From: Apostichopus japonicus
Lineage: Eukaryota; Echinodermata; Holothuroidea; Aspidochirotida; Stichopodidae
Direction: 5' to 3'
NCBI RefSeq assembly: GCF_037975245.1
Contig: NC_092582.1
Span: 17,820,577-17,884,576, forward strand
DNA: 64,000 nucleotides
Notes under the pieces: generated by a model
Databases searched by the model: none
What the model saw: only the letters and a program-made list of their open reading frames with translations
What the model was told of the DNA's origin: nothing
Translations under genes and position numbers: made by a program
Shown here: positions 1 to 64,000 of the stretch, piece by piece
Numbering within the stretch: the stretch's first letter is position 1
How the letters are laid out: every line of letters begins with the position of its first letter

Positions 1-1000
1 GCAATTTTGACATTTATAACACAAATTCAGCTAGGCTATTTTGACTAGGACAACACAGCTTCATGCAATAGTCCAATTTGGAAAAGTCATGCACTTAAAT
101 TTACACATAATTCCTAATTTCCTGCCCATCCCCTCCCAACCTTTCTTCCTAGTTCCCCCACCCCATATCCTCCCCTACATACTAGCTTATCAAATTAAAT
201 ACCATAGTGCTCAAAAGCAGCTCTTTATATGCATCAACAACTTTTGTTTAGTTTGATGGGGTTTGATACTTTTAATAAAAAGAGTTTTACATAGTGCAAT
301 TGTTGTGCTTAGACAGGTAAGATAAAATGGTACGTAAAAAAAACTTAAACATAAAACATCAACAAAAACCTAACAATGTTTCAACCAAGGTGAAATGTCT
401 GCCTGTAATGAAAAAGAAAACTCAAATAAAAAATGGAAAAAGTAATAAGAAGAGGGATAACTTTGTGCATCAAAAATTCAAGAATAACTAAGGTGAAGAT
501 GGCCGCATACTAAAAAAATAATAAAAGTTAGCACTTCATTTACAAATTTCGGTTTAGATCTATTTCAATTCAATTTGATTTACAAGGTCATTCCAGTGAC
601 CCTTTGTAATGTTTACTGGGTGGTTGGTAATAATTTTAGGAGTCAATCAAGTACGATGATTTCACAAAGATATTCACATCAAGTTTTAAATGTTTTACAA
701 TTTGACTAACTTTTGCATAATATTTTTGTCTGGGTAAAATATTACGATTTTTTAAAAAGGTGAACACATCAAAAAAAAAAGTTGCCTATGACAATCGAAC
801 TGATACAAAAATTTATAACTGAATAACTCAAGATGGTGGAGCAACAATATAAAAGACTCAAATTCTAACTTTTATCACAAATATGAAAATGTTTAATGAA
901 ATATTAACACCAAGTGAAAAATGTATCACAACAATTCAAATAAATCAAAACTGAGAGCGAAAAGCGAGGACAAATCTACACATGGGTATAAATTTCTAGG
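1..1000. other. AT-rich gene-free DNA
   Basis: No coding exon or recognisable repeat is seen here. The stretch is AT-rich with short A runs, and open frames are short and lack splice context. It lies downstream of the AKNA stop codon and could in principle hold the far 3' UTR or intergenic DNA. Confidence 0.5.
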
Positions 1001-1430
1001 TGAGAGGTATACCTCTTACCTAATGAGAGGTATACCTCTTGCTATAGGAAAGGTATAAATCTTGATAGGTGAGAGATATACCTTTAATGTGGTGAGAGAC
1101 ATACCTCTTACTAAATGAGAAGTATACCTCTTACTAAATGAGAGGTATGCCTCTCGCTAGGTGAGAAGTATACCTCTTACATAATAAGAGGTACTCCTCT
1201 GCTAAATGGGAGGTATGCCTCTTTCTAATGATAGGTATGCCTCTCTCTAGGTGAGAAGTATACCTCTTGCTAATGAGAGGTATGCCTCTTGCTAGGTGAG
1301 AGGTATGCCTCTTACTAATGAGCGGTATGCCTCTCGCTAGGTGAGAAGTATACCTCTTACATAATGAGAAGTATACCTCTTGCTAATGTGAGGTATGCCT
1401 CTCACTTAATGAGAGGTATACCTCATACGA
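1001..1430. repeat. Minisatellite of palindromic ~21-bp units
   Basis: About 20 tandem units of roughly 20-22 bp. Each is built on a near-perfect palindrome, AGAGGTATACCTCT or its variant AGAGGTATGCCTCT, separated by spacers such as TACTAATG or GCTAGGTG. The spacers alternate between the two types, so a higher-order unit of about 42 bp is also visible. Units vary by point changes, which indicates an old or gene-converted array. Confidence 0.9.
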
Positions 1431-2909
1431 TATGAAAAACTACAACCAAACAAAGCTAAAGAATATGAAATGAATAGTACAAGGTTCTAATGAGAATACA
1501 AAATGACTATGAGAGCAAGAATACCAACAGCTATATATTTGGCTACAAGAAAATAAATCTTACAAAAGACTAAATAGAAATCAGATAAAGAATAAATGTG
1601 TCTGGCTTCCAATCCTTGACTACGGGTATAAGGGCATGGATGTATCAGCTCATGGAACTGCAAAACACACTGCCTTATTAAAACAAACGAACAAAAATCA
1701 CCTGCTATGCCTATCATCAGATGCAATAGCTCCAGAAAAGGGAGAAAAAAAAAACACTTAGAAAACTGAAACCATATGAAAACATAATTGTGCTGTGTAA
1801 GGGGAAAAATAAAATATTGAAATAACAGAATGAAAAATTTCATGAATAGTCAAGGTCTCAAGGAAGTGACCTGAATACAGGAAATATGTAATTGCACCAA
1901 TAACAAATTCTTTGAGAAATATAACAAAAATATTTCATTAAAATGCTAAAACAAAGGCGGAAAGCATAGTGAAAGCTTACCGTATTCTATACACGTTTTG
2001 AAGTCGGGTAATCGAAACAACGATAAATGTAACGTTGGAAGGGACTCTGCTTCATGTAATCATCCAACTGACCTAACTTTTGAAAATCAACATGTATGGC
2101 AAAATTTACTTTAATAAGTAAAAAATACATAAAAAAAACATCACAGAATGCTCTGAAAATATTTTTTTCTTTCTCTTACTGTCACTACTGTTTCTTACTG
2201 ACACTACTTAAAGTAGTGAGTAGGTACTTGGATATGTTGCTAAAGAGTATATGACTGGCTCAATGAAATAAAGAGGCAATACTAACTAGGCCTGACAAGA
2301 TGGGAGGAAAGGTCAAAGGCTATAGCCCCAGGGGTCAATTTAGGAGCTTTGGAATATATGACGTGAAAAATAGTGTATTTAATTATATAATAAAAAAGAG
2401 TGTAAACAAGGTACCTGGCAACAATTATGTTACCAGGGCCCAGCCTAGCTCTCAACATCTCTGATGTTACCTATAGTCCCATTGATTTATGATTATTATT
2501 TCCAAGATTTATCCTGCTATGTGAGATTGTAGACATTGAACATTTTTGACATGAATATATTTGTGTCAAAAAGTAAGGTTTCAAATGTAAACTTGAAAAA
2601 AACATAACTTTTTGAAGATGAGCTGATACAGAGGGTACACATTGGAAATAATTTTTCAAGAAGAAGAAACTTTTTGAATCAAACTTTATCTGTCTGTGAT
2701 CAAGCTATGTGGAAGACTAACAAGAATAAACAAATCATTCGTGCAGGGAGGTGGAATAAGACTGGAAGACTAGAATTCTTTACTCTAATTAGAAGATGAA
2801 ATGGTTTCACTGGCTTGATTTGGAAGAACCTCTTTAAGAAACAAATTCTAACTTATACCCAATTAAATGAAACATTTATTCCAAGAAACATGACTAATCA
2901 CTCCTAAAA
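1431..2909. other. Gene-free DNA
   Basis: Nothing convincing was found. A 118-codon minus-strand frame at 1487-1843 is hydrophobic and AT-driven, with no family resemblance and no splice context, so it is not called. Confidence 0.5.
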
Positions 2910-3330
2910 TGTAAAGTTAATGAACAGAACTTACACCACACCTGACAACCTTTTAAAGGTCCTTTATAAAGTGGTGTGAAACAAACAGGTAAGTAAAACT
3001 TGTAATGAGAATCTATTTCCCCCATTGTCTCTTACCCCCCCCCCCCCCTCCCATAAAACGTAAGGCTTGAGCAAAGGTGATGAACAGAACTAACACCACA
3101 TTTGGCAAACTTTTAAGGTTCTTCAAGTGGTGTGCAAAAAACACAGGTAAACTAAAACTTGTCATAAGAGTCTATTTCCCCATTGCCTGCCCCCCCCCCC
3201 ACCACCCCTAAAAGTTAAGGCTTTAGCCAAGGTAATAAACAGAACTAACACCACATTTGGCAAACTTTTAAGGTTCTTTAAGTGGTTGTGAAAAAAACAC
3301 AGGTAAAGTAAAACTTGTCATAAGAGACAA
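2910..3330. repeat. Three tandem copies of a ~155-bp repeat
   Basis: Each copy starts near ATGAACAGAACTAACACCACA (about 2918, 3080 and 3236). It continues through a CTTTTAAGGTTCTT block and an AAAACTTGTMATRAGAG block, and the first two copies then run into a poly-C tract before the next unit. Copies 2 and 3 are closest to each other. The poly-C tracts are 12-14 bp. Confidence 0.85.
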
Positions 3331-3359
3331 AAGAAAGTTTAAGAATCTAAATTAGTTCT

Positions 3360-3690
3360 TTTGACAAAATTTTGCGTCACGCACATCTGGACGTAAGATT
3401 TTACGCGCTCGGTCTGCAAATCTCTCCAATTTATGATTAAATTTCACTGTTTTTGGTAAGGTCCCACAGACTTATAGTAACGGATGATAATTTCAGGAAT
3501 CTTCTCTTTCCTCTGCCATGTAAGCGAGGTAATATCCATTTTAATCCAACATAGCAAAGTTCAGCTTTACGCATCTGAGGTAATGGCTTAATCGCTCTAT
3601 ATGCAGATCTCTGAATCTATGTATGATTTCACGGTTTCTGGTGAGCTTTCTCTGGCTTAAAATAACAGATCATTTTATCTTTGGACAGTT
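3360..3690. repeat. Two diverged tandem copies of a ~180-bp repeat
   Basis: The segments near 3372-3500 and 3555-3690 share an ordered series of blocks: TTACGC, CGCTC, GCARATCTCT, TATGATT-TTCAC, GTTT-TGGT and TAACRGAT. The conserved order over about 130 bp supports an old tandem duplication. No coding potential is visible. Confidence 0.6.
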
Positions 3691-3699
3691 GCATGTGGT

Positions 3700-5392
3700 A
3701 CCACTTTGTTATGGAAAATGCAACAATGTTGCAATTTTTAAATGGTGGCTTAAGAATGTTCATTTTACTGATTAAAATATTGAAAAATATTCCCCGACAC
3801 AATAAATAAGAAATATTTAAAGGATGTTAAAAACAAAAGTTCGGGCATTTGAGCGAAGAATTTTCAGGATCCACTTCAGGCCTTAAACGGCTCGGTGGGG
3901 ATTTATCATGTATGAGGTAACTTAATCTGCTATAGATAAACTTTCATTTCATCTTACTGAAACGAAAAAAAAGTTGAGGTAATCTTACTACAGTGTTTAA
4001 CTTCTAGGAAGATCAAGTGCAGAACTGTTTTAGTTAATCTACTTTGCATAAACTTTGGTGGAACAATACTAAGAAGTTAATAAAGATTGCAAAATTTGTA
4101 ATTTGGTTAAAAGGTTTTATGTTAAAAGGTGTTGTAGGGGAGATCATGCATAACGTCACTAACCATTCAAATTTGATAACTAATCACACAAATGACTGAA
4201 AGATACTATCCTCCCCCCCCCCCTTCCTCCTCCTCCCCACACCCAATTTCTACCCCATAGTTTATGATAAAATGCAGGTACCAACATATGAAACACTTTA
4301 ACCAGATTTTTCAAGTTTAAAGAAAGAATTGATCATTTTGATGAAAGATAGATTACCTTTTTCCTGGAAAAGCATTATGGAATGAATGAATTTCAGCAAT
4401 AAAAAGTACTTAAAATATTCAACAATACTCTACACATCTTTCCACTATCTTTCAGAAACAAAATTAAAAAACTTGGAAAAATAAAGTTACTTTACCACTG
4501 CAAATTTTATGTACACATAAACCTCAAATGCCAGACGGCAATTTTAAATTATAAAACGAGTAGTTGGTTTCTTTCTTCCTCTGAAGAATTAAAGTTCCTC
4601 TGAAGAATAAAAGTTGATAAATTACATAGGAAAAAGCAATACCTTCGTAATACTGTTAGATTGATATTACCGCAGGAAAAGTTACAAAAAGATGAGCCCA
4701 AATATAAAAAATAATAGTTTTTAAGCTGGATGAAACTTCAAACCAGTATTCGCTATCCAACCATAAGTTGATAAAACGTTCTTTGTATAAAGTCAGGAAG
4801 CCGAATGTCAACTTTATTGTGCATAGGTTGTCCTAAAAAAAAACTTTCAAATTGTTTGAGCTAGAAAATGAAGCTCTATCTTCTTTTGCTTGTACATCTA
4901 CACAGATCATTTTTGTTATAAAGAAACCTAAAGATTTAAGGCAAGAATTGGGATTTGTAAGGACGACGAGGTCCGTTAAAGAAATGCAATAATAAAGGAC
5001 TGCATACCTCAAAGCAGCAATTATTAATCTGAACTTTCTAAGTCAGTCAGAAAAAAACCTGGAATGTTTATCTGTAGTTTTCAAAACAGGAGAAATCCAC
5101 GCTTGTTTACCTAAAATGTATTTTACAAAAATTGTCATAACTTTGAGACTGGGAGATTCATATTTCTTATATTTTTCTTTCGTACTTTGCCTGACAAACA
5201 GCAATTTATATTGGTTAATTAATTATAGGAGGAAAAACAAAAGAAATTCCAAAATAGATTTCTAAAATAATTCAGACCACTTTATATAAAGCAGGTTGAC
5301 ATCTTTCTAAGCCTTTTGCCTTCCTCTACCTGATACCGGAACACCGATCAAGACCACAAAACTTTGCGCTAACGAGGTGGTCGCTGCTCTCC
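3700..5392. other. Downstream/3' UTR region of the AKNA gene
   Basis: No other gene is seen. This lies immediately after the AKNA stop codon on the minus strand and probably contains its 3' UTR. A minus-strand AATAAA is present near 4811-4817, about 580 nt past the stop, but I see no way to fix the true cleavage site. There is a poly-C tract at about 4212. Confidence 0.4.
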
Positions 5393-5542
5393 TTAATATT
5401 CCAACTGCCTCCTCAGCCCAGATTTCTGTAAGTTGCTCTGGACAGATTCGAGTACCTTCTCGCTGGATTGCTTTAACCTCTGTGCCAACTGACAGGCCGC
5501 AAAGAGACTGTCATCTAGCTCTCTTTCGTCCTCAACTTCGAC
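5393..5542 (-). CDS. AKNA: AKNA last coding exon, C-terminal helical domain (residues ~1495-1543)
   Basis: Acceptor TAATCAG before 5542, stop TAA at 5395-5393. It encodes an acidic start (VEVEDERELDDSL), then a helix with FAACQLAQRLKQSSEKVLES and a basic end. The pattern (D-x-LF-AA-x-LA-x-x-x-K-x-SS) resembles the C-terminal helix I remember at the end of vertebrate AKNA. Its phase matches the preceding exon. Confidence 0.75.
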   Translation of the reverse strand, partial: VEVEDERELDDSLFAACQLAQRLKQSSEKVLESVQSNLQKSGLRRQLEY

Positions 5543-8500
5543 CTGATTACAAAACGATAGAAAAGCAATAAAATTGATCAAAGATCCATTGCATCATTAA
5601 AAAACTATAATAATAATATTTGCTTTTTATATAGCGCTTTATACCAGCGATAGGTCTCAAAGCGCTTTACAGACGTTATATTACCCCTGGTCAATGATAA
5701 CCTGTCCCAGAGACAATACCTCCAGTCGGCAGCGGTTATATACTGCGCCCAATGACAAGTTACCTCACAGGTACCCATTTAACCCCTGGGTGGAGAGAAA
5801 ATGTCCTAAAATTCTTTCAACAAATGTCATAGTGCAATAATTGTGAGAAGACAGGTAAGTGTGAGAGCAAACATTAATTCCACTCTGGGCCTGCATCTGT
5901 GTCTTGCAAACTTTCCTCAGTGTGTAGGTCAGTTTTTTTCTGAGGCCAAGCAGGCAAATAAAGCCTTCGGGGAAAATAGGCTTAGAACTTTACACTTCAC
6001 GTTGGCTGGCTATCCAATTTACAGGTTTAGCTTACTTTGGAAGTCTTTCAGTTTGGAAGACCATTTCATATGGGGAAACCATGGATTGCTTCTGGATGCA
6101 GTACCAACTTAACTTTGGCTGGTTCAAACTCCTAGCTATGGCAGATGATCATTTCTATTGCTTCTAACGCCGCATCTTTTATCCATTTGACCAGACAACA
6201 GGTCCTCCTGATATATATATATAACTATCATACTAAGAGTCAGAAAGGTTTTCATTCACTGAATAAACAAAGTCACTAGATGTTAAAAAATAAATAGAAT
6301 ATGAACGATAAGTTAGCATCTTTGTCAACCACATACCTGAGAATGAATTTCAACCTTTCTGGCCTTTCGACTTCCAGATCTTCTCACAGGTGTCCTACAA
6401 TAACATACAAAATGGGAAAAGTTTTACTTTAGATATTGCAAGTATAGGGAAAATGTTTTGTACCATACCTACATGAACCGCAATGATGCTGCATCGACAT
6501 ATGTTTTATGACTGAGTTGATTACATAATTTCAGCAGGCTTGCTTTTATCCTGCATAACAGATGGATTGAGAACAGAGGTAAGCCAGAAAGCTAAAAGGC
6601 TAAGTGATTCCTAGCCATGTTTTACAGTGTATGATAGAGTTGTAATGTAAACTGTTTACAGGCAGTTTTTACACTGAATGGATCCACATCCCATGTGTGA
6701 AGCTCACCTAAGTATCAAGTTTTTAGTTAACATGTTAGCAAGGTAATCTGATATTGACCTTTGTTGACCTCATATGACCTTTGACCTCAGTATTTCACAA
6801 TAGGATTCTCGTACTAGATAAATTGGATCCATATACCATGTATGAAGTTCATTCCAAGCTTTATTTTTAGAGTTACCGTGTTTGCATGGTTTCAGAATGT
6901 GACCTGTTGACCTCACATGACCTTTCACCTCTATGCAAAACAAAAGGGTTCTTGAACTCAATAAGGTGCATCCACATACCAAATATGAGGTTCACCAACT
7001 ATATAGTTTGTGAGTTAAAAGGAGTCACACAAACTCTCACAATCAATTCCTACTACCTCCTGCAAGGCATTAAAAAACACATATTGAGGGAGCTATCCAT
7101 AAATAGCTAAGTGGGTCATAACATTTTGAATGCAAACCATGAGCCAGTATGTTTCATCCCAAATCACAATTTCTTTGGACACTTAACAACTATCCTAACA
7201 ATGAGGCATTACATTTTCTGCTTCTGTCAACTCTGGTAGTCGCATGAGATCATTGTTGTAAATTCTGAACATATTCTGTAAGGCAATCTTTGAAAAGTCA
7301 GAAGCAACTGTAATTTGAATATGACCCAGAGGTCACAACAAACACCACGTCAAGCTTTCATACCGGAAAAGCCAGGGAAATGTGACACAACACTGGCACA
7401 GGCAAATAACAAATAAAGTAGGAAGGCAACAAAATTTTATTTTAAAGTAACACATCTTTCTTAACAAGGGAAGTGTTTTTCCATATGTGGTCTTCATGCA
7501 GTCATTTTGTAATTTCTTCAAAACAAAATATATACAACCAAAGTGAGAACCAAGTAAGGGTAATAATTCAAAGTGATGACTCGCCTTCTATAAATGATTT
7601 CTTCGACATCTGATTCTTCCACCTCTGGTGGTTCATCTCTGATGTAGTAACGGCCTTTGGAAGAAGGTAAGAGGTAGACTGGTCGAGCACCATCGATGGT
7701 AGCACCATTAGAAGAGGAGAGAGTTTGCGGTGGTGACACGGTGACAGTCTGGGGGAGTGTATGCACCTGGGGACTGGAAGACAGGACTGTGACAGGTACT
7801 AAGGATGGATGGTGGCCGTAAGTGACATTTCCCTGGGGTGGTGGTGTCACGGTAGTAGTGTTACCGATGACGGTTCCCAGGGTAGCATGCTGATGAGGTA
7901 AGCTACCCCCTGCTGCAACTTGCGCTAAAACAGGTGCCTGCATTACATTAGGAGTACCTGGTGCATGTTGCATGACTGCTGGTGTGGAATGATAGATAGG
8001 AGAGCCAGCCGGTACGTAAACGGTCTGATTGGGTGACGTCTGAACATAAGCCATGGGGGCCTGTTGCAGAGGAGGTTGTTGTAGTTGGTGGGTAAAGTCA
8101 GGCCCTATTTGAGCATGGTGGTGCACCCCACTCCCATTGCAATGTCCACATGGCGTTGACGTTTCTCTTGGGGCCGTGCTTATTCTCTGAGGTCGTTGCT
8201 CCATGGATGAAAGCGGCCGGTAGTTCTCACGACTCTGTTCATACTCTACCTCTCCACCACCACCACCATGGGAGTAACGCTCCCTCAGATGCCTCTGGTC
8301 ATCGTCCTTGCTCCTATAAGTAGTTCTTGTCCTCGGATTTCTTCTACCAACGGAATACTCTAACTGCGGCGAATTATCATCTTCATAATATTCTTCCGAC
8401 GGTTCGACTTGAACACGAGAACTCGACGTAGGTATAAATTTCTTCCTTAAGGTTTCCCTTAGAGAGTCCCGAACACCGGACGATGCCTTTAATCGGTCTA

Positions 8501-11500
8501 CTGGATCATCGCTCCGATACTTTTCCTTCTGCGGTAGATCTGTTCGGTATGTCCTACGTGGGTGAGGTGTAGATGTCGCCGACGGGGTAGACCTGACACC
8601 CGATCGGTTTGCAGCTTCCGAATCCCGGAGATCTTTCCTCAGTAGGGCGACCTCGGCCTTCAGCTCCGCTAATCTTTCGCTCTTTGCGCTCCTGTCGCTC
8701 TTTAGCGAGCTTCTTCTTTCGTACCCGACTGGAGTCGTGCCCCCCGTGTAGCCCTCGTCCGCAGACATGTATTCCCTCTCTCCGGCACTGGAGTAGTTAC
8801 AACCTCCCTCTGACGCCGGAGATTTCCTCCTCGTCCTCTGTCGATTCTTTGGCGATGACAATTCCTGTCTCAGCATGGCTAGTTCCTCTTTGAGAGCCTG
8901 TAATTCCTCGCTCTTCACACTCTTACTCACGGAAGATGGGACGTCGCTGTTTCTCCGATTACGTAACCTCTCTAACCGTGGGTCGACCAATCCGGCACCA
9001 GACTTTTGCGATTTAGGCTCTGTCATTCTCTTGGAGATAATTTCCGATCGGATCTTGTCTCTCTCTGACGTCTTGGGAGTTACTCTGGATGAGATGCTCT
9101 CTGTTTTTCTGGATGATGGTGGCTTTTTGACTCTAGGCTGTTCAGATCGCCTTTGAAAGTCCTGCAACTTTGGTTTAGATGGGAGCGGAGACACAATGTG
9201 ATGTTGCGACGATTGGTGACGAGATGGGGTGGCCGATCTCCGGGACATTCTTACTGGTCTCTCAAACGATCCTTGGGAGAAACGAAATATGATTGATTGA
9301 TTGAATGATTGATTAATGGGTTGACGTAGAACAGCAGCAAAAGTTAGCAGAATTAAATTAATTACATCTAGTACATCTTTGGATTCTCCCTTGTACTGAT
9401 TGTGTCCAAAATCTAAAGTTCCTTTGTTACCTTTGTCAACATAATGCTGTATTGAAAATATAACCACTACTTTTCAGTCCATGGAAAGAAAAATAAATTC
9501 ATTTAAGAATCAATGAAAAAAAAAGAGATTTGCATCACTTTGAGATCAAAACCATTTTGGACATCTTAAACTATTCACCTAACATTTTACTAATGAACAC
9601 TTACTAAAGCAATTAGATTTAGTAAATTTTTGCAAATCTCACCATTTTTGCCTTCTACTTCTTCCTCTTCAGAGGTGGCCACGGTGACGGGTTCCAACTT
9701 CCTTGAGGGCAGGCTTCTCCTCTTGCCCTCACTCTGTGATGATGAATGCTGCCCTCTTTCGGACAGTTCTTGTATCGGGGTGTGATGATGCTGTGCTCGC
9801 TTTAGTCTGGACTCTTCAATCCTGGTGACGCCTGATTCTGGCCGCAACCTTGAAACACATAATGAGACGGAACTTTACGCTTTACAAGGCAAAATAATAA
9901 ATATAAACTCTGTATTTTGCTTCAACTTAGAATACTGGTTATGTATTTGAGCCTTACTTAACAATACATTTGAGACTTAAAATAGAAGGATAGATACTGT
10001 CAAAACTTTATACAAAACATATGCCAAAACCAAACTCTTTTTTCCAAACATCCCTCTCTCCCACCCATCACCACCCACCCCCTTCCCTTCCCTTCCCCAC
10101 TCCTTCACAAAGAGAGCTGCTAACTCTAAAATGGCTCAAATATTTCCCTGTAACTAAAAAAAATGAAGAGCACCTTATGAGGAAATGTAATTCTCAACTA
10201 TAATTTAATTACACTCTAATTTATATTCTGTACTCATCAACTAATTTCACACAACTGTGAACTGCAATGAACACATAACCTATTAATTGCAGTCATTGTT
10301 TATGTACATGTTACTGCTATTGTCTTACTTCACCTCAGTTGTATTGTTTTTACACATTTTATCTTTTGCTGAGTCTCTTCATGTACTTCTTCCTCTTCAT
10401 TCAAATGTTTCTCTGTCAGTTTCCCCCCCCCCCCCCAGAGGACTTTCCAGAAGATTATCAACAACCCAATGTCCCCCACCCCCCTACTCCCCCATGGGGG
10501 ATGACATACCTGTGGGATCCACCGGTCGTCTTACTTCTTGGAATGTTATTTTGTTTCGACTTCTGCGACTGTCTGCTGCCCTCAGATCCCACAAATCCAC
10601 TGTCCACTTCGTGTTCTGGAGATCTAGGGTGGCTGCTACCACTGTCTATAGCCGTGTCTGACGCTTTCCTTGGGAATGCCGGTAAAGGTTTTACAATCTA
10701 TATCAAAGAGAAAACAAAACTCATCACATTACTGGTTCTGCTTCCTATGAAACTTGTTTGTTTGCAATATTCTACACTGCCTGAGAGAGTGAATAGTTGT
10801 TAAAGATGAAATGTATATGTTTAAGAGAGGAGAAGAGGAAAGAGGGATGGGTGAAGAGGGAAATGAGCATCCATCTTAGCTTTGTACCCACATTCTCAGT
10901 ACTACGTAAATATCCATCCAACCTTACCTTTCTTGGGTTTCTGGTCTGTTTCTCTTCGGTAATGGTTGCTTTCCTCTCCTCCAGAGAGTGAGCAGAGGAT
11001 GGGGTATCTCTCCCACTGCTGTACCCCTTCTCTTTCCTCTGCTTCAATGACTGTCTTCTTTTGGATGGCGTGTCTGACCAATCGGATCTAAATTAGGCAG
11101 ATAAGAGAACACTTCAAGTCCATATTAGAACCAGAATGCCCAACAGGCTTGGTGATTCCTTGCCACAATCTAGTGTAACACTACACACATTCTGGTATAA
11201 CACTAAACACATCCTAGTATAACACACATTGCAGTATTGCACTGTAAAAATTCTAGTACAAGACTACACACATTTTAGTCTAACACTACACACATTCTAG
11301 TTTAAGACTACACACGTTTTAGTATAACACTACACACATTCTAGTGTAACACTGTACACATTCTAGTAGAACACTACACACATTTAGTAGAACACTACAC
11401 ACATTCTAGTATAACACACATTACAGTATAGCACTGTACACAGTCTAGTATAAGACTACACAAATTCTTGCATAACAGGACACACATGATAGTATAACAC

Positions 11501-14500
11501 TGTACACATTCTGGTACACGACTACACACATTCTAATATAGCACTGCACACATTCTAATATAACACTGTACACAAGACTGCACCATTGTGGACACCAAGG
11601 TTCTTGCACTTATGTTGGCCGAGTATGTAGTTCATTCAAGGTTTACACTTGGAACTATTGCATTTCAAAGCTTTCACACTGTGACGTGTTTTGACCTCAA
11701 ATGGAATTCAACATTAACAAAAAAACAAACGCTTCCTTCATTCACTAATGCAGACCCATATACAAAGTATGATGTTCAAACACCATGTACTTTTTTATTT
11801 ATTCTGAATATAAGGCAAAGCATCACACACACCCACACATGCCTCATCATGAATACATACATTCCATTTGCCATTGACAAGGAACTAACAGCAAAATAAA
11901 ATCAAACAATATTGTACACCTTTTCTGTTATATGTTCAAGTTAATCCAGGTGCTATGTATTACCTATATAAAACCAGGTGCTATATATTCCCTATAAAAA
12001 CCAGGTGCTATGTGTTCCCTATTTAAAACCCAGGAGCTATGTATTCCTTATATACAGGGATGTAAGTGCAGCCACAAAAAAAAACCGGAAAACTATTCGG
12101 AGACCCCGGGTGAATGCCGTCCTTACACATCCTACTCCTAGCTCTGACTACTTACACACTATCGTTATGTTAGGCTAGCTCAGAAGTATTAGCGCTAACA
12201 CATCTTACCCCTAGTTCTTACTACTTACACACTATCGTTATGTTAGGCTAGCTCAAAGTTACGAATACGTCGCAGCGAACTACGGAATAAAAAACAGTCT
12301 CACATTCGAATGCGATCACAAATATCGACTTTCATATGCGTATCCCGTAGATTTCCGCCGCTCACAAATATCACAAGCGTTAATTCCGAAAGTTATGTCG
12401 AGCACCAGCAGTTACGAAGATATTAATTAGCAGTCCAATCAACGTGAATTAGGCAAGGTTTTTCAACGACAGAAATGAGCTATGGCGATTTGAAGTTTGC
12501 ACGTATGCAACGATATTCACATGGCACAATGTTGTACAGTGCAATGCGATGATGCGAAACAGGAATGGTATTTTGATTGATCGATGAGTGAAAGTTGAAG
12601 TTAGCTTGCTGCAACGGGCCAGGCATTTTTGCCGCGTTGTGTCTTTGATATTCGAACAATTTTGTGGAACTTTATTGGAATTAAAAAAAAACGGATTTCC
12701 GTAAAAATACGGAAGACTTACATCCCTGAAAAAAAAAACCGGATTTCCATAAAAATACGGAAGACTTACATCCCTGTATATAAAACCAGGTGCTATGTGT
12801 TCCCTACAGATAACCAGGTGCTATGTATTCCCTATATAAAACCAGGTGCTATGTATTCCCTATACAAAACCAGGTGCTATGTATTCCCTATATTAAACCA
12901 GGTGCTATATATTTCCTATAAAAACCAGGTGCTATGTGTTCCCTATTTAAAACCAGGTGCTATGTATTCCCTATATAATACCAATTGCTATATATTCCCT
13001 ATAGATAACCAGGTGCTATGTATTCCCTATATAAAACCAGGTGCTATGTATTCCCTATATAAAACCAGGTGCTACGTATTCCCTATATAAAACCAGGTGC
13101 TTTGTTTTCCCTATCTATAACCAGGTGCTATATATTCCCTATAGATAACCAGGTGCTACGTATTCCCTATATAAAACCAGGTGCTATGTATTCCCTATAT
13201 AATACCAATTGCTATATATTCCCTATAGATAACCAGGTGCTATGTATTCCCTATATAAAACCAGGTGCTATGTATTCCCTATATAAAACCAGGTGCTACG
13301 TATTCCCTATATAAAACCAGGTGCTTTGTTTTCCCTATCTATAACCAGGTGCTATATATTCCCTATCTATAACCAGGTGCTATGTATTCCCTATCCAAAA
13401 TTCCCTTCAAAATGCAAACTCATGTGCAGTGGGAATTGGTTCTCTTAAACTGCACACACTTAAGATACATAGGGGGATGTTAATCTGCTAATTTTGAGAA
13501 GGGATGTCCAATAAATACCTTTCTGATATGTACCCATGTTCACCACCATCTTTGGAAGTCATTTCCAAGTTGTCTATTTCCTGAGAATATAAAAGAAATA
13601 CGAAATGTTACATAAAGTAGGACAAAATAACAAGAGTGCAGAAGGTTTCAATTATTACAAACTATGTATATCGATGTTGTGATGGAGACTTTCATATACC
13701 TCTATACTAGGATCTATTTATTGTCACAAATGAAGTCTTTCCTGTCAAAAATGGTCTCTATGGTAACTTGAATAACAATACATCCAGGGCACATCAACGA
13801 AAGGGTTGCAGGGAAGTGGAAAGTCCACAATACATAGACTTTGTGTAATGTGATGCTTTCACAACAACAGGGTAGTTTAGAATGTTGCATACAAAAATAG
13901 GAAAATGTTCACCTGAGTTATACCAAAAGTTAGGAGGAAATACATATCAGCATATCTTAGGGAAGCATTCTATGAAAAACAGATGAAATAATTGTAACTG
14001 CAGTTTTCTAGTATAGCAATGACAAATTATAAAAGTTTATACACTTATGGATAAACCTCACTATACTAATGTGTTGCTTGTGAATTAAAACATCAACAAA
14101 CACATTGTAAATTCTTGAAAAAAATAAAAAATGAAAGATGTTTTCTGTTATTTCATGACATGAGACTCTCCACTTCAGTTAAACTTGGAAAGAGCAATAT
14201 TTTGTTATTTTCCCCGCTCTTTTTGAATTCATGACCTCCTCCCAAACCTACTGTTGACACATCCTTCTATCTACAGCTATTGTAGTGTTGCTTCAATTCT
14301 TTCCATTTCCTTATAAAAACAGCAAAGAACTGAAACAATACACACAATCATCCAGTGAAAATGAGAAGGGACTTTTTACGGAAACTTCCTTTGTTTCTTT
14401 AAGAATGTATAATTAATATATAATTATAATAATAATAGTATATAATAATTCAAATTTATTATGTTTAATCCAAATTGCAACAGACCCCTTTAAATACATG

Positions 14501-17500
14501 AACTGAATAAGGAAACATGGAAGAAGAACATTGAATATCTTTGCCAGCAAATTCCAATATCAAACACCACACACAATGAAACCTGCATAAAGACTAATTC
14601 AGTTTCCATTACTAGTCACCTTGACAAGCCTTTGTATTTCCTTGTCTCGCTTCGGTGTTCCTGGAAGCTGCTTAAGGGCTTCATACCTGTCAAGAAAAAT
14701 GTTTGAACTTTACATCTTTTGTTACTTATTCTTTAGGGTGAAGAAAGGTAGAGGGGAGATGGTGGGGAGGGGGAGGGGAGGAAAATGGATTACTTGGAAG
14801 TTCACCAAAATTTCATGTTTCAAATTTCAATCAAGAGCATCATTTTTTGTTCAGACTGAAAGTCATGATTTTGACAAAACAAATGATCATTTTTGTTATT
14901 TAGATCTATTTTGCCACCAACAAAAAAAGTTAACAAATTGAAACTCAAGTGGATGGTGATCAATAAGAATCAATTTTTAAGAAAATTTGATAGCCATGTA
15001 AGTTTGTTTTAATATAATAGATAATATTACATTTGCTTTGTTCTTCTTGTTTGGTAAAAGGGGACTGCTTGTTATTCCACTATAACTTCCTCTGTACTCC
15101 AATATTACCCAGTCTGTAATATATATATACATACATACACACACCCATACATGCACACATTCATGCATACACACATATATTACTTCATACTGTATTAATG
15201 TTTACTTGGAAACATACTGAATATTCAATACCGATTAACTTTCTTTCACACATCAAAAAACAGTTTACATAATAGCACCAACAACAATTGACATCTCCAT
15301 CATCAAATATGCATTGAGCTCCCTGACCACTACCTTCACTAGCATTGTTCATTCTGAGCATTGTTGAAAAGCAAAACCATATTTCTCAGAACCAGAAAGT
15401 GGATATCATATAATGGATAACACTTACATCTGGCAACTTTCCAATAACTTGATTCAATTATCTCCATATTCAAGTAGATGGTAACTTGGCCAATGTGAAA
15501 ACACTTCACTCACACTACAACTACCTATCGTGGACTCCCAGTGTCTTTCTGTAAAACATCGCTCATACTCTGAAATCTCCTACAGTTTCGTTTTGAACGA
15601 TAGCATCAATTACATAGAACTTCAATTGAAAGTTTTGTTAAAAGACATAGAATATAACATGATAAATATAAAATGAATATCTTTCACTTTTTATCAAGGA
15701 CTGTTCATTAGTCTTTGCTTAAACTCGACTGTCGTCCTCAAAGACGACCAGATTTCACTTTCTGTTCAGAGGATAGACTAAACTAACTTTTATTCATCAC
15801 AAACTGGCACATTAGCAATATCAACCCAGCCATGAAAGAGAACTTCAACGTCTAAAAGGTGAATTCAGATATGTATGTGAGTCCCTGGTGAGATGTAAAG
15901 CAAAAGTCCTTGACTTATAATTGGTTTTTCATGTTTGGTGTTAACTAAATTAATGAACTTAGTTTATGAGTCTGTTGTTTCAACACTGAACAGAAGATCT
16001 GTGTATAGTTAGTCTGCAGTATAGTGGCAATGAATGCATCCATGTTATTCTCGACAAGAGATATCAAACTCACTGTTGAAGCATCTGACTGTACTCCGGG
16101 TCGCCCTGAGGGCCACCCTGCGGGCCACCCTGTGCCTTCTTTGGAATGTCTTCATCGACACTCTTTTGTCGAATACTGGAATGTCTACTTCGTGTTGCCA
16201 TTGTTGGCGGGTTGTTCCGAACATTTTCCTGGATGCAAAGAAATATGGCAGATGGGATCGAAAATCAGATTTTAAAAAGACAGTGATGACGGAATGATAC
16301 CATCTGAATTGTAAGCTGTAAAGGTTTATCTACAAAATGGAGAATACTAATGGGATAAAAATTATGGGGGTGGGGGGGGGCAATACTTTTGAAACTTTTA
16401 AATAAAACCAGTGTGTAATAATATTGACTATAAGTACATGAAACGGTAAGGCGTTTCAGTCACACCACCAAGACTTGATCGAAGGCTTCTTTCGGTACGT
16501 CAAAGGCTATTTTCCGGAACATACATCTATCTGTCTAATAAACTTTCATCAACAGCTCAATGAAACCAACCTCCACTTTTTCCTGCAAATCTTCCAACTG
16601 TATCCCAACTTGAAAGATCTGTCCCTCTAAGGACCTTTCGGGGTCAAATTGATTATCTTCTGAATCGAGAAGGACCGAGTTCCATCTCTGCTGCTCTCTG
16701 GCCTCTTCCCGTCTCTGCATGTAGTCCTCCTCCAGCTCACCGTGCGCCTTCTTTAAATGGTCAAAGAGGGATTCTTGCTCCTCTACCGGTACTTGTTTGG
16801 TATCAATGGCCCTCTCTAGGAGGGGTACCTAGGTGGGGGAAGGTAGAATGTTGTAATATCTTATTTTCCATTAGTCCTGTATGGTAATGTATGTAACATA
16901 AGTCTCGGGCTTCAAAGAATACAAAGGAACGCAATATTACAAAAACAACACAAAAAAGACTGAAAAATTGAATAATAAATTTACAGGGCTCCACTGTACT
17001 GAACAGATTTGAGCTGCCATTCTGGCAAGTTTGTTATTATAAATTATTTGAAATGTTCTTTCAACTTGACATATTGTATAGACTACTGGCAGAGGAAACA
17101 GTTTCTTCAACGGCATAAACTGGTGATAAAATATGGATTTAATATTAAAGTTGGTCAACTACTTTGGGTCTCCCTATTGACTGTTCTGAAACCAGAAACC
17201 TTGAAACATTTATTTCAACTTCAGTTGCAATGCTGCAAGAGGATTTTTGAGATTCAAGAGCAATGACCATATTCTGGCATCTTCTGTGGACTTTAATATT
17301 TACATGAAACAAGAAACTTTCTTTTTCAAGCAACATATATATCTATATATATATATAATTGAAATATTGTAGTGAGTTGGAAAGTCCACAACAGTGAAAA
17401 AACTTCCAGCCTCCACCGGGATTCGAACCCGGGCCTCCCGCTTTATATGTTTACAAATGTAGTAAAACTGTGAATTTGTTATGACAACAATTTTATTCCA

Positions 17501-20018
17501 AAAGTACCTGTTGGGCAAGATGGGCTACAGAATATTTCATTTCCTGAATGACCGTCTGTGTGTGATGTTCTTGGATGGGTTGACGGTCGTTCCCTCCAAA
17601 GGTTGCATTCTGTGGTGAGGAATCTGACTGTTTCCTGCAAATCAAAGATATTCATTATACCTGTTAATTATTCATATCAAATCAACTTTGTTAATTAATA
17701 TTTTACATCAAACATCCTCACTATGCATGTTAATGTAAATTCTTGAGGTTCACAGTCTTGTATTAAGGCAAGGGCTTCTCACGTGACTTTTAACTGTACA
17801 ACATTTTACAACTGGTCATTGGTGACTTGTAACTTGTAGAAGAGAGAACATCGCCAATAACTACAGCATAAGAGAAATACTTGGTTTAAATGTTATTTCT
17901 ATTTTGGGGTATCTTGTAACATCTTGGTCTCTTGGTGATCAATTTGAAAAAAAAAATTGAAGCTATAGATAACAATTTGCAGATATGCTGTCCTTTATTT
18001 ACATAGTAATGATGTAACACCTAACTTGATGAACTAATAGTGCTCACTAAAGGTTTTTTTGGATTAGCTTTCATGAATGCCTTAATAATGCAATTGCAAT
18101 ATGAGAAGCCATATTCTCATTAACAGCACCAAAAAACTGTTTTACTGAAGAGTGTGTCTACGTTATGGGTACTTCTATGGGTACTGTCAGGGTACTGCGT
18201 ATGTTATGGGTACTGTCTATGTTATGGGTACTGTCTATGGGTACTGCCAGGGTACTTCCTGTGGGTACTGTCTATGGCTACTATCAGGGTACTGTCTATG
18301 TTGAAATGATCAACGATGGACATTAATATCCTAACCGTGTTCAACTTGAGTGTGCTAAGAGTACTGAGATATCCTTGTTTGATAAATAATGAAAGCCTTC
18401 CAAACTAAGGCACCAGGTCTTGGTTGGTTACTTTTCACAAAACACTGACTTTGTTGTCTATAATGTGACCAGATTACATTAGCCCTCAATTGCTGGAATC
18501 TCACCTTGATGATTCTCCCATAGAATACCTTCCACGTTGAGGCACACCTATATCAAACGCCATGGGTCGTTTCGCCGGGGTCAACTGCCCTCTTGATATC
18601 TGACCGTTTGGTGGAGGATCAGACCGAATGTTGACCACTGCTCCAAGCCTCAGATGGTCGATTGTGTTCTCAGCTTCAGCATACTTGGCCAGTAACTCAT
18701 CGTACTCTATCTGAAGCTGATGGTTCACATTGGTCGCTTGCCTCCTGGTCTTCCTCTCTTCCGTTAGCCTGGAGCTTAGCTCCTCCTTGGAGCGAGGAGT
18801 ATCAGACTCCGCCTCCGTGTCAGTCATGTGCGCCAGATTTAAGGCCGGAATTCTGGAAGACGTTCTGGCTCGAAACGCTACGGCCTCGCCTTTGGTTTGT
18901 GCATCGTCGCCCTCGGAATTCATGGAAGTATCTCCGTAGGGAACGAAAGCTGATTCAACCGTTCTCTCTCCGGATGGAGAGGAAACTCTCCCTTTCATTG
19001 CGGTGTCTCTCGAGCTCCTCCTCGAGGGAGGTTTCTTGAACTTTCTGCCATTCACTGCGACAGGTTTGAACCGTCCGAGACTCACGCTGCTCTCGCTATG
19101 CCTTCTGTCGCCTGCGTCACTTCCAAATTCCTGTACATTGAGGGCAGCCTCTTGGATAGCTTCCTTCAGACCGGCGGGTATCACCGTCTCGCCGAATTCG
19201 CTCTGTTCGTCCGTGGCGTCGTCGTCGTCATCAAATGCTCGCTCTAGATGTGAGGGCGGTTGCTCCTGACTCAGAGACACCATATTTTCGGACTTTATGG
19301 AATCGTCCATGATGTCCTCGTAACGATCTCTCCTACCAGGGGAGTTCTTGATATTATTGTTAGAGTTTGTGTTACTTCCGACGGATCGGTCGGAGAGGCA
19401 AGATTTTTCGTGCATCCCTGACGAACCCGCCCTAGGAGTCTCCTCCATGTATTTCATCATGATGATTTCCGATGATGGATCTTGGTCCTCGTCTGGCGGG
19501 GCACCGTCCGACAGAGATATGCCCCTTACTTCCTCTGCATCCTCCTCCTCCCGTAAATCGTCCCCAGAAACGATCCCATTATGTCCTCGGTACTCGTACT
19601 CTGATCCACTCTGTTCTTCCATCGAACTACGAAACGAGTTATCACGTAAATTGTCTGACTCATTTCCGCTCCTATTTGACTTTCCTCTCCTGCCGGCAGA
19701 ACCCCCGGAGGAGGATTCGGTCCTTCCCTGGCTGTCCACCGATCTGGTTCTGCAAATTTCCGATTTGTAACTCACGTCAGGGTCAAATTCGTCGTCGTCG
19801 GCAAATCCGTTTTGAGAGTGCAAGATTTTCTCCATCCGCTCAAACTCTTGTAACGATTTCCTCGGCCTTTGGAGATGCTTTCTACGTCGTCCATTTTCCA
19901 GCTTTGGCGTCTTCGAGGAGGAGCTTTCCGATCGGTCTAGGAAGTCGTTTTCTTCTTCATCCTCGTCGACGCCCTCGGTCATGAAGAACGATCCGTTCTG
20001 ATCCATGTCACTGTGCAT
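5393..20018 (-). CDS. AKNA: AKNA-like centrosomal/AT-hook family protein, 12 coding exons, ~1543 aa
   Basis: Joined exons (minus): 20018-18505, 17634-17508, 16828-16571, 16228-16074, 14686-14620, 13580-13519, 11087-10928, 10697-10510, 9848-9643, 9271-7585, 6394-6337, 5542-5393. Every junction keeps frame. All introns are GT-AG except the one after 7585 (GC-AG). Total is 4632 nt. The start is fixed by an in-frame TAA 24 nt upstream within the same exon. Identification rests on the coiled coil ending AEAENTIDHLRLG (residue ~449), which I recognise from vertebrate AKNA, then a DPPP/Q segment, a DSGFVGSE motif (~813) and a helical C-terminal domain. Vertebrate AKNA is of similar length (~1440 aa). 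It organises microtubules at subdistal appendages of centrioles and was first described as an AT-hook regulator of CD40/CD40L. No canonical RGRP AT-hook core is visible here, so the centrosomal role is the better inference. Confidence 0.82.
5603..5860 (-). repeat. SINE-like repeat with LINE-type 3' tail
   Basis: Read on the minus strand it contains AAATGGGTACCTG, a body, then TAAAGCGCTTTGAG and AAGCGCTATATAAA, and ends in (ATT)n. The paired AAGCGC blocks plus ATT tail are typical of SINE/LINE tails common in marine invertebrates and resemble the LINE tail at 31.9 kb. It sits in the last AKNA intron. Confidence 0.65.
6337..6394 (-). CDS. AKNA: AKNA short basic exon (residues ~1475-1494)
   Basis: 58 nt between acceptor TTATTGTAG and donor CTCAG|GTATGT. 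In the frame required by the neighbours it is open and encodes TPVRRSGSRKARKVEIHSQ, while one other frame hits a stop. The phase fit to both sides is the main support. It could act as a nuclear localisation or nucleic-acid binding patch. Confidence 0.72.
6660..7000. repeat. Two tandem ~150-bp copies of a TGACCT-rich dispersed repeat
   Basis: Two copies (from about 6680 and 6825) share GGATCCAYATRCCATGTRTGAAG-like and GTTGACCTCAYATGACCTTT blocks. They include TGACCTTTGACCT at 6775-6787, a perfect DR1 arrangement of AGGTCA half-sites read on the minus strand. Related but weaker copies occur near 11600-11790 and 42590-42670. Confidence 0.75.
7436..7441 (-). terminator. AATAAA poly(A) signal candidate
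   Basis: Perfect hexamer on the minus strand, about 77 nt beyond the alternative AKNA stop at 7518. It would serve only the read-through isoform, because the main gene continues to 5393. Confidence 0.35.
7518..7584 (-). CDS. AKNA: Possible read-through C-terminus of AKNA (alternative terminal exon)
   Basis: If the GC donor at 7584 is not used, the frame continues 21 residues after YRR to a TGA at 7520-7518. The added sequence ends NYYPYLVLTLVVYILF, directly after a basic triplet, which looks like a tail anchor. A canonical minus-strand AATAAA at 7441-7436 lies ~77 nt past this stop, so a short polyadenylated isoform is possible. It may equally be non-functional intron sequence. Confidence 0.3.
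7585..9271 (-). CDS. AKNA: AKNA large exon with paired coiled coils and Q/P/T-rich region (residues ~913-1474)
   Basis: Acceptor CTCCCAAG before 9271. It encodes GSFERPVRMSRRS and then two related short coiled coils, SEELQALKEELAMLRQEL and SERLAELKAEVALLRKDL, about 80 residues apart. An Arg/Ser-rich stretch with STPHPRRTYRTDLP follows, then a CxxC motif with HH (TPCGHCNGSGVHHH), then ~230 residues of low-complexity Gln/Pro/Thr/Val, then GRYYIRDEPPEVEESDVEEI. The frame needs a phase-2 exit. The only fitting donor is AGAAG|GCGAGT, a GC-AG intron. Otherwise the frame runs on to a stop at 7518 with a hydrophobic tail. Confidence 0.82.
9643..9848 (-). CDS. AKNA: AKNA exon (residues ~844-912)
   Basis: 206 nt, acceptor TTCAAG, donor AATG|GTGAGA. 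It encodes a charged segment with EESRLKRAQHHHTPIQELSERG and an acidic end, TSEEEEVEGKNG. It leaves one base, which the next exon completes to Gly. Confidence 0.83.
10510..10697 (-). CDS. AKNA: AKNA exon with DSGFVGSE motif (residues ~782-843)
   Basis: 188 nt, acceptor GATATAG, donor CACAG|GTATGT. It contains DTAIDSGSS followed by EVDSGFVGSEGSRQS. As I recall, DSGFVGSE is a conserved short motif of vertebrate AKNA, so this exon is second only to the AENTID coiled coil as evidence for the identification. DSGxxxS-type acidic phospho-motifs resemble beta-TrCP degrons, and vertebrate AKNA is described as PEST-regulated, so a degradation role is possible here. Confidence 0.85.
10928..11087 (-). 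CDS. AKNA: AKNA exon, Ser/Lys/Arg-rich (residues ~728-781)
   Basis: 160 nt, acceptor ATTTAG, donor AAG|GTAAGG. It encodes a basic, probably disordered segment with SDWSDTPSKRRQSL and GYSSGRDTPSS. Both contain S/T-P sites of proline-directed kinase type. Frame agrees on both sides. Confidence 0.83.
11160..11580. repeat. Minisatellite of ~22-bp units
   Basis: About 18-19 units of the form ACACTACACACATTCTAGTATA, with frequent small length and base changes. It lies in the AKNA intron between 11088 and 13518. Confidence 0.88.
11585..11790. repeat. Degenerate TGACCT-family dispersed repeat fragment
   Basis: Contains GTTTTGACCTCAAATGG and, ~80 bp on, ACCCATATACAAAGTATGATGTTCA. These match in order the blocks of the 6.7-kb repeat. 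Strongly diverged. Confidence 0.4.
11955..12054. repeat. 27-bp minisatellite, left part (interrupted)
   Basis: Four units of AACCAGGTGCTATGTATTCC-CTATATA. The array is interrupted at 12055 by an inverted-repeat element and resumes at 12777. Confidence 0.88.
12055..12776. mobile_element. 722-bp non-autonomous element inserted in a minisatellite
   Basis: Terminal inverted repeats CAGGGATGTAAGT / ACTTACATCCCTG bound the segment. TATATA lies on both sides (12049-12054 and 12777-12782). Removing the element and one TATATA restores a near-consensus minisatellite unit, so the flanks act as a 6-bp target duplication. The right terminus is duplicated (ends at 12728 and 12776), and a ~58-bp internal block ending ATGTTAGGCTAGCTCA is also doubled (near 12124 and 12197). 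No coding capacity. Confidence 0.8.
12777..13400. repeat. 27-bp minisatellite, right part
   Basis: About 23 units of the same 27-bp repeat, with a higher-order pattern: the block at roughly 12985-13110 recurs almost unchanged at roughly 13200-13350. A plus-strand frame through it reads as a repetitive peptide only because 27 is divisible by 3; it is not called as a gene. Confidence 0.9.
13519..13580 (-). CDS. AKNA: AKNA short exon (residues ~708-727)
   Basis: 62 nt, acceptor TTCTCAG, donor AAAG|GTATTT. It encodes EIDNLEMTSKDGGEHGYISE and leaves two bases for the next exon. It lies directly beside the 27-bp minisatellite in the downstream intron. Confidence 0.8.
14620..14686 (-). CDS. AKNA: AKNA short exon (residues ~685-707)
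   Basis: A 67-nt exon between acceptor TTGACAG and donor AAG|GTGACT. It encodes YEALKQLPGTPKRDKEIQRL, a helix with an LPGTP turn. It completes the split Gln codon from the previous exon and leaves phase 0. Too short to recognise alone; supported by frame and splice continuity. Confidence 0.82.
14700..16070. other. AKNA intron without recognisable features
   Basis: AT-rich intron between the exons ending 16074 and starting 14686. It has a G-rich tract near 14750-14780 and short TA/CA dinucleotide runs at 15120-15180. Nothing else is seen. Confidence 0.5.
16074..16228 (-). CDS. AKNA: AKNA exon with short Gly-Pro-Gln repeat (residues ~634-684)
   Basis: Acceptor CATCCAG before 16228, donor CA|GTGAGT after 16074. 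It encodes a basic Ser-rich segment, then AQGGPQGGPQGDPEY. The GGPQ repeat comes from a 12-bp tandem repeat at about 16100-16130. 155 nt, ending with two bases of a split Gln codon. Confidence 0.85.
16571..16828 (-). CDS. AKNA: AKNA exon with long charged helix (residues ~548-633)
   Basis: 258 nt, phase 0 at both ends. It starts VPLLERAIDTKQVPVEE and is dominated by a Glu/Gln/Arg-rich helix (HGELEEDYMQRREEAREQQR) and a second amphipathic helix with regularly spaced hydrophobics (FQVGIQLEDLQEKVE). This looks like coiled-coil scaffold sequence. Donor GAG|GTTGGT is at 16571. Confidence 0.85.
17335..17470 (-). repeat. tRNA-derived SINE fragment with Pol III B box
   Basis: The minus strand carries CCCGGGTTCGAATCCCGG, including a perfect B-box core GGTTCGAATCC at 17429-17419. 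A short body follows, ending in a TA-rich tail at about 17336-17356. A full cloverleaf cannot be drawn: no 5' acceptor strand pairs with GGTGGAGG at the expected ~65 nt. This is therefore a SINE or tRNA-like relic, not a tRNA gene. Confidence 0.55.
17508..17634 (-). CDS. AKNA: AKNA exon (residues ~505-547)
   Basis: Acceptor TTGCAG before 17634, donor CAG|GTACTT after 17508. It encodes KQSDSSPQNATFGG and then a predicted helix ending EMKYSVAHLAQQ, which continues into the next helical exon. Length 127 nt fits phase 2 in and phase 0 out. Confidence 0.85.
18149..18302. repeat. Short minisatellite in AKNA intron
   Basis: Irregular tandem units of GGGTACTGTCTATG (TTAT), roughly 14-26 bp, occur about nine times between 18149 and 18302. 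Confidence 0.8.
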
Positions 20019-20052
20019 GATCTTGTGGAGTTTAATCGTTTATACGAGTAAC
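18505..20052 (-). CDS. AKNA: AKNA exon with start codon (residues 1-504)
   Basis: The acceptor TTGCAG precedes 20052, 34 nt of 5' UTR follow with an in-frame TAA, and ATG is at 20018. The N-terminal ~400 residues are acidic, Ser/Arg-rich and apparently disordered, with several DE clusters and basic patches such as GRRRKHLQRPRK. Residues ~405-460 form a coiled coil ending in the family hallmark AENTIDHLRLG. The exon ends CATCAAG|GTGAGA at 18505, leaving two bases of a split codon. Confidence 0.88.
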
Positions 20053-20903
20053 CTGCAAGATACAAGAGAGCACAACTGTCCAAATTAAAGCAACTTTTTG
20101 TGATGAAGTTGATCACTTGGAGTTCCCCAAGCAGATAAAATATGTGAGTTGTGTTGTTCAATATTTAAAGATATGAGAAGCAAGCTGAAATATCCGAATA
20201 TGATGGAAAACAATAAAGTTTTGCAATTTTCACAAATACTTGCTTCTTTTTTTCTTCTTTTTTTATACAATGCAGCATCAAGCTTCAGTTTGAAACTAGT
20301 TTGGGATTTATACTTGAAATTTGCCATGGGTAAAAAATATAAACACAGAATAAAAAATGTTGCATACAGTAAGATGAATACTTAACCACTTGAGCAAACA
20401 TGACCACACTCAAGTAAGGGAAAAGTAGTTTTCAGAACTTTTCAGAAGTATGAATAACAATGAGACAACATTGTTATTATGGTGATAACCTATAAAAACA
20501 TTCTTACTAAATACTGTACTACCACAATAGCTGCTACAAGAATTCAAAAGCTTTTTATTCATGATATATTATACCTAATATTAGAACATCTTCCATTGTG
20601 CTTGAATTGTATTTTTATTTTTTTTCATTGCTACAGCCTACATCTGTGCACTTAAAGACCTGAATTAAAGTCCAATAACTCTGATGAAAGGAATACAAAA
20701 CACAACTCTGTGAATTAATGAACCTGTAGTTACTTTGGAAAAGTAGGTACAAGTACAAAACACTTTCTATTATACTTTGAGATTGCATATATAATACAAC
20801 TGTTACATGTAGTTACGAACCACAGGTGTATATGAGGGGCAAAATTAAACCAAAAATTTGTTAGACTTTGCACGAAGAAATCACATTTTTCCTTTTCGGG
20901 CTT

Positions 20904-21287
20904 ACCTGTTCCATGAAGAGATGAAGATGCTGTACTGCCGAGACAGATTCCTGAACAGTTTCATCGTTCACCTAACGATGAGTTTTGACATCACACGAAT
21001 TTGTTCATCTGCAATATTAAGAAAAGCAAAAACCAACTCAAAACCTTCATCAAAGAAATCTTTATGTGTACAAGGGGATCAACAGATTTCAGTATTTTAC
21101 TGGTGGAGGGAACGAATGGATAGAGGTACGGTGCTCCTAACTTAAACACATGTGCTTTCACATGGAAGAATATTCAAGACGATGGTACCTATCACACATC
21201 CAAAGACAAAAAGGTGATAAAATTCACAAAACTTAAACTGGTTTGGGAATTTTTTTTTTCCATGAGCAATAATACTCAGTACTTACC
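20904..21287 (-). promoter_or_regulatory. AKNA: Candidate 5' UTR exon donors of AKNA
   Basis: The first coding exon begins with an acceptor at 20053, so a non-coding exon must lie upstream. Two good minus-strand donors exist: GAACAG|GTAAGC (exon end 20906) and AGACAG|GTAAGT (exon end 21287). I cannot choose between them or locate the promoter. Confidence 0.35.
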
Positions 21288-21302
21288 TGTCTCCCGTCTA
21301 TT

Positions 21303-22712
<1,410 letters not shown>

Positions 22713-22765
<53 letters not shown>
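22713..22765. repeat. (TA)n microsatellite, right part
   Basis: Continuation of the TA array interrupted by the element ending at 22712. Confidence 0.95.
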
Positions 22766-22768
<3 letters not shown>

Positions 22769-22989
22769 TTAAGCACGCCCCCCCCAATGCCACATTCCGT
22801 AGGGGCATTGAGTGGGCAGAGTCTCAGATGCGGGATTGGAGACACGGTGCTAAAATTAACAGGTAAATAAGAAAACTGCATTTAATCCACTGGAAACAGG
22901 TAAGAGGGAGGGAAATAAAATTTTAACTTTGCATCATGCTAACCAACTAGTGTTATGATCCGATTTAATTGGCTACTGCTCTTTGTTTA

Positions 22990-23330
22990 CATTTAATAAT
23001 AATAATGAACTTTTGTAATGCGCCGTATCTGACAAAAAGACGCTCATGGCGGCATTTAAACAACAGTAGTAAATGGCAAAGCAAATGACAGACAAAGAAT
23101 AAGATGACAAAAGGTAAAAGTCAATTAACAGTCATTGAGTAACTAGAAACAGATGAGTTTTCAGAGTAGATTTGAAGGGCACGAGAGAAGGAGAGAGTTA
23201 AGTTGGATTCCGGGAAGTTGCTCTAAAGATGTGGGGCAAAAGAAGAGTTTCCCCGAGATCTGTTAGAAGGTGAGAAGAGGTTTATTCCGAGGGCGCAATT
23301 CACAAGTGCACTTAGAGATCTAAACATTTC
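22990..23330 (-). pseudogene. Degraded LINE 3' end (reverse transcriptase C-terminus and tail)
   Basis: On the minus strand, 23240-23150 reads with decay as NFPESNLTLSF followed by AFKSTLKTHLF. This is the characteristic C-terminal AFKxxLKTHLF of CR1/L2-type reverse transcriptases. The sequence then runs into a GCGCATTA-type tail and (ATT)n at 22995. An upstream in-frame stop shows it is dead. Confidence 0.6.
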
Positions 23331-23956
23331 TGTTTCAACCCTAAGCAAGGTTTTGAGAGTTAAATTAAACACTGTGTTTACACATTTAAGTCGAATCCCG
23401 AGTGCAGGATCTATCCCCCGCTCAGGGCTTTACGAGCAGTCAAGAAAACTAAATACCGTAAGCAATTAGTCCGCTTGTTCTGGAAAACAGTCTAAGTTCC
23501 AAGCTAAAACACTGCATCGAGTTGAACCTGATTTTCCCGAGGTAATTTAATAGCGAGAACAAAATATGTGACTTCTTGGAACCGGTTCAAGTGCATCATC
23601 CTCTTCCTAAACCTTCAAAGATCCTTCATACTTTACAAAGCAGAATAATAGTTGACTCATCTAGATCTACCTGCAAACTGCTATCAAATATTAAAACCAT
23701 ATATGAGTTTGCTGGTATCTTCAAAATATTTCAACTGTTGTTCAAATAATATCAAACAAATATTCGCTAGTACCTGTATAAGCAAACAGGAAACTTCACA
23801 GTAATATTGAAAGCTCTTGTTTACTAAATCACAGTACAGAAACGGATTAGTACGTTCTGCATACAGTACTACTTTATTCATTTTTTTTTTAACTTTTTTT
23901 TTAAAATTTATATTTTAGGAACTTAAAACAACTGGTGCAATATTTGCAAATAACAT

Positions 23957-26900
23957 AGATCCAAAACCTTTGCCAATGTTATGGATGGAATTCACAGAGA
24001 TAAAGTCCCATCAAAAATAGTGTGAGAGTTAGTATTTGGTGAGGTATGCATGATTGATTTAAGTTGGGATACCGCTACCATATAACCGAAAAAAAATAAT
24101 TGGGTGGTGCAATATTAGTCTGAATATGCAAATTAGGTGTTCGTTATGGACGGAATCAGAAAAATGATCAATTCCCACCAATCTTCATAGTGGGTCAAAA
24201 CTCTGTGAAGTGTTCAGGATTTCAAAGTTTAAGGTACTTTACATCACAGGCCTGGTACCTAAGCTTTATCATACTCCCACTCATAATCTTCAATGTACCT
24301 CCATTAACCCACTACCCCAAACCAAAATTCTGTGTTATGGACGGAATGTACAACGTTATGGACGGAAGGTTTCGTCCTGATTTAGGATCAACTCTTGAAT
24401 TGTGAAGTGTGTGTTATAAGTTAATACTTATGGCCAATATGTGTAATAATATCAAATAAAATTGAATTTATTACAAGAAGGGAAAGAGCTAGACCTGAAA
24501 TAGGAATTGTTATGGACGGAAGGTTATGGATGGAAAGTATTGAATTAGCCTAAAATGAATTGCTATAGCACATGAAAAGTTTCACTCTTGCTGAAGGTAC
24601 TCATCAGGTGGCTTTCAGCACTATAAGCAGAGGCTGTCAGTACTTTTCCCATTTGTTTTTTCCACTTTTGTGGCTTCACCTCCTTCAAACAATGCCAATG
24701 AAATCAAAAATTCACCAGTCTGCAAAACTTGTATGAAAGAAAACAACACATGCTAATATTTTTTATTTTTTAATTCAAAACACTTTCAGCTGTTACAAGA
24801 TGAACCTTATTGTTCATAAAAAAAATTAAACCTTGGACCTGTACATGGACAGCAATAGCCCTCTTTAAAACATTTTATAAAGGTCATGAACGAGAACATC
24901 AGTAAACTTTCAACACTTTAACATTACCACAAAAACTGTGGACATGGGAGACCTGTGTGGTTGAACAGTCATGAAAATTTGAAATAGACTTTCAATCTTA
25001 ACAAAATACATCGATTCATGTTTGTCAAAATTGTCACCATCACGGCTCACAATCTCTTTGAAACTTGTCCCTAATATATTCAACCACCTTTGTTGCAATT
25101 CCCACTTTGCTACTTGAAATTGGGAGGACAGGCTGTTCTAGTTTCCCCATGATCATTCCTAGTGGTATCCAAGATTTGTCTTCAGGTGATGGCCAGAAGA
25201 AAGTATTGGTAGGGCCCTTAGGGTGTAGGAAGGATACATAGACATCATTATTGTCAACTGATATTTGGTCCACCTTTTCCAACCACCAGTCTCCTTCATA
25301 CACAAAAACCACATTGCATGAGGATGACAACTTGTATTAGGGTCATTCCGAGTCAAATCACGGATGGATGTTGCTGCACCCTCTCCAAAAATTCCCAAAT
25401 GTTTTGTATGATTAGACCATCATGAAATAAGCATATTCTGAAAATTTCAGTTGCATTGCTTTACAATTGGCTGATTTATCATACTTTGAAATTCCGCAAT
25501 TTGTCGCCACCATGGCATTTTGGCATTTTCTTGACTTTTGAGGTCTCATTTCTCAGCAATTAAACATTCTACTACCTTTCTATTACAGATGCCTATAGAG
25601 TCTATCCCATAGAATAGGAAAATAAAAAATTAGGCTACAAAAATATTGTCTTGTGGAGTTAGGTCAACTTAAAAGTGTCAAAATATTCGATTTTTGTACT
25701 TTTCACTAAAAAATGTGCTACTTTTAGTGATGAATTGCTCCTAAACCATTGCTTCAGGGTACTTGATTCTTTCAGAGGTTATTATGTCTGGTACAACCAT
25801 TATAAAATAATGATTACAATGCTTTCCTATGATATGTTTGCAAGTTGTGCAACTCTAAAGTTGCTATTTCATGCTGCGATTCAGCATGATTCAGCATGAG
25901 GCATGAGTTTTGATGCCAAATTTTTACCAAAGCAACCATGTTAGAGCTGTCAGGGATTTATACTTAAATTTTAAGTATCAAGTTCTTACACCTAAACAAA
26001 TTTCAGGGTTCTAGCTGTTCTCAATAATAATTTATGAAGTTGTTAAGCTGCTCCAATGTACAAAAGAGGTCATCTTTGACGGCCAATAACTCAAAACGCG
26101 TCATGGTGAAAAAATCTGTTAATTTTTTCTGGAAGAGATATAGTACCACCCTGTTTGTACAAAAAAAATTTCAGGAGGGTGTTTGCCTTATTTTGAAATG
26201 AAATATCCTCAAGGTTTTTGATTTTTACAATAATTTCTTCTATTCTTTTTTTTTTAATTTAGGGAAAACATCACCTGAAAGCCTAGAAAAATACTGTAAT
26301 GTACATGTAAAAAAAGGTTTTCCATCCTAAATAACATTCATTCACATTTGATGTCTTTGATTTAACTTATTAAAAAACATTCCGCATAGTTTCTCCAAAG
26401 ATAGTAATTTCCATCCATAACATTCACATTCCGTCCATAACGTTTTCCTAATTCCATCCATAACACAGATGTTTCACTGAACCCCAGTTTATCTATGTGC
26501 AAGAATCTGGTAATTTTTCACTTCATCCTTAATGGCATTGATAACCTTCAGAAGATTACATGCAAATTTTATCACTGAAGTAAACTTTAAAATTGCCAGG
26601 AGATTAATGAGATCAGGTAGCGTTATGGACGGAAATAATGATTTTCTTCTCGATTAGCATCTTAATTAGGGATGCCCTACTTAATTTTTCCAAACACTAT
26701 TTTGGAGAGATCAGTACCATACACAATTATTCAGGTGCAGATTCCTGTGAATTCCATCATTCCTTGCAGTTCAGTGGCACAAATTGCTGTTTCCGTCCAT
26801 AACGCTGGCTTAAGTGCATTGTCGATATAATTAAGCAGTACTCGTTAACAAAGAAACATACAAATTTAATTTTTTTGCCAAGCAAGCTTAAATTATTCTT

Positions 26901-26976
26901 CTTTTGGACAAAAGTATCAAAATTGATAACTATGATCATCTAAATTTTAGCCCTGAGGTTGACAGGTTTTGGATCT
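23957..26976. mobile_element. Candidate ~3-kb DNA element with repeated 13-mer GTTATGGAYGGAA
   Basis: A 13-bp perfect inverted repeat AGATCCAAAACCT (23957-23969) / AGGTTTTGGATCT (26964-26976) bounds the region. Inside are eleven copies of GTTATGGAYGGAA. Six are on plus (23978, 24143, 24334, 24355, 24509, 24523), three on minus (26409, 26429, 26452), one on plus (26622) and one on minus (26791). The orientation bias mirrors sub-terminal transposase-binding repeats. A decayed coding remnant lies in the middle. Exact termini and target duplication are not established. Confidence 0.5.
25030..25400 (-). pseudogene. Decayed ORF of a transposon-associated protein
   Basis: The minus strand encodes a segment with WWLEKVDQI, VSFLHPKGP and FFWPSPEDKSWIPL. 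This matches in style a WW-FLHPxGP-WP-D-WVPL domain I remember from proteins encoded by DNA elements in cnidarians and echinoderms. Upstream coding (IRDLTRNDP) continues only in another frame, so a frameshift lies near 25320-25340. Function unknown. Confidence 0.5.
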
Positions 26977-27566
26977 GACCCCACTATCACATTTCGTTAG
27001 TTGTTATTCAATGTTAACGGGGGTTCAGTGCACTTTTGAGTATGCTTGCTGAAACATAACAATTTTATTTTGAAATCTTTCAAACTTAAGTGTGCCATTA
27101 TGTTTTACAGAACAATACAATTGGAAAAATACTGCTATTAAGAAATTTCCAGCCACGACTGTCTTCTTTAGCATACATGCCATTGCATGTACAGTAAGGC
27201 TTGTCAAACCTTGTAGTACTTAAAACCAGTCAACCCTTTCGTGACATGAAAACAACCAAAATGTGTATTCAATACAGTCCGCAGCACTGTTCCGTGTGTC
27301 TTAAACAAGCCTTCAACTACCAAACGAAAGCAAAAATACAGCTCCAGGAACTCCATAAATGTTGCAATGAGGTTGTCAGTCTCGCTACAACAACGATCCA
27401 TCACATGTGTGTTAATGAGGGTTTACTACTGTACGTTAGGTATTGTATGCTGAGGTGCAGTCTATTACATTGGGGAGAAGAATAAAGCTCTCTATCTATC
27501 TAGGTTAGTAGGATGAACATTATTATGATACAGTCAAGGCACTACTGCCTTATGGGCTTCATGGTT

Positions 27567-27645
27567 GGTTAATAAAGGGAGATGAAATCCCTTGGTTAAT
27601 AAAGGGAGATGAAATCCCTTGGTTAATGAAGGGAGGTAAAACCCA
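27567..27645. repeat. Three tandem copies of a 27-bp unit
   Basis: GGTTAATAAAGGGAGATGAA plus ATCCCTT is repeated exactly at 27567-27593 and 27594-27620. A third, changed copy lies at 27621-27645. Confidence 0.9.
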
Positions 27646-27649
27646 AAAA

Positions 27650-30600
27650 AAGCTACATGTAGGACTGTATGTACAGCATTAATAGTACGGACATCTGTTG
27701 TATGATATAATGTATAAATAATACAGTGGTTGTTTCAGTCAGTTTCAGAAAAGCAAGTTATTGTTTTTCGTCTGATATTTGCAATACTATGGTGACATAC
27801 AGTAATGATATTGTCAACATTTACTGGGTAATTTGAAAAATAAGTAAATTCTTGGTTCGGTGAGATGTGTAGTTTTGGAAATTGTTATAACAGAGACACA
27901 GGTAAGAGAGGGAGGGGGGGGAGATGAAATTCTAAATTTCTAACACACAGAGAGGAAGCACAAAGGCATGCCGCACGGTTCCAACTTTCAAAACAATGCC
28001 CTTGAACATCTGATGACAACTAATTTGTTTGTGTATTTCATTGATAATTTTACATGCAACTTAGGGTCTTGCCTACTGCACAGTAGGCTCAGTTGATCTA
28101 CTGTTAGGGTATTTTCGGCCGCTGAATAATCTCGTGTTGAGGTTGTCCTTGAAAAGACACATTTAAATATGGATAAAATAAACTGAATTTAGTGAGTTAT
28201 TACACATGGACCACAAAACCCAAACAAACTAATGAGATCTTTTCTTGGTTGAAAAAATTGATTTTCAAGATTACTTAAAAATTAAAATACATTATTTAAA
28301 GTGCTAATGCACTGCAGAGAATCTGTAGTGTAGTGCAACACACACTACACACGTGTCCCCAATATTGCAACATGTACATCAAAACTAATTACACACAATC
28401 TGGGACCTCTAACACGTGGGTACAGACTAAGACTGTACAATAAGGCATATATCAATTTCCCACAAGCCAAAAAATTTCTACCTACAGTGGGACAAGCGAA
28501 GACACCTAGACGAATGCATCCGATCTCGCACACAATAATTATAGGTGACTCAATGCACATCTGGGTGCTATCATGCTCAAATGAACAAGTATAATGAATT
28601 TGCCCCAATGGGTAAATAATGCCTTTGACACCCTCCAAAAGTAAGATTTTTTTCTATAAGTGGTGACAAAACTTGTTGTAAAAATAGAGTGATCTTTTCA
28701 TAAGTTTGGGATCATTGAGAATGCATGTACATTGAAAGTATATATTTATAAACTACATAGTTCTCCATCCATCCCCCTCCCCAAACCCACCCAAACCTCA
28801 TTGGTTGTGTATGTCAGTCTTGCAAGATATTCTCTAGTGAATGCATTAGTTATTGCAACCATCAATTTTCCTGTCAAAGAGAAAAGGTTGCATTAAAACA
28901 TGCTGGTAGGAGATTTCTATTCTATAGTTACTTTCATGTCAAGCCATTTCAGAAACTTTAGAAAGGATACATATCAATATTTTAATTTTCTCCAAAATGA
29001 CTTCACTTTCAAAGTTCAAAGACAAATGAATGTGCATTGCAGAGATATATAAGTACTAGAAACTAGTTAAATAAATAGAATAAATTTAAAAAAAAAGATA
29101 TAATATTTTTTTAAATATTTAAAAATAAATCAATAAAATAAATATTCTGTCAAAATAATCACCTAGGTGATTAACAATTAAAATCAATCAATTAAGTCAT
29201 TTAGACAACAAAAAGTTAACAACTAGAGTATTAATCTCCAGTTTTCTACTTTCCTTCTTACCAGCTTTTTGGAAGGCATAATGTTTGTAAATATTTAAAG
29301 TACTCTTTACTGTATTTTCATCTTTGTCCAACCTTTGAGTAAGAAAGAGGCAAGTCACAATAGGAGGGAAACTCCATTTCACTTTCACTGTGTGTTTTAA
29401 GATACTTAGGCCACTTCCTGCATTACATCTACACTAAAATCAAATTACATACAACATACATATCTGTATAGAGTTACATTCTATTCTTCCTGGGATTGAC
29501 AGATAGTTGACCTCCAGCCTCTGCTGCTTTGACCTTACAGATTACAAGGTCAGTGTTTGACCCTGATTTTGTTGAGGTTTTGTCTAGCTAGGGGAGGCAG
29601 TTGCATGACAGGACCCCGTACTAAATGTCTAGCTCACAATGAGATACTAACTTTCTGAACTGTCTGTACTCTGTTGTGAAGTCAAACTATAAAGCTTGAG
29701 TTACAGTACAACGCAGTAGTAAATAGTTACACTATGAAACATCAAACAAACACCAGTTACCAAGGCAACATAATCCTTCTAATAACCAATTCTTGGTGGG
29801 GGAGATGATGATGATGCCATAGTACAATGATAGCAATGCAGATTGTCTTACAGACCTGCCTGATAACATGCAGTTAATAGTTGCACATAAAACAGTTAAC
29901 ACAGAAAAATGTTTTCAAAACAGAAACTAATCCAGATACTTGACTGCATGTGGTATTCTGTTCTACCAACAGTATGGCTTACACTGCACACATTGTTACC
30001 TGAAGATCAATTTCTTTACTTGTTCCTTTGATTGCAATTAACTTGTTTTGTTTTGCGCCTACAGCAGCTACTCTCTTTTTATCTGATTTGGTGCTATATA
30101 AATCCACTGTATTATTATTAATAGTTTTATTATCGTTTTTGTTATCATTATCGTTATATCATTATTATTATGTGATCCTTTCCTCTTACAGTAATGTGCA
30201 ATAAGCCTACCAGCATACAATGTGTACGGGTATACACATAATCGGCAGACTGAAAAAACATTCTTTATCGCTACATTAGAGTGACCTTTTGTTCAGAACC
30301 CTGCTAATACAATGCTATCACAATGTCTTACTTTTTGATCAATAACTGCAAACATGTGATTTTTGATCTTACACTATACAGTTTGGATAACATTCCTGCA
30401 AGTCAGCGATGCAATGCACAACACTTCATTTTAACGTTCTTGCATTGAAAGAAAACAATTTATCCAATGTTCCTCACTTTATAATGGTGCCTAGTAAACC
30501 CCACTGGAGAGAGCCCCACTGGAGAGAGTTTTTGTCCAACTGAGATCATGGAATTATATCCCTAGCATCTTTACGCAGCAGCGTCCGGCCGGTTGTACCG

Positions 30601-31900
30601 ATCGAAAGAGAAACTTGTATGGAGACAGTTGCTATGTACAGCATACAGTACTGTCAAGCTACAGCATGCATCGGGTGATTATCTTGTGTTACCTTGACCA
30701 ATACATGTAATATTTGCACATAATCTCATGCACCTCTCATTCAAAGAGATAGATCTATGTAGGGTTTGCCCGGTTTGGTCTCAATCATCCAGATGCTATG
30801 ACATTTTTTTTTAAACTTTTAATCCAATATGGAAGATTATGCGTCACACATCATGTTGCTTCATTCGCAAACCTTTTACAATTTTCAATGAAATCATCCA
30901 TGTCGTGATTTTTGGGAGACTAAAAATAGTAGATCGTTTTTTCCTTTTCCTTTTTTTTTTGTCAGATTAAGATTTGAATTCTTTCCTGTAAAGGGTCATT
31001 TATTTATAATATCACCTGACTAGCAAATTGAACATAAAAGGCAACCATCCGTTAACCACTGTACTCCACATCCTACTATGCTACACAGACGTTTCATGCA
31101 ACATTAATACCCTTTTCGCAGCCTACCACAGTGATATGTAATAAAGGATTGACAGAAAAGATTTGGAAGACCAGAATATTGATCGCAATCCCCACCAGTC
31201 TGGTTCCCAGCTTTTATTAAAGGAGGCTATTGCATTGTTCTGATAAAAAGCTTTCATAAGAGGGGGGATCTATCAGGAATATTAACTGAGAGTAACTACT
31301 CTTATTGTGTTGAACAAACAATGAGTGTAAATACACACCTGCTGTGGGTACTAAATGACATTATAAGGCATAATACACTCACTACCAGTAAAAGCTGGAC
31401 AGAGAATCCAGGTGAAACAAACACAGTTAAATGCTAATTGAACATCCTCAATTGAAAGAACCTAATTACTGAATACCATGACAACGGTATTTTCATGGTT
31501 TAGTGTGGATGTCAAGCATCCCATGTTTTGTATTTTGAATAAAAAAAATAAAATGGTGTACATTTTACAGTGTGTCATAACTAAATCTTGGTAATTCCTT
31601 CTTTCTGTTTTCTTTATATGTGGGTACATGGTGGGGGGGGGGGTGGGAATGGTTATGAATGACACTTACAGTAGAGCAGGGCATTAATACAAAGCTACTG
31701 TTATACCTAAGAAACATCAAGAACTGACAAAGAAGACATGTCTCAACACATTACCTACACATCTTTAAAAGATCTTTAAATCAAAGATAGAAAGATAAGC
31801 ACTGATTTGAAGTGTAAGCTCTAGGTAGATATATGTCCTCCTGTCGTCTGACGACACCCTCGCCAAATTGGAAAATATATTAAACAAGTTGTCCTGTAGT
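27650..31900. other. Gene-free intergenic DNA
   Basis: No exon, RNA gene or clear repeat is seen. There is a G-rich run near 27910-27925 and an ATTATT-rich stretch near 30110-30170. Short open frames lack family resemblance and splice context. Confidence 0.5.
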
Positions 31901-31901
31901 A

Positions 31902-32235
31902 ATAATAATAATAATAATAAATGAGACTTATATAGCGCCAATCAGTAAAGTCACTGCTCAAAGCGCTTTACAAAGAAAGCAGATTAATTTACAAGAGAAC
32001 AAGTGAAAAGATGGGTCTTAAGTAGACTTTTGAATGTAGAAATTTTAGAGCAAGTTCGAATGTGATCTGATAACTTGTTCCAGAGATAAGAGCCAGAGTA
32101 TTTGAAGCTTCTGTACAGTTGATATGGTATGAAAACCAGTTGGTGAGCAACAAACAAAGCCCTAATCGTTATATTTAAAATTGCAGATATGAAAAAATAA
32201 CAAATCCACAAGGAAAAAAGGTGCTTAATAGACAC
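31902..32235 (-). pseudogene. LINE (CR1/L2-like) reverse transcriptase C-terminal fragment and 3' tail
   Basis: The minus strand encodes YSGSYLWNKLSDHIRTCSKI followed by STFKSLLKTHLF, the standard end of CR1/L2 reverse transcriptases (LWNxLP-xIR-xFKxxLKTHLF). After a stop come CTTTGTAAAGCGCTTTGAG, GGCGCTATATAA and an (ATT)n tail ending at 31902. It is 5'-truncated, as is usual for these elements. Confidence 0.75.
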
Positions 32236-34108
32236 TTTGAGCAGTAGAATGGAGATGCTGTCATTAATCGGTAGTGCCCAGTCATAGAGGGGAGTAGTCT
32301 TAAAAGGCTACCAGTTCACTCCAGGCACGTTACAGCGAGCGTGCTGAGGTTGTGAGGAGACAGGTAAGCCAGGAAGCAAAGTAAACTGCCGAGTTATCCG
32401 ATTATTTTGTCAGATTTTCAGGCCAAACACACTTCACCGGAGTCTAAATGCCTTCCCAAGATCAAATTTGCAGATTGGGACTATGTTATATGAGCAAATT
32501 AATTTACTACTCTTGAGGGGGAAGAGCAATTCAAGGCCAAAATTAAAGACAGTATATTTAGTCGCTTTAAAACATCAACAAACAGAATCTAGATGGATAT
32601 TTGATTATATCATAGAGCTCATAAACAGTAAACATTGATCACCTAAAAACATAAATCCTGTGGTAATAAATTCAATTTAAAAGTGACAGGAAATGGCCAA
32701 CTTAATTACAACCCAAAAAGGAAGTTCCTTAATGCAGCAATGCCAGCCAAACGAGCTGTTTAAAGAAGCTTTCTGTGTTGAGTTAAAATGGTACTGTATA
32801 TTTATATCCATTGGTCACTTAGTGATTGACACTTGGAATGCATTTACAACAATGTACTTCAGTAGCTAATGAATAAAGTTTCCATTTATATGAACCACCA
32901 AAAAAGCCAGAAATAGTTAATATTTACCAGTTTCAACATTTGCACAAGATCTTTATTGATCTACAGGAAGTTCAGGAACATATGAGAGTCAATATTTTCA
33001 AAATCAAATTTCAGCATTTAACACTTCCTTAATTATTGTTTATTCAGCAAAAAATTATCTATGGAACTGTTTTAGTTGGACTATTTACAAATTTCTATGG
33101 AAAAAAAACTTAGTCAAATTGTTATGTACAGTCAACCAAATTAATTCAATAAGCTGCTTTAAAAGCTAGATGTGTTTTTCAGCACATAATACAGTGATAA
33201 CCTTTGTAAGCAATGAATCCAGGGTATCAAACAATGCATTCTTGTTTTTCTAACAGTAGGCAGGATGCAGAAGCTACAACATCTTAGGCAATGACTGATA
33301 TGGCAGCACATTAGTTCTAGATTATCAATCACATGTATTCATTTATCAAACAACATTTTAAACATTCAAACCTAACCCTGTACTATCCCGACACATCAGG
33401 ATCATACGTTGTCCAGAAATATTTGGAAAAATCTGGAAATAAGTTCCAGATAATAAATTTTCAATGCACATGTAGTATTTCTATTTCATACTGTACATGT
33501 ATAGTATTTTACATTGAGAAGTACAGTGAAGTTAAGTTAAGGTCACACTGTAGCTTTTTGGCTGTTGGATACTAAACAATGGGTGCTTTGTTGATTTCTG
33601 ATTACAAAACCATATTGATCTTTTCATGGAATTTTAAGTACCAGATTGCAATGGTAATACAATACATGCTGTTATATAGTTATGTGTAGTGCTTATACAA
33701 TTCTGAATAGTTAAATTTCTGGCTCAGTTTTTTCCAGAATCCAGATACAACGGTCTGACATCAGGATAAATTTCCAGGTTTTACAGCACGGTACAATTTA
33801 ATGAGGTGTGACACATTTCTTTACGATCAAAAGTTTTCTAAAATTGTATTGATTAAAATAATTGGGCAGTTGACAGCCCATCCTCACTACTCAACTGACA
33901 TCGACAAACACTAGAGGAAAAACAATGTTTATAGTATAGTACATGTGAAGCTTTTTTTCAATTTGCTACACTTTTTCAATCAAAACGTTAGAAGATTCTG
34001 TGAAACCTGTGACAACTTCTATTTTACGGCATCGATACAAAGCTGGTTACCATAACAGAGAATCGTCGTTATCCACTTCATTTGCTCTCAAAATTTGCTC
34101 TCAAAAGT
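32236..34108. other. Gene-free intergenic DNA
   Basis: AT-rich, no recognisable gene. The part next to 32236 may still be LINE-derived. Nothing else is seen. Confidence 0.45.
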
Positions 34109-34464
34109 GTGTAGGACCCGGGGTGGGGCTGGGGGGCCAGCCCCCAGTGAAAAATATGGGGGGGGGCGGAAGTATCATTCCGCCCCCCCACTTCGCAAGT
34201 CAGAAAACCCCTTTTTCATTCTTAATAAATGATAACAACATTTTGGCAGAAAGGAGCACCAAATTGCATCTAAGGCCAGGTGAAAATGCAAAATTATTTA
34301 CAAAATGGAGTGGGTGTTGAAGTGTGCTATATTGCACCAAACTGCATCTGAGGCCACCTGGAAATGCAAAAAATTCACAGAGGGGGACACCCCCTCCCCT
34401 TAGACCCCTCCCCCAGGCCAGCCATCAGTCTGAAGCCCCCCACTCAAAAGTACCTTCCTATGCC
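34109..34464 (+). mobile_element. 356-bp GC-flanked miniature element, copy 1
   Basis: Bounded by GTGTAGGACCC at left and CTTCCTATGCC at right. Internal blocks GGGGCTGGGGGG, ATTCCGCCCCCC, CAAATTGCATCTAAGGCCAG and GAGGCCACCTGGAAATGCAA all recur, inverted, at 39511-39866. The ends suggest terminal inverted repeats of the form GGCRTAGGAA. Non-coding. Confidence 0.8.
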
Positions 34465-37400
34465 ACTGACTAATTGAAAGAAAACGCAAAATTTTAAAAA
34501 ATGTGAAATTTTTCCACTTCAACCAACTGGAGATTTGAAACAGTCTCTTATATTCTTGTAATTCATGGACCAATGTTAATGGAGTACACAGTAATTCTCA
34601 TTTACCTCTACAGAATAGTCGATATTGACAAAATTTTACAATTCGTCCAGTCTCAATTTCATCGAAATTGAAAACTAACAAATGCCTCCACACACTTCCA
34701 TATTTGCAAGTGCATCAGGAAAATACAAGCTTGTGTCTAGATAAAACTGAAGAGAAAGAGTAGGTAAAATCTACTGCAGAGTAGAATCCCGTTAAAGAAA
34801 AAAAGCTTACTGTTATGAACACCGAGAACTTACAAATTTCATGATTGACATTTCATGGTGGAACTCATTAAATTCAAAACTGTTCTTATATCATAGACAA
34901 AAGGACGTGAACCGAAATTAATGAAAAATATGTGTCTGCTCTAATTCCTGTACGTTTCATTTTACAAATTATGATACCCATGATCGCTATTATCCACGTG
35001 TTGTGGAAAATTCTCTTCCTGGGATCCCTATGTGAGGCAAATACTACTTCCTTGTTTTAATAGGGATCAGCATTTTGCTGCCAGTAAATTTTTCAATATG
35101 CATGTAGTACTGTATGTATGCATAGCGGTATCGGGAGGCATAGATGTAATTAAGTCTGCAGTGCGGCAATTTTTGTCATTGACCACTTTGCTAGTTTTGA
35201 TTGGCTACAAGGTCTACCAGCCTCATGTGGGTCTGCTCTTGGTGAGGTCCTAGGAACATCGTCTCAAAGGGGACTAGAATGGCTACTTGTTAAACCATTC
35301 TTCATGGCTTTAAATGAAGCTATACGTTTTGTATATTATACGGCAACTGCCAACTATCCTCTTAAGCTAATTCTATACCTAATACTGTTAATTAAGTACT
35401 ATATAAGTGACTGTTGGTATATACAGTACTAGCAACAATTTTAGTTAATTGATCATTTATTTGATGATATTTGAATTGGCAAAGCCCATAACAATGTAAC
35501 TTGTGCAAACTACTAGTCACAATTTTTAAATTCAAATAATGAAGTACAGTACATACTACATAGTACATTCATATTTTTATTTCTTAAATTATTTTGTTTT
35601 TGAAATATGTCTGGTCAATTAAACATTGAGAATGAATCAAAAACATTATTTACTTGGATATGAAGATTCACATTAATGAAAAAGACAGAAGAGTGTTTTA
35701 GTACAATTGTTAAATTTGCAGTCTTATGTTGAATACAGTAATGCTCTGTAGGTTTGTTAAAATTGCAGCAAAAAAACAGAAAGTTGCTTTAGGTAAATTT
35801 AGTGTGTCTTAAATTGTCAGTTTTTAATTTATACTAAAAGGAACAAAGAAAGTTCTGTACAGTATATATTTGCTTTTGGACTTCCTTGCCCATCACTTTA
35901 AAACTTCCTCACAAAATCATAAAACCTGATTTAGACTTTGGGAGAAACATACAAGAATCAAAAGAATATGGTGCATTATCTACACATTTCTTTAGTTTCA
36001 AGGTTAGCAATGTTTAAATTCCATTTCATATTGGGAATGTCATTTTTCTCTGCTAACAACGATATTTAGAAAGTGAGAGACATTAAATGGTCATTTTTTC
36101 CTCAAGTACAACATAGGATATGAGATCTGGTTCAATTTTGTTTGTTCTTGTGTATCATGCATTCACACCAAGCATAGTTTATAGTGTCTATGCTTACTAA
36201 ATGTTTACTTTAGATAGAGTAAATGTGGATCTGGACCTTTAAAGGGATACTGTATCTCTTTAACTATGCATTGTAGTCACAAGTTGTAATACAATACCAA
36301 ATCTACCGGTAAAGATTTAGCAGTGCATTCTATACATACAGTATGACAAACAAAGTCTGTATACATGTGTTTGTACAGTCACAGTGGTGTACGCACTGTA
36401 CGGTAACTTCACACACTGTAGCATATATATGTAACTGCACTGATGGACATTGTAGTTGCCGTGTTTGAAAATCAAATTGTCACCACTTTTTTTTAAATGC
36501 AATTTCAATCCATACAGTCTTCATGACACCAGCTCTGATCTTCATATGCCAGAAGGAAACATCAAGGTGGTAATCTGAGGCACTTTCTTAAATTATTTCA
36601 TGAATGTACCAGAATGACACTGTAAAATACATGCACAAAGTAAGGGAACTTTTTTTCTTTGATTTTGACTGTCTTGATTCAACATATATCATTTTGGTAG
36701 AATCTGATCAAAGAAATGGTGAAATCACATAATTGTAGGCTGAAACTAAGCCACAGGGCAAATCAAAGACCACATCATTACCTTTGACCTTTCAAAGAAC
36801 AATTGTAGCATTAGCATCACAAAGTTAACGTATACCATCTGGTCATACTCACAAATATATAGCTAGGACAGAAAGACACCTGAAGTGCTTCAAACATGCA
36901 TGCACTTCATGTTCATTATATGTACAAAACATTTTAAGAGTACTTTAATGAGCATTTTAAAATTTCCCGTAGGTACAGCATACATCTAATAGGAATAGAC
37001 TTTATGGGGCTCTCCTCTCTTGGAATGTGGAACAAGATATAATGTATTAAATATTGCATTAAATATACAGGTACTGTAGTATCTGTACCTGTACCTGTAA
37101 AAGATCTCAGCAGTTCTTTAATAATATGCAATACACTGCCTCTTCATATGCTAAATCAATGTCAAGAACAAAAATAAACAATAATGTTGTTTGCTAACAT
37201 TTTTTAGATCAACAGGTGCTTGTTGAATCAGTATAATATTATAGCTTCTGATACCAGTCAAATATTTACATGTTGATCTAAAGACAGATTAGAACTGTCA
37301 AGCTATATTTTAATCAGGTACACGGATCAGTCGACTCTTAATAGAACTTGTGCTGAGAAGATTGCATAGAAAGAGCACATGTCGAAGAGTACAAGCGAAG

Positions 37401-37900
37401 AGGGATATTGCAAGAGCTTTTGGCAAAGAGCAAATCTGGGGTTAATAAAATTTGTATAGCAACAAATGTGCTTCTTCTGCTACTATTAGGCCTACGTTAA
37501 TTAATTCACTCACTGAAGGATGTAAGATACCATGGAAGGCTACGTCTCAATCTCACCATCCTAAAAGCTAAAAGGGTTACGATGAGATTTAATTCAGGTT
37601 TACAAAATTTTCTATGGTTTTGGCAACATGTAATTTAGCCTTGTGACTTATTCAGTATTTCCAATGGTAGGAGTACTAGCCTAAACATGGTCATTGTTTC
37701 AAATTGCATAAAGTTTGATTAAGCATTCATAACTATACATAACAATGGGTTGTGAAGGAATGGAATTATTTACTTGAGTGGTATGTGTCAATAGACTTAG
37801 CAATGTAACTTTTAGGCAAGTATTTTGAGAACAGCAACTGGGCATCATGTTACTATGTTTCCTTCTCTTCATACAGCTATAGACTGCAAAGCCACCAGAG
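34465..37900. other. Gene-free intergenic DNA
   Basis: AT-rich with many TGTACAGTA-like short words, but no array, exon or recognised element. Confidence 0.45.
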
Positions 37901-37914
37901 AGATGTAGCGTAGC

Positions 37915-38180
37915 ATTTGGATGGGCTTATGCACAATCGACTATTATCTCCACTCCGCATCCGAGCATCCACGTTCTCACCTTAACGTCTTGGACTTAGC
38001 TTTCTGCACTCCTTATATGAGCATCCGTGCATCCACTTCAGAATATTAGACTTAGATTCTTTTAATATATGCATGAACAAGCAATTCCAACATCACAATA
38101 CTGGGTCATTCTCGAATTAAAGTTTCCTGTATACTCAGATTTCCCACTCTGCATCCAAGCATCCACTCCAGCATCATAGT
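37915..38180. repeat. Degenerate short repeats with GCATCCRAGCATCCAC
   Basis: Several loosely spaced copies of CCACTCYGCATCCRAGCATCCACTYC and CTTGGACTTAG blocks occur between about 37955 and 38185. They look like the relic of a tandem array. Confidence 0.5.
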
Positions 38181-38514
38181 CTTGGACTTTGCCTAGATTC
38201 ATATAATTTTGATAACTTGGAATGTGATGGCAACAGGGGTGTATACAGTGAGCACAATAATATTAACTGGGCATTCGCGCATCCGGATGTTAGCATAGGC
38301 CATGTGGCCCTGCATTCTATAGTTACTCCCCTTTTTCTGCCATTTTATTGATGGGGGCTGTTTGTCCCACTTGATTATTTTCTTCCCTACTAGTGTAATT
38401 ATTAACCTCATCACAGGTGACAGAAATCTGACATGTCACATACATGAAATATATTCTTTTAGGGGCCAAAGTTGGGCTGTTACTGTTACTGTCAAAGACT
38501 GGCACTAGTATCAG

Positions 38515-38567
38515 TGATGGCCACACAGTAATATGCGAATATACATATTATTACTGTGTGGCCATCA
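38515..38567. repeat. Short inverted repeat (hairpin)
   Basis: TGATGGCCACACAGTAA (38515-38531) is repeated as its exact reverse complement at 38551-38567, with a 19-bp AT-rich loop. It could be an isolated hairpin or the remains of a small inverted-repeat element. Confidence 0.85.
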
Positions 38568-39079
38568 TCGAAATCGGGAGCGCCTTCGGTGTAAAAAAGC
38601 CTTGCCAAGGTTTTAAAATCTAACTGTTACTAATTTAGTCCTATTGTGTTTGACGTTACTCGTTACCTGGCCTAACTAGTATAACTGGAGACTGGCTCTA
38701 ACCCAGTCAGTAGTATGCTAATATTACTTTTAAGTACTACTTATACTAGTGTAATATGTTTGTTAAGTGTTACTACTGTTAGTGTTACTGTGAGTTTGAC
38801 TAGGACTGGGTACGAGAAAAGGTGTTCATATATTTTCGTGCACTTTGGAAGTACACACAAAATTAGCATAAGTAACCTTGCAATCGTAACCACTTCATTA
38901 ATAAAACTTAAAGTTAGATGCGACCGCTTAAAGAAACTTGAAAAAGGTTTGATTGGCTACTGGACGTGATCGATATCTAATGACAATCTAAAGTAGGCCT
39001 AGGCCTCAAGTTACGTCTTCACCATAGCAGAAGGAATGGGAACTTGAAGTCGAAGACATCAATGTTGTAGAAGACTTAC

Positions 39080-39480
39080 CGATTTACGAACAATCTTATA
39101 TCAATGTAAATCCAAGCGCTTATATGGAATAGATACGATTTTCAAGGCAAAATATGTAAAGTAAATAGTCCAATCAGAATATCTGAGTGACTTCTTCAGT
39201 GCTTGCTGTACAATTCGTTACTCTTACTACTCTGATCACAATGTTTGTTTCACTGCACTGTACACTGTTTACCGTATATTGCAACATGCGCAAACACACC
39301 GTACACCAACACAGTAGAAACAACATGTAGATGCGAATGCAGTTATTGTGCTGGGGCACTTCAAAATTGTTGCTACGATGGAGCGCCATTGTAGACATGC
39401 GCCAACGTCATCGCATCTGCGTTGTTCGAAGTCGAATGCGTGGGAGATCTTGAGGAGTTTAAAGTGAATCACTGCTAGAG
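39080..39480 (-). promoter_or_regulatory. Possible orphan first exon/promoter
   Basis: A strong minus-strand donor, AAATCG|GTAAGTCTT (exon end 39080), lies just downstream of a locally CpG-richer stretch (about 39350-39440) in an otherwise CpG-poor desert. It could be the 5' exon of a long non-coding RNA or a remote 5' UTR exon of AKNA. No coding frame supports it. Confidence 0.2.
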
Positions 39481-39510
39481 TTTATAAGATGTCATATCAT
39501 CTCGAGCATT

Positions 39511-39866
39511 GGCGTAGGAAGATACTTTTGAGTGGGGGGGCTGAAGACTGAGGGCCGGCCTGGGGGAGGGGTCTAAGGGGAGGGGTGTCCCCCTCCCCTT
39601 TGGAATTTTTTTGCATTTCCAGGTGGCCTCAGATGCAATTTGGTGCAATATAGCACACTTCAACTCCCACTCCATTTTGTAAAGAATTTTGCATTTTCAC
39701 CTGGCCTTAAATGCAATTTGGTGCTCCAAATGAGATTTTTTTCTCATTTGGAAATGAAAAAGGGGTTTTCTGACATGCGGAGCGGGGGGGCGGAATGATA
39801 CTTCCGCCCCCCATATTTTTCACTGGGGGGGCTGGCGCCCCCCCCCAGCCCCCCGGTTCCTACGCC
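39511..39866 (-). mobile_element. 356-bp GC-flanked miniature element, copy 2 (inverted)
   Basis: Reverse-orientation copy of the element at 34109-34464, with termini GGCGTAGGAAG and TTCCTACGCC and the same ordered internal blocks. Both copies span about 356 bp. Long G/C homopolymer runs lie just inside both ends. Confidence 0.82.
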
Positions 39867-40149
39867 CTTGATCTCGAGTGTATAACCTAGGCATGGCGTG
39901 GAAGTAAACCGGCAGAATGACTCCGGGTGACACATCTTGCTCCAGTCCGGAACGTATAAACAAAGTTGGGTCAATGATGTACGCAAATGTGGAGGGCGCT
40001 AGGGTGGGGCATCATGGGCATGGCTCCGCCTCCCATCGTCATTCTGGGGGAAACGGTTCAGAAAGAGGGGTTGTTACTCTTCAGTCGGGAGAGAATTAGA
40101 CCTCTGCTATAGAGGTGTACCAAACATAAATATCAAATGTATTGACTGA

Positions 40150-40330
40150 CACAGCCATGGGCGCAGATCCTGGTGGGGACAGCGGGGCGCATCCCCACAA
40201 ACTTTTTCAGTGGTGGGGACATGATATACTGTGTCCCCACTAATTTGTCTTGACCAAACGTTGCATTTCAAGTTCCCCTGTATTGAACTTTGGCGCAGTT
40301 TGACCCAGCATTGTGCAAATGACATGCAGC
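40150..40330. repeat. Probable dispersed GTGGGGAC-rich repeat
   Basis: Starts GGGCGCAGATCCTGGTGGGGAC and contains GTGGGGACATGATATACTGT and GTCCCCAC. The internal symmetry and base composition differ from the surroundings and suggest an old mobile element. No second copy is in this window. Confidence 0.35.
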
Positions 40331-40529
40331 AGTTCTCATTTTATTATATTTATCACCGTTGTTAAATCTTGGACGGAAATCGCATTTGCAGCAGTCTATA
40401 ATTATTTTCTGGGAGAGGACCCCAGACCCATCGTATACGAAAGTCTACTTGGATTATTTGTCCCCTGATTTTTTGCACGGCAGACGCCCATGTATAAACT
40501 AAATTTCTAAGCCATGAGATCTAAATTTA

Positions 40530-40660
40530 AGGAGGTTTGGGAGCATCATTGGGTCTGGGAAGTGTTATTTCCGGCGATCTGGGAGGTATATTTGCCAAAA
40601 AAATTATTGTACGCTACGCGCGAACCCATGGTAGCGCTCCACTTAGATAGTATCTGAGAA
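40530..40660 (-). repeat. GC-rich dispersed repeat fragment related to 63.6-64.0 kb
   Basis: GGAAGTGTTATTTCCGG and TGTACGCTACGCGCGAACCC match in reverse complement the GGAAACAKCACTTCC and GGTTTGGCGCGCGTAGCGTACA blocks at 63.6-64.0 kb. Confidence 0.6.
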
Positions 40661-43600
40661 CAGACACGTGTCCCCAACATTACCCAAGACTGATCAGTGC
40701 CCATGGACACAACCTTGCATTGGAGTTAATTATAGACCCAATCTATTCTCTACATGCCTCAGAATCCACCATTTGGCGTCTAAATTTTCTATTCTTTTAC
40801 AGGGAAGACCCAGATTCCTTACATGAGAATAATTTCAAGGCAGGACCAACCCTCCTTTACAGCATCCTTCACTTGCATGTGACCTTTCCGTGTAGGGTCA
40901 GCCCCTACCCTAGTAAATCAGTCAGGCAATTTTAGAAACCCTGCCAGCATGAATCCTGCACATGCATGCCACTGAACCATAACACTCGAGGAGAGGAGAG
41001 GAGAGGAGAAGAGTGCTACACACTTGCATTATCGGATAATCACCGGGACTGGTCGGAGCTCTAGGTGGGTGAGGAAGGTACTCAAATATTTGGGGGAAAT
41101 TTACGTGCATCTTTCTCATGAACGTAAGACATAAACATATTATAATAATAATAAGTAGAGGTTTGATATATCCTTTATCAGCGTGAAAGAAGACTTGAAG
41201 AAGCATAAAACTAACACAATGTACAAAGTCAGCTTTCATTGAGTGCTTGGAGTTACACTTTTGTATCTGTTCGTTGATTTATATTCATTGCGAAAGAGAC
41301 GTTCTTTTCAAATGTCATTCGCTGAAATGTGAAAGTATTTAGCTAATAGCTTGCATATTATTGATCAAATAAACACTGCACTTTTGCTTTCAACGTGAAG
41401 GTACAAAAGGAACTCCAGCAAAGGAAAAATCAAACAAATTTAATGGCACTATGCAACCTCATGACAAATTTGTCGTACGACGTGGGCATTTCTCTATTTC
41501 ATTTTTGTTAGTTTTGCTACATGAGCGATATCAGAATGACTTTTGGGACTATTTCTCTCCTACTCCCCACCCAGAGTCTATCCGTCCTGCTTTCAGATAA
41601 GAAGCTGGAAATAATGTTCACCAATGACATAGCTCCACCCCTCCACTTCTTAATTCGTATGAAATACGATGGGTTTTTAGAGTCCGTTAGACGTCTGTGT
41701 TCTGCATTTTTCAAAGCATTGGTTTTCTCGAAGTTTGATAGAATCATGCCATAGCCCACGGGTGCAACACTCTTTCCAGGAAAGCTCTTTCCTTGTCAAT
41801 GAAATATCCATTCGTTCGTTTTCTTGGATGGGCTTACTAGTATTACAAGTGTATTTCCTTGATTTCGCAACAACAGTTTGCGGGCATGAAAGCACAGCGT
41901 ACATACGAGTCTGGCGCAGAGCCACATAAAAGAGGGGGCTATATCAGATTATACGTATAAATAATGTGCACACGACGGTTCTTGTCGTAGTGTGTACGTC
42001 TTGACAGGTTTTTTTAAATGATCTTCACTTGATCATTTGGTGACTTTTCATGAACAGTTAATTAAATAAGTAATTAAATATGCCTTACGTATGTTTCTCT
42101 GAACGTTTAATAGGCTGTACGTTAATCGTTAGTGTTTGCTCTGAGGAGAAATAAAACCAAATTATTTTGCCTTTACTGTGACATTTAAATGTCTAATTCA
42201 GCCCTTGTCTATGTCGGGGGGGGGGGGGGGGAGGGGAGGAGGATCCAAGCTTCTTGGAAAGTAGGCTACTTTTGAAAACTTTTAGCAATTTTAGTGTGTT
42301 AAAATCTGGAGCCAAATAGGTTTAGCATTTTTCGTCTAAGCTGTTGTAAAGGATTTGAATGTTTGGAATATTTATAGGCATGCCATCCATAATTTTGTAG
42401 CAATCCTTGTCTTCACATATTTTCTTGAAGAAATATTACCGACCACAGCTGGTTTTCGAACTTTGCCCTGTTGACATTATGAACTATGTATTCTGTTAGT
42501 CGCCAGTGCGAACCCACGAACTAGTTATTGACGTCGATCAGAGCTTTACATAAAGTTTTCAGGTATTGAACTCTGGAGACCTTTAGCCTCCATGAAGGCC
42601 AAAAAAAGCCTTGCAGTAAGATGGAGTCACATACCAAGTATGAAATGAATCCAAAATGTATTTTTCATGTTTAATTTTTTCATGCCAAGACATGCACACA
42701 AACAGCCTAGTATACTTTCACAAAAACTGGCCTGATGAGAGGAAGGGGGGGGGGGGGGAGAATCGGGTTGAAGGGAAGCTATTGATTTGGAGCCTGGGGT
42801 CAATTAGTGGGGGGCACATGGGGAGCAAGGGATAAAGAAAGAATGAATTTGAATCTTCCTAATATATTTTAAGGTAGTCAGTATTGTCCCCCAATTATGA
42901 TTAGAAATTCAGATAAAGGTCACTAATGCTCGGATTATTTCAACAGGCAATCAATTATCTCCATCATTGAGACATGTGTAATTGTCTAATTGAACCCTGC
43001 TCTGTGTCTGGATATTATTCAAAGCATCAGAGCTTCTAGGAACTGAGTACTTTTGAAAACTTAATTGTAGTGATTCTCAACATGCTAAACTTTCGGGGGC
43101 CAATACTGACAAGCTTTAAAGGAAATATGATGCCCCTTGACATAGATTCAAAAAATCAAAGATTATGACTTAAATAAAGGTGTACAAGACAGTTAGATAA
43201 ATTTTCAACTCCCTTTATTGAAATGTTTTTCCTTACATACAACTCCTTTTACATGGGGAGTTTATATGTCAAGTAACTTGCAAACAAAGTCAATTTTTTA
43301 ATACAAACAAGGAAAATTAAGTATGAGGTGTGTTTCTCTGTTTGGGGGGGGGAGGGGGAGGGGGGGAGGTGGGGGGAGTTTCTCCACCATCATTTTCTTC
43401 ACTGTAATTTTTTCATTTTTTGGTAATAAGATTACTGCATACAATGAAGGCCTACTTAAACAAAACCCTTTTTCCCCCCTCTTTTTGCAATGAAAGTGCT
43501 ACGTGATACTTTTTATTTCTTACAAATATTTTGACAGGTGCAAACAAATTTAAACAGATTCATTTTCAAATTCAATACCGCATACACTGTTATATAAAGA

Positions 43601-46600
43601 TAAATAATGACACCAGCAGAATCTATCTGGATTTCTTCCTTGACGCAAAAAAGTACTTTTTTTTCGTTACAAAAAATGATTACAACTGAAGATAACATAT
43701 GGCAAAACAAGACTTATAATGACATTCTTGTAAACCCAAACAGGAAACTTTAAATTAAACAGAAATAGAGTAGAAGATGATAAAAAATATATATATAAAT
43801 ACAAACAGAATAGCTAATGTAGTTATGAATTTCCAGATATTCAATATGATGGTTTTTTTACAAGAAACTATGTAAGTTAGCTTAAACCTCAACCTTTGTT
43901 GCAAAGTCCTCTCACCCCCTCCCAAGGCCACCCTTCCCACCCTAGGACCTCCTTTCTGTCCCCTAAATATGTTATATGATACAGAAGTGTAGGTCTATTA
44001 ATATTCCCCCTCCCCACCCCTGCCCCTTCATCTCACTTAGCTCAGTATACAGCGATTTGCTACGGTTCGTATATCATACACCTCCCCAAATATAATGGTT
44101 CTATTTACACACAACTTATAACAACGACCAGATCATGTTTCTTAAACAAACAACTAATGTAAACAAATTTATAAAATAGACAGAAGATAAAGGAATATTA
44201 TTTAAACCTTTCTTAATTTAATATCAAATAAAATTGAAAACTTTTGCATTTTCATTTCAAGTTATCGAACAAAACAAAAAAAACAAAAAAAAACTTCCTC
44301 AAAGTAAATGAATGGGAAAATAGAATCTAACGCTACACATATCGTGATAAAGAGACAACCGGGGCGCTCCAGCCACGCCCGAAAAATTAATAGAGGGCAC
44401 CGTCACATCGGTCCTATCCTGGTTCCACCAAACATGACAAGCACAAATTCGTCAGGCTTGCAGCTTGTGAGCACCTTGACGTGATTTTTCGCGATGTAAT
44501 TCTTATTCAGAGATCATTAAGCAGTACAGACATTAGGACCGATATTACAGCGCAGTCTTTTGACCTGCTGGAGCGTCTCGTTCTTTAACCAATATATCTG
44601 TACTGGTCAATATTCAAACTTTTACTGACTCAAGTCACGTGGTTGACTTGAGGCACTGTATGATTCTCTATGGAGCAAAACATAAGCCTCCATAAATCAT
44701 GAACATGAGAGGAAACAAAAAGACTTGTGAACTTGTTTAAGTCATTTCACTTTTCCAACTTCTTGAATCACGTCTTGAATCGCTACAACGATGGTAATTT
44801 GCTGATAATGGACCCAATTTCTACATCAGCGTTTAATCTTGGTGGAAACCCACTGACAATTCTTAGGTCATCAGCACTGGTCTTAAAGGTGCTGACTCTC
44901 CACATCACCTTGACCTTCATGCAAGTTCAGATTAGAGAAAACAAATAAATATTGCCTCAGTGAGGAAAAAATGTCTCACTTCTCACCTTGGTATCTTTCC
45001 TTCAATAACCATTTTTAAGGCTTATAATTATACTAAATCGGTTTGACTTTCTTTACACACAAGGCACAGGTAGATTAGAAAATGCATTCTTAAAATAAAT
45101 TTGAAATTATGTTGCTATTACAGGGAATTGGCAAATTTCAACATAGGTACAAGTTATTGACTCGATTGATAGACTGATCAACGGAATGATTGAATTCCAC
45201 TTTAGTCTTTGATCTGTACACGAAGATGGACAACCATCAAAGGGCAGAAATTCTTTAGAAATCTGGCCGCATATTCACCCTTAAGTTATTAGCCTTCTAC
45301 GAATGCTTTTGATAGTTAACTGTGCTTGGCTTTTATCATTCATTTCAATTTGGAATTCTGTACAAGAAGGAATACCTTAGTTTATGTAGAAAGGCAAAAC
45401 CTGCATTAGCAGATTCTTATCCATAGAATATGGTCACTGACATTCTTTCCTCTTCTTAATATACCATTATTTACAATTTGTAGTTAACTGCTACTTAGGT
45501 AAGCTATATGATAGATACACTGTGATAATTTTTGCAAAATATTTTTTTTTAATCTATGCTAAATCAGTTCATGAAAAAAAAAACACATTTCTTACATTTC
45601 ATCTACCAATTTTTGCTAATTTATTTAGCAAAACGATAACATAAATTACGATACAGAACAATTAACAGTTGCACAGTGAAATTACAACCATCCAAGGATG
45701 AATCAGGAGAGTGTGGACTAAAGATGGCTGCACAATGTACAATTGAACATGACCTGACTCAACTAGAACTTGGTATCGTGAAAAAAAAGATATTTGTGTT
45801 CAGGATTCCCACATTTAGCCAGTATAAAGTCATTAAAGGCTTCAGTGGTGAAATCTTGACAAGTAATGTTTTCCTAACTGGCAAGCAGCGACGGTCTTGT
45901 AGCTTGCGTCAGCTCATGACTGTAGCTGTCCAGTTTCATCGAACGTCACCGATCACTAAGACATTATTTTGCATATACCCTATCGGTACTTAATTGTGTG
46001 CTTTATCAGCCTTGCAGTGTACCTAGGTTCAGTTATACAACTATGGGTCTTGAACTCATTTTATGACTTTTGAAAACTCGTAAAAACAGTCGAGGTAAGT
46101 TTTTTTATCAGTTTTTGATTGGCCAATGTGCAGCTGGATCTGAGTGTTGTGAGAATGGGGTTTGTTTGACATATTTACCAACACATTAAAATTAATTAAT
46201 GTAACAACTCCAGTTGTAATTATGCAAATTAGCAAGCCATAACATAAAACACAAATTAACTGGTGTGGTTACAACATCCATTGAGATGTAGCAGGGAAAG
46301 TGCTGATTTAAGATAGACTATAGTACTATGTGAGTGAAAGTTGTAAGCATATTACCAACACAAAGTAAATGTTATTAATAAATGCAATTCATTAAAAGAG
46401 CAATTATCTAATAACAACGCCATAACATAAATGATTGTCAATTAAAAAATGCATCAATTAACCGGTGTGATTACTCATATCCACCGATAAAGCAGTAAAG
46501 TGCTGTCTAACATAGATTGTGGCTGCTAAATGAATGAGGTGTTTCTTCGTATTTCCAACACATAGTTACATTACCTAAAGTATATAATTACAAATTGCAA

Positions 46601-48100
46601 TGGTATGATGCAAGAACCTCTGCTAAAAAACATGAAATTCAATATTTCTCAAATTTTTGGCATTGAAATTCATCACGGTATGTAAAAATGTTAATGTCAC
46701 TGTGAGGGCTTACATGGCCAATTCCTACTTGTACACTTGTGAAATCGTAAACTGGTGTTAGCTCCATATACAAATAAACATAGCAACTTACAAGCATTTT
46801 TTTTCCCCCAATCAATTTACATCTACAAAACATTTTATATTTGGAATGTCTGCTTTGGCCATACATCATAACAGCCTCCAGTTCCAGATGACAACAATCG
46901 TTCAAAAATATGTAGATTTGTAGAAACTTATTATAGACTTATTTTCCATAGTACTTGCTAATGATGAAACAGAGATTCTTAAATGCTGTGAGATGTGATC
47001 ATTACATAGACTTGACTTTCCAGTTGTTCTTTTCATCTAAAAAGCCAAGTTTTTCATTAATGTTGTTGACAAAGCACATCACTTCAGAGCATTGTTTATG
47101 CAAAGTAATCGTACCTGATAAAGCGGCCTGTAAATCACATGACTTGGAAGATGAAAAGCATTTAACTGAATCTCAAGTATGTCATGGGAGGATATTACAT
47201 CCGGAGAGAGAGAGGGCGATGTTTCTCAATCTCCATCTGTAACACCTCCATGCACCTGGTGGCGCAACCACCATTTTGGAGTGAGTGGCTTAAATGTTAT
47301 GTCACCCATGGAGGTGTTTCTCATCACTCCTCTGAGAAATTTTGGTAAAACGGAGCAGGTTTAGATGCAAAATGGTACCATATTGTGCAACTTTTGAAAA
47401 GTATTTTAGGTTGCACCATACATGATACATGTTATAATATTTACATGCTTTACACTAGCAATTTTGTGCTTTAGTCTGTCATTCAGTGGATGAAATGAGA
47501 GGAGGGAGGGGAGGGGGGGGGGGAGAGAGGGGCAAGGGATCAACAATGGTTGAAATCCAATGCCACTTGTCCTTGACAAATTTGTAATACATGGTAACGA
47601 GACATGTAGTATGGGGCCATATATATTGAGCTTTTCATGTCTTCCGGGGGGCTGACCGAACGATCTTTTTGATAGTCAAGACACTGTGATTTGTAATCCC
47701 CTCATCTCACACTCCTCAAACCATGAATGAAGTATGAAATATAGAAACAAACCTGGCCTGCTAGAAGTGGCATTTTAATGGTTTACTGGATTATGATCAT
47801 ATGTTTGTGCAAGCTTACAGTCACACATTAAGTAGTATTATTGATGTGAATCGAAATGTTAGATTGGGAACTTTCTTTAAATTTAACAAGAGAGAGAGAG
47901 TAAATCAGTGTACGGGCATTGGAGGAATGAAATTTGAATAGTTTAAAATATTTCCAAAAAACCCAAATAGATTGATGAATTTAATTTAATCAATGTAATA
48001 TTTCTCTTGCAAAATGATGGATAACTCATAAATGAACTATTTCAACAGGTATTAATATAAGATATTGTAACTTAGAGAGCCCTGCATTATCAATTCCTCT
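40661..48100. other. Gene-free intergenic DNA with poly-G tracts
   Basis: No supported gene. Notable are G runs of 9-18 near 42217, 42747, 43344-43375 and 47510, a mononucleotide-rich stretch at 43900-44030, and a GC-richer block at 44350-44600 without a long open frame. A 105-codon plus frame at 45676-45993 has no family resemblance. Confidence 0.5.
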
Positions 48101-48618
48101 ATTTATTTCAAATTATTAATAACTTGATGTAAAAAAAAAAATCATAATTTTTTTGAGAATTATTGATTTTCTGAAATTTTGATTAGTAATTCATTTTTGT
48201 AGATAATCCAGAAATTACTCTGATATTATAATATCAAAAAAAAAAACATGGCGTTGCAAATGGCGAATATATCTTCAGACAGATCTTGAAGTTGTACTGG
48301 TACGCGGTACATTACTGAGACCAATTCCATGACAGAAGTAACAATAATCTCTCCAACCGAATCAAAATAATCTTCATATTATTACTATTACCAGACTAAT
48401 GCTATATTGATAATTGGAACATAATCAACAAATGCACCTGTTGACTTCTACTATCCTATCATCTTTGTACAAGATGTTCCAGCCCATACCAAACAGATAT
48501 TCCATTCTTCCCGAAAATTCTCACTCACGATCCGCGATATAACTTCCATTCAGTCTTCACCTGTTGATGGAATGGCCATCTGTCTTCAATTTCTCTTGTT
48601 CCCAAAACCAATTTCTGC
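48100..48618 (-). other. Probable 3' UTR exon of the pogo-derived gene
   Basis: A minus-strand acceptor CTTTTACAG precedes 48618, and a donor ATG|GTGAGT lies just after the stop codon at 49621. Together they predict a final non-coding exon. A minus-strand AATAAA near 48104-48112 could end it. The 3' boundary is a guess. Confidence 0.4.
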
Positions 48619-49634
48619 CTGTAAAAGCAAAAAAAAAAAAAAAACATATCTTCATTAGGAAACATGATCGTTGCATAAATTAAACGGATATTGTAACTCA
48701 TTACACTGACTTGAAAAATTGCTTCTTATATTCCTTTAAACAAAGTTGACTTTCAATTGAAGCCCGGGTCTTGAAATACGAGAGGGGCACAGCAACACTT
48801 TGATGCTAAAACTTGTGTTGGTTTTTCGTTGAATACAAGGCATTTTTGAGAAAAAACCTATACAAATAATAGAAAACAGGAACCATCCATGAAAAACTTT
48901 GTAAATCCGTTTGTCTAGAATTTTATGTATCTGGCAGCTGCTTAATAGCTGTGCTCTGGCACAAATATCTCTGGATTTTCTTTTTTGGGGGGACTATTTC
49001 TGAGATGCTGATTCAGTAATTGTCAACGGTGCCGTCGGCAAATTCCGAAACCTGATTTAAGCTGTCGAACAAGGATGTTTACTGAATCACAGAAGACATG
49101 ACTGAGTGCTTTTTGGTGAAAAGAGCAACACAAAGCCACCAAAACCACAGAGCAGCCCATAGAGACATGCCAGACTTATCACCACATAGATAAGAACATT
49201 CAAAACATTTAGCCACTTTTGGAAAGATACCCTGAATGAACAAAAATGTTTACTAAGTTGTGAAATTAAAGTCTTGATTCAAGGATGACTTACATGCCAT
49301 CAATTCCATATAAAAGAGATTGTGTGATGCTACTGGTTTTGTAAAATTCTGAAAAGTAAAATTGTAATTTTTTTCAAGTTTTATAGCTAATAAGGGCATA
49401 ACCAATCACCATTACAATGCAGTAATACTTCTATCACTCAAAGTTTGCTAAACAAATTGAAAAACCAATGTGAGTTACATCTGATTTCATCTGCCAAACT
49501 CCAATTTTAAACCACAACCATTGGGGCTACAGTACCTCCAGGTCCTCTTGTGACATGTTAGCTTTCATAAATTGTGTCGAATCTAAGAGAAGCAGTTAAG
49601 AATAAAAACAATTTACTCACCATAAATCACTGGC

Positions 49635-52600
49635 TTATGTTTCACTGGATGCATTTTGTGAAACATTGGACTCTGTTATGTTGGTTTCTTCCTCTGATGG
49701 AGCTAATATTTCTCCTATTTCGTCTTGACCCACTACTGTTTCCTGTGATACTTCCATGGTCATGGCTTCATCTGGCTTGGGTTGATTTTCTGCTTGGGTT
49801 ACACTATCCCCTTCTTTAACAATGTCTGCAGGAGGGTCCTTGGGTTGATTTTCTGCTTGGGTTACACTATCCCCTTCTATAACAATGTCTGCAGGAGGGT
49901 CAGGGATGGAACCTGCAGTGCTCTCGTTAATCTCCTCCACTACGACGTCACCCTGCATGAGTGGAACGTTTCCGGGTCCATCGAATCCAGCGCTTTCACT
50001 GGATTCGGCGATGATGGTACCTTGTTTGGGGTCGTCAATAACGACAGCTCCTTCAATGACTTCCACCACTGTGGACTCACCCATTTCAATTGGCATTTGG
50101 TCTACCTCAGAAACAGAGATGGCTTCTGGTGTTGACAAGTCTTGGTTGGAGGCAACGTCAATTTCAGAACTTAGAGCCTGAGGTATCGTGGTTACCTGAA
50201 TGTTCTCGGGACTTACATCCTTAGCCTGGCTTCCATCCTCAGAGGTGAGAGTTACTTTGTAAGTGAAGTGTTCCGGTTCATCCCCAGGGACTGTCGCCTC
50301 TGATGTGCTGTTGTTCGCCTCCTTTTCGCTTGCAGCTTCGGCGGGTGCATGTTCTTGCTGTTGACCGTCCTGGTGGCCCTGTGCTTGCTCCACGGTCCCT
50401 GTTGTTACAGTTACATCTTCTATCGGCGGCTTGTTGTCTCCCTGGCTTACCTCCGTGACTTGGATCTGTTGCATTACCTGCTCGGCTGAGATGTCGTGAT
50501 AAACCGGACCGTCCACCTCCACCACATCGGTCACCTCCACTATTTCTTCCTTGGCGTCCTTGGCAGGTACGACGGAGACCTCACCTGTGTCAGAGATGTG
50601 AATCAGAGGCAATATCTCTTCCCTGCCATCGTTACTCGTGTGTTTCTCGGCGCCGGCCATGGTCAACTGCTCGAGCACCCCGGAGGCAGGTGTCGACTTG
50701 CTGAGAGAGACCGGGGTCTGATGTACTGCGATGTTAGACTGCGATACGTCCCGCTTCTCCCCCGGCGTGACACGTATCACGTTGACGACTGTGGGTTGCC
50801 TGGTGTTCTTCGATACTGGGACAACGTTCACTATCGTCGTCTTCTGGTTGAAACCCGGAGCAGAGGTCGACGTTACAGTAGTGTCAAAGGTCGAGGGGAA
50901 GCTGTTGCAGGCCACAGGATATTGCCGACTCTGGCCGACTTCTGAAGCAGAGACAATCTCCACCGTGGTCGCCACCTCTCCCCCGTCATGTACCTGAGCT
51001 GTCGTAAGCGTGTCCAGTCCTCCCGCAGTCGGGAGCTCAGACGACGTCACCACCACAGTGTTCTCTGTCCCTGTCACGGGGATGCTGGTGCCGACCGGAT
51101 TCGCAGTCTCGGTCCTGTAAGTAGCGATGTCGGTAGCCATAGTGAGAGCCACGTTGATGACGTCTCTCGGGACTGACGAAAGGTCACCGGAGAAGACTAC
51201 TTCCGAGGGATCAAACTCATCCTTGACCTCCACCGTCACCATCTCCCCGTCGTGGGTGACCTCTGTCTCGATGATCTCCGACTGGTCCACCACGTGCTCT
51301 ACGTAGCTGACCGTCACCTCCTCCTCGGCCACGGGGACGTCCTGTACGGGAATGATCTTCCCATAAACCTCCTCGTACAGCTGCTTCCACTCTCGGAATT
51401 CGTCCGTCTCCTCCCCACTCTCTTTGGCCAAAAGCTGACGGTGAAACTGTTCCTTCCTGTCCTTCTCCAGTCGGCTCTCAAACAACTCCAGGCTGATGAT
51501 CGACTGGGCGGGTCTGAGGGCAGCGATCCGGTTGGCTTCCTCCAGTTCCCTTTCCTTTCGGAGTTTGTCCAGTAGGAGGTCCTCGATCACGTCCTTGCTG
51601 ACTGGGTAGATTCCGACCTTCCTGAAATTCCTGATGATGACCTCAGGCTGGTCGAGCTGCGGCCAGGCTTTACCCACGATCCGTGCGGCGTTCTTGGCGG
51701 AGACCGGGACCAACGGGTGCGATTTGTTCCACATTGCGGCCTCCCGGTCCCACGCTACTCTCAGCATGTCCTCGGGAATCGGACAGACAATGTCTGCAAT
51801 CGACGGGAGTATTCTGAACATGTGCACGTCGTTCTGCTGGGCGGTTACGAAGACGTCGACGTCTATGTGCCCCTCCGGGCAATCCAGGAGAAGCGCCACC
51901 GGTCTCTCTGGACCGACGTTGGGTAGGAAATGATTCTCCAACCAATCGCTGTACATCGTCTTGGACGCACTGCCCATCTGAGTGAAGAGTTGGCCGGATG
52001 AGAGAGGTGAACCCACCAGAGGATCCCACGTCGACGGAACACAATGACCCCTGAACACAAAGAACGGCGGAATGACGTGGCCGGCCGCATTTCCACTCAC
52101 AATACAGGTGCAAACTTTATCTCGGACCACAGAAGCGATGTCCACGGTGCCATTGGAGGACGCAGAGTGGCTGCTACTGGTGGACAGATCGATGGCCACA
52201 AAGTGCCAAATCTTTTCTGGTCTGTCGATGATGTCGAGACATCTGAGAAAAGTGTCTAACTCCCCATACCAGCCTTTGAGTACTGACTCGGTGTATTTTT
52301 GACTTCTCGTCATCATCATACTCGACACGGTCTTGACCTTGGGGTTTCTACGGACAAAGGCTTTATACCAACTCATCGAGGGCTTGTCGTCCGTGAAGGG
52401 ATTGTCACGTTTATCCTGCTTCAAAAAGTTTTGCACCGTGTTTCGTAGACTTCCAGATGAAACTGGGAAGCCTCTCTCTGACATTGTATTTATCCATGTG
52501 GTAAGTTTATCTTCCTCTGCTCTGGACAGGACGGGTGGTGGACCGTTTCTGCCATCAATTCTGACGGTCCCCTTCAGCCTTCTGTACAGTTTGTCGGCGT

Positions 52601-53120
52601 GGATGCGCCACTTGAAGGCTGCCTTCTGAACTGAGGTAACTTCGCCCGACCTGACTTCCTCTATTGCAAATTTGATACGGTCGATCTCGTCGATTCCTCT
52701 GGTTGGCGAATCGGGTCTGCTCTCTCGGTCCATACCCTTCCTTTTGAAGGAAGCCGACGTACTTCGCAGATCTTCCTCAATACGCCTCGACTTTTTGGAC
52801 GATTTCCTACTTTTGCCCTTTTTACCAGAGATACTGACATCACGACCCTTCCTCGCAAATACTATGGTCAGACCCTTGCCACTGGTTTCAGGAGGCTCCT
52901 GCTTGATCTTTTGACGTGTTCTCTTTCTCGGGGGGGACACGCTACGTTCGGGACTTGGATCAGGTGATGCCAAAGGGATGGTGCTTTTTCTTCTGGGACT
53001 TAACTGCCTTGTCGGCTTCCTTGGTTTCTTTTTCTTTCCAACTTTCTTTGGAATCTCAATGCCGACATAGTCTGTTTCAAAGAGCTTATTTGGCTTTTTG
53101 GTCGTCCTAGTTTTAACCAT
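49635..53120 (-). CDS. Domesticated pogo/Tigger-type transposase-derived protein, 1161 aa
   Basis: Single coding exon. Acceptor TTTTTCCAG before 53132, then ATG at 53120 (MVKTRTTKKP). Residues 1-140 are very basic with NLS-like RKRTRQKIK. ~145-185 is a psq/CENP-B-type HTH (FAIEEVRSGEVTSVQKAAFK). ~195-262 is a second, CENP-B/Tc5-type HTH (LSRAEEDKLTTWINTMSERG). ~305-505 is a DDE endonuclease fold ending NFRKVGIYPVS. Candidate catalytic Asp are D311, D413 and D443, but their contexts are changed: AIDLSTS where DETG is usual, LLDCPEGH for DGHxSH, and ADIVCPI for QPLDVGVF. Residues ~560-1161 are acidic, Val/Thr/Glu-rich and disordered. The long intact frame, lack of flanking terminal repeats and spliced UTRs suggest a host gene acting in the nucleus, probably binding DNA. 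Partners unknown. Confidence 0.85.
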   Translation of the reverse strand: MVKTRTTKKPNKLFETDYVGIEIPKKVGKKKKPRKPTRQLSPRRKSTIPLASPDPSPERSVSPPRKRTRQKIKQEPPETSGKGLTIVFARKGRDVSISGKKGKSRKSSKKSRRIEEDLRSTSASFKRKGMDRESRPDSPTRGIDEIDRIKFAIEEVRSGEVTSVQKAAFKWRIHADKLYRRLKGTVRIDGRNGPPPVLSRAEEDKLTTWINTMSERGFPVSSGSLRNTVQNFLKQDKRDNPFTDDKPSMSWYKAFVRRNPKVKTVSSMMMTRSQKYTESVLKGWYGELDTFLRCLDIIDRPEKIWHFVAIDLSTSSSHSASSNGTVDIASVVRDKVCTCIVSGNAAGHVIPPFFVFRGHCVPSTWDPLVGSPLSSGQLFTQMGSASKTMYSDWLENHFLPNVGPERPVALLLDCPEGHIDVDVFVTAQQNDVHMFRILPSIADIVCPIPEDMLRVAWDREAAMWNKSHPLVPVSAKNAARIVGKAWPQLDQPEVIIRNFRKVGIYPVSKDVIEDLLLDKLRKERELEEANRIAALRPAQSIISLELFESRLEKDRKEQFHRQLLAKESGEETDEFREWKQLYEEVYGKIIPVQDVPVAEEEVTVSYVEHVVDQSEIIETEVTHDGEMVTVEVKDEFDPSEVVFSGDLSSVPRDVINVALTMATDIATYRTETANPVGTSIPVTGTENTVVVTSSELPTAGGLDTLTTAQVHDGGEVATTVEIVSASEVGQSRQYPVACNSFPSTFDTTVTSTSAPGFNQKTTIVNVVPVSKNTRQPTVVNVIRVTPGEKRDVSQSNIAVHQTPVSLSKSTPASGVLEQLTMAGAEKHTSNDGREEILPLIHISDTGEVSVVPAKDAKEEIVEVTDVVEVDGPVYHDISAEQVMQQIQVTEVSQGDNKPPIEDVTVTTGTVEQAQGHQDGQQQEHAPAEAASEKEANNSTSEATVPGDEPEHFTYKVTLTSEDGSQAKDVSPENIQVTTIPQALSSEIDVASNQDLSTPEAISVSEVDQMPIEMGESTVVEVIEGAVVIDDPKQGTIIAESSESAGFDGPGNVPLMQGDVVVEEINESTAGSIPDPPADIVIEGDSVTQAENQPKDPPADIVKEGDSVTQAENQPKPDEAMTMEVSQETVVGQDEIGEILAPSEEETNITESNVSQNASSET
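49780..49905 (-). repeat. 63-bp in-frame tandem duplication near the pogo-derived C-terminus
   Basis: Two nearly identical 63-bp units encode DPPADIV(I/K)EGDSVTQAENQPK twice in a row. The units differ at one or two bases, so the duplication is recent and may vary in copy number between individuals. Confidence 0.92.
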
Positions 53121-53132
53121 GATGAACAGATT

Positions 53133-54430
53133 CTGGAAAAAGAACAAAGATGGGATTAGTTTTAGTTATGTGTTCAATTTTCAAATTTCTTTAGCTAATG
53201 GGAAGTGGCAAAGAAATATAAAACAGAAAAAGTAAACATAATGTTAGTTGAAACTGTACTGTACAGCCCTTTGCATATATTGCAAAAGAACATTTGTCAT
53301 AAAGTTGCTCATGAGCAAGTAGGTAAAACTTTAAAAATCAATCCTATTGTTGACTACAGTAGATACAGTCTTCTGCAGCTGAAAAAGCTTATGTTTCCAT
53401 GTTGATGGGTTCTCTGGAATTTAGATGTATATGTTCTATGAAGAGTGGACTATATCAAAATGATTCTTGTCAGTCTTCACTGTCATACATTCACCGTTTA
53501 TATCTTCTGCATGCAATGTCAATGTGTCATAGATAGCTATACAATTTCAGAGTTGGAAAAATAAGCCCACGTTATTCATTTATAATACCTACACATACAG
53601 ACTTACCAAGATGCATGGAGCATGTGTCAGCTAAACATGTAAGTCATCAAACCAGCATCTCTATTGTCACGCCGAATTAGGGTAAGCATAATAATAACAA
53701 TGTAACATATACGCTAAGACTGCATAGCTGTACACAATACTATGCTACACACAATGCAAGTAATAATACTATCAACTTAGGCCTGCTTTTAACTTGGTCA
53801 AGGATTGCTCAAATTACGACGTTAATACAGTGAAAGACTGTTAACATAATATTAATCATTTACAATAGAAACCCCTTAAGGAATTCGTTACCAAATTGTC
53901 TAGTTTTGTCTTGTGTATTGTAATAAGAAAGGACACTCTTGTGTTACAGAATGCTGGACTTCATACCGGAACTTTCGCATAACTCGGCCATATTGTATAT
54001 ACATGCGCTGTAAACAGTACGACACGACAGTGTTGTCAGATATCCCTGTAAAATAGGCCTTGGCCTAGGCCTGTTGCGTAGGGGGAGAATTACTAGTGTT
54101 TTTCTGTCCTTAATATCACATTTAAGGCATCAGACATTACGGTCAAACATACCTGAATTCACATTCATAGAGATTACCTCGGATCTCGAGATTTTACATC
54201 CAAGGATTTTGAAAGCGTAGCAGTTGAGCGAAATTCTTACTCCGGATCACGCAAGTCGTATAGTGCTGTTGCTGTTGATTGTATAGTGTTTGGCGTTTCA
54301 TGGCGCGAATAAAATTGAGGGCGCTCTGCAAAATTATGCTTAAACCAAGCTTTCTTGGGGGCCCAGCAGAGGGAAATTGCTGAGGATTATTGCTGCATGG
54401 GTTGTAGTTTTAACTATAACAATAGATTTA
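53133..54430. other. 5' region of the pogo-derived gene
   Basis: The coding exon begins at an acceptor, so the promoter and first exon lie here. Candidate minus-strand donors are CTTG|GTAAGTC (exon end 53607), TTCAG|GTATGT (54153) and CGAG|GTAATC (54178). The last two lie near a locally CpG-richer stretch at 54170-54330, which is my preferred promoter area. No other gene is seen. Confidence 0.35.
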
Positions 54431-55100
54431 CAACCAAGTGAACAAAGCTAAACGTGCCCTTTACAATCTATTGAGTAAATCTTGTAACCCACAGCTACTT
54501 TTGGATGAACAAGTTCAGCTGTTTCATCAACTGGTTCTGCATGTTCTACTCTATTTGTTATATATTTGGGGCTTCGATAATTTTAGCCAAGTTGAAGTTT
54601 TTCATAAAATTCTGTCAACAAATTCTAAAACTTCATAAGTATCAGTGAGGCAAGAATAATTATATTTTCAGTATAAATTGTCGCATATGATGAGCAAGTG
54701 CCTTGGGGTTCTCCACGATCACACTATTTATTCCTTTCCTTGGTTAATTAAATTTAGTAAAGGTATTTTTTGAAAAAACCGATATGTCGTATGCTTGGAA
54801 TCTGTCTAACAAAGATCATTACTCTTCTGACCTTATATTGTCCCAAACACGGTTAATTTAAGTAAAGCAATTAATTTAAGACTAAGTGATATTTATGAAA
54901 CAGATTGTCTCGCCGATGTAAATAGTAATCCACATTGTAAAGTTTATATCATTTAAGAACAACCTGAATTCGAAAAGTATCTGCGGAATCCCTCGATTTA
55001 CAGAACCGTAACTATATTTAAGCAAATATCGCTGCGGAAATACTAATATTGCGATCGTGTCGACACGATCACGTGGAAGATATCAGGATATTGTATTTCA
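54430..55100 (+). pseudogene. Degraded LINE reverse transcriptase C-terminal region
   Basis: The plus strand encodes KAKRALYNLLSKS, LLLDEQVQLFHQLVLHVLLY, then WGFDNFSQVEVFHKI. This matches the order of the CR1/L2 reverse transcriptase thumb region (ALY-LL, LFxxLVxPVLLYG, WGF-N-VE-FH). After stops and frame changes, FEKYL and a following segment near 54970-55010 match the next conserved block. Clearly dead. Confidence 0.7.
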
Positions 55101-55585
55101 TGATCGAGTATGTAATTTATGTCAACTAGACGATCCAGCATCAGCGTTTTTTGGTCGGTTGAAGTCTTACCTTACTGGGAGAAGCGGTCAGACTCAAAGA
55201 GTCATTTAAATCAGCAATTCAGGATTATCTATGCTTCGAACCTTTGCTTATCCTTCAATGCTCACCTACCACAACACTAAATGACACGAAAGTGAAACGA
55301 GAAAATGTTTTTAACAGTGGCGTGCACAGGGTTTCAAATGTGTGTTGCCATGAATTTCCCCCTGTTGAAGGTAGGGGTATGAAAACTTATAGAAATGGTT
55401 GCGAAACTAGGAATTTATAAGGCAGAGGGTGTGTAAATGGGGTCGTAAAAGCTGACTCTCACGAAGGTCTGGGGTTCCTTAAGACTTTTTCCTTTTTAAA
55501 GAATATGCCTCAAATGGTGCATTCTGAAGCAAAGTTGGACTAATAAAGTCTATATATAGTCTACCTATATAGTCTATATCTAAGA

Positions 55586-55931
55586 CAGGGGTGGGCAACC
55601 TTTTGATTGAATGGGCCAGATATAAGGGGTGAACAATTGACTGGGCCGCACCTAACCAACGACCTGCTGTTGATTTCAAACCTTTGATTCCGAGGACTTT
55701 GAAGCAATAGATGTGTGTACTAAATCTGTATTTTAAAAAACAATGTCAATGGGATAATAAGCCTGCCTGACAGCATCATTAGAGGCGATACATTCTTAGC
55801 AGTTAGCTCGTTTTTTGTGATGATGCAAAATAGACTAATTTTTTTCCTTTTTCTTGAGACATCTCACGGGCCGCAGAAAAAATCACTGGAGGGCCGCATG
55901 TGGCCCGCGGGTCATAGGTTGCCCACCCTTG
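55586..55931. mobile_element. 346-bp hAT-type miniature element
   Basis: The left end CAGGGGTGGGCAACC and right end GGTTGCCCACCCTTG are inverted repeats with one mismatch; CAGGGGTSGGCAACC is a classic hAT terminus. GGGCCGCA-type blocks lie near both ends. A clear 8-bp target duplication is not visible, perhaps through decay. Non-coding. Confidence 0.75.
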
Positions 55932-56010
55932 CCCTATAGGCTCTAAACGCAAAGTTGTAGTAATAAAAATTTCGCGTCCATCCCTTAATTTATGGCAAGC
56001 CCTATACACA

Positions 56011-56187
56011 TAGGCATAGGAGCCCAATTTCATTTGGGGGGGGGGGCTGTAACGACTTGCCCGAAAAATGGAACCAAAATTTTTCTTTCAGTAGGTGCCC
56101 GAAAATTCTCAGCATATCGCCCGAATTTTCACAAATAAATTTGGTTGGGGGGGGGATGGGGCTGCAGCCACACGCCTCCTATGCCTA
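56011..56187. mobile_element. 177-bp miniature inverted-repeat element
   Basis: TAGGCATAGGAG and CTCCTATGCCTA form exact 12-bp terminal inverted repeats. Internal sequence has two G runs and a doubled GCCCGAAAAW block. TATACA occurs just outside on each side, four bases further out on the left. The termini resemble those of the 356-bp element (GGCRTAGGAA). Confidence 0.75.
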
Positions 56188-57695
56188 TACAGTTCATACT
56201 TTTCTAACGGTGTGTTGTGGGGAGGGGAATTTAGAATCAGTGACCAGAAGCATAGAGGTGTCTATTGACCCTGACCTTGTTATCCTATCCTTGTCACTGT
56301 AACATGTAAACAATGTATGAGGTGTACTTACATACTTCAGGACACTGATTTTAAATCTGAGCCTATTGCTTCTTTTATTTTATTAGAAACATGGCATTTC
56401 CTCTGTATATGTTCATGACTAGTTCACACAATGCACAAACCACAGACACTCTCAATTCCTTTTGTCTTGTTGCTGTTAAGATATTTATAACTGAACTTCA
56501 CTAAACCTGAACAGTTGTATCTTTTTCACGGAACAGCTGCCTACGTCTGCCCCTGACGACCCACATTGATTGCTAAATTTCAGCTAAAATCAGCTTGTGC
56601 CATTGGAGAATAATAACGTATAATTTTCTTTGTCATTACACATTCATGAACTTTTTACATTTCATTGTATATAACATATATGAGAGGGGAAGACAGTGGG
56701 GAGGGGGGGGGTGGCAGGAGAAGACAAGATTGAAATATCAACAGCATACGGTTCAACATTGAAAATAAAGATTTGCTACAAACAACAGTTCCTACAATTA
56801 ACAGATCAGTTCATTATTAAAATGAAATCAACATTGCAGTTTCTATCAATTAGCCAAATGAACATTTTTGTTCAACTTCAAAATAACCAAATTAGAAAGC
56901 AGTAGAAGAAAAATGAAAACAAGAAAAATAAGAAGAAAGAACATGAAGTTTAATCCAATTGTCTTTATTTTACTCTCTTGTTCTGTTAGCTGTTTTAATA
57001 ATATATTCAGCTCACAGTAGTTAACTGCTAGTCCATACACAAGATGATATTAATGTCATCAATAATATACTAAAATTTCTTCCAAGATTTACATTCCTTT
57101 AAAATGTTCCATTAGTTTTGATAAACAACTTTAAAATCCTTGGCTTCACTGTAAAAGTTGATCTGTCTGGTGTACAAGGGTTGATAGGATAGTTTGCAGA
57201 CTATCTGACCTATTAAACAAATTGTTCATATGTTGTCTCCTATGCAACCGACCTATACCTCCAAAGAAAACCGGTGGAACGTATTTTACCAGCAGCAGAT
57301 TGACAGACTTGAGTAATACTGTTCTATGTAAATATTGCAGAGGTTAAACCATACTCGAAAGTTGTAAACATGCAACAATGAAGGGAAGACTTCTTCTCAA
57401 ACTCACATTACATTTACATGTCCTCTTGTCTTAACGCAATAATATGCTACAAATTAAACTCTTGACTTCATCCGTGGGGAGCAGAGATGCCATCATAAGG
57501 AGAATCAACTATTACAGGGACTTCTCAGTTATTTTTAAGTTGAAGTAAACGGCCAGAGAGCACCAAAATCATACCTAGATTGAGGGATCTGCCAGGAAGG
57601 ACCTGCAGGGTAGGCTGTATGAACCTAATAAATCCAAAATTTATAGGGTTCACTGTTTGTCCACGTAGTTTACCACAGGACATCCATTCTTAAAG
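56188..57695. other. Gene-free intergenic DNA
   Basis: AT-rich, with a G run near 56700. No exon or repeat family is recognised. Confidence 0.45.
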
Positions 57696-57697
57696 AT

Positions 57698-58402
57698 TTA
57701 CTGCTACAGTATGTAAGTCTGTTATATCCAATGTCAATTAATTTGTTACATTATGTAAGTCTGATATATCCAATGTCTATTCACTGTTACAGTATGTAAG
57801 TCTGTTATATCCAATGTCTATTTACTGTTACAGTATGTAAGTCTGTTAAATTCAATACCTTTTTACTGTAACAGTATGCAAGTCTGTTATATCTAATGTC
57901 TATTCACTGTTACAGTATATAAGTCTGTTAAATTCAATACCTATTTACTGTTACAGTATGTAAGTCTGTTATATCCAATGTCTATTTACTGTTACATTAT
58001 GTAAGTTTGTTATATCCAATGTCTTTTTACTGTTACAGTATGTAAGTCTGTTATATCCAATGTCTATTTACTGTAACAGTATGTAAGTCTGTAATATCCA
58101 ATATCTATCAACTGTTACAGTTTGTAAGTCTGTTATATCCAATGTCTATTCACTGTAACAGTATGTAAGTCTGTAATATCCAATGTCTATTCACTGTTAC
58201 AGTATGTAAGTCTGTTATATCCAATGTCTTTTTACTGATACAGTATGTAAGTCTGTTATATCCAATGTCTATTTATTTGTTACAGTATGTAAGTCTGTTA
58301 TATCCAATGTCTATTTATTTGTTACAGTATGTAAGTCTGTTATAACTGATGTCTATTCATTGTTAACGTATGTACGTCTGTCATATCCAATGTCTATTTA
58401 CG
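57698..58402. repeat. ~41-bp minisatellite (about 17 copies)
   Basis: Units of ACAGTATGTAAGTCTGTTAT followed by ATCCAATGTCTATTTACTGTT repeat head to tail, with substitutions and some units lengthened to TATTTATTTGTT. The lengthened units create AATAAA on the minus strand at 58277-58272 and about 58319-58314. Confidence 0.93.
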
Positions 58403-58749
58403 ACCTTAAACTCCACCGTTTGCATAATCTAATCAGGCACAGGGATATCAAAATGAAAACCTGTCTTTTGAGAACTTAAAAGAGCATCAATATTGTCACC
58501 ACATTCAGCATGCTAAAAACTGCTGGGAGTTTTCAATCTCCAAATAATTGCCAGTGATAGAGGATGGTTCTCGTGGACAAATTAAAAGTCTGACGCTCTG
58601 AGGCTGGCAGTAACAAATTTTCCTCTCTTTTCCACTCCTCCTCCTCCGCGTCATATCTTTGGATGATGCCGGAAGACCTACTTCCTGAATGGCTCCCCTC
58701 TGAATCCACCCTTCTTCATTTGGGCCAGTTTGCTCTAAAAATTCTTCAC

Positions 58750-59300
58750 TCAGTAATCCCACTCGTCCTTCTTCTCGCCCTCCTCGCCGGCCTTGTTCAG
58801 TGCCTGAGAGAGTTCTTTGACCTTATCCAATATCCTCTCTCGATCGCTCTCCTTCAGTCTCTTACCGAACTTCTGCATGAACTTATCCGGATGCCAGGTC
58901 CGTTGGTGAGTCCTCAGGTATTTCTTTAAGTCCTCTGCACTCATTTTAGCTTTGTCGCTGACCAAGATGGTGACCATGTGATCGGTATTGTCCGTGCTGC
59001 CCGGCCAAGGGATGTCGTCGAATCCCACGTCTTCTCCATCCTCCGCCTCGAAGGCTGCCATCCTCTTTTCGTATCTCAATCTCATCAACAGTGTGTGGTT
59101 ATGCCTATCGGGTCCTCGTTTCTGTTTCTTCTTTTGTTTGGCGTTCCGGCTATTCTCATTCTCAGTTTTCCTCTTCTTCTGCTCTCTGGATTCAGTCTCT
59201 TGCTCTGGGAGCCTGCCTCCCTTTCTCTTCGCTCTGTATTCTGATGTTAACCTGTCCGCCCAATCATCAAACGACTCCTGTGGCTTCTCGTCGCCAAAAC
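58750..59300 (-). CDS. NFKBIL1: NFKBIL1 exon 4 (residues 173-355)
   Basis: Acceptor TTTTCAG before 59300, stop TGA at 58752-58750. It encodes GFGDEKPQESFDDWADRL, a Lys/Gln-rich nuclear-type basic region (~215-240), FDDIPWPGS and the conserved helical end with an HPD tripeptide at ~309-311, followed by ILDKVKELSQALNKAGE and an acidic tip. Confidence 0.94.
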
Positions 59301-62300
59301 CTGAAAAGACAGAGAGAAATGCATTTTATAACCCTGCTCAACATTACCGGGTCTCCACAGATTGGTAGCAAGTAGTGACAGGTAGAGGCTGGCACTTATT
59401 TTGTTTCAAACAGTTGGTAAACATGAACGTACGATTGTCAAAAAAAAGTAAATTCCCTTTTCCCAATCCTCGAAAATATTCTTATGACATGAAAACTTAA
59501 AACTAATAATATTCAATTGTAACAGGCTTCTATTCGACTCCCACTCACAACTACCTCCCCACCCCACCCCTTTTCTGTAGTTTTCCCTTACTGTTTTCAC
59601 TCAGTCAAATTTGTCCTCTCTGAGTACACTACATTTCACATTCATCATTCTCTGACCAAATGAGTCATTCAACAAGTACTTAGTCCTCAAACTCATACAA
59701 AATTATGCTTTTTGTTTATCAATATCTTTCTACATTAACCCTTTATGCAGGATTCTGGTATAGTATACACCTAATACCCCAATGCTCCTTGCTTGAAGGT
59801 GCTCAGCGACTAGTACAAGATATGCTACAGTCAGAGGCTCCTGTTAAATCAGTTTTTTCAATATATTTTTAAAGTGAGTGCTTATATTTTAAACATAATC
59901 ATCTTTGTAGTTTAAGGAATGTTTTGTTTTACCATTCAGTACTGAACATACTAAGGTTACAATGTAAAGCTGTTATACATCTTCTGCACTTTTGTAACAC
60001 TTTTGTGGTTTGGCCTTTGGCTAAGAGACATCAGATAAACGATGACCTGTGACCTTCAAATGAATTACCTTCGTAATAACTGTTTTCTGGTAAGTTATCA
60101 GTCATATCGTCTTCCCATGCCCTGCTCAGTTTCTCCTTCCATTCATCCTCTTCAGTTCTCACTTTCTGCAATAATAAATGATAACAAAGACCTCCATCAA
60201 TACATGAGATATATTAAAACAAAAATATGCAAAAAAACTGATTAACAATGTTCACTCAACCAGGGAATAATTTGTCCGGCATTGTATCGCATTATGCTAT
60301 GCAAAATGGTCAAATTACTATACAAGTCCACAGTTGTATAGCTGGTTTTTTTAAGTCAGGAACAATACTTATTCTGAGACAAAATTTGGAGTCTTCAAAA
60401 CTGCTACACAAACTTTGAATGGTAAATTATTTCCTGTAAACACCAGCTTTTTCTTTGGTTTTGTTTTCACATAAATTTGGCAAAGGACGGTTAAAATTTA
60501 ACCCCTTTCTTTGCCACTGCTTTCTGATCTTCCTTTCTTGAACAATTTCCCTTTAGTATGAGATTTACGTGAATAAATATTCTACAGAACACTGTCTTCA
60601 TATTCTCATACTAAACTATACAAGCCAATTTGCTTGCTCCCTTAGAAATTTAACACTATGGTTAGCATCCTTCAAGTTGTATAGCAAATTCACAATTTTC
60701 AAGGGTGTGGAACATTCAGGAACTTACTTTAAAGCCAGCAGTTTTTTTACTCATAATGGCTAGTACACATCCTTCATGCTAAGCTCATACAGAGTAAACT
60801 ATATTGAAGGAGCCGCTTTTGTTTAGAAGAAACAGTTATTAAGAGATTATACATTACTTCTTAATTCATCATTCAAGTTTAAATCCATTAGAGCAATTCA
60901 CATGTTTTGAGGATTTTAAATGTTCTCGTGTTTACTTACTTGTCCAATTGTCATGCCCTGATCTGTAACAAACTTCTTTAGAAGATGACGGGCTGTTTGT
61001 CCAGATTTATTCTCAATGTCCAAAATGTCTGGAGGACTGTACTTCAGAATTGTGAGAGCAATAGTTTTGAAATCTGAAAAGCAGAATACATGGTATATTA
61101 GCAATGAAATGAGTTTGGCATTTCTTTCTGTAGTACTATAATATTACTTATATGCTGTTACCAGACTTACAACAATACCCACTGCTCAAAAAACTTTTGT
61201 GTTTAATCTTTATTATCAGTATGCAGGTTACCTTGGGGAGTGCTCAACCTGCAACATATACAAGGTGGATCTTTTAGTTTGTATCATGTGGAATTATAAA
61301 AAAGTGTGGTATTTTTATGGTTACCTTAGAAGTGTACAGTGAAAGGTTGTTAAGCCTACTGTGCACTTCTAAAGGCTACGTCCCAGAATGGGTGCACCCA
61401 TGGCAACATCGGTACTATTTGGGTGGAGGCAGTAGCTATCATGGAACATGCTAATTTGTGTGTGGATGCCAGTGTATGGATTGAAAAAAGTTCAGTGAAT
61501 GGCTAGATGGTCTGGTGTATGAAATCCCAGCTATAGACAACATGTGCATGCCACTGGTTCTAATGGATTATAATGCATGGTCTCATGTGATGCTGTATAG
61601 CTGACCAGTAAAAGTGTGGTTGTGTCCCTGGTATACCTTGCAGACTGTGATGCAATGGTATCAACTCTATCAAACATCAAATTTTGCCTGCTGTTGTTTG
61701 GCACCCCCATGTTTAGTTGGTGGTGAGATGTCATTCATGTTCTTCATTCTTCTGAAGAATCTGTACATTTCATTTTTCGGCTAGATTGTGCTAACATCGA
61801 TGCATGAATGGTGTGTATTTCACAAGCTGCAAAATGTATCACAAGGAAAAAGTGCTTGAGATGTTGAAAGGACCCATCGATAAAGATGTCGGTTTTTATG
61901 GACTTGACCTTGTATGTTAGGGAGGGGCAATAGCATATTTCATCAGCAACTGTAAATAAGTGATCATTCAAGTCTGCAATCTCCATTTGGTTGATTTGTT
62001 TACAACATTGACATTTTAGTTGCAGGGCTGACAGCATTTAAAAGTAGGCCTAGCCTAGGCATGCAGTGACCTTGGTCTAGAAGCAATGAAGCAAGTGGAT
62101 GCATTACATTTATCTTGTTTTGGTCTGAAGTTAAGAAAGTGGATGCCTGCTACTGCTAGTATGCATTAAAGCGATACCCTTGAAAATAACTGCAATCATT
62201 AGTGGAATATCACATTCACAAAGACACTACCTAGTATTACTAGATAGGGCTGGCCTATAGACATTTCTGAATGAGTTTGTTCTACATGCCATGATACGTA

Positions 62301-62827
62301 ATAGCAAGGACTAAGCATAAACTCAAAAAGACACTGCTGCTATGTAAACGTTTCTGACCGTGTCATTGAGAACACTATCAAGTTCGCCTAGGTCTAGTAT
62401 TATGGTAACCACATAAAAGCGTGTGACTATAGCCTAATTATACAGACTGGCCTATCACTATCACTGTATCAGTTCTGCGACAGAAGAACGGATTTACAAT
62501 AATTGTTACAGAAATGTAGAGTAAAGATTAACAAATCTAACCCGCATGGTGACCAGATAAAACTCTTCTCAAAGCAACGTGCAAGGCAGTGTCTCCTTTG
62601 GTATGGTCCAGCAAGGCTGGGTCTGCGCCCATTTGCAGCAATAAAACTACCATCCCACGATGACCACGTTCACATGCCATGTGTAGTAGAGGCTGGTATT
62701 TGTGTATAACAAGTCTTACGGAATTGATATCAATTCGTTTGTGTTCCTTTATAAAGCGTTGCACTTTTGACACTGAACCGTCCAGAACATATTCAGCTAA
62801 CTTTTCTCGTCTTGATTTTCCCCCCAT
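58750..62827 (-). CDS. NFKBIL1: NFKBIL1 (I-kappa-B-like protein 1), 4 coding exons, 355 aa
   Basis: Exons (minus): 62827-62542, 61073-60940, 60165-60069, 59300-58750; 1068 nt, all phases agree, all introns GT-AG. The start ATG at 62827 (MGGKSRREKL) is the first in frame after an upstream TGA. Ankyrin-type sequence covers ~40-140 (PLLHMACERGHRGMVVLLLQ, GDTALHVAL, NKSGQTARHLL). A charged middle with DEWKEKLSRAWEDD and ESFDDWADRL follows, then the family C-terminus with FDDIPWP, WHPDKF (~308-313) and LSQALNKAGE. Human NFKBIL1 has 381 residues and the same order. The family is nuclear, linked to NF-kB control and mRNA splicing, and encoded in the human MHC beside the TNF genes. Confidence 0.93.
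60069..60165 (-). CDS. NFKBIL1: NFKBIL1 exon 3 (residues 141-172)
   Basis: 97 nt between ATTGCAG and GAAG|GTAATT. It encodes KVRTEEDEWKEKLSRAWEDD and an acidic end, matching the E-x-EWRQKL region of the human protein. Confidence 0.9.
60940..61073 (-). CDS. NFKBIL1: NFKBIL1 exon 2 (residues 96-140)
   Basis: Acceptor TTTTCAG before 61073, donor ACAA|GTAAGT after 60940. It encodes DFKTIALTILKYSPPDILDI followed by ENKSGQTARHLL, the last ankyrin unit. 134 nt, phase 1 in, phase 0 out. Confidence 0.92.
61074..62541. other. NFKBIL1 intron 1
   Basis: The intron contains a 97-codon minus-strand frame (62037-61744) and a 67-codon one (61734-61531), both slightly less AT-biased than other intron DNA. 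Together they may be a decayed mobile-element ORF, but I recognise no family. No other feature is seen. Confidence 0.35.
62542..62827 (-). CDS. NFKBIL1: NFKBIL1 exon 1 (residues 1-95)
   Basis: The start is followed by a basic SKxxRREKL stretch and the first ankyrin units, ending RRVLSGHHA plus one base. Donor GCGG|GTTAGA at 62542 gives the right phase and the spacing seen in the human protein. The nearer GTCACC donor would remove four residues and is weaker. Confidence 0.85.
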
Positions 62828-62925
62828 GTTGATTTCTATGGGCAAAGTTGGCGTGAAGATGTAAATTTGTCAATTATGACACAACGAAATTGTGTACAGC
62901 TGGTGCTTTCCTAGCTTAAAGTCAC

Positions 62926-63047
62926 ACTGCAATAATGTGGAACGCCAAATTTTAATTTTTTTGAGGATATATCATACCATTCACACACCACGGTATATTT
63001 GAACAAGAAACATACACATACACAACCACTTGTCCGGCAGACTTACC
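62926..63047 (-). promoter_or_regulatory. NFKBIL1: Predicted 5' UTR intron borders of NFKBIL1
   Basis: Donor CGTTG|GTAAGTC (exon end 63047) and acceptor ATTATTGCAG (exon start 62926) on the minus strand define a ~120-bp intron just upstream of the start codon. The first exon and promoter would then lie at about 63050-63200. Confidence 0.45.
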
Positions 63048-63599
63048 AACGACTGTGAAAATTGTTTTCACTTTTCTTCTGGCTGTTCACTGTCAGTCAG
63101 CGGACTTTTTTAGAACAGAGGATATGTTTATCAACCTTATGGCTATGAAGATCACTAGTCGATATTCTCAGACCGAATATGATTAGGCTGAGTAAGGACT
63201 AGCTGTACCACTCTTCTTTTACAACCACATTTATGTAATATATGAAGTCAGACTCGAATGTAATGGACTTACATATTACGCCTTTTTTTTTACGTCAGTT
63301 TGAAAACCTAAGCTCCCATTTCAGGGGTGGGGGGTTGCAGCCCAGTGACTTTTCATCTCAAAAGTTTAGCTTTGCTCCTAACTTACGTCGAAATTTTGGT
63401 ATGAAATTTAAGTGTTATATTTCAAATTTCGACTATTTGATGTCGAAATGTTGACTTCCATATCAGAATGTCGACTATTTTATCTCAAATAAACTATTTT
63501 CCCTAAAATAATTTACGGCTTTGGCTAAGTTTAGACGTTTCATCTCATTTAAGTCTTCAGAGATGCCAAGGTCAGATGTTTTTTAGGCGGGTGAAAATT

Positions 63600-64000
63600 G
63601 TCTGGTGCTGTTGGTTACGTACACCATCTAAGCGGAGCGCCACCATGGGTTGGCGCGAAGCGTACAAGAAAATTTTGGGATCTTACGGCCCCTCAGATGG
63701 CCGGAAACATCACTTCCCGGGTCATCTAAGCTGAATCTATACTGTCTCCATATTTGTATTGTGTCTATTTTTTTTTTTCATTCCAGAGGAAAAATTATCT
63801 TGAAATAAAAAAAATCTCTGAAATTTTGCACTGTGTCCTCAGTACTTGAGATGGGGGCCAAAAGGTTAGAGGTGGAAAATGACGACGGAGCGCGACCACC
63901 GGTTTGGCGCGCGTAGCGTACAATCGGGGAAATCATTGTCGTATGACAGACCCGGCCCTGATCGCGGCAGGAAACAGCACTTCCTGTATTTTGGGGCAGT
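63600..64000 (+). repeat. GC-rich dispersed repeat, two tandem copies
   Basis: Two copies (about 63630-63740 and 63880-63990) share CGGAGCGC-ACCA, GGTTTGGCGCG-AGCGTACAA and GGAAACAKCACTTCC in order. A third, inverted copy is at 40530-40660. It is cut off by the window end. Non-coding as far as seen. Confidence 0.65.

Follow-up and report, generated by a model that had tools for sequence, protein, structure and literature searches.

The chromosome-scale contig C22 of the sea cucumber Apostichopus japonicus is best read as an unduplicated counterpart of the human MHC paralogon, with AKNA as part of its gene set. We estimate a probability of about 0.9 that C22, as a single chromosome, goes back to the linkage group of pre-vertebrate age behind that paralogon, AKNA and NFKBIL1 included. 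AKNA therefore likely belongs to the ancestral MHC-type linkage group.

The DNA analyzed is a 64-kb stretch, C22:17,820,577-17,884,576, referred to here as the window, and positions within it are counted from its first base. The assembly comprises 671.6 Mb in 35 contigs, and C22, with 26,795,855 bases (26.8 Mb), accounts for 4.0% of the genome.

AKNA, NFKBIL1, and the Gene between Them

The AKNA orthologue occupies positions 5,393-20,018 on the minus strand and was recognized from its AKNA domain and from the reading of open reading frames (ORFs), with ~10 coding exons discerned by eye. The open frame of the domain-bearing exon (16,538-16,828, minus strand; domain match at 16,571-16,765) scores 31.4 bits against the Pfam AKNA model PF12443, for which the curated cut-off is 28.1. 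Across the 671.6-Mb genome, a profile search with PF12443 returned this match, of 30.1 bits, and no other at E ≤ 0.1. The remaining coding exons, read from ORFs, lie between the stop at 5,393 and a putative first ATG at 20,018; the joins between them were made by eye and are likewise putative. A minisatellite consisting of 22 copies of a 28-bp unit (window 12777-13394) lies inside the gene span. In vertebrates, AKNA is reported as a centrosomal and AT-hook protein.

The NFKBIL1 orthologue (58,750-62,827, minus strand) has four exons that encode 355 aa, with ankyrin repeats and a J-like C-terminus. Its exons (62,827-62,542; 61,073-60,940; 60,165-60,069; 59,300-58,750; minus strand), with GT-AG splice sites, join into a single open 355-aa protein. 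The N-terminal ankyrin repeats match Ank PF00023 over the Pfam cut-off (E 1e-7), and the J-like end shows a weak match to an Hsp40 chain (E 0.23). Alignment to a manually entered human NFKBIL1 sequence is nearly full-length and scores 312, against 74 for the best of 200 shuffles. The last exon has a single genome match at E ≤ 0.001. Just downstream of the gene is a second minisatellite, with 17 copies of a 41-bp unit (window 57696-58401).

About 38.7 kb separates the putative ATG of AKNA from the stop of NFKBIL1. Within this gap lies an intact 1,161-aa ORF on the minus strand (53,120-49,635) that is derived from a pogo/Tc5-like transposase, as indicated by HTH_Tnp_Tc5 (E 5.4e-7) and DDE_1 (E 6.6e-6) domains, both over the Pfam cut-off. 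A PDB search with this ORF returned no sequence match at E ≤ 0.1. Past its transposase part the ORF continues into a long acidic C-terminal extension, and it may represent a host gene that arose by domestication. The original prediction that AKNA and NFKBIL1 share a strand, with one transposase-derived gene between them, is thus borne out in both gene identities and in the pogo-like ORF. A transposon origin of the finding as a whole was considered and rejected; among the three long genes of the window, the 1,161-aa ORF is the only one that is transposon-derived. A further ORF, at window 31984-32307, looks by eye like the C-terminus of a reverse transcriptase of LINE type. Within the window, no Rfam family was found at its gathering score. 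This arrangement does not imply that the two genes are functionally coupled, and nothing in the data ties AKNA action to NFKBIL1.

Genes in the Surrounding 324 kb

At least seven non-transposon genes can be named in the 324 kb made up of the window and 130 kb on each flank: DAXX, OGG1, TSC1, AKNA, NFKBIL1, an FNBP1/TRIP10-type gene, and SPOUT1. The region holds 80 exon candidates, part of which were run against Pfam; the count is thus a lower bound and the gene list is incomplete, since many of the candidates fell outside the family search. Six candidates without a Pfam match (L028:344-571, L011:661-870, L010:2208-2294, L028:8624-8701, L020:1411-1518, and L023:261-365) are left out of the count.

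DAXX lies at 17.757 Mb of C22 on the minus strand and is supported by Pfam (E 2.4e-19) and by a PDB match to DAXX (E 1e-36). It is followed by an OGG1-type gene at 17.790 Mb on the plus strand, where HhH-GPD scores 26.5 bits (cut-off 26.2) and the name OGG1 was assigned by eye. TSC1 (17.798-17.815 Mb, minus strand) is the nearest named gene to the left of AKNA, and matches Hamartin in both Pfam and PDB (E 1.8e-11 in the latter). Hamartin was matched by 7 of the 12 frames from this stretch that were given to Pfam, six of them above the cut-off; a PDB search with the exon frame L021:7703-8383 found nothing, and another TSC1 frame gave a match. To the right of the window, the FNBP1/TRIP10-type gene (17.906-17.952 Mb, minus strand) carries TOCA HR1 and SH3 domains according to Pfam, along with an F-BAR exon. 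The identity of that exon comes from its PDB match to CIP4 and formin-binding protein 1, its Pfam match (CM_2) being below the cut-off. Finally, SPOUT1 (C9orf114) is found at 18.006 Mb on the plus strand (PDB C9orf114, E 2.8e-19).

For six of the seven named genes, namely AKNA, DAXX, TSC1, NFKBIL1, the FNBP1/TRIP10-type gene, and SPOUT1, the human orthologue maps to 6p21 or 9q32-34; the position of AKNA is taken from a paper that puts it at 9q32. On C22, a stretch of about 250 kb holds all six. Human OGG1 is located at 3p25, and the OGG1-type gene sits inside the C22 block. The same region also contains an identical short peptide-coding stretch at C22:17748481-17748531 and C22:17884427-17884477 (window 63851-63901), which, with its copies 136 kb apart, is probably a dispersed repeat.

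Markers along the Chromosome

The window alone cannot distinguish linkage of AKNA and NFKBIL1 from chance; markers along the chromosome do. The marker list was fixed before the genome searches, and a Wnt control was added afterwards. Five marker families have their only locus in the genome on C22: ATP6V1G (V-ATPase G) at 1.18 Mb, PRRC2 at 4.13 Mb, a BRD2-type BET gene at 9.90 Mb, PBX at 22.76-22.81 Mb, and NOTCH at 25.25 Mb. For the proteasome, 24 matches were grouped by the author into 14 loci, and the one locus of the 14 on C22 is PSMB7 (E 1.3e-31, vs 9e-22 for the best PSMB10). Because AKNA shares the contig with NFKBIL1, PBX, NOTCH, BRD2-type BET, PSMB7, ATP6V1G, and PRRC2, it probably formed part of that ancestral group of linked MHC-type genes.

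Two other families gave a different result. A genome-wide search in which three candidates were scored found no member of the TNF superfamily on C22, the only TNF-domain matches at E ≤ 0.01 being two loci at C2:10751237-10751560 and C10:4899464-4899703; with three candidates scored, divergent TNF ligands could be missed. The single RXR-type match, to the AF-1 model, which is a poor proxy for RXR, is on C8 (E 0.08 for the stretch; 34.1 bits, over the cut-off when taken with its neighbours in the frame). Thus, of the six families named in the original prediction as a check on its proposal, PBX, NOTCH, BRD2-type BET, and PSMB7 turned up on C22, and TNF ligands and the RXR-type match were located elsewhere. 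Its description of the linkage as a "remnant" is unsuitable, since the markers run from 1.2 to 25.3 Mb, over 24 Mb of a contig 26.8 Mb long.

If TNF and RXR are taken as misses, the binomial probability of finding five of seven families on C22 is 2.0e-6, and that of five of eight, when each TNF locus counts separately, is 5.1e-6, for families that were picked as known markers of the MHC paralogon and not at random. The calculation excludes the multi-copy proteasome, and fibrillar collagen (COLFI), also on the marker list, was left out. Controls are few and consist of the Wnt family, the remaining 13 proteasome loci, and the ankyrin matches listed. None of 12 Wnt loci, grouped by the author from 41 matches, is on C22. 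For ankyrin, 1 of 132 is on C22 among the matches listed, a rough control given that 150 of 549 candidates were scored and that the NFKBIL1 exon was missed.

Origin of the Linkage

From the gene identities established on C22, we infer a history of descent, duplication, and loss. AKNA and NFKBIL1 would both have been residents of one pre-duplication chromosome, belonging to a pre-vertebrate linkage group from which whole-genome duplication would have produced the human MHC paralogon (1p/1q, 6p21, 9q, 19p). In vertebrates, reciprocal loss after duplication would have left AKNA at 9q32 and NFKBIL1 at 6p21. On C22, where no duplication would have intervened, the two would still be together. AKNAD1, a human relative of AKNA, is reported at 1p13.3 (PMC4543987), and the two positions fit two arms of the paralogon.

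The proposal that AKNA and NFKBIL1 were linked before duplication, with AKNA in the ancestral MHC-type set, is supported at the level of the chromosome, where both genes share C22 with four of the six markers it named and with ATP6V1G and PRRC2. Their closeness is another matter. Genes seldom leave such chromosomes yet shuffle inside them, so the ~39 kb spacing may be old or recent, and a common chromosome plus shuffling accounts for it equally as well as ancestral adjacency.

A stronger version would have DAXX, TSC1, AKNA, NFKBIL1, the FNBP1-type gene, and SPOUT1 as near neighbours already before vertebrates, in a conserved microsynteny where genes of 6p21 and 9q32-34 were interleaved. The 6p21 or 9q32-34 positions of six of the seven named genes in the 324 kb speak for it, as does the 9q position of TSC1, next to AKNA. 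However, any block of C22 would look alike if all of C22 were the same linkage group, extensive internal rearrangement of gene order is described for such groups in one study (PMC7269912), and human AKNA and TSC1 are many megabases apart. We consider such a tight ancestral cluster unlikely, and equally doubtful that the DAXX-TSC1-AKNA-NFKBIL1-FNBP1-SPOUT1 block is a surviving proto-MHC nucleus in true gene order with AKNA as a founder member. If it were, class III genes of 6p21 and genes of 9q32-34 would have been physically interleaved before the vertebrate duplication. With so tight a block, any invertebrate genome assembled to chromosome level offers a direct test of gene order before duplication.

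That AKNA and NFKBIL1 came from different ancestral chromosomes and were joined by a lineage translocation is very improbable. Some mixing would be consistent with an OGG1-type gene inside the block and with TNF and RXR-type matches off C22, but coincidence does not sit well with further 9q and 6p genes in the flanks, nor with PBX, NOTCH, BRD2-type BET, PSMB7, ATP6V1G, and PRRC2 on the same contig. Misassembly or misidentified genes can be given hardly any weight. Although a single assembly was examined, neither the 64-kb window nor the 324-kb region contains a single N and the markers are distributed over 24 Mb of C22; moreover, AKNA, DAXX, TSC1, NFKBIL1, and SPOUT1 each pass their own sequence tests. 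Descent of C22 from the MHC linkage group is the preferred explanation. Counting against it are the TNF loci on C2 and C10, the RXR-type match on C8, and the OGG1-type gene inside the block.

Relation to Known MHC-Type Linkage Groups

The amphioxus MHC-linked region was reportedly described by Castro in 2004. As in that region and in the linkage groups of chordates and deuterostomes, linkage on C22 is kept at the scale of the whole chromosome (PMC7269912, PMC11175523). Deuterostome chromosomes are described as derived from 24 ancestral linkage groups (PMC11175523), and chordate linkage groups as retaining their gene content through rearrangements of gene order (PMC7269912). Unlike in that region and those groups, AKNA, NFKBIL1, TSC1, DAXX, the FNBP1-type gene, and SPOUT1 are here found inside about 250 kb.

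The inferred pre-duplication "0R" MHC set includes rxr, notch, pbx, brd, psmb5/6/7-like, and C3-like genes (PMC10751288). Like this set and the human MHC paralogon (1, 6p21, 9q, 19p), C22 joins PBX, NOTCH, BRD2-type BET, and PSMB7, along with PRRC2 and ATP6V1G. In contrast to both, it is without the TNF ligands detected, and RXR, sought with the poor AF-1 proxy, was not found on it; C22 also differs from the human paralogon in being single and unduplicated. A vertebrate study assigns TNF ligands to the pre-duplication MHC chromosome and to a second chromosome (PMC7674686), and the location of the detected ligands off C22 is a counter-result that bears on models with TNF-ligand ancestors on that chromosome. 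According to another study, a larger proto-MHC chromosome that joins the MHC and NK complexes with the leucocyte-receptor complex is an artefact produced by fusions at a later time and divides into seven proto-vertebrate chromosomes (PMC8302630). C22 agrees with a narrower group that carries most of the framework genes tested.

Pre-MHC linkage groups of invertebrates are already known, and AKNA is a modest addition. In a literature search that covered sources other than subscription journals and supplementary tables, no paper was found that links AKNA to the MHC, its paralogon, or synteny with NFKBIL1, nor one on conserved synteny of DAXX, TSC1, NFKBIL1, FNBP1, and AKNA. The value of the present case is that AKNA is placed in the ancestral MHC linkage group from an unduplicated genome, with the group seen on a single 26.8-Mb contig.

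A separate observation concerns the Wnt loci, four of which are located inside ~172 kb at C23:17,269,876-17,441,960. This group presumably corresponds to the old Wnt9-Wnt1-Wnt6-Wnt10 cluster, and such clustering suggests a slowly rearranging genome.
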